This document shows, piece after piece, positions 1 to 64,000 of a stretch of 64,000 nt of DNA; position 1 is the stretch's first letter, and each line of letters begins with the position of its first letter. Position numbers and translations under genes: made by a program. The DNA is from Antedon mediterranea. Its lineage: Eukaryota > Echinodermata > Crinoidea > Comatulida > Antedonidae. The notes beneath the pieces are model-generated. The model saw nothing but the letters and a program-made list of their open reading frames with translations. It had not been told where the DNA came from and searched no databases. The stretch is taken from contig NC_092680.1 of the NCBI RefSeq assembly GCF_964355755.1, positions 9,895,001-9,959,000 on the forward strand. The letters are read 5' to 3'.

Positions 1-458
1 TTTTTGAATGAAATTAGGTTAGTACATATATATCTCCAAATCGTACACAAAAATCTGCTGCTGCATATTGGTGTTTACAAACAAAACAGAGCCAAGACAA
101 CAGGTGGCGCTGTTGTATTTCACAGTAATTTGTACACTAGATTTTTTTAATTCACGAAACGTTTTTTTTTCCGTACACAAAAATGTTTAAAAGTATTATT
201 AAACGATCGTATAAAATGTGCGTACTATTGCACGCCATGTGACCCACGAATTTATTTAGGTGTTATATAAAAATACTAATACACGAATTAACAACATTGT
301 AAATACTCACTATTTTAATACCGAGCCTACACAATTACCTACCCTAGAGTATCATATTAAAGTAACTCATAAAATAGTACCACGTCAATAATTGACAGCG
401 ACAACATGTTTTACTTTATAAAAAAAACTACTTGAATCAAATCCTAAATATAAACATC

Positions 459-552
459 ATTGAGGGTACTTTGTATGGTACTTTAACATTCTGGTGGTGG
501 CACCAGCATATTGTATTCCAACAGCCCAACAACTCCTGAAAAGCTATAAAAA
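459..552 (+). promoter_or_regulatory. Promoter of Arg/Tyr-rich gene 1 with conserved family box and TATA box
   Basis: An ATTGAGGGTACTT...GGTACTTT box (459-484) is followed by GGCACCAGCATA (499-510) and a TATAAAA-type box at 545-552. The same three blocks in the same order stand upstream of the other family genes (32157, 40701; partly 18111). GTACTT occurs twice within the box, which suggests a dimeric or repeated binding site. Conservation among paralogues whose spacers differ supports a functional promoter; no start site can be seen directly. Confidence 0.65.
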
Positions 553-574
553 TGAAAAACACAGAATCAAGATC

Positions 575-625
575 AATTGCTGTGTTGGAAATTCATTAAA
601 TACTGGATGCAGAGAGACGATTCAG
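575..625 (+). other. Non-coding first exon of gene 1 (approximate 5' end)
   Basis: The segment ends TTCAG|GTAAG, a strong splice donor at 626, about 75 bases after the TATA box. Gene 3 has the same TTCAG|GTAAG donor at 40871-40880. The acceptor is TTACAG at 3548-3553, five bases before the start codon, giving an intron of about 2.9 kb. The 5' end is inferred from the usual TATA spacing. Confidence 0.5.
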
Positions 626-644
626 GTAAGTATTACATCATATT

Positions 645-770
645 TTTGATGGAGTAAGAGCAGTTTTCTGTTTGGGCTCATGCTTGTCCCTGGCAAGATG
701 AAATGTAAAACGTACTTTTAAGAACTTTAGCCGAATAAATATTATTATTATTATTATTATAATTAGTAAA
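645..770 (+). mobile_element. Non-LTR retrotransposon 3' end with (ATT)n tail, inside intron 1 of gene 1
   Basis: The 3'-UTR-like sequence (GGCTCATGCTTGTCCCTGGC, then AGCCGAATAAAT) ends in an ATT microsatellite. The same sequence recurs in reverse orientation at 21440-21600, where it joins a reverse transcriptase C-terminus. It is therefore a 5'-truncated copy of that LINE family. It carries no coding capacity. Confidence 0.6.
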
Positions 771-939
771 ATCAGATGGCTTTGACTAATTACGATATTC
801 TGTTCATACACATTCATTAAAAAAAATCAATCAACTAATACAACTACAGTGCCAACGGAAGTGGAAGTCAAATACACTCATGACTGCTATTTATTGCAAT
901 TTATTGTCAGTGAACTTGTATTCGTTCTCTTATCAACGT

Positions 940-1920
940 ACAGTAATTGTCTTTTCATTGTATACCGTAAATCTTCTAATTGTAACCCTAACTTTTCCGA
1001 TCAGCAATTCATAGCAAAATAATAAAACAGTATAAATAAACAAATTTGGTTGAAATCTAGCTTTATTTTATCAACGTTAAACATAAATTATGGCGGAAGC
1101 TAGTGTACTGTAGATGATGTGTATAAAACTACATTTTTGATTAACATCAGGGGCCACAAGTGTATAAACAAGTCTGGAAACCAATCACAGGTGAATGGCT
1201 ACACTGGTATAATGATGATAGAGACGAAACACTATTGTATGACTAGACTTGCCCCAAGTCTGTATTCACTGTCTTTTTTATTTATTTTTTATTTATTCGG
1301 ATTTTTTTCTGAAAATATCCAAGTAGTACAAGTAGTATACGTATGAAACGCCATATGTGCAAAAATATTATCTTTTTACTAGTATTAAATCAATACAGCG
1401 ACAAGAATGCCTTAGGTGCCTACAAAGAAAATCATGAAGAGGTTTGTTGGACATGCCTCAATTGAATTGTCAAGAATTCTTGCTGGATTCTAAAAATTAA
1501 ATGATACTCATAAAAGTACAGTGGAAGTAATGGGGAAAAGATTATTGTCGCTACTTGTGACCGAAAACAAATCGAAAAATATTGATTGATGAACTGTCAA
1601 GGGTTGTATTAAAATATCCTTATTTTGAACTAAAACAATAATTGAGGCATACTAAGCTGGAGTACGTACAAATAAGGATCATCGACACAATCACATTGTG
1701 AAAAAATGCCTATTTTAAGGAATACATCGTGTTAAAATCAACAGAAATGTTGATTTTAGTGTCATTTTGTCAATAGTTTTTCTGACTTTAATAGTAACCC
1801 TCATGGGTTACTATTAGAGTAGTTGATTAATATTATAGCTTGACTACGTATAAGGTGGGTTACTATTATAAAGGGTTTACTATTAGAGTATTGCTATTAG
1901 AAGATTTACGTTATTATTTA
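940..1920. repeat. Dispersed repeat, related to 61150-61570
   Basis: The blocks at about 985-1060 (ACAGTATAAATAAACAAATTTG) and 1740-1920 (repeated GGGTTACTATTAGA) recur in the same order and orientation at 61265-61350 and 61450-61570, with less sequence between them. The family is unknown and no coding capacity is seen. The rest of the gene 1 intron (1920-3550) shows no feature that I can support. Confidence 0.45.
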
Positions 1921-3557
1921 CTAGAATTAGTACCCGTCTTCTACGGGTGTGAGCCCTACTGATTAACAGATTTCAACCACGCTCAGAAAACTTGTCATCA
2001 AACGTATGTCAATTATATGAAAGCGTCGCAATTGAAGTCATTTTCTACGTTTTAAATTCATTGATATACAAAGGATTGAAAGAATATTTAACATAACATA
2101 CGTCTGGTACAGGTAGGCTAAATGCTTATTGTAAGTACGCAATGTATGCGGTCAGAAACAAAAATAAATACAGACCATTTTGCACTATATTTTAAACACA
2201 CTTGCAAGTTTTAGGTCCACTCTGTTATTTACGAATTCGAAAGTATTGCTAGAACATAATATTGAAAAGAATTTGAAATAATGATATGTCCGTAGATATG
2301 CAAATAATTAATTATTATTTAAGTTAATGATTACCATACAGTACAAACAAATGTTTATTACTGAAATACAATGTTAATACACAAAATAAATAAAATAAAA
2401 CATTAGAAGCTTTTATTATCTTTACATGTAATTAGGAAGCTTATGGAAGAATTATAAATTACTCCATGAGCTTGTATAATATACATTACCACTTATTTAA
2501 CTATAGAACTTTCATTACAAAAGTTTACTACTTGGATTGGAGAGACAAAAATCGAAAACTAATATACAACTATATGGGCACAAAATGTTAAGGCGTGTAA
2601 CGCGTTATAACAATTACGTTACTATAATAATCAATACACTGTAAATTAGCAGACTCAGGTGGTCGAACGTTGACAATCCCGAATACGATGATACAATGGG
2701 ACAGATTGTATGTACAGTAGCCGGCATATAAAGTGCATGATGTAAGCACTTCAAAGTAAAATTAAAATACATTTACATACTTTTTGATTGTACAACTTAT
2801 GAAATCCAGAGTAAACAAATTATAATTATAATTACGATTCTGTACCAACTATAGGCTGGTAATTATCCGGCGGATTTGTACAATAATGAATGAATACTAC
2901 GTTCAAACCTCGGGTATAACATGAAATTGTTTGGGACGTTCAGGGCTTGAGTATGCCCAAGTTAAAACGTGGTAGCATTATAAGTTTATAGTAATAATCG
3001 CCTTACATAAACGAATAATTCGCATTCCCGTTGTCAAAATACAGGTGGTATAACAGATGTACGATTGAAAGAAAACGAATACTGTAGGCTAAACGTAGGG
3101 CCTAAACTTCAAATAGAAAGATATAGCAATATAGTTATATAGCCTACATAAAGCATCGTATAGATGTTTATTATTACAAATGGAAGTAAACTGAAGTAAT
3201 CCAAGACCACGTGGCTTTTCTTTTACTTAAAAATTGTGCCTACCTATCGACTCACCTCTCTGATATCTCAGGTAATTTTAAAAATATCAGTCATCATTCA
3301 ATTTATATTTGGTTTACGAACTGTTTATATAGACCATGACCATGTCCGTTGCAAGATTGATTTTGAGTGCACAATTTACAACAACAGAGATTGTACCACG
3401 GCGTGCATAGAGGACAAACTTTTTGTGTTTGCCTTTTATACATATAGATTTAGGTTCTATTCTTTATGGACCTTGTACTTAAGCGTGATGAACCACGCTC
3501 GTTAAAGATGTTAACTTATTTTAACTTTTGTATTTTACTTTTAATGATTACAGAACC

Positions 3558-6500
3558 ATGTGGTGTATTCGAGTTGCTCTACTTTCTATTTTGTTCCTGG
3601 TAGCTGTGAAAGGAGATTCAAGAACTATAAAAAACGACGAAAATACAATCAAGGCAGTTTCAAGGCCTGATGTAAACTTGGATGTGAAAGCAGACCTATC
3701 GAGTGTTAGCCCTCTAAGTGCTATCACATCAGATGAGACAGACAGAGTAAAATTACGTTGTCGTAGACGGAGGAGAGTACGTCGATGTCGTAGGCGACAC
3801 CGTCGTTGTGTAAGACGACGTTGTCGCCATTGCAAAAGACGACATAGACGTTGTCGGCGCTCTATAAGACGACGTTACCGTTGCAGAAGACGGCGTTGTA
3901 GGCGATACCGTCGACAATATCGTCGCTCGATTTGCCGACGACGACGCCGTTGCAGAAGACGATATAGACGCGTTCGTCGATGTATAAGACGGCGTAATCG
4001 TTCCAGAAGACGTCGCTGTAGGCGATACCATCGACGTTATCGTCGCTGTGTTAGGCAACGACGACGACGTCAACGCAGAATACAATATAGGCGTGTTCGT
4101 CGATGTATAAGACGGCGTTACCGACATCGTTGTAGGCGATACCATCGACGATATAGAGTTTATTGGCGTCACAATCGTTGCTATATGTTAGTCCACCGAG
4201 GCAGTTGCGTTCGTCGATACCGCATTAAATACAGGTACTATCGACATAAGTTATACATCTATTACAGGCGAAGATGGCGCTGTGTTCGACGATTTAAACG
4301 TAATGGAAGATGGTATACGTACTACAGAGGTCGTTACGTTATAAGACGTCGTTTTAGGAGATGCTACCGTAGAATTTATTGGTATAGAAACCGTTGTTAC
4401 CTGTTGATCCGATGTGGTCGTCACATTCGACGATATCGTCTTAGATACAGATACCGTCGCCACATATTGTATGTTTATTACAGAAGACGATGGCGCATTG
4501 TTCGACGTTATAGACGTCATGGGAAATGGTATACGTACTACAGAGGTCGATACGTTACCAGACGTCGTTTTAGGCGATGTTACCGTAGAATATATTGGCG
4601 CAAAAACCGTTGTTACCTGTTGATCCGATGTGGTCGTCACGTTCGACGATATCGTCTTAGATACAGATACCGTCGTCACATATTGTATGTTTATTACAGA
4701 AGACGATGGCGCATTGTTCGACGTTATAGACGTCATGGGAAATGGTATACGTACTACAGAGGTCGATACGTTACAAGACGTCGTTTTAGGCGATGTTACC
4801 GTAGAATATATTGGCGCGGAAACCGTTGTTACCTGTTGATCCGATGTGGTCGTCACGTTCGACGATATCGTCTTAGATACAGATACCGTCGCCACATATT
4901 GTATGTTTATTACAGAAGACGATGGCGCATTGTTCGACGTTATAGACGTCATGGGAAATGGTATACGTACTACAGAGGTCGATACGTTACAAGACGTCGT
5001 TTTAGGCGATGTTACCGTAGAATATATTGGCGCAAAAACCGTTGTTACCTGTTGATCCGATGTGGTCGTCACGTTCGAAGATATCGTCTTAGATACAGAT
5101 ACCGTCGCCACATATTGTATGTTTATTACAGAAGACGATGGCGCATTGTTCGACGTTATAGACGTCATGGGAAATGGTATACGTACTACAGAGGTCGATA
5201 CGTTACAAGACGTCGTTTTAAGAGATGTTACCGAAGAATATATTGGTACAGAAACCGTTGTTACCTGTTGATCCGATGTGGTCGTCACGTTCGACGATAT
5301 CGTCTTAGATACAGATACCGTCGCCACTTATTGTATGTTTATTACAGAAGACGATGGCGCATTGTTCGACGTTATAGACGTCATGGGAAATGGTATACGT
5401 ACTACAGAGGTCGATACGTTACAAGACGTCGTTTTAAGAGATGTTACCGAAGAATATATTGGTACAGAAACCGTTGTTACCTGTTGATCCGATATGGTCG
5501 TCACGTTCGACGATATCGTCTTAGATACAGATACCGTCGCCACTTATTGTATGTTTATTACAAAAGACGATGGCGCATTGTTCGACGTTACAGACGCAAT
5601 CGAATATTGTATATCCTATATCGAGGTCGATATGTTATTAAGCGATCTATACCGTCCCGTTCAATCAAAGTAGTACGGAAACACACTTACTATATGTGGA
5701 AACGAAACGTATTGTACCGTTGTACTAGACTTGGTCGCGTTTACCGTAGATACCGGGTCCGTTATCGATGGCGTAGTGGGCGACTGTTTGCATACATTCG
5801 ACGCAGATGGTGCATGGTTCGTAAATTTAATCAACATGGTGCACGCTATGCTTTCCGTGGAAGGCGATATGTAGTGAGTGGACACTGGCATCCAGGTTTT
5901 TATTTCTACTTCACACAGAATAAATTGTACATGCGTGTTCGCTGTGGCAGACTTCGCAATAAGTACCGCGTAAGATATAGATGGCGAGGTCAATCCTTAT
6001 ATTATTTTGACGGCGGTAGATGGCAATCTTTGTCTAAATACAGTCAATATGGCGCACGTTATAGATTTAATGGAAGACAATTTGTTATTAATGGTCACTG
6101 GCGTCCTCGATTTTATTTCTCTTGGAAGGGAACAAGCCTTTACTTGATGTTTCGCTGTGGTAGACAACTTGGAAAATATCGCGTAAGTTACAGATGGCGT
6201 GGACGCACTTTATATTACTTCGATAGCGGTAGATGGAGTGTAGTCCGTAAATATACGACTAACGGCATTAGTTATGTTTTCTCTGGTGGAAGATTTATTA
6301 CAAAATCGCGTTGCTCCCGTAAGTTCTACTTAAAAAATCGGCGACTTTATGTACGAATCCAATACGGAGGACGCGTTACTAGTTATGTAGTAAGTTTTAG
6401 GTATAGTGGTCGACGGTTGATGTATTGGTGGGGTGGCAGATGGTATACCGTTAGTAAATACAGCAAAAATGGTGTAATTTACTGCTATAGTAATGGTCGC

Positions 6501-6572
6501 TATACACAAAGCTCATCGAAGATCCATACTATTCATACATATACAACTCACTATACGCTAAACTTCAAATAA
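3558..6572 (+). CDS. Gene 1: secreted Arg/Tyr-rich repeat protein, 1004 aa, 11 modules
   Basis: I do not recognise this family. The start is the ATG at 3558, five bases after the TTACAG acceptor. The in-frame ATG at 3528 lies in the intron, and all paralogues start with MW[CW]. Residues 1-19 form a signal peptide (LLSILFLVAVKG, cleavage likely before DS). An acidic-leaning leader follows to about residue 67, then a Cys/Arg low-complexity domain to about 200. Then come 11 modules of 60-72 residues: seven very Arg-rich ones, encoded by a 216-bp tandem array (4161-5672), and four less extreme ones carrying the YRVRYRW, GRW and KY...G..Y.F.G signatures. The Ser/Thr tail is shortened compared with genes 2 and 3. 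One array module counts 28 Arg, 14 Tyr, 3 Cys and no Asp or Glu in 72 residues. A polyadenylation signal lies at 6665. The protein is predicted to be extracellular or granule-stored. Antimicrobial, adhesive, structural or polyanion-binding roles are possible; none is shown. Confidence 0.85.
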   Translation: MWCIRVALLSILFLVAVKGDSRTIKNDENTIKAVSRPDVNLDVKADLSSVSPLSAITSDETDRVKLRCRRRRRVRRCRRRHRRCVRRRCRHCKRRHRRCRRSIRRRYRCRRRRCRRYRRQYRRSICRRRRRCRRRYRRVRRCIRRRNRSRRRRCRRYHRRYRRCVRQRRRRQRRIQYRRVRRCIRRRYRHRCRRYHRRYRVYWRHNRCYMLVHRGSCVRRYRIKYRYYRHKLYIYYRRRWRCVRRFKRNGRWYTYYRGRYVIRRRFRRCYRRIYWYRNRCYLLIRCGRHIRRYRLRYRYRRHILYVYYRRRWRIVRRYRRHGKWYTYYRGRYVTRRRFRRCYRRIYWRKNRCYLLIRCGRHVRRYRLRYRYRRHILYVYYRRRWRIVRRYRRHGKWYTYYRGRYVTRRRFRRCYRRIYWRGNRCYLLIRCGRHVRRYRLRYRYRRHILYVYYRRRWRIVRRYRRHGKWYTYYRGRYVTRRRFRRCYRRIYWRKNRCYLLIRCGRHVRRYRLRYRYRRHILYVYYRRRWRIVRRYRRHGKWYTYYRGRYVTRRRFKRCYRRIYWYRNRCYLLIRCGRHVRRYRLRYRYRRHLLYVYYRRRWRIVRRYRRHGKWYTYYRGRYVTRRRFKRCYRRIYWYRNRCYLLIRYGRHVRRYRLRYRYRRHLLYVYYKRRWRIVRRYRRNRILYILYRGRYVIKRSIPSRSIKVVRKHTYYMWKRNVLYRCTRLGRVYRRYRVRYRWRSGRLFAYIRRRWCMVRKFNQHGARYAFRGRRYVVSGHWHPGFYFYFTQNKLYMRVRCGRLRNKYRVRYRWRGQSLYYFDGGRWQSLSKYSQYGARYRFNGRQFVINGHWRPRFYFSWKGTSLYLMFRCGRQLGKYRVSYRWRGRTLYYFDSGRWSVVRKYTTNGISYVFSGGRFITKSRCSRKFYLKNRRLYVRIQYGGRVTSYVVSFRYSGRRLMYWWGGRWYTVSKYSKNGVIYCYSNGRYTQSSSKIHTIHTYTTHYTLNFK
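4161..5672 (+). repeat. 216-bp in-frame tandem array, 7 units, within gene 1
   Basis: Units begin with TATTGG at 4161, 4377, 4593, 4809, 5025, 5241 and 5457, exactly 216 bases apart (72 codons). The inner units are almost identical at the DNA level, while the first and last are more diverged, as expected from unequal crossing-over or conversion. The Arg/Tyr codon composition leaves several other frames free of stops, which creates misleading open frames on both strands. Confidence 0.95.
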
Positions 6573-6664
6573 AAAACAGCGTAAAACGATAATTAATACA
6601 ACATACATAGTATTGAACGTTAATATCTATGGTAGGCCTACACATTTTATATCATCAATCAGTC

Positions 6665-6670
6665 AATAAA
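6665..6670 (+). terminator. Polyadenylation signal of gene 1
   Basis: AATAAA lies about 90 bases after the stop codon. A second AATAAA overlaps the stop itself at 6568-6573 but is too close to be the usual site. Confidence 0.5.
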
Positions 6671-8732
6671 TTACAAACAATTTAAATATGTTTGTATTTT
6701 TTGTTTTGTTGTACACCTTACAGTTAACTTTCAGACATATTTTTTAAAATTCAACAATAATTATATAACTTGGAACCCCATTTTTTGACATCAAAGTTTA
6801 ACCAATTTTAATTTACGGAAGTGGGATATGGGCCTTTTCGAATTTATCACTAATTGATCATTTACATACACGTTTTTTAAGATTTATTTTAGGCATTGGA
6901 AACAGCGCACCCAGCGTGACTGTCAAATCAGAATTAGGCAGACTATCCGAGTCGGGTTGGTGAACATCAGTCCAAAATACGCAAATTTTTTTCCAAAATA
7001 CGTCAACTTGAGGGCGCTATACTAATCCAAAATACGCGAGTCTTTCCAAAATACGTCGACTTGAGGGCGTTATTCATTTTCCAAAATACGTGAATTGTCC
7101 AAAATACGTAAAATTGAGGGCGCTATTCATTTTCCAAAATACGCGATTTGTCCAAAATACGTCAATTTGGGACTGCTAGTAATTTTCCAAAATACGTCAA
7201 CTTGAGGGCGGCAAACTTGTTTCCAAAATACGAGAGCCTTTCCAAATGTATCATTGAGAGTGTAAGGTAAAATTACAATTTAATGTATTTCTTAGAATAA
7301 AACAAACAAGTACATTTTAGTTATAAATGAAATTATTGGAAGGCAGAATTTTTTGTAAATAAAATGTCATAGAGTAGCCAATTATTATTTTTCAATGTAA
7401 TCATTTATTACTGAATAAAAACAAATATGTGTGTCAATAGACACAGTGCCTATAATATACATTAATAATGTCTGAACGATGTACGATTGCATTGCCAGAC
7501 GTAGCTAGTTTAAATGAGGCATAAACCGGCTACAAAAACAGCATGTACAAGTATAGTCATAGGTGTGTGTTATATATTTGGTGATCTACAAAATTGATAT
7601 TTTTCCCGAGCTCGACAGACCAACATCGCTTTCAATTTAATGTACTTATGGTCTAATACAAGTTATCTAATCTGAATTCTAACACAATAGTTAGTTTATA
7701 TAATAAAAATAATAAAAAGGTATATGGTATTGTAATTAAAATAATATCAATAATTGGTTAGAAGAAGTAAAGTAATTATTTTTTGACACGAAAACGTCGG
7801 CAAAATACCCATAGTTAAAACAGTTAGTTAAAGTTCAAAATGGTTAGGTTAAAGATGTATTGTCCCCCAAAAAATGAAAAATAAAGATGAAAAAAATCAA
7901 ATTTTGAATAGACCGTTTTGTAGTTAACATAAAGTTATTCACTTCCACCGAAAAAAAATCCGAAAAAAATATTGATTTCGCTTATAAAAAAATCAAAATA
8001 AATTTACCATTTTTTCGAACTCATCGGCTCAGAAATTAGGCCGGTAGAGCTAACTCATACATATGCATGATATGTTAATGAGCATCCACACAGCAGAGAT
8101 CTGATCTATCTAACAATGGACGATGCACGTTGTATGGTACAACAACACCACCAGAGATCGACGCGACTGTGGGTTTCCCTGGGATGGCTGATCGTATAAA
8201 TATGTAAAGCTGAGCTGTTAATTTGTCGGTATGTAGGCCTAGACGGTTATTTTAAATATAATAATAGGATCAGGTGCCGTTTTCGGCCACCTCGACTTAT
8301 ATGGACTATACCATTATTATGGTAGGGGTGTGGTGTATTATGTTAGCTACTTAATCTTAGCTACATTCCGAAAATACAGCCAGCTTGCTGTACCATATAT
8401 ATTTACAGTTGAAGCTTGTTTAACTAATTTTTATGATAAAAATAAAACAAACATTTTTCAGGGAAAATGGTTGCAATACAAGCCTGAAATTGAGAACCTT
8501 CCAGCAGCACTGTACAAGTAGACAGAGGGGAAAAGCCAGCTTAGCCATTTTACAACACAAACAAATGTTCTCTGTACTGTAGTAAGTCAAATATTTATTT
8601 TCTATTTTTATAAGTTATAACATTATAAGTAATGTGTTTTAATTACCATAGAAAGGTAGTATACTTATTTGACTATGTCAAAGTAAGCAATTTCACTAGC
8701 CCAATTTTGCACTAAATATGCATGATCTACTC

Positions 8733-9015
8733 AACTCAACTCAACGTAAACATTTATTTTCTTTCTTTCATTCAATAATAAAACAAATGAATAAGGTATT
8801 AAAAAAAGTAAGTACGAGTTACAAATAATACATTTCATTAATATAATATATAAACACGACAGGCAAAGAACATTAGTTCTAAACCAAAGGCAAATAACTG
8901 AAAAAAATGACAATGCTGTGGGTATCAGTGGCTGGATCTCAATGGAGATACAAAAAAAGCGAAAAACTAAATCAAAACGATAAAGTAGACAGCCAGAAAA
9001 GTTATCAGAGCTATA
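8733..9015 (-). mobile_element. Penelope-like element terminal remnant with (TTGAG)n tail
   Basis: The stretch 8975-9013 (GATAAAGTAGACAGCCAG...AGTTATCAGAGCT on plus) matches the segment at 25568-25600, which adjoins the Penelope-like fragment there. The left end carries three CAACT repeats at 8734-8748. There is no coding capacity. The assignment rests only on similarity to the other copy in this window. Confidence 0.35.
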
Positions 9016-9069
9016 TACATACACACACACACATACATATATACAAATCAATTGTGTTGCATAGCACTG

Positions 9070-11228
9070 TGTAAATATATATAAATAAATAAATTATTTT
9101 ATTTTTTTAATATATTGATAACATCAAATAATACCTTATATAAAAAGAACTGCAACATGTGGAAAAAAAGATGGCAATCCACGAAAGGCAAGCCTGTGAT
9201 GTGGAAGCCCACACAATGAAGTAATAAATAAGTTAGACAGAACGACAAACACATAGGTACAGAACAAACTTACAGGACACGAATCACAACACAAACAGAC
9301 ATCAACAAACAGAACATGCACAGACACACCCGAACACACATCACCAGGGGAAAACATTAATATTTAGAAATGAGGAAAGATTTGAATGTTTTATTAAATA
9401 AAAATTTAGTAGCCGAATGTTTAATTTGAAAAGGAATTTTATTCCAATTCATGGGACCAGTATATCTGATTGAATGTTTAAAGGCAGTGAGTCTTGGTTT
9501 TGGCAAATGTAGGTCTTGTGCAATACGAGTATTATAATTATGAACTTCGTGATTAAATTTGAAGAGATGAGATGAAGGAGAATCAGCTGTCAAAGAGTCA
9601 TAAATAAATGACATTTGTTGAAAAAGATTGATATCAGCTAATTTAAGAAAATTATGTACGGAAAAAATAGGGGAAGTATGAGAAAGACGATTCGAATGGG
9701 TAATAAGCCTAATGGCCTTTTTTTGTAAAATAATAAGTCTATCAATAGATGTCTTGTAATTATTAGCCCAAACAATATTGCAATAATTTAGGTAGGGCAA
9801 AATAAGAGAGCAATATAATAAACGCAAAATTGTTAAAGGGATATAGTGAGAAAGCCTATAGATAATTCCTATATTTTTTGAAACCTTCGAAGCAACCGAA
9901 TCAATATGACATTTCCATGTTAATTTAGAGTCAAGGAAAACTCCAAGAAACTGGACGGTATCAGTGAGCGGAATATTAATATTATTTAACAAAATTAAGT
10001 TATTTCCAAGAATGAAGGATTTGTTAGGACTGTGAAAAATAATAGCACTGCATTTTTTAAAGTTTACCGAAAGTTTATTAGCTGAAAAATATTTTAAAAC
10101 AGACTTAAGTTCGTTGTTAACAACATCAAATAGTGTATTAATGTCACTATGCGAATATAAAATAGTGGTGTCATCAGCATATAAGAAAGACGAGAGAATG
10201 GAGGAATTATAAAAATCATTAATATAAATTATGAATAATAGAGGGCCAAGCAATGACCCTTGTGGAACGCCACACGAGATGGACCGGAAATCCGATGTAT
10301 TATTATTGAATTTTGTGCACTGAGTGCGGTCAAGAAGATAGCTCTTGAATAAATCAAGTGCAATCCCTCTAACGCCATAGTGAGAAAGCTTAGATAACAA
10401 GATGTTGTGGTCAATGGTGTCAAAAGCTTTCGATAAATCAATCAAAATTTCCATGGATAATTTATTTTCTTCAAAAGCATCTAAAATATAGTTAGTCAGC
10501 TCAATAAGTGCCATTGAGGTGGAGTAGCATTTTCTAAATCCAAACTGATGCTGAAAGAGGACATTATTCTTTTGAAGAAAGGAATAAGTTCGATCATATA
10601 TAATGCGTTCAAATAATTTCGAAAAAATAGAGAGAATAGAAATAGGGCGGTAGTTGCTGATTTCAGAGGTGTTACCGGATTTAAAGACGGGAGTTACAAT
10701 AGCGCGCTTTAATTTGTCTGGAAAAATACCGCATGAAATCGAAGAATTAAAGATATGACAAAGGGGTTTGAAAATAAAATATGCAGATTGTTTAATAACA
10801 AAAGTATTAAATCCATCTAAACCAGGAGCTTTGTTGTTGCCAAATGAGGAAATAATTTTGAGAATTTCATTTTCATCAACTGGGTTTATAAATAGAGACT
10901 GCGCAACGGAATTGGGTAAATAGTCAGTAATACTAATATTGCGATCATGTGGAATTTTACTGGCAAGTGTGGGTCCAATGTCAACAAAAAAGTCATTGAA
11001 GCTATTAGCAATAATCTTTGGATCGCTAGTTAAGGTACCATTACAATTAATACGTTTTACATTGTTGCTTTTGCTGGGAGTAGTATGAAGTACATTTCTA
11101 ATTGTAGACCAAGTTTTTTTAATATTGTGTTGATGTTTGGTGAAGAGCTTAAGAAAGTAATCAGATTTTGAAGAGCGAATTATAGTAATGAGCAAATTAC
11201 GATATTGTTTAAACATCGTTTCATTCTA
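9070..11228 (-). mobile_element. Non-LTR retrotransposon with reverse transcriptase (Jockey/CR1-like), 5' truncated
   Basis: The open frame 9357-11216 (619 codons) encodes an almost intact reverse transcriptase: NNKAPGLDG, NYRPISILS, the LIDLSKAFDTIDH block, GVPQGSLLGPLLF and the catalytic YADDT, then the usual thumb and C-terminal region. The upstream apurinic-type endonuclease and ORF1 are absent, and a stop lies just upstream of the first Met. The 3' UTR follows to an ATTT-rich tail near 9070-9100. The element lies inside the inverted-repeat element 6954-13229. It looks recent, since its frame is open, but cannot be autonomous as seen. Confidence 0.85.
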
Positions 11229-13794
11229 TTTTTTCCAGATTTTCATACTTTGCTTTTACTTTTTTTAAAGACGTTGAGCTGATGAAGACTGGAACAGAGG
11301 TCACCCAAAGACAACAATGATAGACTCGGTATTGGAATATGATTGGATATTGCAGGAAAAATATTTCTGACTATCCTGCTGCATTCGGCCAATATGTTCT
11401 TGTCCAGCTTGTAAAATATTGTATAATTTTTTTTGTATTATATGTACAGTATATTATTTTGTAAACATAACATTCAATAAATAAAAAAGAACTACTACAA
11501 CAGTACACAGGATAAATTCTTCAAATTTACTTACACTTCATAATTTTACTGTAAATATTACAGTGCAAAAGTAGTTAATAAAATATATATATACAGTATA
11601 TCTTATTGAATCACTGTATTGTTTTTTGTGTCAATTTGTCTACTAATTATCAATGTGTTGATTGTGGCAGTAATTACGACAGCTATAGTCTTCTAAGATC
11701 GCTAACATCCATTACAAAGTGTCATTTTAATAGTAAGAAACGTTTCAATAAATTGTGAATGTTGCCACTGTACGATACATGTTATGTTTCTCACTACTTG
11801 GTCTTATTGTTCAATCAATCAACCTAAAAAAAAAAAGAAATTTGTGTCAAAATATCTGCATAAAATGTTTATTTGCGGAATGTTTATTTGAACCTATTGC
11901 ATTTGATACAGTAAATATTTTTTAAATATTGCATCAGTAAAACATCCAAAACAATATTTAGATTTTCTTTTTTTTTAAATTTTCACTGCCGAATAGATAG
12001 TTGAAATCTTTAAAAATTAAACCAATTCATCGTGATTAAAACAAAAATACATCCCTTCTGGTGGTGGTCTACTGTAGCCCTAGCTAGCAGTGTACTGCCT
12101 AGGCCTACTACACTCTACTTCTAGAGACAGAAGTAGGCAGCAGTTAGGCTACTCGAGACTGTCAGTGCTAGTAGTAGTAGACTAGTAGTACAGTAGCAGC
12201 AAATTCGGGCCTAGCTAGGCCTCTCCTGTTAGCGAAACAAAAACTCACCTAAATGAATAAGATTCAACATCAAAGTTACCAACTGTAATTCTAACTTAGC
12301 ATTCTGCTAGCTATAGTTTTCGTGTTTTCTTCAAGATTCGTCTCGCATCACTACTCGACTCTCTCGCACGCATGGCATTGCTATCGTTGTTGGCTGTTGA
12401 TTTGGAAAGCGTCATCATCCACACGATGTATCCATACAATATGAATATTTATGAGCTAACTCAGGTCAAGGGTTAAATTAAACCGGAACACATTTGTCTT
12501 CCAGACAAATAGCTTCCGGTTGGTTAATTTTTGCATTAAATTGCGATTTTCCCGTGTAAAAAATTATTTTTTTCAATCCAAATTGAGGTCAAAGTGAATA
12601 ACTTTTATGTGCAATTAAAATGGCCTATTCAACAAAAATATCGAAAAAAAAATTTTTTTCAGGGGGACAATACATCTTTAAGCGAGAGAGATCTAAATGT
12701 AATTTTATAGTATTTTTGAAAACAGCCTCGCGTTTTGAAGTTTCGAAGATTTTTTTTGGAAAATTCGCGTATTTTGGAAAACTGTGCCTTCAAGTTGGAG
12801 GGTATGTCGGATAACTTTCTTTTTGTAGAAAATTAATAGCGCTACAAAACTTGTTTTAAGTTGGATAATTTTCCTAATTTAGAAAATTAATAGTAGCCTC
12901 AAGTTGAAGTATTTTGGAACAAGTGCCACAACAATTATATTGGAGAAATTGCGTATTTATGCAAATAATTAGCGCCCTCAAGTTGACGTATTTTGGAAAA
13001 TTACTAGCGGTCCCAAATTGACGTATTTTGGACAAATCGCGTATTTTGGAAAATGAATAGCGCCCTCAGGTTGACGTATTTTGGACAATTCGCGTATTTT
13101 GGAAAATGAATAGCGCCCTCAAGTCGACGTATTTTGGAAAGACTCGCGTATTTTGGATTAGTATAGCGCCCTTAACTTGACGTATTTTGGAAAAAATTCT
13201 GCGTATTTTGGACTGAATTTCACCAACCCTATTGGAGTCTATCCTTACAAATTAAGTGCTTTATTTCTATTATTCGCTTTATGTATCATTGAAATGGATA
13301 AAAATAGATTTCTTTTTAAATAATTATACGTTTCAACTAAGAAAAACTAATAGAAATGAACAGTGTTTGGTTAAACAAGTGAAAGATCTGCTTTGTTCCA
13401 CTGGCTACGGTTAAGTCTGGTACGATCAGAAAGTTGAAAAACAAATTAATTAATTAGAGATTGAATTATGGTATCATTTATTAAATATTACAGATAGGAA
13501 ACGTAAAAGACAAAATTTCGTTTAGGAGTTCTAGATCTCCAAGTTGAAAAGGGTAGATGGAACAAAATTCCACTTCAAGGCCGTTTACGTAAATTTTGTA
13601 ATTTAAGTTTAATAGAAGATGAAATTCACTGCCAGCGGAAGTACAGCGTCATAAAACTGTCTGTAAGTTTGCCCCATATACAGTAGTAGACAAGAATGAA
13701 GTGATAGAACTTTACAGGGATATACACACACTACGGCGTTATAAGTATTAATATCAAGGTAAATAAACCCATTACAGACCAAATAGTCCAGTGA

Positions 13795-16460
13795 AAATAT
13801 GGTTGAACCTAGAACAAATTGCAACAGAACATCGGGAAGTGGATTAATTAGCATAAATTCAAAATGGCCGCCATTTGCTATTTTAAAGGCCTGTATCTCC
13901 TTAACGGTTGGATTTAAACCACCTAAGTGCATTACGGGTAGATATTATATTAAACATTCTAATTAGCATATTTAAATTCCCATATAACGTACCTATGACG
14001 TCATATGGTAGTGTTATAACTGCTTAAATGACATTATATTATGCGAACAATTTACAAACTGCAGGAAGACAAGTTTCTTAACATTCTCCTTGTTGAAATA
14101 AACATCATTCCCAAAGTTTACCAAAATCGGACACTAGGAAGTGGGTTAATTAGTATACATTCAAAATGGCCGCTATTTACTATACCATTTTGAAGCTCCG
14201 TATCTCCTTAACGGTTAAATTTAGACCACCTAAGTGCATTGCGAGTAGATATAAATCTGATATTGAACTTCCCAATGAGCACATTTAAATTACCATATGA
14301 CGTAACTATGACTTCATAAGGTAGTTGTGACGTCATATATTATGTTATAACTACTTAAATGACATTATCCTATTCTAATAAATGTAGAAACTGCAGGAAA
14401 ACAAAACATTTTCCTGTTGAAATGAACATGATATCCAAAGTTTACCAAAATCGGACTTCAATAAGGGGGTTAATTAGCATAAATGTAAAATGGCCGCTAT
14501 TTACTATACCATTTTGCACCTATGTGCATTAAGAGTAGATATAAATGTGATATTAAAAGTTTCAATTAGCATTTAAATTACTATATGACGTACCTATGCG
14601 TTTTAGCCTACCACACCTCTATTACTGCAATATAATATGGGGAAATGAATATCCAACAAACTTAGAAAAAATACATAAATTACAAAAACGTATAGCTAGA
14701 ATGATTACAAACTCACCGATGAGAACAGCCTCCAAACCACTATTACAAAGTTTAAAAATGTTAAATATATACGATATATATAAAATTCAAATTGCATGCT
14801 TTATGTTCAAATATCATCTCCAAGAACTTCCCATCTCTATAAACAACTTGATTGATTTAAACCCTAAAACTGATCGCTTAAAAGACATTAAGAAACGCAA
14901 ATAAGATATACATTCCACACAGTAGACTAGAAATAAATAAAAGATCAATTTTCATTGAAGGACCATCTTACTGGAATAAACTCCAGTCTACTCTAGAACA
15001 AAATCACATGACCTTGCTCCCTATATTAAAGTACAATATTAAAAAGATGATATTTGAAACATATTGCTAGCTACTATTGCTACTGCACAATGGAGTTGTA
15101 AGTATTTTGCTTAATCTCACTTTGTTTTTTTCTTTTTCTGTCTCAAAATGTCATTTTTGTTGTTGTTATGTAATGCGTCCGTCTATGTTTTATGTTTAGA
15201 CTACAAAGACAAGCCACTTTGGCTTCTGTGTATCTAACCCATAAAACTGTTAAATGTTGAATAAATGTTGTTAAATATAAAAAAAATACTGACAATCTCG
15301 GAAATACTATGACATAATATGGTAAATGTGATGTCATAAAATGTCACAATACTGTTCAAATGACATATCCTATAGGGAAAATGTAAAATCTATTGAAATT
15401 TATCCTTAAGTATGATCCTTATTTACAAAATCTCATAAAACCATTAATTCTACAGAACAGTTATAAAAGGTTGTGATCATCAACTGTAATTCCGCAACTG
15501 ATTTGCACACAACTTACTTGTTTTGTGTTTCCTACAACTGCATCTTTTAGAACCTCATATCTTTAAATAAAAAATATTGTAACGAGGCCATTGTCTGTTG
15601 GTCAGGCTATTCAAACCCAACCCACAAACTCATCTCAATTCCCCATCCAAAATTAAAAATTAAATGATAAATGTCATACTTTCCCTTCATTAATAAAAAA
15701 CGATTGCGTTTTAAGACAGAAGAAGCAAACAGTAGTGGAATAATCAGTAGTTAAAGAAAACATCTTAAGGAGCAAATTTGCAACATCTTTGTAACGCTCT
15801 GCACTTGCAAAGAAAGAGAAGGGCGAATTATATTCGAAGCAAGAACTGTTCAGTCCAAAATTAACATGCTGTGCCTACATGTATGATGGAAGTATTTTGA
15901 CGGCACCAACTATTACATTTTCTATGTATGTACTTTGGATAGGAAACTCTGATATTTAGGATGGGGTCGAATTTTTAAACCCCAGACTCATTACAGACTT
16001 AATAATCTCTTTTCTTTAAATATATATGAGATTGTAGTTATAAAAAAATGCAGTTGCAGAAAATTAACTGGAATGTTCTAATGCATGCTGTGAAGGGTGG
16101 TCGAATAACTTCAGATACCCATGATCTTAACCTGGAAGTTTTACTAAAGTACTACTTTCCTACGGCTTTTATATTTTTCGCTTAGAATATAATGCTAATT
16201 GAGCATTATTGTGACACAATATGACGTCATAACTATCTTATGACATCACAGGTACATTATATGGTAATTTAAATATGCTAATCGGAAAGTTTAATATCAC
16301 ATTTATATCTACTCGCAATGCACTTAAGTGGTCTAAAATCAACCATTAAGGAGATACGGAGCTTCAAAATGGTAAAGTAAGCGGCCATTTTTAATTTATG
16401 CTAATTAAGCCACTTCCTTCCTTATGTTGCAATTCACACTATCTTTGACTTATCTTTACT
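13795..16460. repeat. Repeat block with tandem and inverted copies carrying TGACGTCA motifs
   Basis: A unit containing TTAATTAGCAT, AATGGCCGC, TATCTCCTTAACGGTT, TAAGTGCATT and a TGACGTCA motif starts near 13840, 14145 and 14465. It recurs inverted at about 16180-16440. The outermost copies form an inverted pair, so the block may be a 2.6-kb foldback-type element. A reverse transcriptase fragment (14600-15070) interrupts the third copy. The rest shows no coding content. Confidence 0.5.
14600..15070 (+). mobile_element. Non-LTR reverse transcriptase C-terminal fragment
   Basis: The plus-strand reading begins LPHLYYCNIIWGNEYPTNL and continues KIHKLQKRIARMITNS, the region after the thumb in Jockey/CR1-like reverse transcriptases (compare YLNYCNIVWANNY in the copy at 9357-11216). 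After a stop near 14904 the reading continues in another frame with SYWNKLQSTLEQN. It is truncated at the 5' side and frameshifted, so inactive. Confidence 0.65.
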
Positions 16461-16799
16461 GGACTAAATCAGTTTAAGTCACTAAGAGTAATAAATTACG
16501 TTGTTTTGGTTTAAAGAAAAATTAAAACAAAATATTTAGTATTATTATAGTAACATGTAATTTAGGAAAGCCAAAAAAATGTTCGTTCTTTGTTGAAATT
16601 TGTTATTATTATATTATATAGAAAAATAATAATAAATAAATTTGGAAATTCCGCAAAGTGTTTTATCAGTGATATAACGCTTCAATTGTTACCCTTGCTT
16701 TGATAGGGTAAGCAGAGTGTAAAGAGTAACCTGCAAACAATGGTTAGACTTATAGATATATAACAGATATATACAAAAGTTAGATTTGATGTATTTTTG

Positions 16800-17640
16800 C
16801 GTTAAATATTGAAACTTTATTAAGGTTACATTTGGACGAAATTGCATTTCTTTAAATGTTCAATGACCATTTGACCTACAAAGATGTCAATATATGTTAC
16901 GTTTTATTTTTTCACAATGAATATATCAATTAAGCAACCTACACAGTACATATTAATACCAAAAATATGCAAATGTGATCACTAAATACAAATTTATTAA
17001 TAAAAATGTAACTTTCTTATTTATTGTGTCTATTGGTTTAAGAAAACATTAGTTTGCATAAGATATCTTGTATTTTTGTGTTTAAAATTGAAATTTATAA
17101 GTTAATTTAGAAGAAATTGCATTTTTGACCTCTAAAGACATCAATAGATATTGGATTCATTTTTTAAAGCATATTACAAATATATTAAAATAAAGAAATC
17201 AATACACTACATACTGATAACAAGAAAATGTAAATCTGTTCACTAAATCTTAAGTTATTTGCAAAAATGTTACCCCCTACCCCATAATTGTCACAAATTA
17301 CTAATGACGAAAAATGTTCTTTATAATGAACAGCATATTCTATTTTGAAAAAATGTTAACTTCAATTTTCTTATTTATTGTGTCTATAGGTTTAAGAAAA
17401 CATTAGTTTTTGTTAAAAACTGAAAGTTATAAGTTAATATTAGAAATGACCTATAATGGCGTTAATAATTGTTGAATTTACTTAGAAAAATATATTACAC
17501 TTAAGCAATCTATACACTACATATTGATACCAAGAAAATGCAAATCTGTTCATTAAATCCAGAGTTATTAGCAAAAGTGTTACCCCTACCCCAAAATTTT
17601 GTGTTGCATATTTTCCGTAGACAGTGTTATATAATCCTAA
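16800..17640. repeat. Diverged tandem repeat, about three units of 270-310 bp
   Basis: The words TACACTACATA..GATA and AAGAAAATG(C/T)AAATCTGTTCA recur near 16930 (weaker), 17200 and 17510. GTGTCTATTGGTTTAAGAAA occurs at 17027 and in near-identical form at 17382. No coding capacity is seen here, nor in the remaining stretch up to 18070. Confidence 0.45.
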
Positions 17641-18074
17641 AAAAATGACTATTAAGCTGTACAATTGGCATTGCTATCATGGATTTCTGAAAATTAGACA
17701 TTTTAGGCTTTCCGAAAATGTATGGTAGCATTTGCCATCAATTTGATACCGAAAAAATGTCTGGCCCATGGACTAATAATTCATTTATTGTAAATCAGTA
17801 TCAAGACAGTTTCGTCAAGCTGTCTCAATACTAATCGAAACCACAGTAAAATGTTTTCACTAATGATTAGACTTTTCTTTGTTGGATGTCATTGGTGTAA
17901 GTGACGTCAAACACGAAAATCACATTTTTAAATTGACTGAAAACAGTTAACGACCATTTTTGTGTAAATTTAACTTTGAATGAACAGTGAATTCATGCAA
18001 TTTTGAGCTGTCAGACAAGAGATACAGATTTAAATTAAATAGATTATTTATTATATAATACCTAGATCAAAAGT

Positions 18075-18170
18075 GGATTTTTTAACATCCAACATATATA
18101 AACACTTTACATTGAGAGTACTTGATGGTACTTTATACAAGCACATCAACAACTGAAAAGCTATTTAAAA
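18075..18170 (+). promoter_or_regulatory. Promoter remnant of the broken family member
   Basis: AACATCC.A.ATATATAAACACTT followed by ATTGAGAGTACTTGATGG and TACTTT (box 18111-18134) matches the promoter of gene 2 at 32130-32185. The TATA position reads AAAGCTATTTAAAA and appears decayed. It lies about 4.5 kb upstream of the pseudogene coding exon at 22636, so the old intron would be long and now holds several insertions. Confidence 0.55.
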
Positions 18171-19496
18171 AAAAGTTTTCGGAGTGCACTTTTGGCGGAA
18201 AGTGACATTGTACGGTATGGATTGTATTTTTTTTTTTAGAGTTAGAATGAATTCCGTTTTCAATCGGGTGAATACAACTGGTTAAGAGAATCAAATAACA
18301 ACTACCGTATTGAAGTAGATGAGTTTTATAGTCTTTAGTATTAGGTCTTCGGGTAAAAATCCTATCGTTCAATCCTGTTCCGATCTCTTAAGACTAAAAA
18401 AATCCTCATGATAATTAGTTTAATAATATTTTAAAAGTTATAACACAAAGTTTGACCCAAAAAAATGTGTGGTATAAAGAGAAAAACTGTACATTCAAAT
18501 GTCCGTAAATTAAATTTGTTCTACTGGTTTTGACCAATTTAAAATTGTATTCGTTCATCTAAGTATTATTTATTTGAATAAAATAGTTACTTATATATAT
18601 ATCTTCAAATAATCAAAATAATATATAAATGAATTAAAAATAAGCAAATAAATAGCTTAAAATAGTTTTATCCTAATCTAGTGCGACAAATATTTACGAT
18701 TTAACAATAACATGGCGTCGATTACGGATCACACATTTTTTTCTGAGAGTTCCAACAAAATGTTGATTCCACCATGAAAGCCGTGTTTAGGATGTTAGAT
18801 TTAATAAGGTTGTTGCTTGTACCAGATTGTGGATAGTATCTGCAAAAATATGAAGACTAAACTTTTTCATATTCGGATTTCGCCTTACTTTAATTGATTG
18901 TTAATATTATGTAGTAAAGGGGAACAGACGATCGGGACCATTTTTTTTTTCATATCGGTCGTGTTTTTTTTAATCGATTGGGTTTTATTGCATCGTGCTA
19001 TTTTGTATTTGGTGCACTAAATACATTTTCGTGATCATTATAATTCGTGATTGATTTTAAATTAGGTATGCCCATTGTTTATATTTTACCGTCTGGGTAT
19101 TTTTAGACGATGAGTATTAATGCTAATTATATATTTCCTTTACTTTATTACAGGTGGGGAGGAGAGGATGTGCTTTTCAAAATTGTTGTGAAAATATGAT
19201 TGTTTATAATTTTATATTATACTAATTAATTAAATGTTAACATTGTTTAAATGTAATCATTTTAATATAATAAACGTCAATGGTCGGATAAATTTGGTAG
19301 AAGATGAAACGAGAAAACCTCCTGTGCCCTGTTATTCTTCAGCACGTGATTTGTTGACCGTGACACACCGGGGATTCTCCTTAAAATAAAACGTAGCGTG
19401 TTACGACTAAACATCAAAGCGGTAATACTAATAATTGCCTACCAACATGGGAAACAGTTTGATTTTATGATACTTATTATTATGTCGATCGTCTGA

Positions 19497-19700
19497 CATG
19501 CAGTGATTTGATTTGATTTGTATTTATTAGGAAAATCATCATAAAAAATACATAAGTGATAACATTAATTACTGACATTACAAATAAAACATTTATAAAA
19601 GATTTTCCAGGATAGCCCAAACAGCTTATTAGCTTATTTCCACTGGGATCCTTTAATGTAGTAGTAAATAGATATACAATTCCCCAGCCCTGTGGCACGG
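19497..19700 (-). mobile_element. Non-LTR 3' end with (AAATC)n tail
   Basis: On minus the segment ends in CAAATCAAATCAAATCA, a tail typical of CR1/L2-like elements, preceded by a 3'-UTR-like sequence. No reverse transcriptase is attached. It lies in the former intron of the pseudogene. The surrounding 18170-19490 and 19700-21430 contain no feature that I can support. Confidence 0.45.
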
Positions 19701-21439
19701 CGCAACAACGTTAACAGTCATTGGTAAGTTTAACACCTTATAAGCAAAATTCGTTTCGTGCAAGCTATGTGCTACACCGTACTTGCTTAAATGTTGATAT
19801 AATTAAATAACTTGTATTTGTATTTTATAGTAAAGAGATTTTTGCCAGGAAAAATTACCATTTGCCTACGACAAATAACATTTGAATCAATAATAATATT
19901 TCAATAAACAATAAATTACCATCTCATCTATATTATTAGTATTATTAATATTGGATGATAATATAATTACTCTAGAACATGTAGTTGGGCTAACTTAGTA
20001 ATAGTAGGCCTAGTATAATAATATATACGCTAGCGGCTAGCTTAGTCTAATTAGTCAGTGTAGTAGTGGGCCTGTTCCCTGTTTGTATAAAAACCAGAAC
20101 AAAAATGTGTAAGACTAAAATAGTATGTTTTTATTTATATATTAATTATTAATTTATTATCGCCATTAAATAAATGGTTTTTTTTCATTTACAGTAGTAT
20201 GGAATATAAATGAGACACCTATTATGCGGTATAGTTTCATTTTGCTGAAGTATCAACTACTAAGTGCATCATCATAAACAAGAAATATTTCTTACAAAAA
20301 ACGCTGCTCGCTTATTGAAAAATATTTTTTATTTCGAATGTTTTTGAATGAGTCATTTTATTGTCACATAATAGTTATTTTACCTGAAAAAAATGTAATC
20401 TAAAGCAACAAATACTTAAATTGTCTGTCAGACAATGGTTTTTGGGTTTCTTTTCTTTTTTTATATGTGAATAAATATTATTTTTTTGTTACAGAAGTGA
20501 ATACTCAATTTCTGTCACTTTAGTTAATTTTATTGCTAAGGTCAAATCTGGGAGTCACTTCATCACCCTAGATATTTCAATTGTGAAGTATCCTATTACA
20601 AACACAAACTTTAATGGACTGTTTCGATAATAATTCAATGAATATCTGACAGTGAATATATCAGAAATGCTTAGGGATTTGTAATTTTAGCATGACATGT
20701 CCTAATAGACTCTTTCACAGACGTTTTTTGGGTCTACTGTAGCAGCTGGAATCAATAAATCATAGTGGAGTTTCCATTTTCACAAAACTGTCTGTCCTTA
20801 GAACTATAACTGCTGCTTGCTTTAGCTTCTGATTGAGTAGTCCTAATGGGACGTAGCGGGCTAGAGCAGCAGCGTGAAAAACCTACTGTACCCTGAAGTT
20901 TGTTGGTTAGATATTGTATAGTGAAAAGAATTCACAAGGCAAAAACACAGAGCCAACATTCCTCAATGCTTACCGGTCTTGAGTACTATGACTACTCTAG
21001 ATGCTATTAGCCCACCTGTAAAGTGCCTATAGGCCTATAAACATTTTAAATTGAGTATTGTACAAAATGTATAAAAGCAATCAAACAAAATTAGTATTTT
21101 AATTGTTTGTGGTGGCCTAGTTATACTACTGTATTATTATTACCCAAGTCAAATAATGAAGCTTGTTTTTTTAAGTATTAGAAATGACAGTGAGCCAAGT
21201 AACTATGGAGTATCTATGGACTACTAGAAGTGCATTGTAAAATTGTTTCAATTACATATTTAAGAAAATAAACTACACACAATAGTCAATGATTAAAGTA
21301 AATATATATATTGAATCAAATTATACTATTAATATTATAGTGAATTTTTTTTATCTTTACAGGCTTAATTTCAAAGAAGGCTACTCATTTCATCAGAACC
21401 AATAACCTGTATGGCCTCCACGAGCAATGGAACTGTATT

Positions 21440-21442
21440 TAA

Positions 21443-21476
<34 letters not shown>

Positions 21477-21960
21477 TTTATTCGGCAAAAGTTCATAAAG
21501 TACATTTTACAATTCATCTTGCCAGGAGCAAGTAATAGGCATGAGCCCAAACAGAAAACTGCTCTTACTCCATCATTACTTATAAAATACAAAAATAACA
21601 AAACTAAGTAGCACAAATTAAGTCAAAATAAAACAAAACAAAACAAAGTTATAATGAGATACACCAATTAAAAATAAGCTGCATTGAATAAACAATATAA
21701 ACAATTACAGTACAACTTAATATTTTGAGATCAAATGTTTGATGAGTTGGGCTTTAAAGTCTGAAATTGTAGCACATTGTTTAATTTCATTGGGAAGTTG
21801 CTCCCATAATCTAGGGAAAATAACAAACGATGAATTTAAAAATGTATTGGTCTTTGCCTTCCAATGTATTAACCGCCCTTCACACCATTTAATAAATGTA
21901 ATACCTCAGCAAAGTACCAAAACAATGCAGGAGCACATGAATTGATTTATCAATGACCAA
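21440..21960 (-). mobile_element. 5'-truncated non-LTR retrotransposon with (ATT)n tail
   Basis: On minus, 21700-21850 reads LWEQLPNEIKQCATISDFK and then AQLIKHLI, the extreme C-terminus of a Jockey/CR1-like reverse transcriptase. The UTR follows and then an ATT tail (TAATAATAATAA on plus near 21445-21475). The UTR matches the plus-strand copy at 645-770. Confidence 0.65.
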
Positions 21961-22661
21961 TGTTCGAGAAGATATTCAAAGATCCCAAGCACCTCTACTT
22001 AATAAAGACAGTATTAATAATTTTTGACATTGTAGACTTTCTCCAGACACCATTTCATTTTCATAATGTTTTGATTGTTAACAACAAAAAATGTTATTTC
22101 AGATGGCTTCATTGGTAAACTTATAACTATGTTACAGAATAACATCAATATAAATATAAAGATGTCAAGTTACTAAGACTAGTTATTAGTTATTAGTTAT
22201 TTATACCAAAGGGTAAACTAATCTATGCATCTCTGTATTAAGTCAGATAATACAAGAAACAAGCAAAAATGTTTTAAAAATTCTATATTAAGATTGTTTC
22301 GCAGTGTTTTATTTTATGTAACGGCCTAGCGATGACGTTTAATCAAGTGCGTATTACCCTACCTATGATATTTAGGTCCAACTGTTATATAAAGAACAAA
22401 ATTATTAAGAGCTAGGCCTAAATTTGTTATTCTTAAGAGGTCGGAACGAGAGTGGTTATATTTCTAGCTGCATTTTTGCCTTCACCCGATGGCATATATA
22501 GATAACTTATTTTGGAATATGACGAGCATGTTAAGTTAATTTTTTCTATTCGTGGAACGTTTCACTAAACACATAAAACACAAGTTTTTATGTTTTCTTT
22601 CAATTCTTTACTTTGTGTTCTCTTTCAACAGAATCATGTGGTGGGTTCGAGTTGTTCTCTT

Positions 22662-24097
22662 TACTTAGGTGATATACTGGACGCAGGACTAAAGTCCTCT
22701 ATATCCAGATCCAATTGGTCCAATCCTGGTATTTTGAATCCTTAACTTGTGATCGTATATTACTAGTTGATTCCGCCAGAATTTGTCCAGACTTTCTTTA
22801 AACTGTTTAGTGAGGTTGCTGTCACAACATGTTCCGGTAATGCATTCCAATTATCGGTTATACAGTTACTAAAGGAAAATTTCCTTTTATCCAAATGGGA
22901 AACTTTCTTAGCTAGCTTAAGAGAGAGCCTCCGTGTTCTATTAGATACATTTAGTTTTAGGAAATCAGATACTGATTTATCATAATAGCCATTTAGAATT
23001 TTGAAAGTTTCAATCATGTCATTACGACAGAGGTGTGTTAGAACCAATGATCAGACCGTTTTTCCTAAATTATTTAAGTCTATCATTAGGCCTGTAATTG
23101 AATACGCTTCACCTGTCTGGTTTCCATTTCTGCAAAGCACCATCAATCAGATTGAATCTGTTCAGAGACGCTTTACACGATCATGCTTCCCACGTTTTTT
23201 TCACATGGATTATGACATGCGGCCGTCATACGAACGAAGGTTACGGACTCTAAAATTACCCACGATTTATAATAGACTTAAATTCATCCGTGTTAAATTT
23301 GTTGTGAAGTGCCTCTGTACAGATTTCCTAATTGATGGTGCTTTGCTACCTAAACCTGTTGAACGTAGAAGTGAGAAACTTGTTTTCAGACATGAGAAGT
23401 CTCGTACTAATGCTTTTTTTTATTCTGTTTTTATTTCATTTCCACGGATGTGGGATGAGATTCCGGTATATATAACAGACATGTTTATTTATAATGATTG
23501 CAATTTTTATTCTGTTTTATATAGATTCTATGTTACCGGGTTGTTAAATGTTTATCCTTGTTAATGTTATTTTGCCACCAGCACTATCAGGAGAGTCTTT
23601 TATAGCGATATTTTTTTGCTTTTTGACAATCCGCCAGGATAGTGTTCTGCGCTTTTTCTCTGCTTGTTGTTGTTCTATGTTATATATGCTTTTTGTATTG
23701 TTTTTGTATTATTTTTTCTGGATAATAAATGAATATGAATATGAATATGAATACGACATCTTCTATAGACCAAAGTAGGCAGTTTTAAAGCTCTTAATCT
23801 GTCTGAATAATTAAGCCCCTTAAGGTTAGGGATCAAACGTGTAGCTCTAGGTTGAACACTTTCTAGAAGATCTATATGTTTCTCTAAATATGGACACCAC
23901 ACAGAAACCTATAGCCTATTTGCCTTGTTGACCATCTCTGTTATATGCATTTCAAATGATAATTTACTATCTATTATAATTCCTAGGTCTTTCTCATGGT
24001 CGACATGTAGGAGATTTTCAGTATTACTATCTGGGTCCAATGAATACTCATATTGAATGTGTGTTGCATTCCTTCTTCTTAATTCCAAAACCTTACA
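22662..24097 (-). mobile_element. Outer non-LTR retrotransposon fragment inserted in the pseudogene signal peptide
   Basis: Minus-strand reading in order: KDLGIIIDSKLSFEMHI (about 23970-24000), YLEKHIDLLESVQPRATRLI, SDRLRALKLPTLVYRRCR, then after an interruption NDMIETFKILNGYYD and NWNALPEHVV. This is the C-terminal third of a CR1/Jockey-like reverse transcriptase. The possible target duplication is TCTCTT (22656-22661) against TCTGTT (24098-24103), with one mismatch. The 5' part is missing. Confidence 0.75.
23030..23751 (+). mobile_element. Inner non-LTR retrotransposon fragment with (GAATAT)n tail
   Basis: The plus-strand reading from 23046 contains PKLFKSIIRPVIEYASPVWF, IESVQRRFTRSCFP, RRLRTLKLPTIYNRLKFI and a tail to 23564. 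This is the C-terminus of a second CR1-like reverse transcriptase. The 3' end is AATAAATGAATATGAATATG. The flanks carry the identical 7-mer TACGACA (23023-23029 and 23752-23758), a target duplication. Removing the insert restores the outer element's reading YRRCR-NDMIETF. Confidence 0.85.
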
Positions 24098-25499
24098 TCT
24101 GTTGTCTGTCTTGTTCTTGGTAGCTGTAAAAGGAGATTCAGAAGCTGTCAAAACCGAAGAAAATGAAATTACTTCAGTTTCACGACCTGACGTATCGAAT
24201 GCGTTATCAGCGTAGCCGGCGATATCAAATACAATGTTATTTGGATATCCGACGCGGGCGTATTGTTGTACATCGAAGTTGTGTTGTTACAGGTATCGTA
24301 GCCACGTGTTACATGTGTACTCTGGACACAAACAAATGGAGCATTGTTCGACGCTACAGACGCAATTGAAAAGTGTATATTTTATATCGAGGTCGCAACC
24401 AACCTCACGAAATTTGGGGTGAATATAACTTGTACGGCCAACTACTGTAAAATAAAACGTTTCAAATGCAGTTTAACGATTGATGTACAAAATAATCTTC
24501 CTCGAGTTCTCCATCCTATCATGATGAACTTCGCAGTCTCACCATAGTTCGAGTTTATGTGAGAGACTTTTTAGGTACCAGAAACACTTACATGCCAAAT
24601 TAGTAACATGTTGAATAAAGTCGACTGGTTCCAAAAAATATTAAGTTTTGAATTTTACTAATTGTTTATAATATAATCACATATTTTAAATTAACCTGTG
24701 TGACGTTTCGTGTACAGCCTGTCGACTATTCAAGCTAATGCATAAGAAAACAGAAATCACAACATCAATATAAACTGTGCATGTTGTACACGTTTGCAGG
24801 ACATACTCAATCATTAGCAACAACGGTAGGCCTACTGACGACAAACATTAGTTTAAAGAAGCCAACCGCTGGTCGACGAAAAGTAATTTTGATTTAACAA
24901 AAAAGTAAAACAATCGCCCCTGGTTGAAAAAAATTTACAAAATAAAGCACACGATCAATGATATAAGAAAAAGTAAGAAAGAAAACACCATGTGAGTAAG
25001 CCTAATCAATAGGCATTATTTCGAACATGCAAACGTAGGCCTACTGTAATGCTGTACCTTCAATCTACCAATTAATACTGTCTGCTTCTTTCCTTGATAT
25101 ACCAACATAATAGACTAGACCACTTGGCTTTAATCTAATAAATTTGTTTGACCAAGCAATAGAAGCAGAGTCGGTTAATGCTGATAAAGTACAATAGTAA
25201 AGTAACAATATTATATAACCTAAAGAATGAAATAAAGGAAAGAATCCTTCAATCCCATTAGACCTTTACAAAGATGACACCATAGGTCTATGATACGGTG
25301 TCAATAATAAGCAAGCACAGGTTCCAAAGTTAGTTAAATATCTCCTCATCGTTACCGTTTCTCATGTTCGAGTTTCGGTTGGGCTGACTTTTTCTCATTC
25401 TCCTAGATTTCCTTATCTTATCGTTTCAAATTAATTTAATAAAGTTCAGTATATCACTGGGCGGTTTAGAATTAATGTTCTTTTGTCTGTTGTCTGTAT

Positions 25500-25745
25500 A
25501 TATATATGAAAGTATCTCATCGGAGATCCTGCTTCCAAATCCAAAGGCAAATTACTAAATCAAATGATAAAGTAAAACAGCCAGCAAAAGTTAGCAGAGC
25601 TTTCGGGAAACACTAGCCCTTCATCAGTGCAAGTGAGGGAATTTGGATAAATTCATAGCATAAGAACTGACAAGTGCTGCCTGGGTGGATAGTAATAAAA
25701 TAAATACAAACAAAAGAGACAGGGTGGTGAAGGGTGGCTGGAGAC
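25500..25745 (-). mobile_element. Penelope-like element terminal region with hammerhead-like core
   Basis: On minus this contains CTGATGAAGGGCTAGTG followed by TTTCCCGAAAG (25600-25627). CTGATGA and GAAA are separated by a GGG/CCC hairpin, the arrangement of a hammerhead ribozyme core. Hammerhead motifs in Penelope-like elements are established knowledge. The GIY-YIG fragment of such an element lies upstream on the same strand. The A preceding GGG would face C at the base of stem II, and stems I and III were not resolved, so activity is uncertain. Confidence 0.5.
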
Positions 25746-26143
25746 TGAATAAGAGTAGAAAACAAAGAAGGTAGCTTGGTAGAGATATAAACAATTTTGG
25801 AATGGAACTAAAACAAGGCCAACAGCCATAAGTCGCGTGCTCTCAGAAAAAAATGAACTTTCAAAAAGTAATGTACATCAAAACAGTTCAAAAAGTACAG
25901 AAAAGCGATAAAACGCATAGTGATACCGGACCGACAGACAGACCGATAGACCGACAGACCAACCGACAGACCGACCGACCGACATAGTGAACTATTGAGT
26001 CGCGTCCACGCGACTAAAACAGCTAAAATTGGTGGTTAATATTGAAACTTAAATTTCGGTAATCAATTATGGAATAATTTTACCGATCTAGGAGTATGTT
26101 CCTAATGTTAAGTCCAAAAGGTTTTGTGATTTTAAGAAGTAAT

Positions 26144-26590
26144 TCACAGTGGTTTTCTTTGTCTTTGTTTTTTGTCGCTCCATTTGGCATCGTGGTCTAT
26201 TGCAATAACTCTGAAATTTGCAATCGAATTAAAATGTGCGGCTACAGGTTGATCAAGCTTTAATGTTTTGATAGCTGATCTGTGTTGTGTCATTCTCATA
26301 CGGAGAGTGTTTTTTTTTGTTTCCCCGACGTACTGTTTACCACAAATATTACAGTATATGAGATAAATGACGTTTTTGGTTAGACAATTAATTGATTTTC
26401 TTATCCGAAAAATGCAGCCAGTTTCGTTACTCTTAAAATTTCCAGTAGAATCAACCAATGAACAAGTTTTGCAGGATTTGCCGCAAAGGTTACTGCCCAA
26501 ATTTTGGCTGACATGAGAGTTAATTTCACTCTTAAAATTGTATCTGACTTATCACGAAGGGTGGGAGGTCTACGAAATGCAATAATGGGT
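26144..26590 (-). mobile_element. Penelope-like element fragment with GIY-YIG endonuclease
   Basis: The minus reading contains CGKSCKTCSLV, the Cys-rich linker, then KNVIYLIYCNICGKQYVGET, which carries the YLI...YVG core of the GIY-YIG nuclease, then LRMRMTQHRSAIKT and VAAHFN. Just upstream, in another frame, PPIIAFRRPPTLRDK matches the segment preceding the linker in Penelope-like elements. The reverse transcriptase is absent. The fragment is frameshifted and so inactive. Confidence 0.8.
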
Positions 26591-28107
26591 GGTTCTGGAA
26601 AAACAGTCCTAATAGTCCGGAAGAGTAAAAATTGCCATCCAACTTTTCTAGACTAGAATTTTCCGTAGATTACGAATATTGAAGGTAATCGATCAGGATA
26701 GGAAGCGTTTTCGAGATATAAGGGGTCAATGTTCAAAATTGACCAATTACAACAATGTATTATGTATATGTATTATAACAAATTTATTGAAGCATAATTT
26801 GGTATTCTATTACATTTTTATGATTATAGGTGTCTATTCAATCACCTTATGAAAACTGTTGTGATTAAGGGTCAAATGTCAATATTGACCAATCATAGAA
26901 CCTACCTATAAAACCAAATAAAAACTAAGATTTAACAAAAATTGGATGTTCTCTCATCCTGTTAATCAAACGCAATGTAAAAGAGCGAATACATCATTCC
27001 ATCAATTGACATAAGGTCAATTTCATCAGTTGACATAAGGTCAAAGGTGAACAGTTTAATATGCATATCAATTCGATTTGATCTGCTTTTTTACGTTTGC
27101 AATATATAATTTTGGTTTTTATTTGTCTAGGTACTCAGATAACTGAGAATACTTAGTTATGTACTAGCCAGACTGTGCACCTTAAGTGGTGGTGGTAACT
27201 GTGGTCTGTCTTTGTAGTGAGTTGTGGATTCCAGTTTTTATTAGCCAATAAAAGTAAAAATCTAAAGCATTATTGACCAAGATTATAGATCTGAGTAATT
27301 GTGTTGTCAACTAGGGAAACAGGCAATATTCTCTTAATATTTTCAAAAGGGAAAGAAATCCTGATGGTCTCTTATGAAAGGTAATCATTGACATATTTGA
27401 AACATACAGTATTTGCAGAACTTGACAATGAAATACATAGTGACGAATCCAAGATCAGTAAATAGAAAAAGTTGGGGATCAGTGAATGGCCAGAGTCCCA
27501 GAGAAATTGTGAATTGAAATTAAAGGTGGGAGGATGGGGGTGGGCTGGGTCACCTGGATCTGCATATGCCCTATCCTGTGAATGAATTGGTATTCTCTGA
27601 TTCTGATGAATAGTAGTTTACGAATATTGTAGCTCTAATAAATGCAACTGTGTAGTGGTAAATCAGTGAAGGTCAGCGTCACAAATTACATCATAACACT
27701 TTAAATTTAACAGTCATAATATTAATGTTATTATTTATTTTACAGTATAATAATTCATTTAAAATAATGCCCACTAGAAAAATTATCAAAATACCATAAC
27801 TTCACAAATAACGTGATTACATTTATGACCATCGATCTCATAATTTGAATATCTTTGAATTATTTAGTATATCACTTGTAAAAATGTTAACCTTCGACCT
27901 ATGTCAACTGGTATAATGATGAATGTGCTCTTGAATGTGCTAAAACATTACATTTTGTCTTAAATGTTAGTTTTTATAGGCAAATTTTGTGAGTGTTCAG
28001 TATTGACATTTTACCTTTAATTGCAAAGTATTTGTTTATTAGGTTACTGAATAGATACATACAAATGTATTAATAGACTAAATTGAACTTCAATAAATTG
28101 GTTATAA

Positions 28108-28144
28108 CTAGATGGTACGCTCGCTTCGCTCGCGTACCATCTAG
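28108..28144. repeat. Perfect hairpin CTAGATGGTACGC / GCGTACCATCTAG
   Basis: Two perfectly complementary 13-base arms flank an 11-base loop that is itself rich in TCGC repeats. GC-rich perfect hairpins are unusual in this AT-rich surrounding and often mark ends of rolling-circle or foldback elements; no other end could be assigned. Confidence 0.7.
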
Positions 28145-29107
28145 GTCGTGCCCACAGATGGTTCTCGAATACATAATGATTTCAGCGTTAAAAAACTGGC
28201 GATTTCAAATGTACAATAATGCAGGACAATAATACATGTTGTTTACAGGAACGAATAAATATACACTGTGATTTATGTACTCAACTAAAATTAGCACCCT
28301 GGGAATTACTTCCGAAAGAGAAACTTGTCACAAAATGAGACCAATTGTTTTAAAAGTCAGATTTAAACTAACTTATTTTGTGTTTTGTATGTAACATTAT
28401 GGTTGAGGGATGGGGAAAAATTTTTAATTATATTCTTTATTTTATAACGAAATATTGTAATGAAATTGTTTTCATGTTTTACAAATAATATACCACTAAA
28501 CACAGTAAAACATTGCGATGTAATACTTTGTTGAAACTATCACCGTCGTAGTCGATTGAAATAGTACAGTACATGTAACGATACACTACGACGTATGTTT
28601 ATATATAATGTTAAACAATTTGTTAAAACCACCTCTATTCGGGGAAAATCATAAATTCGATTTAATCGTCAATAAATATTAAATTATCTAACTCAACTTA
28701 ATTAGTAGGCCTAATGGTTTTCAATAGTTTCTTAGAGCCAATTCATAATTAAGTTGGTTCCTACCCTACCCACCAAAGTTGTTCTGCGTTTAGGGCATGT
28801 GATGCACCGTATAGGCTTATCCTCTACTGGCTTTACAACGCTACTCATGCCAGTGAGGGAAGGGTGATGATGTGGGTGGTTTAAATGCAATAATAAAGAT
28901 TTGTACATAATATACGGCGACTGAAACGCTAGCTCATTATCCGTTTAAAAAAAATTATATCCAACCTCTGCAGTACAGATTGGAAAAAAAATGGATCGAA
29001 TTTCTGTTATGAGTATACAGTACTTGCCTTTACGACGCCTGAGGGAATAGACACTTGTGTAACAGAGATTGGAATGTTCCATTCATCGCAAATCAATACA
29101 TTTATAT

Positions 29108-29410
29108 TATACAAATAATGAATGTTTATGAGTGCAATGGTACAAATAATGGCACGAGGTGAATGATGAAAGGTTATATCAACGAGGCAAAGCCGAGTTG
29201 ATATAACCTTTCATCATTCACCAAGTGCCATTATTTGTACCATTACACGAATACAAAACATTCATTATTTGTTTTATATAACATCTAAATAAATTCTAGT
29301 TATTTGAAAAAAGTACTATTTAACGATCGTTGAATAGTGCGTACTATTGCACGCCATGTGACCCACATTCGTCCAATCAAATGACAGGAATTTATATAGG
29401 TGTTATATAA
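29108..29410. mobile_element. Palindromic (foldback) insertion, about 300 bp
   Basis: The core is a perfect inverted repeat: arms of 23 bases (29161-29183 and 29197-29219) around GAGGCAAAGCCGA. The arms extend with few mismatches to about 29108 and 29281. A unique right part (29305-29410, with GCGTACTATTGCACGCCATG) recurs at 187-275. The flanking sequence 29065-29107 plus 29411-29526 is found joined without the insert at 31880-32036, which looks like an empty site. Confidence 0.7.
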
Positions 29411-29817
29411 AAACGTATATTAAATCTATCAAAATAGTATTTTTTAAAGAAAATGGGCCTGTCTTCAACATTATGATGCTGTACTCGAGCTGTTCAACCG
29501 GTTTTCAGCCATTAAAAACAATTATCGTAGGAGGAGATAGGAAAATGCGAAGCATCCTCGTATAAGACGGACATCCATTAGACAGTGTATACCACGATCG
29601 AAAAACACCCCTATTTGGGGCAAATCGTTGAACCTAAATTCGTTTTTACCGAATTTTGCCCTTACGTAAATTTATATATAGATACAAATATATATATATA
29701 AGAATAAATCACTGTAAGTTATAGAAACAGTGCTCATATTCGGAACATGATCTCATAATCGCGTCGAGCGTGGCTCATTGGCGAAAGTTCCTGTATTTTT
29801 TAGTTGTATGAAAAAAT

Positions 29818-29888
29818 GTCTCTGGCGGGATTCGAACCTGAAACCTCTCGCTTACAGGGCGAGTATCATACCACTAGACCACAGAGCC
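29818..29888 (-). tRNA. tRNA-like sequence, anticodon TGT by position; possible pseudogene or SINE head
   Basis: On minus, GGCTCTG begins a 71-base sequence with A- and B-box-like segments (GGTCTAGTGG, GGTTCGAATCC), an anticodon stem CTCGC/GCGAG and a TTTTTT run directly after the 3' end. The acceptor stem has one mismatch and the T stem two. The base before the anticodon is C rather than the invariant T. It resembles a tRNA-Pro body with an altered anticodon loop, so it may not be functional. Confidence 0.45.
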
Positions 29889-31259
29889 ATATATGGTATT
29901 ATCACAGATTTTCACCCACCAGATAGATTCTCTCATACAACAAACGCCCTGACAATCAGTGGAGGCTTAACAAGTCAGAATAAATTATAATTGGTCATTT
30001 AGAACTTTGACCCCTTTCTCTCGAAAACTCTTTTTATCCTGATCGAAGTCTGATTTGATTAAATACAGTATTATAATTATATTATTCAAAATTATATTGA
30101 AATAACATAACTTTACTGATTAAATAATTTGATTACTTGTAAAACCATCGATATTATCACTTTGCATTTATTTGGTACCGGTAACTACGCATAGTAAAAT
30201 GTTGACCTTTTGCCTTATGTCAACTGATGGAATGATGTATTCGCTCTTTTACATTGTGTATGATTAACAGGATGAGAAAACATCAACATTTTTGTTAATT
30301 ACTTTTATATTTGGTTTTATAGGTAGGTTCTATGATTGGTCAATATTGACATTTGACCCTTATTCACAAAGGATCTTTTTCATAAGGTGATTGAATAGAT
30401 ACATAATAATACTAAAATGTAATAAAAGACCAAATTGTGCTTCAATATAAATTTTGTTATAATACATATACATAGTACATTGTTGTTGTAATACGGTCAA
30501 TTTTTAGTCGCGTGGAAGCGACTCTATAGTTCACTATGTCGGTCCGTCGGTCTGTCGGTCTGTCGGTCTGTCTGTCGGTCCGGTATCACTATGCGTTTTT
30601 TCGCTTTCTGACCTTATCTTGATATCAGTTTAATCTAGCTAAGTCAATTTTTCACAGTATATTCCTTATGGCCCAGGAATCGATGTGGTTATGTTTTCAC
30701 GGTGCGCAATAAAAAATTACGCGGTCTACGCACGATTTAACGAAATCACGTTTGTAATCATATCTTTTAATTAAATAAAATTTGGTACTCATAAATTTCA
30801 GGGCATAAATCATCATATGGCAATACAATTACGTGCGTAGTGCATGTAACGCATGCGTACGCGCGCTTAACATTTTCAAAATTTATTTTCGATGAAATAA
30901 TAGTACGTTTCAGGCAATTTTAAGCGTTTAAAAAATTGCCATGAGTGCGCAGATGTTTGCGCGCGCACTGCGCGTTAAATATTATTGCGCACTCTTTTTG
31001 CCCGATTTCTGTTTTCTTGACTTACTTTTCAACTCAAAATTACGTTATACGAGCACGTCAAAAGTGACAGGCTACGCACGTGTAAATTAAAAATATATAT
31101 ATAATATAACTGTTTTTAAACATTTCAACATTTTTAAACATGTTCAGTAATTTCGGTCAGTTGGTAGGTTGGTCGGTCGGTCGGTAAACACTAAGCACGC
31201 GACTGCAGCCATCTATATGGCTTTGTTAACTTTGACTTCTTATATCTCAAAAACGCTTC

Positions 31260-31720
31260 CTATCCTGATTGATTGATTCCATATTCGCAATCTACCGAAA
31301 ATTCTGGTTTAGAAAAGTTGGATGGCAATTTGGGTTTCTCAGTAATAGCCCGTAATGAAGGCAACCTAGTGGTTGTAACCAATGGCACTCTGGTCGAAGT
31401 TGGCTGACGTGGTTTGTACGTCAGTGTTTGACATCGATGAATATCTTTTGCTTTCTTTATAGCAGTTTCGATGTATTCCTTCTTGTTAACGTGGGCTTTA
31501 ATACCCACTATACGGATATTGTTTCTACGGGAAAACCGCTCACCTTTGTTTAATTCCGACTGCATGCTTAGTAGATTCCTTTTTAACTCGGTAATAGAAG
31601 TTTCAGTGGAAATTGAAAGTATTCATTCCTGTTGGCCTTTAAGCAAGGTTGTTAGGGAAGAACGAACAAACTGTTCAAAATCCTGTTCAGCAGTGGCACG
31701 TGTGTCCGGCATAGGAAAAT
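31260..31720 (-). mobile_element. LINE ORF1-like fragment (L1/Tx1 type)
   Basis: On minus, the reading ETSITELKRNLLSMQSELN then GERFSRRNNIRIVGI resembles the coiled coil and the RRNNI(R/V)I start of the RNA-binding domain in L1/Tx1-like ORF1 proteins. An in-frame stop lies upstream and the reading ends at 31260. It may be a remnant of the same kind of element as 34850-36575. Confidence 0.5.
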
Positions 31721-32156
31721 TTCGATTCAAATGGCAACCAAAAAAGGTTAATACGTATTTACAATATTGTCAAAGTATTGCAATACTATCAGTTGTATGT
31801 TTATTCTCCAAGGGCCCATACATTTACCTACTTGTGTTAAACCAAGGGCTCATTAATTTACCTACAAACTGGGAGTCTGAGAGATTGGAATGTTCTATTC
31901 ATCGCAAATCAAAACATTTGTATAAACGTATATTAAATATATCAAAATAGTATTTTTTTAAGAAAACTGGACTGTCTTCAACATTATGATATTGTACTCG
32001 AGCTGTTCAACCGGTTTTCAGCTATTAAAAACAATTATCTAATTATTATTATTATTATATCTAATCTGCAGACAGTACTGTTTCGATCTTATTAGATCTC
32101 GATATTAACTGAGATTAAAAGTGCATTTTGAACATCCAAAATATATAAACACTTAG

Positions 32157-32241
32157 CACTGAGAATACTTGATACTTAGTACTTCAAATAACTGATGGCA
32201 CCAGCACATTCATTAAGAGTCTGTTAGAAAGCTATACAAAA
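32157..32241 (+). promoter_or_regulatory. Promoter of gene 2
   Basis: The family box is present as CACTGAGAATACTTGATACT with TAGTACTTC (32157-32184), followed by GGCACCAGCACATT (32197-32210) and a TATA-like TATACAAAA at 32233-32241. The sequence upstream (AACATCCAAAATATATAAAC) matches the pseudogene promoter at 18085-18105, which pairs these two as closest relatives. Confidence 0.6.
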
Positions 32242-32264
32242 GGAAGATCACAAACTCACAACCT

Positions 32265-32341
32265 CCAATTCCTGTTTGTAGTCCGAGTAGGCGCGCCTGC
32301 AAATTATTTTACAATAGTTTCTGTGCACGTTCTTTGTTGGG
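32265..32341 (+). other. Non-coding first exon of gene 2 (approximate 5' end)
   Basis: It ends at a GG|GTAAGT donor (32342). The intron is only 227 bases, with the acceptor TTTCAACAG ending at 32568, four bases before the start codon at 32573. The 5' end is inferred from TATA spacing. Confidence 0.5.
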
Positions 32342-32572
32342 GTAAGTGACATTAGTGTATTTTTAGCGTAGAGAATTAGTGCGAGTGTAAGTCAAGGAGC
32401 AAGTTTTATAGTTTTAATATACAGTAGTTTTAAAATAGGTCTTCTGGAATACAACGAGCGTGTTACGTTATTTACATATTTTTCTGTTCGTGGAACGTTT
32501 CACTAAACACATAAAACAAAAGTTTCTATGTTTTTTTCAATTCTTTACTTTTTGTCGTCTTTCAACAGAATC

Positions 32573-33601
32573 ATGTGGTGGGTTCGAGTTGTTCTGTTAT
32601 CTGTATTGTTCTTGGTAGCTGTGAAAGGAGATTCAGAATCTGTCAAAACCGAAGAAAGTGGAATCACAACAGTTTCACGACCTGATATCAACTTAGATGT
32701 AAAAACGGACTCATCGATTGTTAGTCCCCAAAATATTATCACATCAAATGCAACATCGGATAAAGTAAAGTTATGCTGTAGACGGAGACGGCGGCGGTGC
32801 TGTCGCCGCAGGAGACGATGCTGTCGAAGACGTTGCCGTTGCAGAAGACGTCGACGTTGCCGATGCAGAAGACGACGTTACCGTTGCAGAAGACGTCGAC
32901 GTTGCCGCTGCAGAAGAAGACGTTACCGTTGCCGAAGACGTCGACGTGTCCGATGCAGAAGAAGACGTTACCGTTGTCGAAAACGTCGACGTTTCCGATG
33001 CAAAAGACGACGTTACCGTTGCAGAAGACGAAGACGGGGAACTAGACCTATCACTCGTCCAATCAGAAGATTACCAACCAACATTTACTATACGTTTAGC
33101 CAAAACACATTGTACTGTAATACCGGACGGGGCAGTAAATTCCGCGTACGTTATAGATGGGGTAGTGGACGATTGTTTGCATACGTTCAAGGAAGATGGC
33201 AATTGGTGCGTAAATATGGTCAATATGGCGCAAAGTATACATTTAATGGAAGCCAATTTGTTATTAGTGGTCACTGGCGTCCTGTTTTTTATTTCTCTTG
33301 GAAGGGAAGAGTGCTCTATTTAAGATTTCGCTGTGGGAGACAAGTTGGCCATTATCACGTACGTTACAGATGGCGTGGACGCACTTTATACTACTTCGAT
33401 GGTGGTAGATGGTTTACTGTTAGTAAATACAGTAAAGATGGTGTAGTTTACTGCTATAGTAATGGTCGCTATGCGCAAAATCCTTCGTCATCATCATCGT
33501 CGTCATCGACCCAAACTTACACAACATATACCAATAACGATTCCAATCCTGTAGTCACTACTACCACCACCACCACTAAACGTGAATACGTCCCTGAATA
33601 G
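32573..33601 (+). CDS. Gene 2: secreted Arg/Tyr-rich repeat protein, 342 aa, 2 modules
   Basis: This is the shortest and simplest member of the unrecognised family, and it shows the basic plan. The start MWWVRVVLLSVLFLVAVKG is a clear signal peptide, with cleavage likely before DSES. The leader up to KVKLCC (about residue 65) is acidic, with EESG and several Asp. A Cys/Arg domain of about 75 residues follows, built on a 14-residue period with RCRRRRYRC cores. After a TRPITRPIRR linker there are two modules carrying RVRYRW, GRLFAYV.GRW, LVRKYGQYG and GRTLYYFDGGRW. The tail is Ser-, then Thr-rich and ends KREYVPE. An ATG 45 bases upstream lies in the intron. The best polyadenylation signal is at 33706. 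Its role is unknown; an acidic leader before a basic mature part is a layout also known in stored cationic peptides. Confidence 0.85.
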   Translation: MWWVRVVLLSVLFLVAVKGDSESVKTEESGITTVSRPDINLDVKTDSSIVSPQNIITSNATSDKVKLCCRRRRRRCCRRRRRCCRRRCRCRRRRRCRCRRRRYRCRRRRRCRCRRRRYRCRRRRRVRCRRRRYRCRKRRRFRCKRRRYRCRRRRRGTRPITRPIRRLPTNIYYTFSQNTLYCNTGRGSKFRVRYRWGSGRLFAYVQGRWQLVRKYGQYGAKYTFNGSQFVISGHWRPVFYFSWKGRVLYLRFRCGRQVGHYHVRYRWRGRTLYYFDGGRWFTVSKYSKDGVVYCYSNGRYAQNPSSSSSSSSTQTYTTYTNNDSNPVVTTTTTTTKREYVPE

Positions 33602-33705
33602 AAAAGCTATATAGAACTATAGCGTGAGAACCATCACGGCGTTAAGCCGTAGTATTACAGTATCCCGTGTTCTTTATAGTATATTAGAAAATAATTATGA
33701 ACTAC

Positions 33706-33711
33706 AATAAA
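33706..33711 (+). terminator. Polyadenylation signal of gene 2
   Basis: AATAAA lies 105 bases after the stop codon. The region 33720-34150 contains nothing else that I can support. Confidence 0.5.
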
Positions 33712-34154
33712 TATGAAAAAATGCAATTATTTATCGAATTGTAATTTGTTTTTTTTGTAATTTAGTATACATTTGAGTAGGCCTACACAAAATGCCAATG
33801 TACGCTTCTTTATTTTATTGTTCCGTCACCAAAAACAACAAAAAAGACCAAATAATTATATTATTCATTTCGTTGTTCCATTAATTTTAGGAAAATAAAG
33901 ACATACAAGACAACCTAGAACATAAGAAGAAGTTTAAAAATTCACATGACAGATTCCTGCAGAGAAATGAATTACTATAAAATGTAGTTGGAAAGGAAAT
34001 ATTATTAAAACACAATCATCATCGAATTCATCTGATTCAATGATTTATTTTCCTTCCCTTCAATGAAGTTTATTTTTTATAGGCATTCAACAGCGAGTAA
34101 TTTGCCAATTGCAGGATAGATACACGATTTTTATAATTTATAATGCTTATAAAC

Positions 34155-34792
34155 TAAAGCTTTGTCAACATTATCAAACTAGTTTGACATGAAAAGTATG
34201 ATTTGCCCAAATATGGTGGAGATATGCCCAAATACACTGTAAAAATAGTGTTTAGATCTTAAACACCTATTTTGTACCAACTTTTTCCACACGTTTAGCT
34301 TTTAGACACGAGTTACATGTTTAGGGTGTTTAAAAGCTAAGCGTGTTTATAGCTACATGTTGTTTTCCTCCACTTGACTAATGTCAATATTATGTTCAAT
34401 TACTCCACATGTTTAGCAGTCAAAATGTTTAGGTATGTGTTTAGCGTTGCGTGCATACGATTTTACTGTGGTGGAAAAAAGCTCCACACATGGCAAATTA
34501 AACACGTTTAAAACCTAAACTTGTCTTCATACTGCTCCACATGTTTAACAATCAATACGTCACTGATGTGTTGAGTTGGATACAGACTACATGTTTAGAA
34601 TGTGTTTAGAACCTAAACATGTTTCACATCTAAACATGTTTAAGGCTAAATGTGTGGAAAAAGTGGGTACAAAATAAATGTTTAAGATCTAAACACTATT
34701 TTTAAAGTGTATAGTAGTGTTATCATCATCATGCCCATATGTATATGGGCACATCATATGTTTTTGTTGTCACATAAAGTTTGATAGTGTAT
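34155..34792. mobile_element. Outer MITE of the AAGCT..GTC..AC.ATCAAACT family, interrupted
   Basis: The left end TAAAGCTTTGTCAACATTAT with CAAACT, and the right AGTTTGATAGTGTATAAA, match the cleaner copy at 45934-46137. The internal ATTTGCCCAAATATGG is shared too. A second MITE (34233-34712) sits inside. Confidence 0.6.
34233..34712. mobile_element. Nested MITE with 30-bp terminal inverted repeats (TA target)
   Basis: The ends CACTGTAAAAATAGTGTTTA and GATCTTAAACA (left) are inverted at the right with one mismatch near the tip. TA dinucleotides flank both sides, as for Tc1/mariner-type elements. The inside is full of ACATGTTTAG-like words and has no coding capacity. Confidence 0.75.
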
Positions 34793-34849
34793 AAAAGGCA
34801 ATTTCATTTAAGGATTATACTTTGGTACAAATCTCCGCCTTGGATACCT

Positions 34850-36575
34850 TTTTTTTTCTCTTTTGTGGCGCAAACACCACTTTTATTCACATTCATATTA
34901 TCTCATATTACATAAAATCGTATTATTTAACTTGTAAATGTCGTTACAGTTCATAAGTAACATTTTTACATATATGAATTCTGTATTACTCCTTTTTTCA
35001 TTAATTTTCTTATATTTTGTTATACACTTGACAGGATCATCATTATCATCTATCCCGTTTTAAAATAGTTCACACATTTTCATTTGTTTGTTTTCATTTT
35101 ACAACCCGGATTATACAATATATTTATATACATGATAAAAAAAAACAATAATAGCTCAGTACCACCAGTAACCCGTATCACTGTAATTCCTTTTCGGTTA
35201 ATCGTATCAAGTTAGAATTTATATTATCATAATCTTATTTCTTAAAGCTACCCATTTTTCTATACTTGTTTCTTTATTGTTATATGTTTCACATTCAATG
35301 TTATATAACATATTGCTTTTAAATGAATTCCATAAAGATTTACCCACTGGCTTATTTAGTGCAGATAACATTTTTATTCTATAAATAGTAAATGCTGCAA
35401 AAGTGTAAATATAATCTATTAGCTTATCTCCCGTTCCTAGTATTAATTGTTTAAATGATATATTATTGTGATTTAAACTTACAAAGATACTAAGCATTTT
35501 CCTCCAATATTTCTGAATAAACTACAACTAAAAAACAAATGATTTTCATTTTCAATTTCTCCACATTTGTCACACGTTTGTGTTTCCTTAACTTTCCACT
35601 GATACAGCCGTTTGTTGGTAGGCAGTATTCTATGTAACATCTTATAACTGAATTGTGCTAGTTTCTTATCTTTCATTTTACATACTTTCCGTAACCAAGA
35701 AGTTTTCCAATCAATGTTGTTATCATTGAAGTACTCTTCCCATTTTAGTTGTGACATTGGAATAATGAAATATTCTTTCACAAACCATGAGTATATTAGT
35801 TTGGTAGTATTAATCTCATACTTAGTCCCAACTACTTCATCATTATCATCACAATTGAAAATATCTACCTCCTTAATAATACGTTTCCATTGAATTGGTA
35901 TTGCCTTAATAATGCACAAAAATACTCTTTTAACCAGTTTGTTTTACATTGTAGTTTCACCAGTATTTCGTTCGATGTTAAAAAAGTGTTCTTATTAACA
36001 ATGTCTTTAATACTGATAATGCCACTGTCAATCCAATGCTTGTAGAAAAGCGTTTTTTTTTTAAGTTTAACGTAGTGGTTTCCCCACAGTTGCTCATTCA
36101 TTATATCGTTATAAGTTTCAGGTTTTTTTTTAGAGATTCTGTTATAATTTATGTAGGCTTTTATCATATTTTTGTAAAACAGTGGAATTTTATCAGAATT
36201 AACATCAATAATGTTATAACATGACATATTAAGTAAAACATTAACATCACATATTTTTTTAATATAATACATTGGAATATTTTTCCATTTAGCACCATCA
36301 TCATTCATAATTCTTTTTTACCAGCCACACATGAGTGCGTTAACATGAAAGAGTAAAATCAGGCATTTTAATGCCTCCCATCTCAACATCACCAATTAGA
36401 GTTTTTCTTTTTATCTTTTCCCTTTTATTGTTCCAAATAAAATTATATATTAGATTTGTAACTTGTGTATATACATATTTTGGAACATCAGTGATATTTG
36501 CAGCATATGTTAATTTAGATAGTGCAAGACTTTTCAGGATTATTATTCTACCAAAAATTGAGAGATTTCTAGCAT
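34850..36575 (-). mobile_element. L1/Tx1-type LINE, 5' truncated, with 14-bp target duplication
   Basis: CGCCTTGGATACCT stands on both sides (34836-34849 and 36576-36589). Next to the left copy a T-run represents the poly(A) tail on minus. The minus reading encodes the C-terminal part of an L1/Tx1-like protein: LFGRIIILKSLALSKLTYAA, NLIYNFIWNNKREKIKRKT, EQLWGNHYVKLKKKTLFYKH, then the Cys knuckle CDKCGEIENENHLFFSC. Three frames must be joined, so it is inactive. The long duplication and tail are hallmarks of target-primed reverse transcription. Confidence 0.85.
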
Positions 36576-37369
36576 CGCCTTGGATACCTACCTTATCTAT
36601 CTCAGATAGGATTATAGAGTGCAGTTGAAAGAGTCGTGGGGAACAACCCTGACACTAAGTCAGATTTTAAATTCTGGATCTTCGGTATTGGAAAGCAAGT
36701 ACGTTAACCACCAAGATACAGCTTCATCCCAGAGTCCTGGGTCCAAATCCTACCATGATCATTCCTAAAGACTTTTGTAATAATCAGACTTTATGTAGAG
36801 CATCTTAATAAATAAATTAGAATACTTTTTAAAATGTTATTAATTGGCATGCAGTCCCCAATTCTCTGAATAGACTAAATCACGTCATTAATTATAACAA
36901 CATATCAAATTGTATACACTTATCAAGCAAATACTGATTGGTATGATATGAAATGAGAAAATAGATTATTTAAAGTATGTCAATGGAAATTAAATTGAAG
37001 ATATATACAACTTTTTGTTAAATTGTCCGTTTTTATGAGTTACGAGTTTGTCCCAGTTATTCTTTATAATTTTCCATCAGAAAAAGAAATTAAGTAGTCC
37101 AATAGCTTCTGGAAATATTACTTTTATTTTAATATTATGTCTAAATTTAATTAAAACCAAAAAATAATTATGCTAATTCATTTTACGAGAGGCAAGTCAT
37201 GATTCAGTTTTATACAATGTTATTTAAACATAATCAGTGCATTATTCTATTAATAATACATTGTTCATATAAAAACTCACTCGTGTTGAATACAGTGATT
37301 GGACTGGAATCCTTTCTTTTAATATTTGGTCGATGAAAAGTAGAGCACACTGCAATGCATTTGGGTCTC

Positions 37370-37680
37370 CGTCAGTTTCTCTCTAACGTTTAATTTGTGT
37401 TCAAAAAGAAATTGGAACATACTGATAGGATCCGTCAGCCCAGTCGTGTATACTGATTTTACATTCTAACGTTCTTCAAAGGATATTAAAACTTATGGGT
37501 GTTCAGTGGTGTATACTGATTTTCCCTCAACGTTAATCTTTGTTCAAAGGAAATTTGAACATACGGGTATAGGATTGAATAAATTTCAATCAGTAATTCA
37601 TTGAACACATATACTGATTTTCCCTCTAACGTTAATCTTTGTTCAAATGAAAGTAATCTATGTTCAAGGAAATAACGTAC
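37370..37680. repeat. Diverged short tandem repeat
   Basis: The phrase TATACTGATTTT.CC.TC followed by AACGTTAATCTTTGTTCAAA recurs three to four times with 70-110-base spacing. No function can be seen. The rest of 36600-38160 holds no supported feature. Confidence 0.5.
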
Positions 37681-38280
37681 GGCATAGATTACTCACATGA
37701 TTATACCATGGATATATTTAGAGGTCTATGATTAGACTAAAAAAAACGTTTTATCTGTGGTCTAAATGAATTAGAAAAATAATAAATAAATAACTTTCAA
37801 TTGGTCGCGTCCGGCGATTATCTGTTTTTATATTACTATTGTTCTCTTATGCTCATGTTTTTTGTAAAACACCATTATCCATAAATGTGATACATTTGCT
37901 ATTAGTTTTATATGGTAATTTTAAGTTTAATATAATATCATGTGTATCATGGGGTCATTCACACCAATCGTTTATGTATCATCATTTTCTATGACTATAA
38001 ATAAAATGTGATGGTACCGTATAGAAATAAGATAAAAAAAAACATAAATAAAATGAACTCTGAACTAATCATGAACCGCCAAAAGTATATAATACTAGAC
38101 AACATATCGATTGGGATAGTGATTTATCATTTATAATAACAATGACAGATTGGATCCGTGTATCATGCACTGACATGGGCTACATACAGTAACAGTAACA
38201 TTTCTTTTTGCAATTTGTAATTTTTATCTTTTATTTTAAAATGTGTGGAGAAACTAATAAAACAAACAAACAAAACAAAC

Positions 38281-38960
38281 ATTATTACTGAGAGGGCTAT
38301 CATACATGATAGGGCTACATACAGTAACAGTAACATTATTACTGAGAGGGCTATCATACATGATAGGGCTACATACAATAACAGTAACATTATTACTGAG
38401 AGGGCTATCATACATGATAGGGCTACATACAGTAACAGTAACATTATTACTGAGAGGGCTATCATACATGATAGGGCTACATACAATAACAGTAACATTA
38501 TTACTGAGAGGGCTATCATACATGATAGGGCTACATACAATAACAGTAACATTATTACTGAGAGGACTATCATACATGATAGGGCTACATACAATAACAG
38601 TAACATTATTACTGAGAGGGTTATCATACATGATAGGGCTACATACAATTACAGTAACATTATTACTGAGAGGGCTATCATACATGATAGGGCTACATAC
38701 AATAACAGTAACATTATTACTGAGAGGGCTATCATACATGATAGGGCTACATACAATAACAGTAACATTATTACTGAGAGGGCTATCATACATGATAGGG
38801 CTACATACAGTAACAGTAACATTATTACTGAGAGGGCTATCATACATGATAGGGCTACATACAATAACAGTAACATTATTACTGAGAGGGCTATCATACA
38901 TGATAGGGCTACATACAGTAACAGTAACATTATTACTGAGAGGGCTATCATACATGATGG
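38281..38960. repeat. 54-bp minisatellite, 12 full units plus a partial one
   Basis: Units starting ATTATTACTGAGAGGGCTAT repeat every 54 bases from 38281 to 38928 and differ at only a few positions (ACAGTAAC or ACAATAAC). Each unit holds the small palindrome CTATCAT.AC.ATGATAG. As 54 is divisible by three, several frames stay open on both strands without meaning. A diverged unit precedes the array at 38171-38199. The array resumes beyond the element that follows (40152-40205). Confidence 0.95.
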
Positions 38961-40151
38961 CAGTGGCCCGCCCCCCCCCCCCCCCTGATTTCGTTTCCGT
39001 CGGCACACAAAGGTGCCGGGGAAAAAAATAAACTATTTATTCTGACAATAATTGAACTGTAAACATAATTCTTTTTGAGTGTTTGTTTATTTACATATCA
39101 TATCATTGATCCCTTCAGATCAACTATTTTTTATTTTCATTACATCTAACGAAACACGTTAAAAATGTGTAGCACGTACGTACGGCCGTATGCGGTAGAT
39201 TGTTTACTCAAAACCTTGTTTTTGCATGCAGTTGAGCCTCTCATGACCTGAGATTTGTATGTCTTCCTACGCTAAGAGATTATATAGTTCCACATGCCAT
39301 GTGTTTTTTGTCTAAGATATATTTATTATAAGTGCCAAAAACCCGGGTTTTTTTCTCGATTTGAGGCCTTTATTTATTCAAAATTTTTAAAGAAAAAGCA
39401 CATATACCATAAGAAATATCCATGTATTTCATTTTTGGAACAGAATATTCCGTGAGGCTCAACTACAAAACCACCATTTTGTGATATGATGTCATCGTAA
39501 GCCAATCAAAGCTGAGCTTTCTCGCGATTGGCATTGCTCACGGTTGAATGATTTAGGATTCTAGCTGATTTGATTGGTGGATGCGAATCACCCGCAGCGG
39601 AATGTTTTCTCTCGCGCGTGTACCATGAATCTCTCTGATCGTTTACTACACAAAGTTAGAGCAATGAATTTGTCCGAATTCCGTTAAGTAAACAACTTTA
39701 TATATTTTATAAGCATTTAATAACATGTTTTATTGATATTTCCAATGGTGATATATATAATAAATTACTAAAAAACGTAATTATATGTAATTATTTTAAC
39801 CAAAAATGGCGTAGTTAATAGAATTGTCGACTGAGGCCGCAAATTGTTTTACTTCTTTCGTGGCTAAAAACGATCATTTTCGGTGATGTTTTAGACCCTA
39901 TATTTCGAAAACTACAAGTCAGATTTTCCTAATTCTTTCTTTATTGTAATATGAATACAACATACTAACAGATAATGTTGGTTTGGTTTTAATTTTGCAT
40001 CGTTATCCCATATAAGACAATATGACTATGTAATCCTAGAACATATATTGATCAGAGACGTCGTGTATGTACAGAATGACACCAATTTTGTCGGCAAATT
40101 GGCAATTCCCGCCCCCCCCCCCCCAACTTCAAAATCCTGGATACGCCACTG
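38961..40151. mobile_element. Non-autonomous hAT-like element inserted in the minisatellite
   Basis: The element starts CAGTGGC and ends GCCACTG, with poly(C) runs just inside both ends. It is flanked by CATGATGG (38953-38960) and CATGATAG (40152-40159), an 8-bp target duplication with one change, as for hAT transposons. The minisatellite unit continues correctly across the insertion. The 1191-base interior has no transposase. The right end (TGGCGTATCCAGG on minus) resembles common animal hAT-type ends. Confidence 0.8.
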
Positions 40152-40700
40152 CATGATAGGGCTACATACAATAACAGCAACATTATTACTGAGAGGGCTT
40201 TCATAACTAAATGAAAACGAAATAAATAAAACAAATTCATAATTATACCGTACGCAAAGCAAGTCCGAAACAAGCGGAGGTCTAATTGCTTTTTTAGAGA
40301 GCGTCCGTTGCCACCTCTCTACACATTAAGCACACCATTTTGTAAGCTTACACCCTTATGTGTGCAGTTGCAAATTGACTGCGGTCATCCTATCAATTAA
40401 CTTCTTGAATGCGACTATATCTTAACATACACGTAACCTAAGATATTGATATACATTTCATTAACGGATATGATAATATTATATTATACACTTTACTAGA
40501 ATATGAATCAGGCTATCACTGTGGAACGTCTATGCATCATAAGTGATTTTGTATATAGGCCTACCGTATAAGTTTGTTATTTATATTAAAACAAAATTTA
40601 CAATAGAAAAGAATGAAAAACACATAAAATGAAACAAATGTACTATTGTTTAAGAAAATCATGTGCATTTTTTTATATAAAAAAATGGAAAATACTTCAC

Positions 40701-40782
40701 ATTGAGGGTGCTTGATGGTACTTTCAAAGTCTGACGGGACCAGTACATGTTAACATTGATTTACAGAGGAAAAACTATAAAA
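40701..40782 (+). promoter_or_regulatory. Promoter of gene 3
   Basis: The family box is ATTGAGGGTGCTTGATGG with TACTTT (40701-40724), then GGGACCAGTACATG (40736-40749), then TATAAAA at 40776-40782 followed by GAAAGATCACAG. The last word is shared with gene 2 (GGAAGATCACA). It is the best preserved promoter of the set. Confidence 0.65.
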
Positions 40783-40807
40783 GAAAGATCACAGGTTCAC
40801 CATAATC

Positions 40808-40875
40808 AGTTGCAGTTTTGGAGACTCATTAAGTCGACCTGAATAAGCAAAAAACTTATTTCAGTAGTTGTTCAG
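40808..40875 (+). other. Non-coding first exon of gene 3 (approximate 5' end)
   Basis: It ends TTCAG|GTAAG at 40875/40876, the same donor as gene 1. The intron is 428 bases, with acceptor TTTCAACAG ending at 41303. Confidence 0.5.
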
Positions 40876-41307
40876 GTAAGGGCAAAGGGAAGGTTCGTAC
40901 TTAGTTATTTAACTGGCTAAGTTTGACTTGATGTCGCTAACTTTGGTGGGTACCAACTCACCCGGGAATGCCGGTCGGAATAAATAACTAAGATGTCCTT
41001 ATAGTGTGTAACAGTGTAATTGTAGGTAGAGTTAGGTGCATTTTGAAATCTGTTGAATAAACATGGAGGAGCAAATAACATTGATCCCTGTATCTGCACA
41101 TGTGAGAATTCTGATGTTATAGTAAATGTAGGCCTATTACATTGAATAAGAAATCTTTCACTGTTTTAAATAGAAAGATAGCTTTCTCTTGCATGCGGTG
41201 GTTAGAATATGTCGAGACACGTTATTTTCTTTCTTACTTGGTTTTGTAACCACATAACTTTTGTAACCAATTCCTATGTCTTACTTTTTGTTGTTTTCAA
41301 CAGAACC

Positions 41308-43410
41308 ATGTGGTGTGTTCGAGTTGCTCTACTTTCTATCTTGTTCCTGGTAGCTGTGAAAGGAGATTCAGGAACTATCGAAAACGAGGAAAATGCAATC
41401 AAGGAAGTTTCAAGGCCTGAAGTAAACTTGGATATAAAGGCAGACGTAACGAGTGTTAGCCCTCAAGATGCTATCACATCAGTTGAGACAGACAAAGTAA
41501 AGTTATGCTGTAGACGGAGGAGGGTACGACGATGCTGTCGCTGCAGGAGCAGACGATGCAGTCGAAGACGTGGCCGTCACTGCATAAGACGGCGTTACCG
41601 TTGCAGACGACGACGTTACCGTTGTCGAAGAAAACGTTACCGCTGTCGAAGAAGACGTTACCGTTGCAGAAGACGACGTTACCGCTGCCAAGGACGACGA
41701 TTCCGTTTCATAAAACGACGTTACCGTTGCAAAAGGCGACGTGTCCGTAACAGAATGCGTCGGTACACTACAATATTATGGCGGAAAAACCGTTTGGTTA
41801 TGCAGATAATACAAGGAAATAGAATGAGTCGAATTCCTCTTAGATACCAATATTTTAACCGAAAGTTATATGCTTACTATGGAGGAAAATGGCAAATTGT
41901 TCGGCGCTACAAACGCGATGGGATATTGTTTATTTTATATGGAGGTCGGTATGTTAATTCGCGACGACTTAGATTTACATCCCGCCCAATCAAACGAGTG
42001 CCGACCTCCACCTACTATAGGTTTATTAAAAACACATTGTACTATAATATCAGACGGGGTCGTGATTTCCGTAAATACCGAGTACGTTATAGATGGCGTA
42101 GAGGACGGTTGTTTGCATACGTTCAACGGAGATGGCGTTTCGTACGTAAATACGGTCAATACGGCACAAAGTATAGATTTAGTGGTAGTCAATATGTTGC
42201 CACTGGTCACTGGCGTTCGAGTCTGTATTTCTTCTGGAAGGGAAGAGTCCTTTATTTAGGAATCCGCCGCAGTGGACGGCAGCGTTTTGTAAAAGAGGAA
42301 TACCGCGTACGTTACAGATGGCGTGGACGCACTTTATATTACTTCGATAGCGGTAGGTGGAGTGTAGTTCGTAAATATACAATTAACGGCATTAGTTATG
42401 TTTTCTCTGGTGGAAGATTTATTACAAAATCGCGTTGCTCCCGTGTTTTCTACTTTAAAAACCTGCGACTTTATGTACGGATCCGATACGGAGGACGCGT
42501 TACTAGTTATGTAGTAAGTTTTAGGTATAGTGGTCGACGGTTGATGTATTGGTGGGGTGGCAGATGGTATACCGTCCGACGATATAGACGCAATGGCCGA
42601 TGGTACATAATTTATAGAGGCCAGTATGTCATTAAGCGACCTAGGCCTAGACCTATCATCTGTCCAATCAAAAGAGTGCCGACCAGCACTCACTATACGT
42701 TTGATAAAAACACACTGTACTATAATATTAGACGGGGTCGCGATTTCCGTAAATACCGCGTACGTTATAGATGGCGTAGAGGACGGTTGTTTGCGTACGT
42801 TCAACGAAGATGGCAATTGGTGCGTAAATATGGTCAATATGGCGCAAAGTATACATTTAATGGAAGACGATTTGTTATTAGTGGTCACTGGCGTCCTCGA
42901 TTTTATTTCTCTTGGAAGGGAACAAGCCTTTACTTGATGTTCCGCTGTGGTAGACAGTTTGGAAAATATCGCGTACGTTACAGATTGCGTGGACGCACTT
43001 TATATTACTTCGACAGCGGTAGATGGAGTGTAGTCCGTAAATATACAATTAACGGCATTAGTTACGTTTTCTCTGGTGGAAGATTTATTACAAAATCGCG
43101 TTGCTCCCGTGTTTTCTACTTCAAAAATCGGCGACTTTATGTACGGATCCGATACGGAGGACGCGTTACTAGTTATGTAGTAAGTTTTAGGTATAGTGGT
43201 CGACGATTGATGTATTGGTGGGGTGGCAGATGGTATACAGTTAGTAAATACAATAGAAATGGTGTAATTTACTGCTATAGTAATGGTCACTATTCGCAAA
43301 GTTCTTCTTCGTCATCTTCGACGACCCACATTTACACAACATACACTAAATACTCTAAACCTCAAGTCACTACTACTACGACTACTAGACGCGAGTACGT
43401 CTCTGGATAG
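41308..43410 (+). CDS. Gene 3: secreted Arg/Tyr-rich repeat protein, 700 aa, 7 modules
   Basis: This is an unrecognised family member; the start MWCVRVALLSILFLVAVKG is nearly identical to gene 1. An ATG at 41209 lies in the intron. A leader rich in Glu and Asp (ENEENAI, LDIKADV) leads to KVKLCC. The Cys/Arg domain that follows contains a heptad repeat YRCRRRR (21-bp DNA period, about 41590-41700). Seven modules follow. Modules 2-4 and 5-7 are a duplicated triplet: each begins P-T-S-T-x-Y, continues RRGRDFRKYRVRYRWRRGRL and closes with VVSFRYSGRRLMYWWGGRW. The end is Ser-rich, then Thr-rich, ending RREYVSG like gene 2. The polyadenylation signal is at 43486. The mature part is strongly basic and aromatic, with few Cys in the modules. 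It is a secreted protein of unknown role. Confidence 0.85.
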   Translation: MWCVRVALLSILFLVAVKGDSGTIENEENAIKEVSRPEVNLDIKADVTSVSPQDAITSVETDKVKLCCRRRRVRRCCRCRSRRCSRRRGRHCIRRRYRCRRRRYRCRRKRYRCRRRRYRCRRRRYRCQGRRFRFIKRRYRCKRRRVRNRMRRYTTILWRKNRLVMQIIQGNRMSRIPLRYQYFNRKLYAYYGGKWQIVRRYKRDGILFILYGGRYVNSRRLRFTSRPIKRVPTSTYYRFIKNTLYYNIRRGRDFRKYRVRYRWRRGRLFAYVQRRWRFVRKYGQYGTKYRFSGSQYVATGHWRSSLYFFWKGRVLYLGIRRSGRQRFVKEEYRVRYRWRGRTLYYFDSGRWSVVRKYTINGISYVFSGGRFITKSRCSRVFYFKNLRLYVRIRYGGRVTSYVVSFRYSGRRLMYWWGGRWYTVRRYRRNGRWYIIYRGQYVIKRPRPRPIICPIKRVPTSTHYTFDKNTLYYNIRRGRDFRKYRVRYRWRRGRLFAYVQRRWQLVRKYGQYGAKYTFNGRRFVISGHWRPRFYFSWKGTSLYLMFRCGRQFGKYRVRYRLRGRTLYYFDSGRWSVVRKYTINGISYVFSGGRFITKSRCSRVFYFKNRRLYVRIRYGGRVTSYVVSFRYSGRRLMYWWGGRWYTVSKYNRNGVIYCYSNGHYSQSSSSSSSTTHIYTTYTKYSKPQVTTTTTTRREYVSG

Positions 43411-43485
43411 AAAGTAAATAGAATGTTAACATGTATTCAATGTCACATGTATGAGCTAATTCAATATTGACGATGTATAGTGATC

Positions 43486-43491
43486 AATAAA
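43486..43491 (+). terminator. Polyadenylation signal of gene 3
   Basis: AATAAA lies 76 bases after the stop, with further AATAAA copies directly downstream. Confidence 0.5.
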
Positions 43492-43584
43492 ATATAATAA
43501 AATAAAAGTATTTATCGAATTTTAATTTTGTGTTTGTATGTACTGTATACATTAAACTATTTGTAGTCGGCATTTTTTTATCAC

Positions 43585-43756
43585 AAGGGGTGGTAAATGT
43601 TTGGAACATATTTCCTGCCAACATTGTAGATGCTGACAGTACTCTTGAATTCAAGAACAATTCAAGAAGACGAGGAAACTACTAAAGGCTCTAATACGAC
43701 CCGCCAGCCTCTTATGCCACTTCATTAATTTGAGCTGGCGCAACGGTGAGTTGAGT
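43585..43756 (+). mobile_element. Non-LTR 3' end with (TTGAG)-type tail
   Basis: The plus reading VVNVWNIFPANIVDADSTLE followed by FKNNSR and a stop is the extreme C-terminus of a CR1-like reverse transcriptase. The sequence ends GGTGAGTTGAGTTAAG, a short pentamer tail. The following stretch to 45030 has nothing else supported. Confidence 0.6.
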
Positions 43757-45031
43757 TAAGTACACATTATGCATCTTGGAAATATATATATTTACGCAAA
43801 TTTCTACCGTTAAGTAAGTTTTAGTATGGAAAATATATGAAATAAGAAATGTTTAGTTCAAACTGTTTATTATCGCCACAACCACAAAATTATTTTATAA
43901 AAATATATTGGATTAATTAACAAAAACAAGGTTTATTTTCTATTATTTTTCTATTTGTGCAGCTACAGACAGATATAGATACGGTAGTTTCTTGAATGGT
44001 TTGCTAATATAGGGATTTAAATCTTTAACGGATCTTTGATAGTAAGATCAAGGCTGTTACTATTATATAATTCAAATGAGTAAAATATATTTTATATTAT
44101 AAAAAAAAACAAAAAACAGTTTATCGCACTGTATATATATGGGACATAAACAATACGACTAAAGTTATTATCAACTGATCGTGTCCGCAAACCAATCATT
44201 TACATTTTCCTCTGAAACTTTCTTTTGCGTTCGTCTCTTCATGTTGTGCAAAACTATAACATCATTTTATAAAAAAAAATAATTAAGCAATTCATTTTTT
44301 TTTCAATATATGGAAAATCTTTACATCATTAATATGTGAATAGTTAAACTACATTATCCATTGTAGGCCTACATATTATTAAAGGTTCTATTAAACAGTT
44401 GTTATTAACTGCTGTCAATAATAAAATAATCATCTAACCATGATTTTATACTAGAAATGATTTATATTACTTGCATTCAAATATACATTTCTCATTGTGA
44501 AAACATCAAGAGTATTGATTAGAATGTACCTATATATTCACTTTTAGTAGGAAAACCATGTACCAGTCTATTATGCTAGTTACCGGCAGATTATCATAAA
44601 ACAACAAATTATATTCTGTTGAATCAAGCAATTACTTCTTTATTTGGATAGTAATAGGGTGAAAATAATACTGAATGTCTACAACATATTAAGAATAATT
44701 TTGTGCAAAATCCAAGAGGGTATAAACAATATATTTTTGTTCACAGATGCCAACAACAATAAGGGATCATGCCAAAATAGTATACTGTAGAAGGCCTACT
44801 ACATTTTGTGTACTCTTTAATCTGTTTAATACATTTATTTGGCAAGCTTTTTTGGGTTAATCATACTGTTCATCGCAGTGGCTGTATCATAAACTAAAAT
44901 CACACGTCATTGAAGTTTAAAAAAATGTATTTAGCTTATTAGTTGTGGATCTACCATAATATACTATACCCTGTTCTGTAGAAATAGTGGCCATGGTTTT
45001 CTATAATACGTTTTATTACACATTCCTATAA

Positions 45032-48000
45032 CTACTTAGCATGCTTTGCCCTACAGTTCAAGTACTCTTTGACATCATGGTATGAGCCCATCACGACAGG
45101 GCAACGATCATGAATACCCTTTGGCACTAAGTCAAGTATTCTAGTCTCTCCTGTTGTTGCCATTCCACCAGCCTGTTCCACTAAAAATGCCATAGGGTTG
45201 CTTTCATATTGAAGACGAAGCTGTAAGATATAGTGAATGGTATACTTTATTGCTTTTTTAAAATGAATCATTGTACTGTACTAAACTTCAGCAAATTTCT
45301 TTTCTCTGTATAAATATTTGTAACAAGAAATCATAATAACCTTTCCACTCGGAGTCTTTGATGTGCTAGGGTACAAAAATATTCCACCGTATTTGATGGT
45401 CCTGTGCATGTCTGCCACCATGGATCCAATGTAGCGAGCTCCATAGGGTGTCTTGCCATCATCTGGAAACTTCTTACTGTGAATGTATTCCTTAGTTGCA
45501 TCGTCCCAGTATTGAGCATAACCTTCATTTATGCTAAAAATTTTACCTCTAGTTTTCATCATTATGCTGCGGTCTGTGAGAACAAACTCACCAATAGCCT
45601 GCAAAAATAATTACTTGTTTTGAAAAGATAATTGACCTTGTTTTGCAAACCATATTTTCTTTCTTTTTACTTTCTTCATTAAACTGAAATTCAGCTTAAT
45701 ATTTCTAAAATAAAAAATGTTGGCACACATAGTGTGTCATACAGGTCTCTAAACTTAGTTCTATTGGCGCAAAAAAAAGAAACTAGAGTCTACACATTTA
45801 GGTTAAAACATTCGAGCATAGCCTTTTATGTGAAGTAGGAGACGTAATATCAAATATAAAAGAGCACATTTTTAATAAATTAAGCAAAATAAAAATGAAA
45901 TCACATAATAGGTCAAAAACATGCTTTTAATAAAAAGCTCTGTCTACACTATCAAACTTTATGTTTATCAAATGTGATTTGCCCATATATGGACATGATG
46001 TCATATCAGTACCATATTTAGAAATATCACTACCATATTTAGAAATATCACTACCATATTAGAAATATCACTACCATATTTGGGCACATCACACTTGTTT
46101 TGTCAAACTAGTAGTTTGATAGTGTAGACAGAGCTTTAGGTAACCTTCTATATAATTAATTCAAAGTTAGGGCTTAAATATCTCGATGACCTACTGGGTC
46201 GAGCATAAACTCATTAACACCACATCCAGTTGAGATAACCATTGCAGTGGCGCTTCCAAATAAGGCATACCCTGCTGCGACCATCTTGCTGCCTGGTTGT
46301 AGACAATCAGCCTCAGTTGCATTTCCTGTGTGCTCCTGTGGATATTATTTTTTATTACACAATTAAATTTTAAATATATAATTCTGTATTTTCAAATAAT
46401 GGTGCTGGAAAGGTTTGCACCACAGTGAGGCATGTACAAACTAACGGAAGACAGTAAGTATACTATTTTGAAACAAACTTGATATAAATTTTCCATGGTA
46501 AATCTGTACTATCGCTGTTTTTTCCCATGCATTGTAAAATTCAAAATAAAAACAGGTTCCAATGTGACAGTACCCATCAAAATTCCTTAAAATCATACCA
46601 AAATATTTCAAGGTAATTCTAAATTACATAATTTGCTTTACAAGTTAGCAAACCTCACCTTTTTCCAGATTCCAAATATAGAACCAATTGACACTAAACA
46701 GTCTATATTTGAAGATCCATCGAGGGGGTCAAAAGTTACGATATATTTGCCAGCTTTATCTACATCAACCAGAATAACATTTTCATTTTCTTCAGAAACC
46801 AGAGCACAGGCAGTGAATGACGATTTTATCATGTTAATAAAAACATCATTAGCCAGTACATCTAATTTCTTTTGTTCATCACCAGTTGTGTTCTGGGAGC
46901 CTGCAATGCCATACCTGATAGAAGTGAAAAAATGGTCTGAATTAAAAGTAGTAAAATAAAAATCATTAAAAATAAATTGAAATAATTTAAAAATGATACG
47001 TTAAACTTTAAATGCGCAATCACTTACTTACCCCTTCAATCATTTACAACTGAAATTAATTCACCACAAGAGAAACTTACCAACAGTTTTACACAGACTC
47101 ACACAATGACCAACTTAAAGCCTGTTTTCCATTCAGCTTATGCGCATATTTCCATCTTCTATTTATAAACTTTTGTTATTTTGTTATAATATTTCTTGCA
47201 ATGCGAAAATTGTGCAGAGCTCACGCGAATCAAACAACAGATACGGTCAGTCTAATTACCGAAAACAACCGAAAACAACCATAAACAACCAAAAACAACC
47301 GAAAACAAACCGAAAACAAAATAAAATAATCTAAATACCGAAAACAAATTTTGTATAATATTTTTTTTAATGTCGCCCTCTATTGATGGGTGTTTCTAAA
47401 GACCATAACAGAGAGAAAACCGCGCGCGGAAAAGCCAAGGAAGACCCTACGAAATGGTAGTGTGCACAAAATACAACTAAAAGTCGTACAATCAATCAAT
47501 GATAACTTTGCATTTACTTACAGAATCTATAAAAATATTATAATTTTAGTCTTTCGATTTTTGATCCAGAAACGAACGCATTTACTCCTCACAATAATTG
47601 TGAATCACGTTAATCCATAGAAAGTAAATTGACTATGGTTAATCATGATCAATTTAATTATAGATTTTCAAAGATAATAATACAAAAATGATATTTTTAA
47701 GAATATTGATATTAGAGACTATAAAGTATACTTAAAACCAGCTCACGATAAAGGATTCACAATATAATCTATTCAGTAAAATTACCGTAGTCGAGTAAAT
47801 AACGTTTTTATCCTTAATCACTTAAGTGACGAAAACCGGGGACGAAAACGCAAAGTTAGGTAAAATCATGCTTTGTTTTGAAAAGACTAAAAACGAAATG
47901 TGTTTTGTAAGTTGATGTAGTCTACGGTGTATTTCATTGAATTTGTACGATTTTGAGTTGTATTTTAATTGTGCACACTACCATTTTGTAGGGTCTTCCT

Positions 48001-48964
48001 TGGCTTTTGCGCGCGCGGTTTTCTCTCTCTATGATGGTCGGTCTTAGCTTTAGAAACACCCATCAATAGAGGGCGACATTAACAAAAATATTATACAAAT
48101 TTGTTTTCGGTATTTAGATTTTTTTATCTTGTTTTTGGTTTGTTTTCGGTTTATTTTCGGTTGTTTGTGGTTGTTTTCGGTTATTTTCGGTTGTTTTCGG
48201 TTATTTTCGGTTGTTTTCGGTAATTAGACTGACCCAACAGATACACAACCGAAATGAAAATTGCAGTTGAAAATACCAACAATTTTTTTCTCTGTGACAT
48301 GTTTGATTCATGTGACTATACTGTAATCCTTGATAGATTTGACACTGTCAAAGTATATAAATTGTTTCTACACAACACTGTAAAAAAGAATCATAAACAG
48401 CAAACCAAACAAGAAAATGCAAGTCATGATGATTTATACCAGGCATACCAAAACCAGGATATAAAATTGTTATGATGAACTCCTAATGAAAAACTCTACA
48501 ACGACTACTGTACCTCTATAATGCAGTGTATATTACACATATTTATGAACAGAAGCCGATTTTAGAACTTTCAAATCTCTTTTGATTGTCCATTGAAACG
48601 AAAAGGGCCCGAAGTGGGTGTGTCAAATATTTTGGTTTAAAAATAAAAATGAACTCTGTATGATGTACTCAAATAATATAATGTATGTGGACAATAATAC
48701 TATAATTAGTATAGTATAGTTCACATATATTCAAACAATAACAAATAATTAAAAAAATATATAAACTAGATAGGTGTAGGCTTAGGCCTTGGCCTAGCAT
48801 AGAACTTACAACTTGGCCATCCCTGCCTTCCTTACAGCTGAGGACACAGCCTTCACAGCCGTACAGATGGCATTCAAGAGTTGGGTCATTTCACCTGTTG
48901 CACCATCACAACGACCCTGCTCCTCAAGCATAAAACGGGTTAAAGTCATAAAATCTGTCTCCAT
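45032..48964 (-). CDS. FBP1: Fructose-1,6-bisphosphatase, five coding exons, complete
   Basis: The enzyme hydrolyses fructose 1,6-bisphosphate to fructose 6-phosphate in cytosolic gluconeogenesis. Coding exons on minus: 48810-48964, 46659-46914, 46195-46335, 45341-45598 and 45032-45220. All have GT-AG borders and matching phases and total 332 codons plus stop, close to the usual 337-338. An in-frame TAA lies seven codons before the start. Exon 1 carries the AMP-site segment [19 protein letters not shown]. Exon 2 holds SEE and the metal-binding [12 protein letters not shown]. Exon 4 has [16 protein letters not shown] and GGIFLYP...GK, and exon 5 [20 protein letters not shown]. All key residues I can check are kept. 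Introns 1 and 3 carry a MULE-like element and a MITE. Whether the gene corresponds to vertebrate FBP1 or to the ancestor of FBP1 and FBP2 cannot be told. Confidence 0.95.
45934..46137. mobile_element. MITE with 25-bp inverted ends in an FBPase intron
   Basis: AAAGCTCTGTCTACACTATC and AAACT at the left are perfectly inverted at the right end (46113-46137). TA borders are present. Inside, ACCATATTTAGAAATATCAC is repeated in tandem. The element at 34155-34792 is a diverged relative. Confidence 0.85.
47245..48234. mobile_element. MULE-like or foldback element, 990 bp, in FBPase intron 1
   Basis: The ends are GGTCAGTCTAATTACCGAAA and its inverse. Inverted arms of about 250 bases include CCGAAAACAACC tandem repeats and a segment with CGCGCGCGG. 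The identical 10-mer CAACAGATAC flanks both ends (47235-47244, 48235-48244). Ten-base duplications with long inverted ends point to Mutator-like or foldback transposition. No transposase is encoded. Confidence 0.85.
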
Positions 48965-49829
48965 ATTGATGCAAGATAATGAGATTTACAATACGCGAGT
49001 TGCCAGCAGTACTTTCGAAATTACAACAAGCAATGAGACTGCAAAAACCCAGTCAGTGGTGGTTCCGGTTTGTAGATCTTTTTGTTGTTATTGTTTTGTA
49101 CACACACGTACGACGTGCAGCACCACCAAGAATGGACTAAATTTTTGTATTATTTAATAATACCGCCTGGTTTAAAAGTCTATCGAAAGTAAGCTTCTCA
49201 TGGTGGCGTACTCTATCGCTCTTTTTCTCTTGATAATCCAAGATGGTAATTAATTGTTACAACTCCTTGTATATTATCGTTTAAAATCTCAGTTGTTATA
49301 AACCATCTACCTTAATATTAATGCTTATAGGCTTTATTTATAATACAACTATTTAAAAATAAAGTTTTTTAAATATTTGAAAATAAAATAAAGCATATAG
49401 AGAATCAATATATTCTAGGCCTTTAGGCTTGGTTCCTAAATGTATTGTATAGTACCATAACGCCACTCTACGGCTCTCTGATTACTACTAGCCTAGGCCT
49501 AGTAGTAATGTGTGCGTTAGTAGCCGATGTACAGTAAAGTAGGCGAGTAGTAGTAGTACTCTCTCTGCTCTGCTGTTGTTTGTAGGTAAGAATACAATAA
49601 ATAGGTAGGCCCAGTCTTTACTGGAATAATCTGCTACTAGGCCTAGGCTAGGGACTGGCATGTATTTTTCAATTTATCTTTCTGCATTTGAATAGTAGCG
49701 ACCGCAATTTGCTACCGCGCATCGTTTCTGCGCATCAATATACTCGGTTCAGTTCGCTGTGCAAAATCTTGGTTTTAGTTGACGCCGCCAGCGGTTGTTT
49801 ACCTTGTACCGTTCAAACGGTTTTTATGG

Positions 49830-50870
49830 TGCATTGTGGGTGTATATGTCACCTTTTTAATCGTTTACCTTCGCCATCTTTTTTTTCCGATCGGTTTAAA
49901 AAAAAAATTATCAAGATCCGTTTATTATAAGCAAAGTTATTGATTTCAGAATAGGTAAGTAATATTGAGTGATAAAAAAATGATTTTTAACCTAATTTTT
50001 CGAATATAACGGTTATAGACCCATTAAAAACAATATGAAAAACGGAAAGAACAGGTTGTCTTTGACTTGAATGCAATAATTTCAAGCAGATTAAATGCGA
50101 CGCTTCCCGACGCCAACGACTTTCTTAGGCCAAGTCTAGGTCATTTGAAGGTCACTTGGCCTAGCTTTTTGTTAATCAATAAAACCATAATAAAATCATT
50201 TAGTATATTAATAAATAATGTTTGTTGACATTGTAAATTTAATTGTTGATGTATATTTAATGTTTTCTAGAATTTTGAGTTATTTAAATACCGTAAATTA
50301 AATAATATTACTGTATTGATATTTTTAATTACAGAGGGTGTTAGCCTAGTTGTTAACACCACCGTGTGCAGTCCCTTGATTATTAAGTTTGCTGTTCTAT
50401 CTGGTAGGTTTACTCCTTCTATTATATACTGTTTTTTGTTAATTATATGTTTTGTTGATTATTTGTTGTTTTTATTGTTCAATATTGTCTTCTAATGAAA
50501 ATATTTTATTTTAACGTTAATTTTGTTATTTATATATAAAATTATTAATATCGATATTAATTGTTTTTTTTTATTTTTCTAATTTCAGATTCAATATAAA
50601 TACCCGCACCAGTTACCAATCTGATATTTTAACCAATAAGAAATATATAAATTCCACAAATCATAGTTTAATTAGTAGTTTATCATACTATATAGTATAA
50701 TTTAATTATGAAAATGAATTTGAGCTATACTAATCAAGACAAACATAAGAATATTACATATAAACCATGTATAAACACACATTTATTAAAATCTGCTATA
50801 CTGTAGACTACATTAACTCGCTTACTTTTAAATAAATGTGTTGCAAACAAAAAATAAATGAATGTATTTT
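49830..50870 (+). ncRNA. Possible spliced non-coding transcript between FBPase and RPS15
   Basis: A donor AATAG|GTAAGT (49953/49954) follows a GCCATCTTTTTTTTCCG segment. A possible second exon (about 50337-50404) has acceptor ATTACAG and donor CTG|GTAGGT. A possible third exon opens after TTTCAG (50588) and runs to AATAAA signals at about 50830-50860. No long reading frame joins these. The proposal rests on splice-like signals only. Confidence 0.25.
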
Positions 50871-50999
50871 TTGTATTACTGTTGACTGCTTTGGTTTTAT
50901 TACTGCTGGTGATTTGATGATGTGTTGAAGATGCAGTAAAAATTACGTTTACAATTACGAAAAAACAAAATGATCATTAGTGTTGGACGCCCAATTTTT

Positions 51000-51900
51000 T
51001 GTTTACATTAATTCTGGTTGCCATGGTAACTTATTAGTAACATACACAATCATTTTTTTCTTCAAAAATGTTGTTGTTGAGACTTGGTAAGTACCTACAG
51101 TATTGGTGAAAAAAACAATGAAGAAATTAAGTTTTATATTCTACACTTGTTTACCTTTTTAAAGCAACATCTTTTTGCGCATCATAATATATATTGTATA
51201 TAAATTATTAGTAAACAAATTAATGTTTGTTGCTATGGTAACTGTTCGTCTTAAAAAAGTTAAAAATTATATAGTTTGCTGACAATTAAAACTAAGAGAA
51301 TAACTTTGTTTTTGTATGCAAACACTCCTAAATATCGAGTTAAATCCAATTGTTTATTTTCTTGTTTACATAAATGCTGGTTGCCATGGTAACTTATTTC
51401 TACCACATAATCATATTTGTTTTAATGTGGTTGTTGTCACTTGGTATTAATAGTACCTATTGGTGAAAAAACAAGTTTTATATATATTCTGTACACTTGT
51501 TTACCTTTTTATAGGTTGACATCTTTTTGCGCATCACATTCAAATTATTAGTAAACAAATTAAAGTCTTGTTGCTATGGTAACTTTTCATCTTATGAAAT
51601 TAAAAATTATTTAGTTTGTTGACAATTTATTGAAACTAACATAATAACTTTGTTTTAATAATAAAATATGCTTAAACATTGAGTTAAATCCATTTGTTTA
51701 TTTTCTTGTTTACACAAACTCTGGTTGTCATGGTAACATATTCGCAATGTCGAATATAATAAAAATTTTGCCAAAATGGGGTCGTTGAGACTTGAGGTAC
51801 CTATAGGTGAAAAAACATGAAGAAACTATGTTTCATATAGATTTTACATTTGTTTAAAGTTGTTTACCTTTTTATGAATATTTAATTAGCTTGATAACTA
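51000..51900. repeat. About 355-bp tandem repeat carrying five RFX X-box-like motifs
   Basis: About two and a half units start near 51000, 51362 and 51710 with TTGTTTACA.AA..CTGGTTG. They contain GTTGCCATGGTAAC (51017, 51380), GTTGCTATGGTAAC (51229, 51570) and GTTGTCATGGTAAC (51724). These match the palindromic X-box bound by RFX factors. The array lies 1.4-2.3 kb upstream of the first visible RPS15 exon. Function is not shown. The flanks 49000-49800 and 51900-53300 show no other supported feature. Confidence 0.6.
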
Positions 51901-53333
51901 CCTGTATATACATCTGTTTTGACCAATATTCCTCATATATAAGATTAACGAAAAATCATGATTTTTCAAATTTTCAAATTGCGATAACTCTGGAACCCAA
52001 TGTCCAAATTGACTAAGGGAGGTGGCAAATAAAAGCTATAATCCTACCCTTTCTTACTATGCTAAAATAAAGTGAATTCAATGCCTTTAAATTTTTCATG
52101 AAATGTTGCTATGAATAGTGTTCAGTTTGAAAGAGTATATAATCGTAAGCATTTTAAACTTTAAATCAACAAAATTGATTGAGTATTTCGAAAGTTATGA
52201 ATAAAATAAGGTGTAAAAATTTGGCACCATCACTATCCTTTGTTTACATAGGAATCCCCACCCCGCGTTTGTGACCTTGTACACAAAATAGTCACTGGGT
52301 GAAAATACTACTAAAACACATATAAATACATTTTATGAACATATTTTTAATTAGAAAGTTGATGGTGACAAATATATATTTGCATAGTACCACATTTTGT
52401 TTGGAAATTGTGTCAAAATCACAAAAATAAGATAGAAAGTACTTATTTTATGTTTACCCTCTCCCCGGACTGCGCGAATGTCCCGGAGGAATACCCCCAC
52501 CTCAGCCAGGCTGTGTGATGACGTCATCAGACACTTCGCGGCCTAGAATTGCTTACTCACCTAGCATCAGGTGATTAAAAACCTTTTGTGATCCAATATA
52601 GGTGATATTTATGTAAAACCAAAGGTGTACACTGTTAAAATATAAATATATCTAAAATATATAAGCAAAATCCCAAAATATTAGGCATGTTTTCGATTTT
52701 TTCTGATTTTACTAACATTTCGAGCCCAAAATAAAATGTCATCGCGAAGACATGTGGGCAAAGGAATTTCAAATTTTTCATCGGAATTTTCCGGAAAAGA
52801 TCGTACAGTCATTCGTTTTTTCTGAATAGCCAATCAGAGTTCGTAAATTCATGCGCAAGTTGACCCCTTTTTAACAGGTTAAGGGTCACACTTGTCTATT
52901 CCCTAAAGATGTCTGCTGCCCTCTAGCGGTTTTGCTAGTCGCTACCTAGGCCTATTATAAGTGTAGTAGCCGGCCCTAGTTAGGCCTAACCCTATCCTGT
53001 TTTATTTTGTTGGGCTGAAGGTTTTTTTTTAACATAGCTTTTAAATGGTAATTACAAAATTGTCATTATTTCTAAATCAGTTGCACTGTGACTATTTTTG
53101 TCGAGTAGGTTATTAAATATGATGTGTTTACTTTTAGTTTACTTATTTACTGTATTTATCAGCTAGCTGTAGGAATGAGGATGTAATTAATCCTTTTGGT
53201 AGCCTAACATTCTCTGAATTTCCACTGATGCTGAATAGACAAAAATGGTTAGGGTACTGTCTGTACTGTAGACCAATATAGACTACTGACTGCCTGTCGT
53301 GTATTATTAAGGAATTTACATTTTATTTTTCAG

Positions 53334-54495
<1,162 letters not shown>

Positions 54496-54536
54496 ACATA
54501 CGAAAATGTTATGTATTATACAAATTGTTGTAGAAC

Positions 54537-54542
54537 AATAAA
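54537..54542 (+). terminator. RPS15: Polyadenylation signal of RPS15
   Basis: AATAAA lies 42 bases after the stop codon, typical of the short 3' UTRs of ribosomal protein genes. Confidence 0.6.
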
Positions 54543-54916
54543 AACAAATTAGTAAATTGACATTTGTCTCTGTTCTGTTGAAGTCTTGTAATCCATGCAA
54601 TGCAGAATGTTGTGTTTTGATTATGGGTGAGATACTTGATGATGAGCCCATGAAAGGCTGCATCCACGTCTAGGTGTAACTCAAATCTATACACATCTAG
54701 AAAACATGCTTTCATGTACAGTCAGGGGGGGAAATGGCAAATCCGCACTGTGGTCATGGTACAGAGTTGTCAAAACACATACGGGCAACTACAATCCGGA
54801 CAATTACCCCTAGTGCAACTGATATTCCCCTAGGACAACTACCCCACTAGAACAACAACACCCTCTGAACAACCAAACCTCTAGAATAGTTAATATCATG
54901 ACACCTTAGGCTTTTC

Positions 54917-55275
54917 ATTAAAGACCCATTCCCTAGAATTTGTGACGTTTTGTAAAAATAATGTATATATTACTTTAAAAACATTAAACCAGGTCATTCC
55001 TTGTCTTAAATTATGATAAAAAGAGAGAAACCATGCACTACCAAAGTAGCTCGCGGTAAATGTCCTCCCAGTGACGGTCTTTAGGCCCTACCCAGCTACG
55101 CTTAGTTTTGTAGGCCTAGCTGGTAAACGTCTGTAACATACGAACATCATACGTTAGATAGTCCTAGTCTAACATTGTATAGTTGCAGTATTAATTGTCT
55201 TTCTGTTTTTGCCAGACTCCGTTGATACAAATTGGGGTCTGTCTTTCAATCAATCTTTCAGCCCCTTAATATCGA
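54917..55275. mobile_element. Partial copy of the TTAA-flanked MITE at 62255
   Basis: TTAAAGACCCATTCCCTAG and then TGTGACGTTTTGTAAAAATA match the left part of 62255-62849 in the same orientation, up to the CTCCGTTGATACAAATTGGG region. The right end is missing, so it is truncated. Confidence 0.6.
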
Positions 55276-55809
55276 TAAAATTTGCCTGATTTTGTTCTCT
55301 CTTTTCTTTTCTAAAAAAAATGTTTTACCGTAAAAGCTATGTTATGCAGTTTACATTTTATACGTTTACTGCAAGTCCAGTAATATGGAATATTGGTTTG
55401 GCTGTTACTACTTCATAGGAGAACTTGAATTGATTTTTACTCGGGGTACCAGAGTCTAGGACTTGACTTAGTCATTTTCTCCTCCTCTTCCTCCTCCATC
55501 TGGACACTATTGAGTAAAAAGTGCTATTTTTAAAGTACTACTCCCTTATTCGTTGTAGTATTGAGCTGGGATTTGGCATGAATATACTACAGGCACATGT
55601 CCTCAAAGCTATAGAGCCGGATTTTTTATTTTCAAAACGGATGCAGCCATATGACGTCTCGAAGATGGTACCATATAGCCGTATTTGGTAGGTTATTGAT
55701 GCTTCATTTGCTGTACCCCGAGTAACGCACATTTGTACTTTTTTGTTAATTTGTTTAATTAATAAGCCACAATGTGTGACACACACCACGGCGTTATGTT
55801 GTTATATGC

Positions 55810-55881
55810 GGCTTCTTGGCGTAGTGGTTCTCACGTCTGTTTAACACGCAGAAGGTCCCCGGTTCGAGACCGGGCGAAACC
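55810..55881 (+). tRNA. tRNA-Val-like (anticodon AAC), copy 1
   Basis: A 72-base sequence with B box GGTTCGAGACC, a perfect T stem (CCCGG/CCGGG), an intact anticodon stem and loop TTAACAC, then a T run as terminator. The acceptor stem GGCTTCT/CGAAACC has two mismatches, so it may be decayed or tRNA-derived. Confidence 0.55.
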
Positions 55882-56083
55882 TTTTTTTTTAAACTTTATG
55901 GTGAAAAGTACTGTATACGCAATATGATATACAGTATATCTTTTTTAAATACTTATTTTGTGTAATCGGTAATTATCACTTTTACACATGTATATTTTAC
56001 TTTGTGCTTATTACCATAGGCCTATTTATTTGTAATTTAAATGTATTAAAAAACTTTGTGTAACCCACATTTTTGGTGTAAGA

Positions 56084-56155
56084 GGTTTCGTAGTGTAGTG
56101 GTTATCAAGTCTGCGTAACATGAAGAAGGTCCCCGGTTCGAGCCCTGGCGAAACC
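56084..56155 (+). tRNA. tRNA-Val-like (anticodon AAC), copy 2
   Basis: The acceptor stem GGTTTCG/CGAAACC is perfect and TAGTGTAGTGG gives a standard D-arm start. The anticodon stem and T stem have one mismatch each (loop GTAACAT; CCCGG/CCTGG). A TTTTT run follows. Together with copy 1, each is damaged at different places. Confidence 0.55.
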
Positions 56156-57570
56156 TATTTTTCTTAAACTTATGGTGAAATATACTGTATACGTAATATG
56201 ATATACCGGTAGAGTATATCTCGTTTTATTACTTGGGGTACCTGAGTCTAGGACTCTCTCATCTTTTCCTCTTCTTCTTCCATCCGGACACTATTGAGTA
56301 AAAAGGGCGACTTATAAAGTACTACTCTTTCCTTATTCGTTGTTGTATTGAGCTGGGATTTGGCATGAATATACTACAGGGGCATGTCCTCAAATCTATA
56401 GATTTTTTAATTTCAAACCGGATGCAGTCATATCACGTCTCGAAGATGGTATTTGGTAGTGAGGTTATTGATGTGTATGTGCGACGTTACATCCGGTCTT
56501 ATGACGTCATTACAGCTTGTTTTTTTTACATTTCTCCCCACTCTCAATTATAATACCCATGATGTGTTTATGTCTAACTTAAACATTTATACTCATTTTA
56601 TTTTATTCCAATTCATATTCTACGGCAAAGAACCTCCTCATTTTACTTTAGATTTTAAAAAGCCTACACTATTAATTGATTACATTATACTATTTGAAAA
56701 TAAATCTCTCTCATTTGACATAAATTGCTTAGTCTTCCTATTATGAAAACATAGCTAACTGTGCTAATTGAGGAAATCATTTTTATTGTTTAACCTAGAT
56801 ATTTTTAAAAATAAATATCGCTAGAGTTATTACAAAATAACTACAAATCTTAGATACATACGTCGATATAAGACCAGGAGAATATTTTAATAATTTTTTA
56901 AAGAATATAAATATTGTAAAATGTATAGTGTGGTACACCGCACATGTAGTCCAACCTCACATAATTTGATTTACAATACAATTGGCACCAAAAGAAGAAG
57001 CCTATTAATTTGGTTACCAATCGTAGTTGTCCTAAGGGGTAGTTGTCCTAGTGGGTAGCTGTCCTAGTGGGTAGCTAGAGGGTATTTGTCCTAGGGGAAT
57101 GAATACATAAATGAACAAAAACAGTAAAAGCCATTTTACACATACAGCATTATTTTATTTTCTATGTTGACATGAATATTCAACACAAAATATGTTTTGA
57201 TTTATTTAAAATCAATTTTATTATATACAATAGGCTGCTGGATGATGACAATTTTTAGTTTTTCTGAGATACAATAAATTGTTATTCTTTTTAAAACAAA
57301 ACAACACTCGATTCACAGCGGAAATACTTTATTTTATAGCGAACACCTTACCATCACATTAGTAGATTAATTAAACTGCAATTATAAGACCACTAAGAAA
57401 TGTTGCCATGTACCTGTAGAGACCGCATCTTTAATAATATCTCATGTATTGTTCATACTAAAAAGTTATTCATAATACTACATAGAAGTATGCATGATAC
57501 AAAATATTCCTTAATTAATAACTGCAAATTGATATTGTTTTTTTTTTGTGCGCGTTTGTCTCTAAAATTT

Positions 57571-59726
<2,156 letters not shown>

Positions 59727-59979
59727 CTTTGAAGAATAAATGACAAATTATTGTTAAAATTCATATACAATATTTTGCAACTGTAGGACTAGGTATTTAA
59801 ATTCAAAGCAATATTTATTATTTGCGTTTAATAATATTAGGCAAATGTATGGGATGCAGTCAAGTCACCCCATTGCAAAGTCGCCTCAATACAAAGTCAT
59901 AAATCAAAATAGTTTTAAATTTAAATATCATAATTTAATATTCATAATGCGTGCATTTGTCTTTATCTGCATTTAACTT

Positions 59980-60480
59980 GATGCAGCTTCATATTTTAAT
60001 GAATAAAATGTCTGAATGGAAGGTTAATCCTTTCCTTGCTTTGTGGGTTGGTGATTTTCTTACAAATCGGTTACAATATGTAATGTTAAAGTTGGTAAAT
60101 TTATCTCAGAAATGAGAAAGATCAACACTGGTGCACCCCAAGGGTGTTGTCTGTTCCCGAGTATTTACAATATATACTAGCGAATGTCGATCCTCATGTA
60201 GCATGTGCCATATAATTAAATACGCAGATGACATGATACTAATTCATCTGTTGAAAGATATTGACGATCATGTGTATAAGGCTGAATATGTTAAATTAAT
60301 GTCATGGTGCAATGACAATTGCCTTAAGATAAATCTAAAAAAAACTAAAGAATCCTATGAGATTTTAGGAAAAAAAAAAGTTATCTGATAGTTAATGATC
60401 AGACAATTGAACCTGTTCATGAAACCAAATATCTTGGTACACATATTGATGATCAACTCAGCTTTGAATAAAATATGGTC
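59980..60480 (+). mobile_element. Rex1/Babar-like non-LTR reverse transcriptase fragment
   Basis: The plus reading contains GDFLTNRLQYVML, INTGAPQGCCLSPVLF-like text that needs a frame change, YTSECRSS, HIIKYADDMILIHLL with the catalytic YADD, LMSWCNDNCLKINLKKTKE, then NDQTIEPVHETKYLGTHIDD. The wording YTS.CRSS and SWC..N.L..N..KTKE is typical of Rex1-type elements. It has stops and frameshifts and is inactive. Confidence 0.7.
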
Positions 60481-61149
60481 CTAAGTAAATTAAGTAAAAT
60501 TTTAGAAGATAAGAAACATCCATTACATATGAGATTTTATAAAAACATATCAGGCCAGGTACGGGCTCCTAGAGCTGATACGTCAAGAAAAAAAAAACTG
60601 TCATTTATTTATTTATTTATTTGGAATTACACCTTTAGATCGGTGGCACACTTAGCACAAAGGTGCATCCTTCACAATATAAAATATATCAATTAACAGA
60701 AAAGTAAAAAAAGGCAAAAGCAACTATCAACCCCTATCCTACCCCCCCCCCCCCCAATTTACATCCATCGATACATACAGTAGATCATTACTTTACACAA
60801 TGAATACAAAACAAGATATAGTAAAAGTGTATAAAATAAAATAAAATCAACTGATAAACACAGCTTATTACGAACCCCCCCCCCCCCAGCTTTTTTTTTC
60901 AATTTACTTAATGTAGCATTTGTACCAAATTCCACTCATATTTTTAAATAGCGCAAATGCAATACAACACAAAGTAAACGAAGAGGTCGGAAGATACCAT
61001 CAGTACTTGATAGAGTTGAACAACAAAGTCAACTTACTAGATGCAACTTCATTGGAGCCTGCTTCAACAGAAATTTATAATTCCCAGCAATGTTTTAACT
61101 GTATATGAACTGTTTTATAAGTTGTTATGTGACTGTGCAATTTGGTAGT

Positions 61150-61570
61150 AGTCACTCTCATACTGTACATTTAAAAGTAACACATCCAAATGCCAACTTT
61201 AAGTCAATGGCTACCAGATGTCTCTGTGAGATGGTTATTTGAACCAGTACCAGTACCAGTAATACAGTAAATCTTCTTCAGCAACTCATGGCAAAATAAT
61301 TAAACAGTACGAATAAACAAATTTGTTTGAACTCTAATTTTATTGTATAAACTCAAAAACACTCAATCCTCCCCCCACTCCCGAGATCAATATATGCATT
61401 ATCTCCTTATGTTCAAAATACGGCTGCATCATAAAACGACCAGTCTTCATAATGTAATTTTGTCAATAGTTTTGTGACTCTGGGTTATTATTATAGATTG
61501 ACTAGGGTGGGTTACTATTAGAAGAGGGTTACTGAGTGTGGGTTACTATTAGAAAAGATTTACGATATAT
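61150..61570. repeat. Second copy of the dispersed repeat at 940-1920
   Basis: It shares CAAAATAATTAAACAGTA..A and ATAAACAAATTTG, and the GGTTACTATTAGAA series, with 985-1920 in the same order. Short C runs at 60741 and 60877 precede it. Otherwise 60500-62230 contains nothing supported. Confidence 0.45.
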
Positions 61571-62254
61571 ATATATTTTTTTAAGTTTAGTTTTTTAAAT
61601 GGGAATATAATTTTTAACCTAAATATAACAAAGTATTTTTATGTGGGATTGATGTACTGTATGACCTTTGACAAGATCGCCTAAAATTTATTATTTAAAA
61701 CTACGATACTTAGTATTGTATATTCAGGAATAGCCGCTCCATAGTCTCTTTGCTTTTCTTCCTTATATCTTATTCTTATTAACTCAAAATTATTTTTACT
61801 AACAAACATTAATATTTATATGCCTAGTGTGTAAACATTATTGACAATGACATAATTTCAATAAACATCCACATACAGAACAACTCTTCTTAACAAAATG
61901 TTTTCAATCTTCTTAACAAAATGTTTTCAATCTTCTATCAACTAAAAGTCGTAGTTAGTCATGTCTCGGGTCACATCCTATGGTCACCGTACAGATAGGC
62001 TACTACATCAGTACTTCTATGAATGGATGACTAGTTGGTGACAATAACGCTAGTTGGTCATACCCAGTACCGTTTTGATTTTACAATCATTCGGGAAACC
62101 ACCTCACGACGTTGATAATGAATGTTTTAATTAATTGTAATTTTATTCTACAGTATGTACAGTATAATGTATTTGTAAATGTTTTTACCATTTTTTCTGT
62201 CAAGGAAAACAATTTTTATGTAAACATTTTATATATGGATTTGATTTGATTTAA

Positions 62255-62849
62255 AGACACCTTCCCTACAATGTGTGACGTTTTGTAAAAATAATACATT
62301 ACTTTAAAAACATTAAACCAAGTCATTCCTTGTCTTAAATGTACGTTTTATGGTAAATTATGATAAAAAGTGAGAAACCATCACTACCTAGGTAAGTAGC
62401 TCGCGGCGAGTGACCTCTCGTGGACGGTCTTTAGGCCTAGCCTAGCTAGGCTTATGTTTGTAGGCCTAGCTGGTAAACATCGGTACCTAGCCTGACGTTG
62501 TATAGTTGCTGCATTAATATTCTTTCTAATTTTGCCATACTCTGTTGATACAAATTTGGGAAAACCCGGTATTTTCGCTGAAAAGTTAGGAGTCTTCAAT
62601 TTGTTTTGGCCTCACGATCAATCGAAAAGTGGGTGAATTACAGAAGAAAAACAAAAATATTAATCCGCGCGCAATGCATTTTGGGATTTATAGCGGGCCG
62701 CTATAATTATTATTATCGACTTATTTTAAACATTTTTAACCATTTAAAGACGAAAAAAGTTATCGCAATTAGGACCATATAGTATTATTTTTACATTTAA
62801 TATAGTTTGTGATCTTAAATTAGATCTAAAAAACGTAGGGAAGGTGTCT
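62255..62849. mobile_element. MITE of 595 bp with 15-bp inverted ends and TTAA target (piggyBac-like)
   Basis: The ends AGACACCTTCCCTAC and GTAGGGAAGGTGTCT are perfectly inverted. TTAA flanks both sides (62251-62254, 62850-62853), the duplication made by piggyBac-type transposases. The left end follows a GATTTGATTT tail of a LINE-like sequence. No transposase is present. A truncated relative lies at 54917-55275. The remaining 62860-64000 shows no gene. Confidence 0.8.
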
Positions 62850-64000
62850 TTAAAATTTGGCAATTTGGGCAATTTCAGCGACCCAAAAAATATTTTTTGT
62901 TATTTAGTGAGTTAGTGTCCAGTGTTCAATTGACTGGCATTTTTATCCGAATTATTACTAATTTTGTGATATGTTCATTTATTCTGTGTACAGTATGTGA
63001 AAATATGTTAAATGACTGTTTCAATTGCATATCGCCGCAAATTACTATTATGTTGGTCAGATATGTTCGTTTTATTTATGCACAACACTTGAGCTCCATG
63101 TATTGAATTAAAAACGACAAAGTTTGATTAAATATCTTTTTTTTTCTTATTAATAATTTTTTTTTCTTGATTCTGATGATGTGTGAGTTCCTGATAATCC
63201 TCTTTGTTCCTTAGGTCACCTACGCAATGAAAGGAAAAACTCATTTTCTTTTTTTTTCTTAGCATTTCTTCTTTCATAGCTAAACTATTAATACTGTACT
63301 GAGAGGGTATTTAACTGTGTCACTGACAGTTGAATTCGGTTTTTTTCGCCAAGACGGGCCAACGACTATCACAACAAAGTATCGCTGCCATTTCCTTGAC
63401 GACGACTATGGAATCTCTAACTATTTTGTCCAGCAGACTAACAAAATACAACTAAACTGGAAACAACAAATCTAATAAATATGCAAATTGTAGTAGAATG
63501 TCAGTTAAGAATGATAACACTGTAATGTAATAATAATAATAGTCATATAAAATACTGGATGTTGATTTTATCGCGACCGATTTCATCCGACACCCTCTCT
63601 ACTACAACAGTACTAGTAGGCCGGCTATGCCTAGTAGTTACTATAATATTAATAAATAGGTCTACATGTAGTCTAGCTAGGCCCACCAAGTTAGTGTAAG
63701 TACTAGCCTAGTACTAGTGGAGTATGGTCGAAGCGGCCGCCAGTTTAATATCGTCATTTGTATGGAACGCCATGCTCGTTTTAATCTTTTGATTGTCGTT
63801 GTCAACATGGCCTATGGCGAGTTGAGTTACAGCTAAAGGAGTATGGTCAAACCAATAAATATAAGCCAAATCATGTACTATCGAATCTTTATATTTCTAT
63901 AATAATTAAGTTTGCCTGCCAATAAATCAATGTAAATTTTATTTGTATTTTAATATTAACTTACTAAATATATTTACATACTATCGGATCATTAATAATT

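Follow-up and report, generated by a model that had tools for sequence, protein, structure and literature searches.

Gene family and locus

What kind of protein do the arginine-rich genes of this Antedon mediterranea locus encode? Within the 64,000 nucleotides analyzed (the window), we found three long plus-strand open reading frames of the family, of 1004 (gene A), 342 (gene C) and 700 (gene D) amino acids, which start alike with MW and, by inspection, share a signal sequence of the MW.VRV.LLS.LFLVAVKG type. The signal peptide is followed in each by a leader, a Cys/Arg domain, modules and a tail. A profile search over the three proteins gave 26 matches, 20 of which are modules (scores of 52 to 106; 11 in A, 2 in C and 7 in D); the remaining six fall in the Cys/Arg domains and score below 0. 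A sequence-only reading of this DNA had described a tandem family of three intact genes and one broken copy, with 2, 7 and 11 modules. The open reading frames, the profile matches and the pieces of the broken copy (copy B) bore out the family, and the profile search bore out the module numbers. Modules put at 60 to 72 residues in that reading measure 67 to 75 with the boundaries set here, and the Ser/Thr tail that it described is present in C and D and is short and diverged in A. The coding features are as follows.

3558..6572, plus strand: gene A coding exon, 1004 aa (signal peptide, leader, Cys/Arg domain, 11 modules, short diverged tail)
3753..4145, plus strand: gene A Cys/Arg domain (131 aa, 62% Arg, 15 Cys)
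4146..6524, plus strand: gene A modules A1-A11
4260-5596: 216-bp tandem array in the gene A modules (6.2 copies, 96% matches)
32573..33601, plus strand: gene C coding exon, 342 aa (signal peptide, leader, Cys/Arg domain, 2 modules, Ser/Thr tail)
32771-33055, plus strand: gene C Cys/Arg domain (66% Arg, 18 Cys)
33083-33283 and 33284-33493, plus strand: gene C modules C1 and C2
41308..43410, plus strand: gene D coding exon, 700 aa (signal peptide, leader, Cys/Arg domain, 7 modules, Ser/Thr tail)
41503-41766, plus strand: gene D Cys/Arg domain (57% Arg, 13 Cys)
41767-43317, plus strand: gene D modules (7)

Neighboring exons in the window encode FBPase, an S19-family ribosomal protein and a 20-kDa complex I subunit, which indicates a eukaryotic nuclear chromosome.

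Upstream signals and the broken copy

A related TATA-like upstream block is common to all four copies, each of which has a candidate 3′ splice site four bases ahead of the ATG; candidate donors and poly(A) signals are also present in A, C and D. On the strength of these signals, A, C and D each seem to have two exons, the first of them non-coding. All 20 modules sit in the last exon (exon 1 being placed by motifs), and the candidate acceptor would put the signal peptide in exon 2 as well.

538..625, plus strand: gene A TATA-like box (544-552) and putative non-coding exon 1; candidate donor CAG/GTAAGT after 625
3553, plus strand: end of gene A candidate acceptor; AATAAA at 6665
18055..18170, plus strand: copy B shared upstream block, TATA-like box 18161-18170
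22510..22661, plus strand: copy B 5′ piece (intron end, candidate acceptor ending at 22631, ATG at 22636, first codons)
22662..24097, no strand assigned: insert of about 1.4 kb in the copy B signal peptide
24098..24396, plus strand: copy B 3′ piece (remainder of signal peptide and leader to 24194; without Cys/Arg domain)
24217-24396, plus strand: copy B module remnant containing a stop
32102..32341, plus strand: gene C shared upstream block, TATA-like box 32232-32241, putative non-coding exon 1; candidate donor GGG/GTAAGT after 32341
32568, plus strand: end of gene C candidate acceptor; AATAAA at 33706
40663..40875, plus strand: gene D shared upstream block, TATA-like box 40775-40783, putative non-coding exon 1; candidate donor CAG/GTAAGG after 40875
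41303, plus strand: end of gene D candidate acceptor; AATAAA at 43486 and 43496

The upstream region of gene A (538-599) is 72% identical to that of gene D (40769-40832; E 0.003), and positions 18055-18126 of copy B are 84% identical to the gene C upstream region (32102-32173; E 3e-13). Copy B is disrupted by three changes: the 1.4-kb insert, loss of the Cys/Arg domain and the stop. Its 5′ piece is 87% identical to 32442-32598 of gene C (E 6e-44), and this piece, the stretch at 24098-24194 and the stop-bearing remnant confirm that the broken copy is real. For its donor, we found no GGTAAG, GTAAGT or GTGAGT at 18150-18500. An open reading frame in the insert (22989-23564) resembles a retroelement fragment by eye and has no Pfam match.

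Composition and charge

The family proteins are up to one-third Arg, and their computed whole-protein charges are about +356 (A), +88 (C) and +174 (D). Across the three genes, the Cys/Arg domains are 57 to 66% Arg, and the proteins contain 7 to 15% Tyr, 5.0 to 7.6% Gly and 0.9 to 3.4% His. Each module has 0 to 3 acidic residues. Module A3 has 28 Arg, 13 Tyr and no acidic residue in 70 residues, and the next two residues are Cys-Tyr; an earlier hand count (72 residues, among them 28 Arg, 14 Tyr and no acidic residue) thus agrees with the 216-bp unit, which is A3 plus that Cys-Tyr. The leader, called acidic before, is so weakly: D+E minus K+R over 48 residues is 1 (A), 3 (C) and 6 (D). The maximum number of Arg per 100-codon window is 64 (A), 66 (C) and 52 (D), against 15 in the best stop-free window outside the gene spans (403 windows of 100 codons, six frames, step of 10). 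We concluded that the composition of the family is not due to chance. One-third Arg over 1004 residues, a signal peptide, nearly acid-free modules and a confident beta model lie far outside ordinary animal proteins.

Reading frame and selection

We compared synonymous and nonsynonymous differences among the modules. For all 19 pairs tested, chosen out of 190 possible, dN/dS was below 1 (range, 0.17 to 0.85). Over 558 bp of modules aligned between A and D, the predicted frame had a dN/dS of 0.41 and no stops, versus 0.55 to 1.69 and 5 to 41 stops in the other five frames, ruling out translation of the modules in another frame. We conclude that the module reading frame is under purifying selection and that, for the modules, the predicted frame is the translated one. 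In the leader (A and D compared over the 168 bp that open the coding exon), the predicted frame had a dN/dS of 1.21, a value that rests on 3.5 synonymous and 13.5 nonsynonymous differences; all five other frames were lower (0.29 to 0.95) and had 1 to 11 stops, such that absence of stops, and not dN/dS, favors the predicted frame there.

The Gly, Trp, Leu and Tyr positions are conserved among modules. In the Cys/Arg domain, switches between CGN and AGR codons occur at 16 of 47 aligned Arg-Arg pairs for A and D, 11 of 46 for C and D, and 22 of 54 for A and C, indicating that Arg is kept despite codon change. Modules are recombined in frame, with C2 and D4 appearing chimeric. These apparent chimeras, the shared upstream block and the candidate splice site before the ATG are additions to the sequence-only reading. 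Together, the pseudogene, the 216-bp array and the seemingly chimeric modules compactly illustrate how repeat proteins evolve by unequal recombination.

Predicted fold

AlphaFold2 gave confident all-beta models (pLDDT, 87.5 and 90.6; pTM, 0.74 and 0.79) from inputs of 11 to 12 rows of one family, for which over-confidence on repeats is possible. The common beta-rich fold anticipated earlier is thus upheld as a prediction. Each module is predicted to consist of eight or nine short beta-strands, which, judging by strand order and pTM, would form about four hairpins. Successive modules would stand in a fixed relation and build a single array, aromatic/aliphatic on one side and Arg/Lys/Ser/Thr on the other. 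Consistent with strands that have two faces, a hydrophobic and a polar side account for 116 of the 153 strand residues, a count reached by 0 of 5000 within-strand shuffles; the shuffle is the sole control because the sides are defined by hydrophobicity itself. In A1 to A7, the most Arg-rich modules, no alternation of basic residues is seen (lag 2 z, -0.7). A Foldseek search with the models found no solved structure that superposes globally. We tentatively propose an unnamed animal domain of ~70 residues, made of about four beta-hairpins and joined into an uninterrupted array that has one arginine side. Its carriers would be a novel class of secreted repeat proteins, polycationic and with a length tuned by in-frame module recombination. 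If the models are right, this would be a natural design for a folded beta-array of very high charge, and would help explain how polyanions are bound, how adhesion works under water or how microbes are killed.

Searches for relatives

No family in Pfam, NCBIfam, PHROG or PDB sequences matched A, C, D or the modules above threshold. The only rows were below it (such as TgpA_N, E 0.0046 and 16.4 bits versus a cutoff of 30; GAFP-1, E 0.16), and we therefore rejected membership in a known family of these libraries. Pfam scans covered whole proteins to E 1 and five module stretches to E 10, with HMMER filters dropping most matches above about E 0.1. Over that range, we detected no BRICHOS or defensin domain, no cell-wall, choline- or glucan-binding repeat profile and no kelch repeat. 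In the protein database, the sole relative found among 3960 candidates scored was gene C's own 342-aa protein. Another search found none among 5977 candidates and missed gene D itself, so that absence from this database is weak evidence; by comparison, a control query with the reverse transcriptase encoded in the window found matches (E 1e-10) in 7856 of its 7995 candidates. The D protein had no match in phages. Among prokaryote genomes and viral contigs, a module-pair alignment gave 60 and 30 pattern matches, none confirmed by tblastn. No matching protein family was found among the listed matches from the open-access literature, and motif strings were not found in open-access papers, where sequences are rarely printed in running text. 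The description of the family as having no name rests on the family libraries and the open-access literature searched.

Proposed function

The proteins probably bind negatively charged polymers or surfaces. As a provisional reading, we take A, C, D and the broken copy to be tandem duplicates of one family, whose products are secreted repeat proteins of strong positive charge that bind and crosslink polyanions in an adhesive or matrix, an account we hold to be plausible and short of even probability. The arginine side and the Cys/Arg domain would hold on at many sites together, either to a polyanion (sulfated glycan, acidic protein or nucleic acid) or to a charged surface; Cys, and perhaps Tyr, would crosslink chains, making the secreted product a cohesive adhesive or extracellular matrix component; and repeat number (2, 7 or 11) would set avidity and length. 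Architecture, composition, the constrained module frame, conserved Arg, beta models and two-sided strands speak for this tentative reading, as do the Ser/Thr tails of C and D, the many Cys, the apparent in-frame chimeras and the 216-bp array. Against it stand the furin-type RX[KR]R motifs, the unconstrained leader, the lack of Arg alternation in A1 to A7 and the few-row models, and cationic amphipathic beta-hairpins equally describe antimicrobial peptides.

We know of no Arg content or module in barnacle cement protein CP-20k comparable to those seen here. In the passages of PMC12472103 drawn on, that protein has beta-strand-rich folded regions, 12 Cys and basic residues near turns, and it is likened to the present family by description. 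The same passages describe a Cuvierian tubule adhesive that contains proteins with predicted cross-beta structure and is acidic, unlike the extremely basic proteins compared with it here by description; four named proteins among them are said to lack orthologues (PMC12472103). Flatworm adhesive proteins are described as repetitive, with Lys-Arg-rich regions and low Tyr (PMC12472103), resembling the present proteins in basic repeats and differing in Tyr. The Lys-Arg-rich repeats of the flatworm proteins and the beta-rich, Cys-rich character of CP-20k count in favor of the adhesive or matrix reading. High Tyr together with high Arg is thus unlike the marine adhesives in those passages, a further point against the adhesive or matrix reading.

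The main alternative, somewhat unlikely in our estimate, is host defense, in which the proteins or hairpins excised from them kill or agglutinate microbes via anionic envelopes, possibly as a clustered, repeat-shuffling immune family like SpTransformer with hairpins like arenicin. Arenicin-type peptides of polychaetes are cationic beta-hairpins in which Arg, Tyr, Val and Trp are frequent, as they are in the present strands. The RX[KR]R motif occurs 46 times in A, 25 in C and 17 in D, meaning that the chain might be cut up instead of acting whole. Also in favor are the unconstrained leader and the gene cluster that includes a pseudogene. SpTransformer mature proteins are Gly- and His-rich, with the leader encoded in exon 1; in contrast, the present proteins are Arg/Tyr/Trp-rich (Gly, 5.0 to 7.6%; His, 0.9 to 3.4%), have no RGD motif in A, C or D, and appear to have a non-coding exon 1, a signal peptide in exon 2 and repeats predicted to be folded beta. 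The portion of PMC5491942 used here states that SpTransformer (Sp185/333), sea urchin immune genes, have two exons with repeats in the second, which favors host defense: the present genes are likewise clustered and, by their motifs, two-exon, with all modules in the last exon, a likeness of description and not of homology. Furin activation has been proposed for relatives of the arenicin-type peptides (PMC9410094), and the latter are described there as single short peptides in the C-terminal part of a BRICHOS-domain precursor; the present strands instead repeat along a long protein without BRICHOS. Against host defense, neither BRICHOS nor a defensin domain appeared in the Pfam scans, the leader's acidity is too weak to neutralize the cation, and the conserved Gly, Trp, Leu and Tyr with confident multi-module models suggest a folded array rather than releasable peptides.

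A lectin-like or cell-wall-binding hairpin repeat whose aromatic side reads carbohydrate is unlikely. Bacterial cell-wall and glucan-binding repeats resemble the present modules in their short strands with Tyr-Tyr-Phe and Gly turns, and kelch, glucan-binding, CROP and fucose-lectin structures were the best Foldseek rows of both models, one with E 4.7e-4; for the two-module model, a kelch protein came first (E 0.008; TM, 0.16). The present modules differ from glucan-binding repeats in their Arg-rich surface and in lacking a profile match or global superposition. Slightly less credible is a role in gametes, as a protein of the acrosome or egg coat whose ligands are the sulfated glycans of egg jelly and whose repeats are shuffled in number and sequence by recombination. 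A signal peptide, cationic and apparently recombining repeats and a repeat number that varies among neighboring genes agree with such a gamete protein, whereas a module dN/dS below 1 in every pair tested and the absence of a named-domain match in Pfam scans do not.

Packing of secretory granules, or a protamine-like protein condensing acidic cargo, is very improbable. The computed charge of protein A and the composition of the Cys/Arg domain, which resembles that of protamines, suit it; however, protamines and sperm nuclear basic proteins are nuclear and lack a signal peptide such as A, C and D have, and the modules look folded in the models, not like a disordered polycation. Finally, although several segments are tandemly repeated in the DNA and the leader lacks frame-specific constraint, a non-coding origin of the Arg-rich frame from simple CGN/AGA repeats is scarcely credible, since the frames are stop-free over 1004, 342 and 700 codons and the genes share splice and poly(A) signals, and a simple-repeat artifact is ruled out by frame-specific module constraint, codon-box differences at conserved Arg and the Arg-window counts.

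Protein organization and coding frame

The three intact genes of the cluster, A, C, and D, lie in the following open reading frames, given stop to stop.

3525-6572, plus strand, ORF A, 1004 residues from the common Met
32507-33601, plus strand, ORF C, 342 residues from the common Met
41206-43410, plus strand, ORF D, 700 residues from the common Met

All three proteins have what is by inspection an N-terminal signal sequence, followed by a leader of ~48 residues, a Cys/Arg domain, and Arg-rich repeat modules. Arg content was 32.7% (A), 25.4% (C), and 22.6% (D), and the computed net charge at pH 7 was approximately +356, +88, and +174, respectively. The sequence-only reading had proposed three intact genes with 2, 7, and 11 modules. 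Indeed, a profile built from four seed modules gave 26 matches to the proteins, comprising 20 modules (scores of 52 to 106; 11 in A, 2 in C, and 7 in D) and 6 matches in Arg domains (scores below zero). The Ser/Thr tail, described in that reading as usual, follows the modules in C and D. No library searched (Pfam, NCBIfam, PHROG, and PDB sequences) provided a family name.

We also considered translation of another frame. Over 558 bp of A and D (88.7% identity), the predicted frame had a dN/dS of 0.41 and no stops, compared with 0.55 to 1.69 and 5 to 41 stops for the other five frames; hence, the modules favor the predicted frame. For 19 module pairs, hand-chosen out of 190, dN/dS was 0.17 to 0.85, with the highest values for A11-D4 (0.85), D4-D7 (0.66), and C1-D5 (0.66). 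At the 5′ end of the coding exon (first 168 bp), dN/dS was 1.21 in the predicted frame (17 differences) and 0.29 to 0.95 in the other five (1 to 11 stops); since the other values are lower, only the lack of stops supports the predicted frame there. Within the Cys/Arg domain, aligned Arg pairs differed as CGN versus AGR in 16 of 47 (A-D), 11 of 46 (C-D), and 22 of 54 (A-C) cases, which is supportive but not proof, since CGA-AGA and CGG-AGG are each a single step. Arg was present on one side only at 13, 14, and 17 aligned positions, respectively.

Predicted fold and possible function

AlphaFold2 models of C1-C2 (11 rows; pLDDT, 87.5; pTM, 0.74) and D5-D7 (12 rows; pLDDT, 90.6; pTM, 0.79) agreed with the common beta-rich fold that had been suggested as a check: each module is modeled with 8 short strands (9 in D7), and helix is almost absent. 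Hairpin pairing and a continuous array of modules are inferred from these models. In the D5-D7 strands, 116 of 153 residues were consistent with one hydrophobic and one polar side, a count reached by none of 5,000 within-strand shuffles (mean, 100.9 ± 3.8). The commonest polar-side residues were Arg (20), Ser (12), Lys (8), and Tyr (8); the hydrophobic side includes 6 Arg. Basic residues do not alternate in A1-A7 (lag 2 z, -0.7), whereas they do in A8-A11 and in the modules of C and D (lag 2 z, 2.6; lag 1 z, -2.8). Gly 19, Leu 39, and Trp 47 (alignment columns) occur in all of 16 non-redundant modules; each of Arg 46, Val 50, Gly 57, and Tyr 60 is retained in 15.

The simplest reading is that a secreted, amphipathic, strongly cationic beta protein with a Cys/Arg-rich region would bind polyanions or charged surfaces multivalently and be crosslinked. 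Our first choice is adhesive or matrix use, which we favor tentatively; defense is second and somewhat less likely, and the observations fit either use.

Evolution of the module array

We compared modules by nucleotide identity over four segments each. A10 groups with D6 and D3, A11 with D7 and the front of D4, and C1 with D5 and D2. Segments 1 and 2 of C2 are closest to A10 (75% and 94%; D3 ties at 94%), and segments 3 and 4 to A11 (88%) and D7 (87%). The front of D4 is closest to A11 (100%) and D7 (95%); its rear has best matches of just 67% (A11 and A1, then A7), suggesting derivation from another module type. Gene A contains a 216-bp tandem array (4260-5596; 96% matches), and internal repeats of D at 678- and 666-bp spacing form two a-b-c triplets. 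These patterns are explained by in-frame unequal recombination within modules.

Gene structure and the broken copy

Similarity far upstream of the ATG was detected between the broken copy, B (18055-18126), and C (32102-32173) (84%; E = 3e-13), B and D (76%; E = 4e-8), C and D (63%; E = 4e-4), and A (538-599) and D (40769-40832) (72%; E = 0.003). A TATA-like box is present in all four copies. GTAAG donor motifs lie 82 to 110 bases past its start in A, C, and D; a search of B with three donor patterns gave no match. Each copy has a candidate acceptor, ending in CAG, 4 bases 5′ of the ATG. A-D homology begins at this acceptor (3550/41300). Not all pairs share this boundary: homology starts farther upstream in A-C (from 3504) and in B-C (from 22510/32442). 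AATAAA occurs 76 to 105 bases past the stop in each intact gene. We read the genes as having two putative exons, the first non-coding.

B had been described as a broken copy, and we concluded that it is a pseudogene: homology with C spans 22510-22661 and resumes from 24098 after a 1.4-kb insert, the Cys/Arg domain is lost, and a stop lies within a module remnant.

Surroundings of the cluster

Other features of the window are listed below; the protein-gene exons lie beside the cluster.

45032-47000, minus strand, fructose-1,6-bisphosphatase (FBPase) exons
53871-54356, plus strand, S19-family ribosomal protein exon, presumably RPS15
58618-58863, minus strand, 20-kDa complex I subunit exon, which we take to be NDUFS7
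29816-29889, tRNA-Thr (ARAGORN and Rfam)
55810-55882 and 56083-56157, two tRNA-Val predictions close together (ARAGORN only)

The protein-gene exons point to a eukaryotic nuclear chromosome, probably that of an animal. Retroelement-type domains (RVT_1, zf-RVT, and GIY-YIG) occurred in 3 of 10 ORFs scanned for domains. Two 257-nt inverted repeats (6954-7210 and 12973-13229; 95% complementary, 5.8 kb apart) are mostly 53-bp tandem units and enclose a region encoding a 622-aa reverse transcriptase (ORF 9357-11225, minus strand). At 25902-30607, multiple nested inverted-repeat segments surround a GIY-YIG fragment (26144-26548, minus strand); this arrangement may be a Penelope-like element. Upstream of gene D is a 54-bp tandem repeat (38278-38958; 12.6 copies, 98% matches), parts of which recur, by eye in the ORF list, near 40150-40250. 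Finally, 47245-48234 is a foldback-type element with inverted repeats of 60 to 144 nt (77 to 97% complementary) and 10-bp tandem units at either end.
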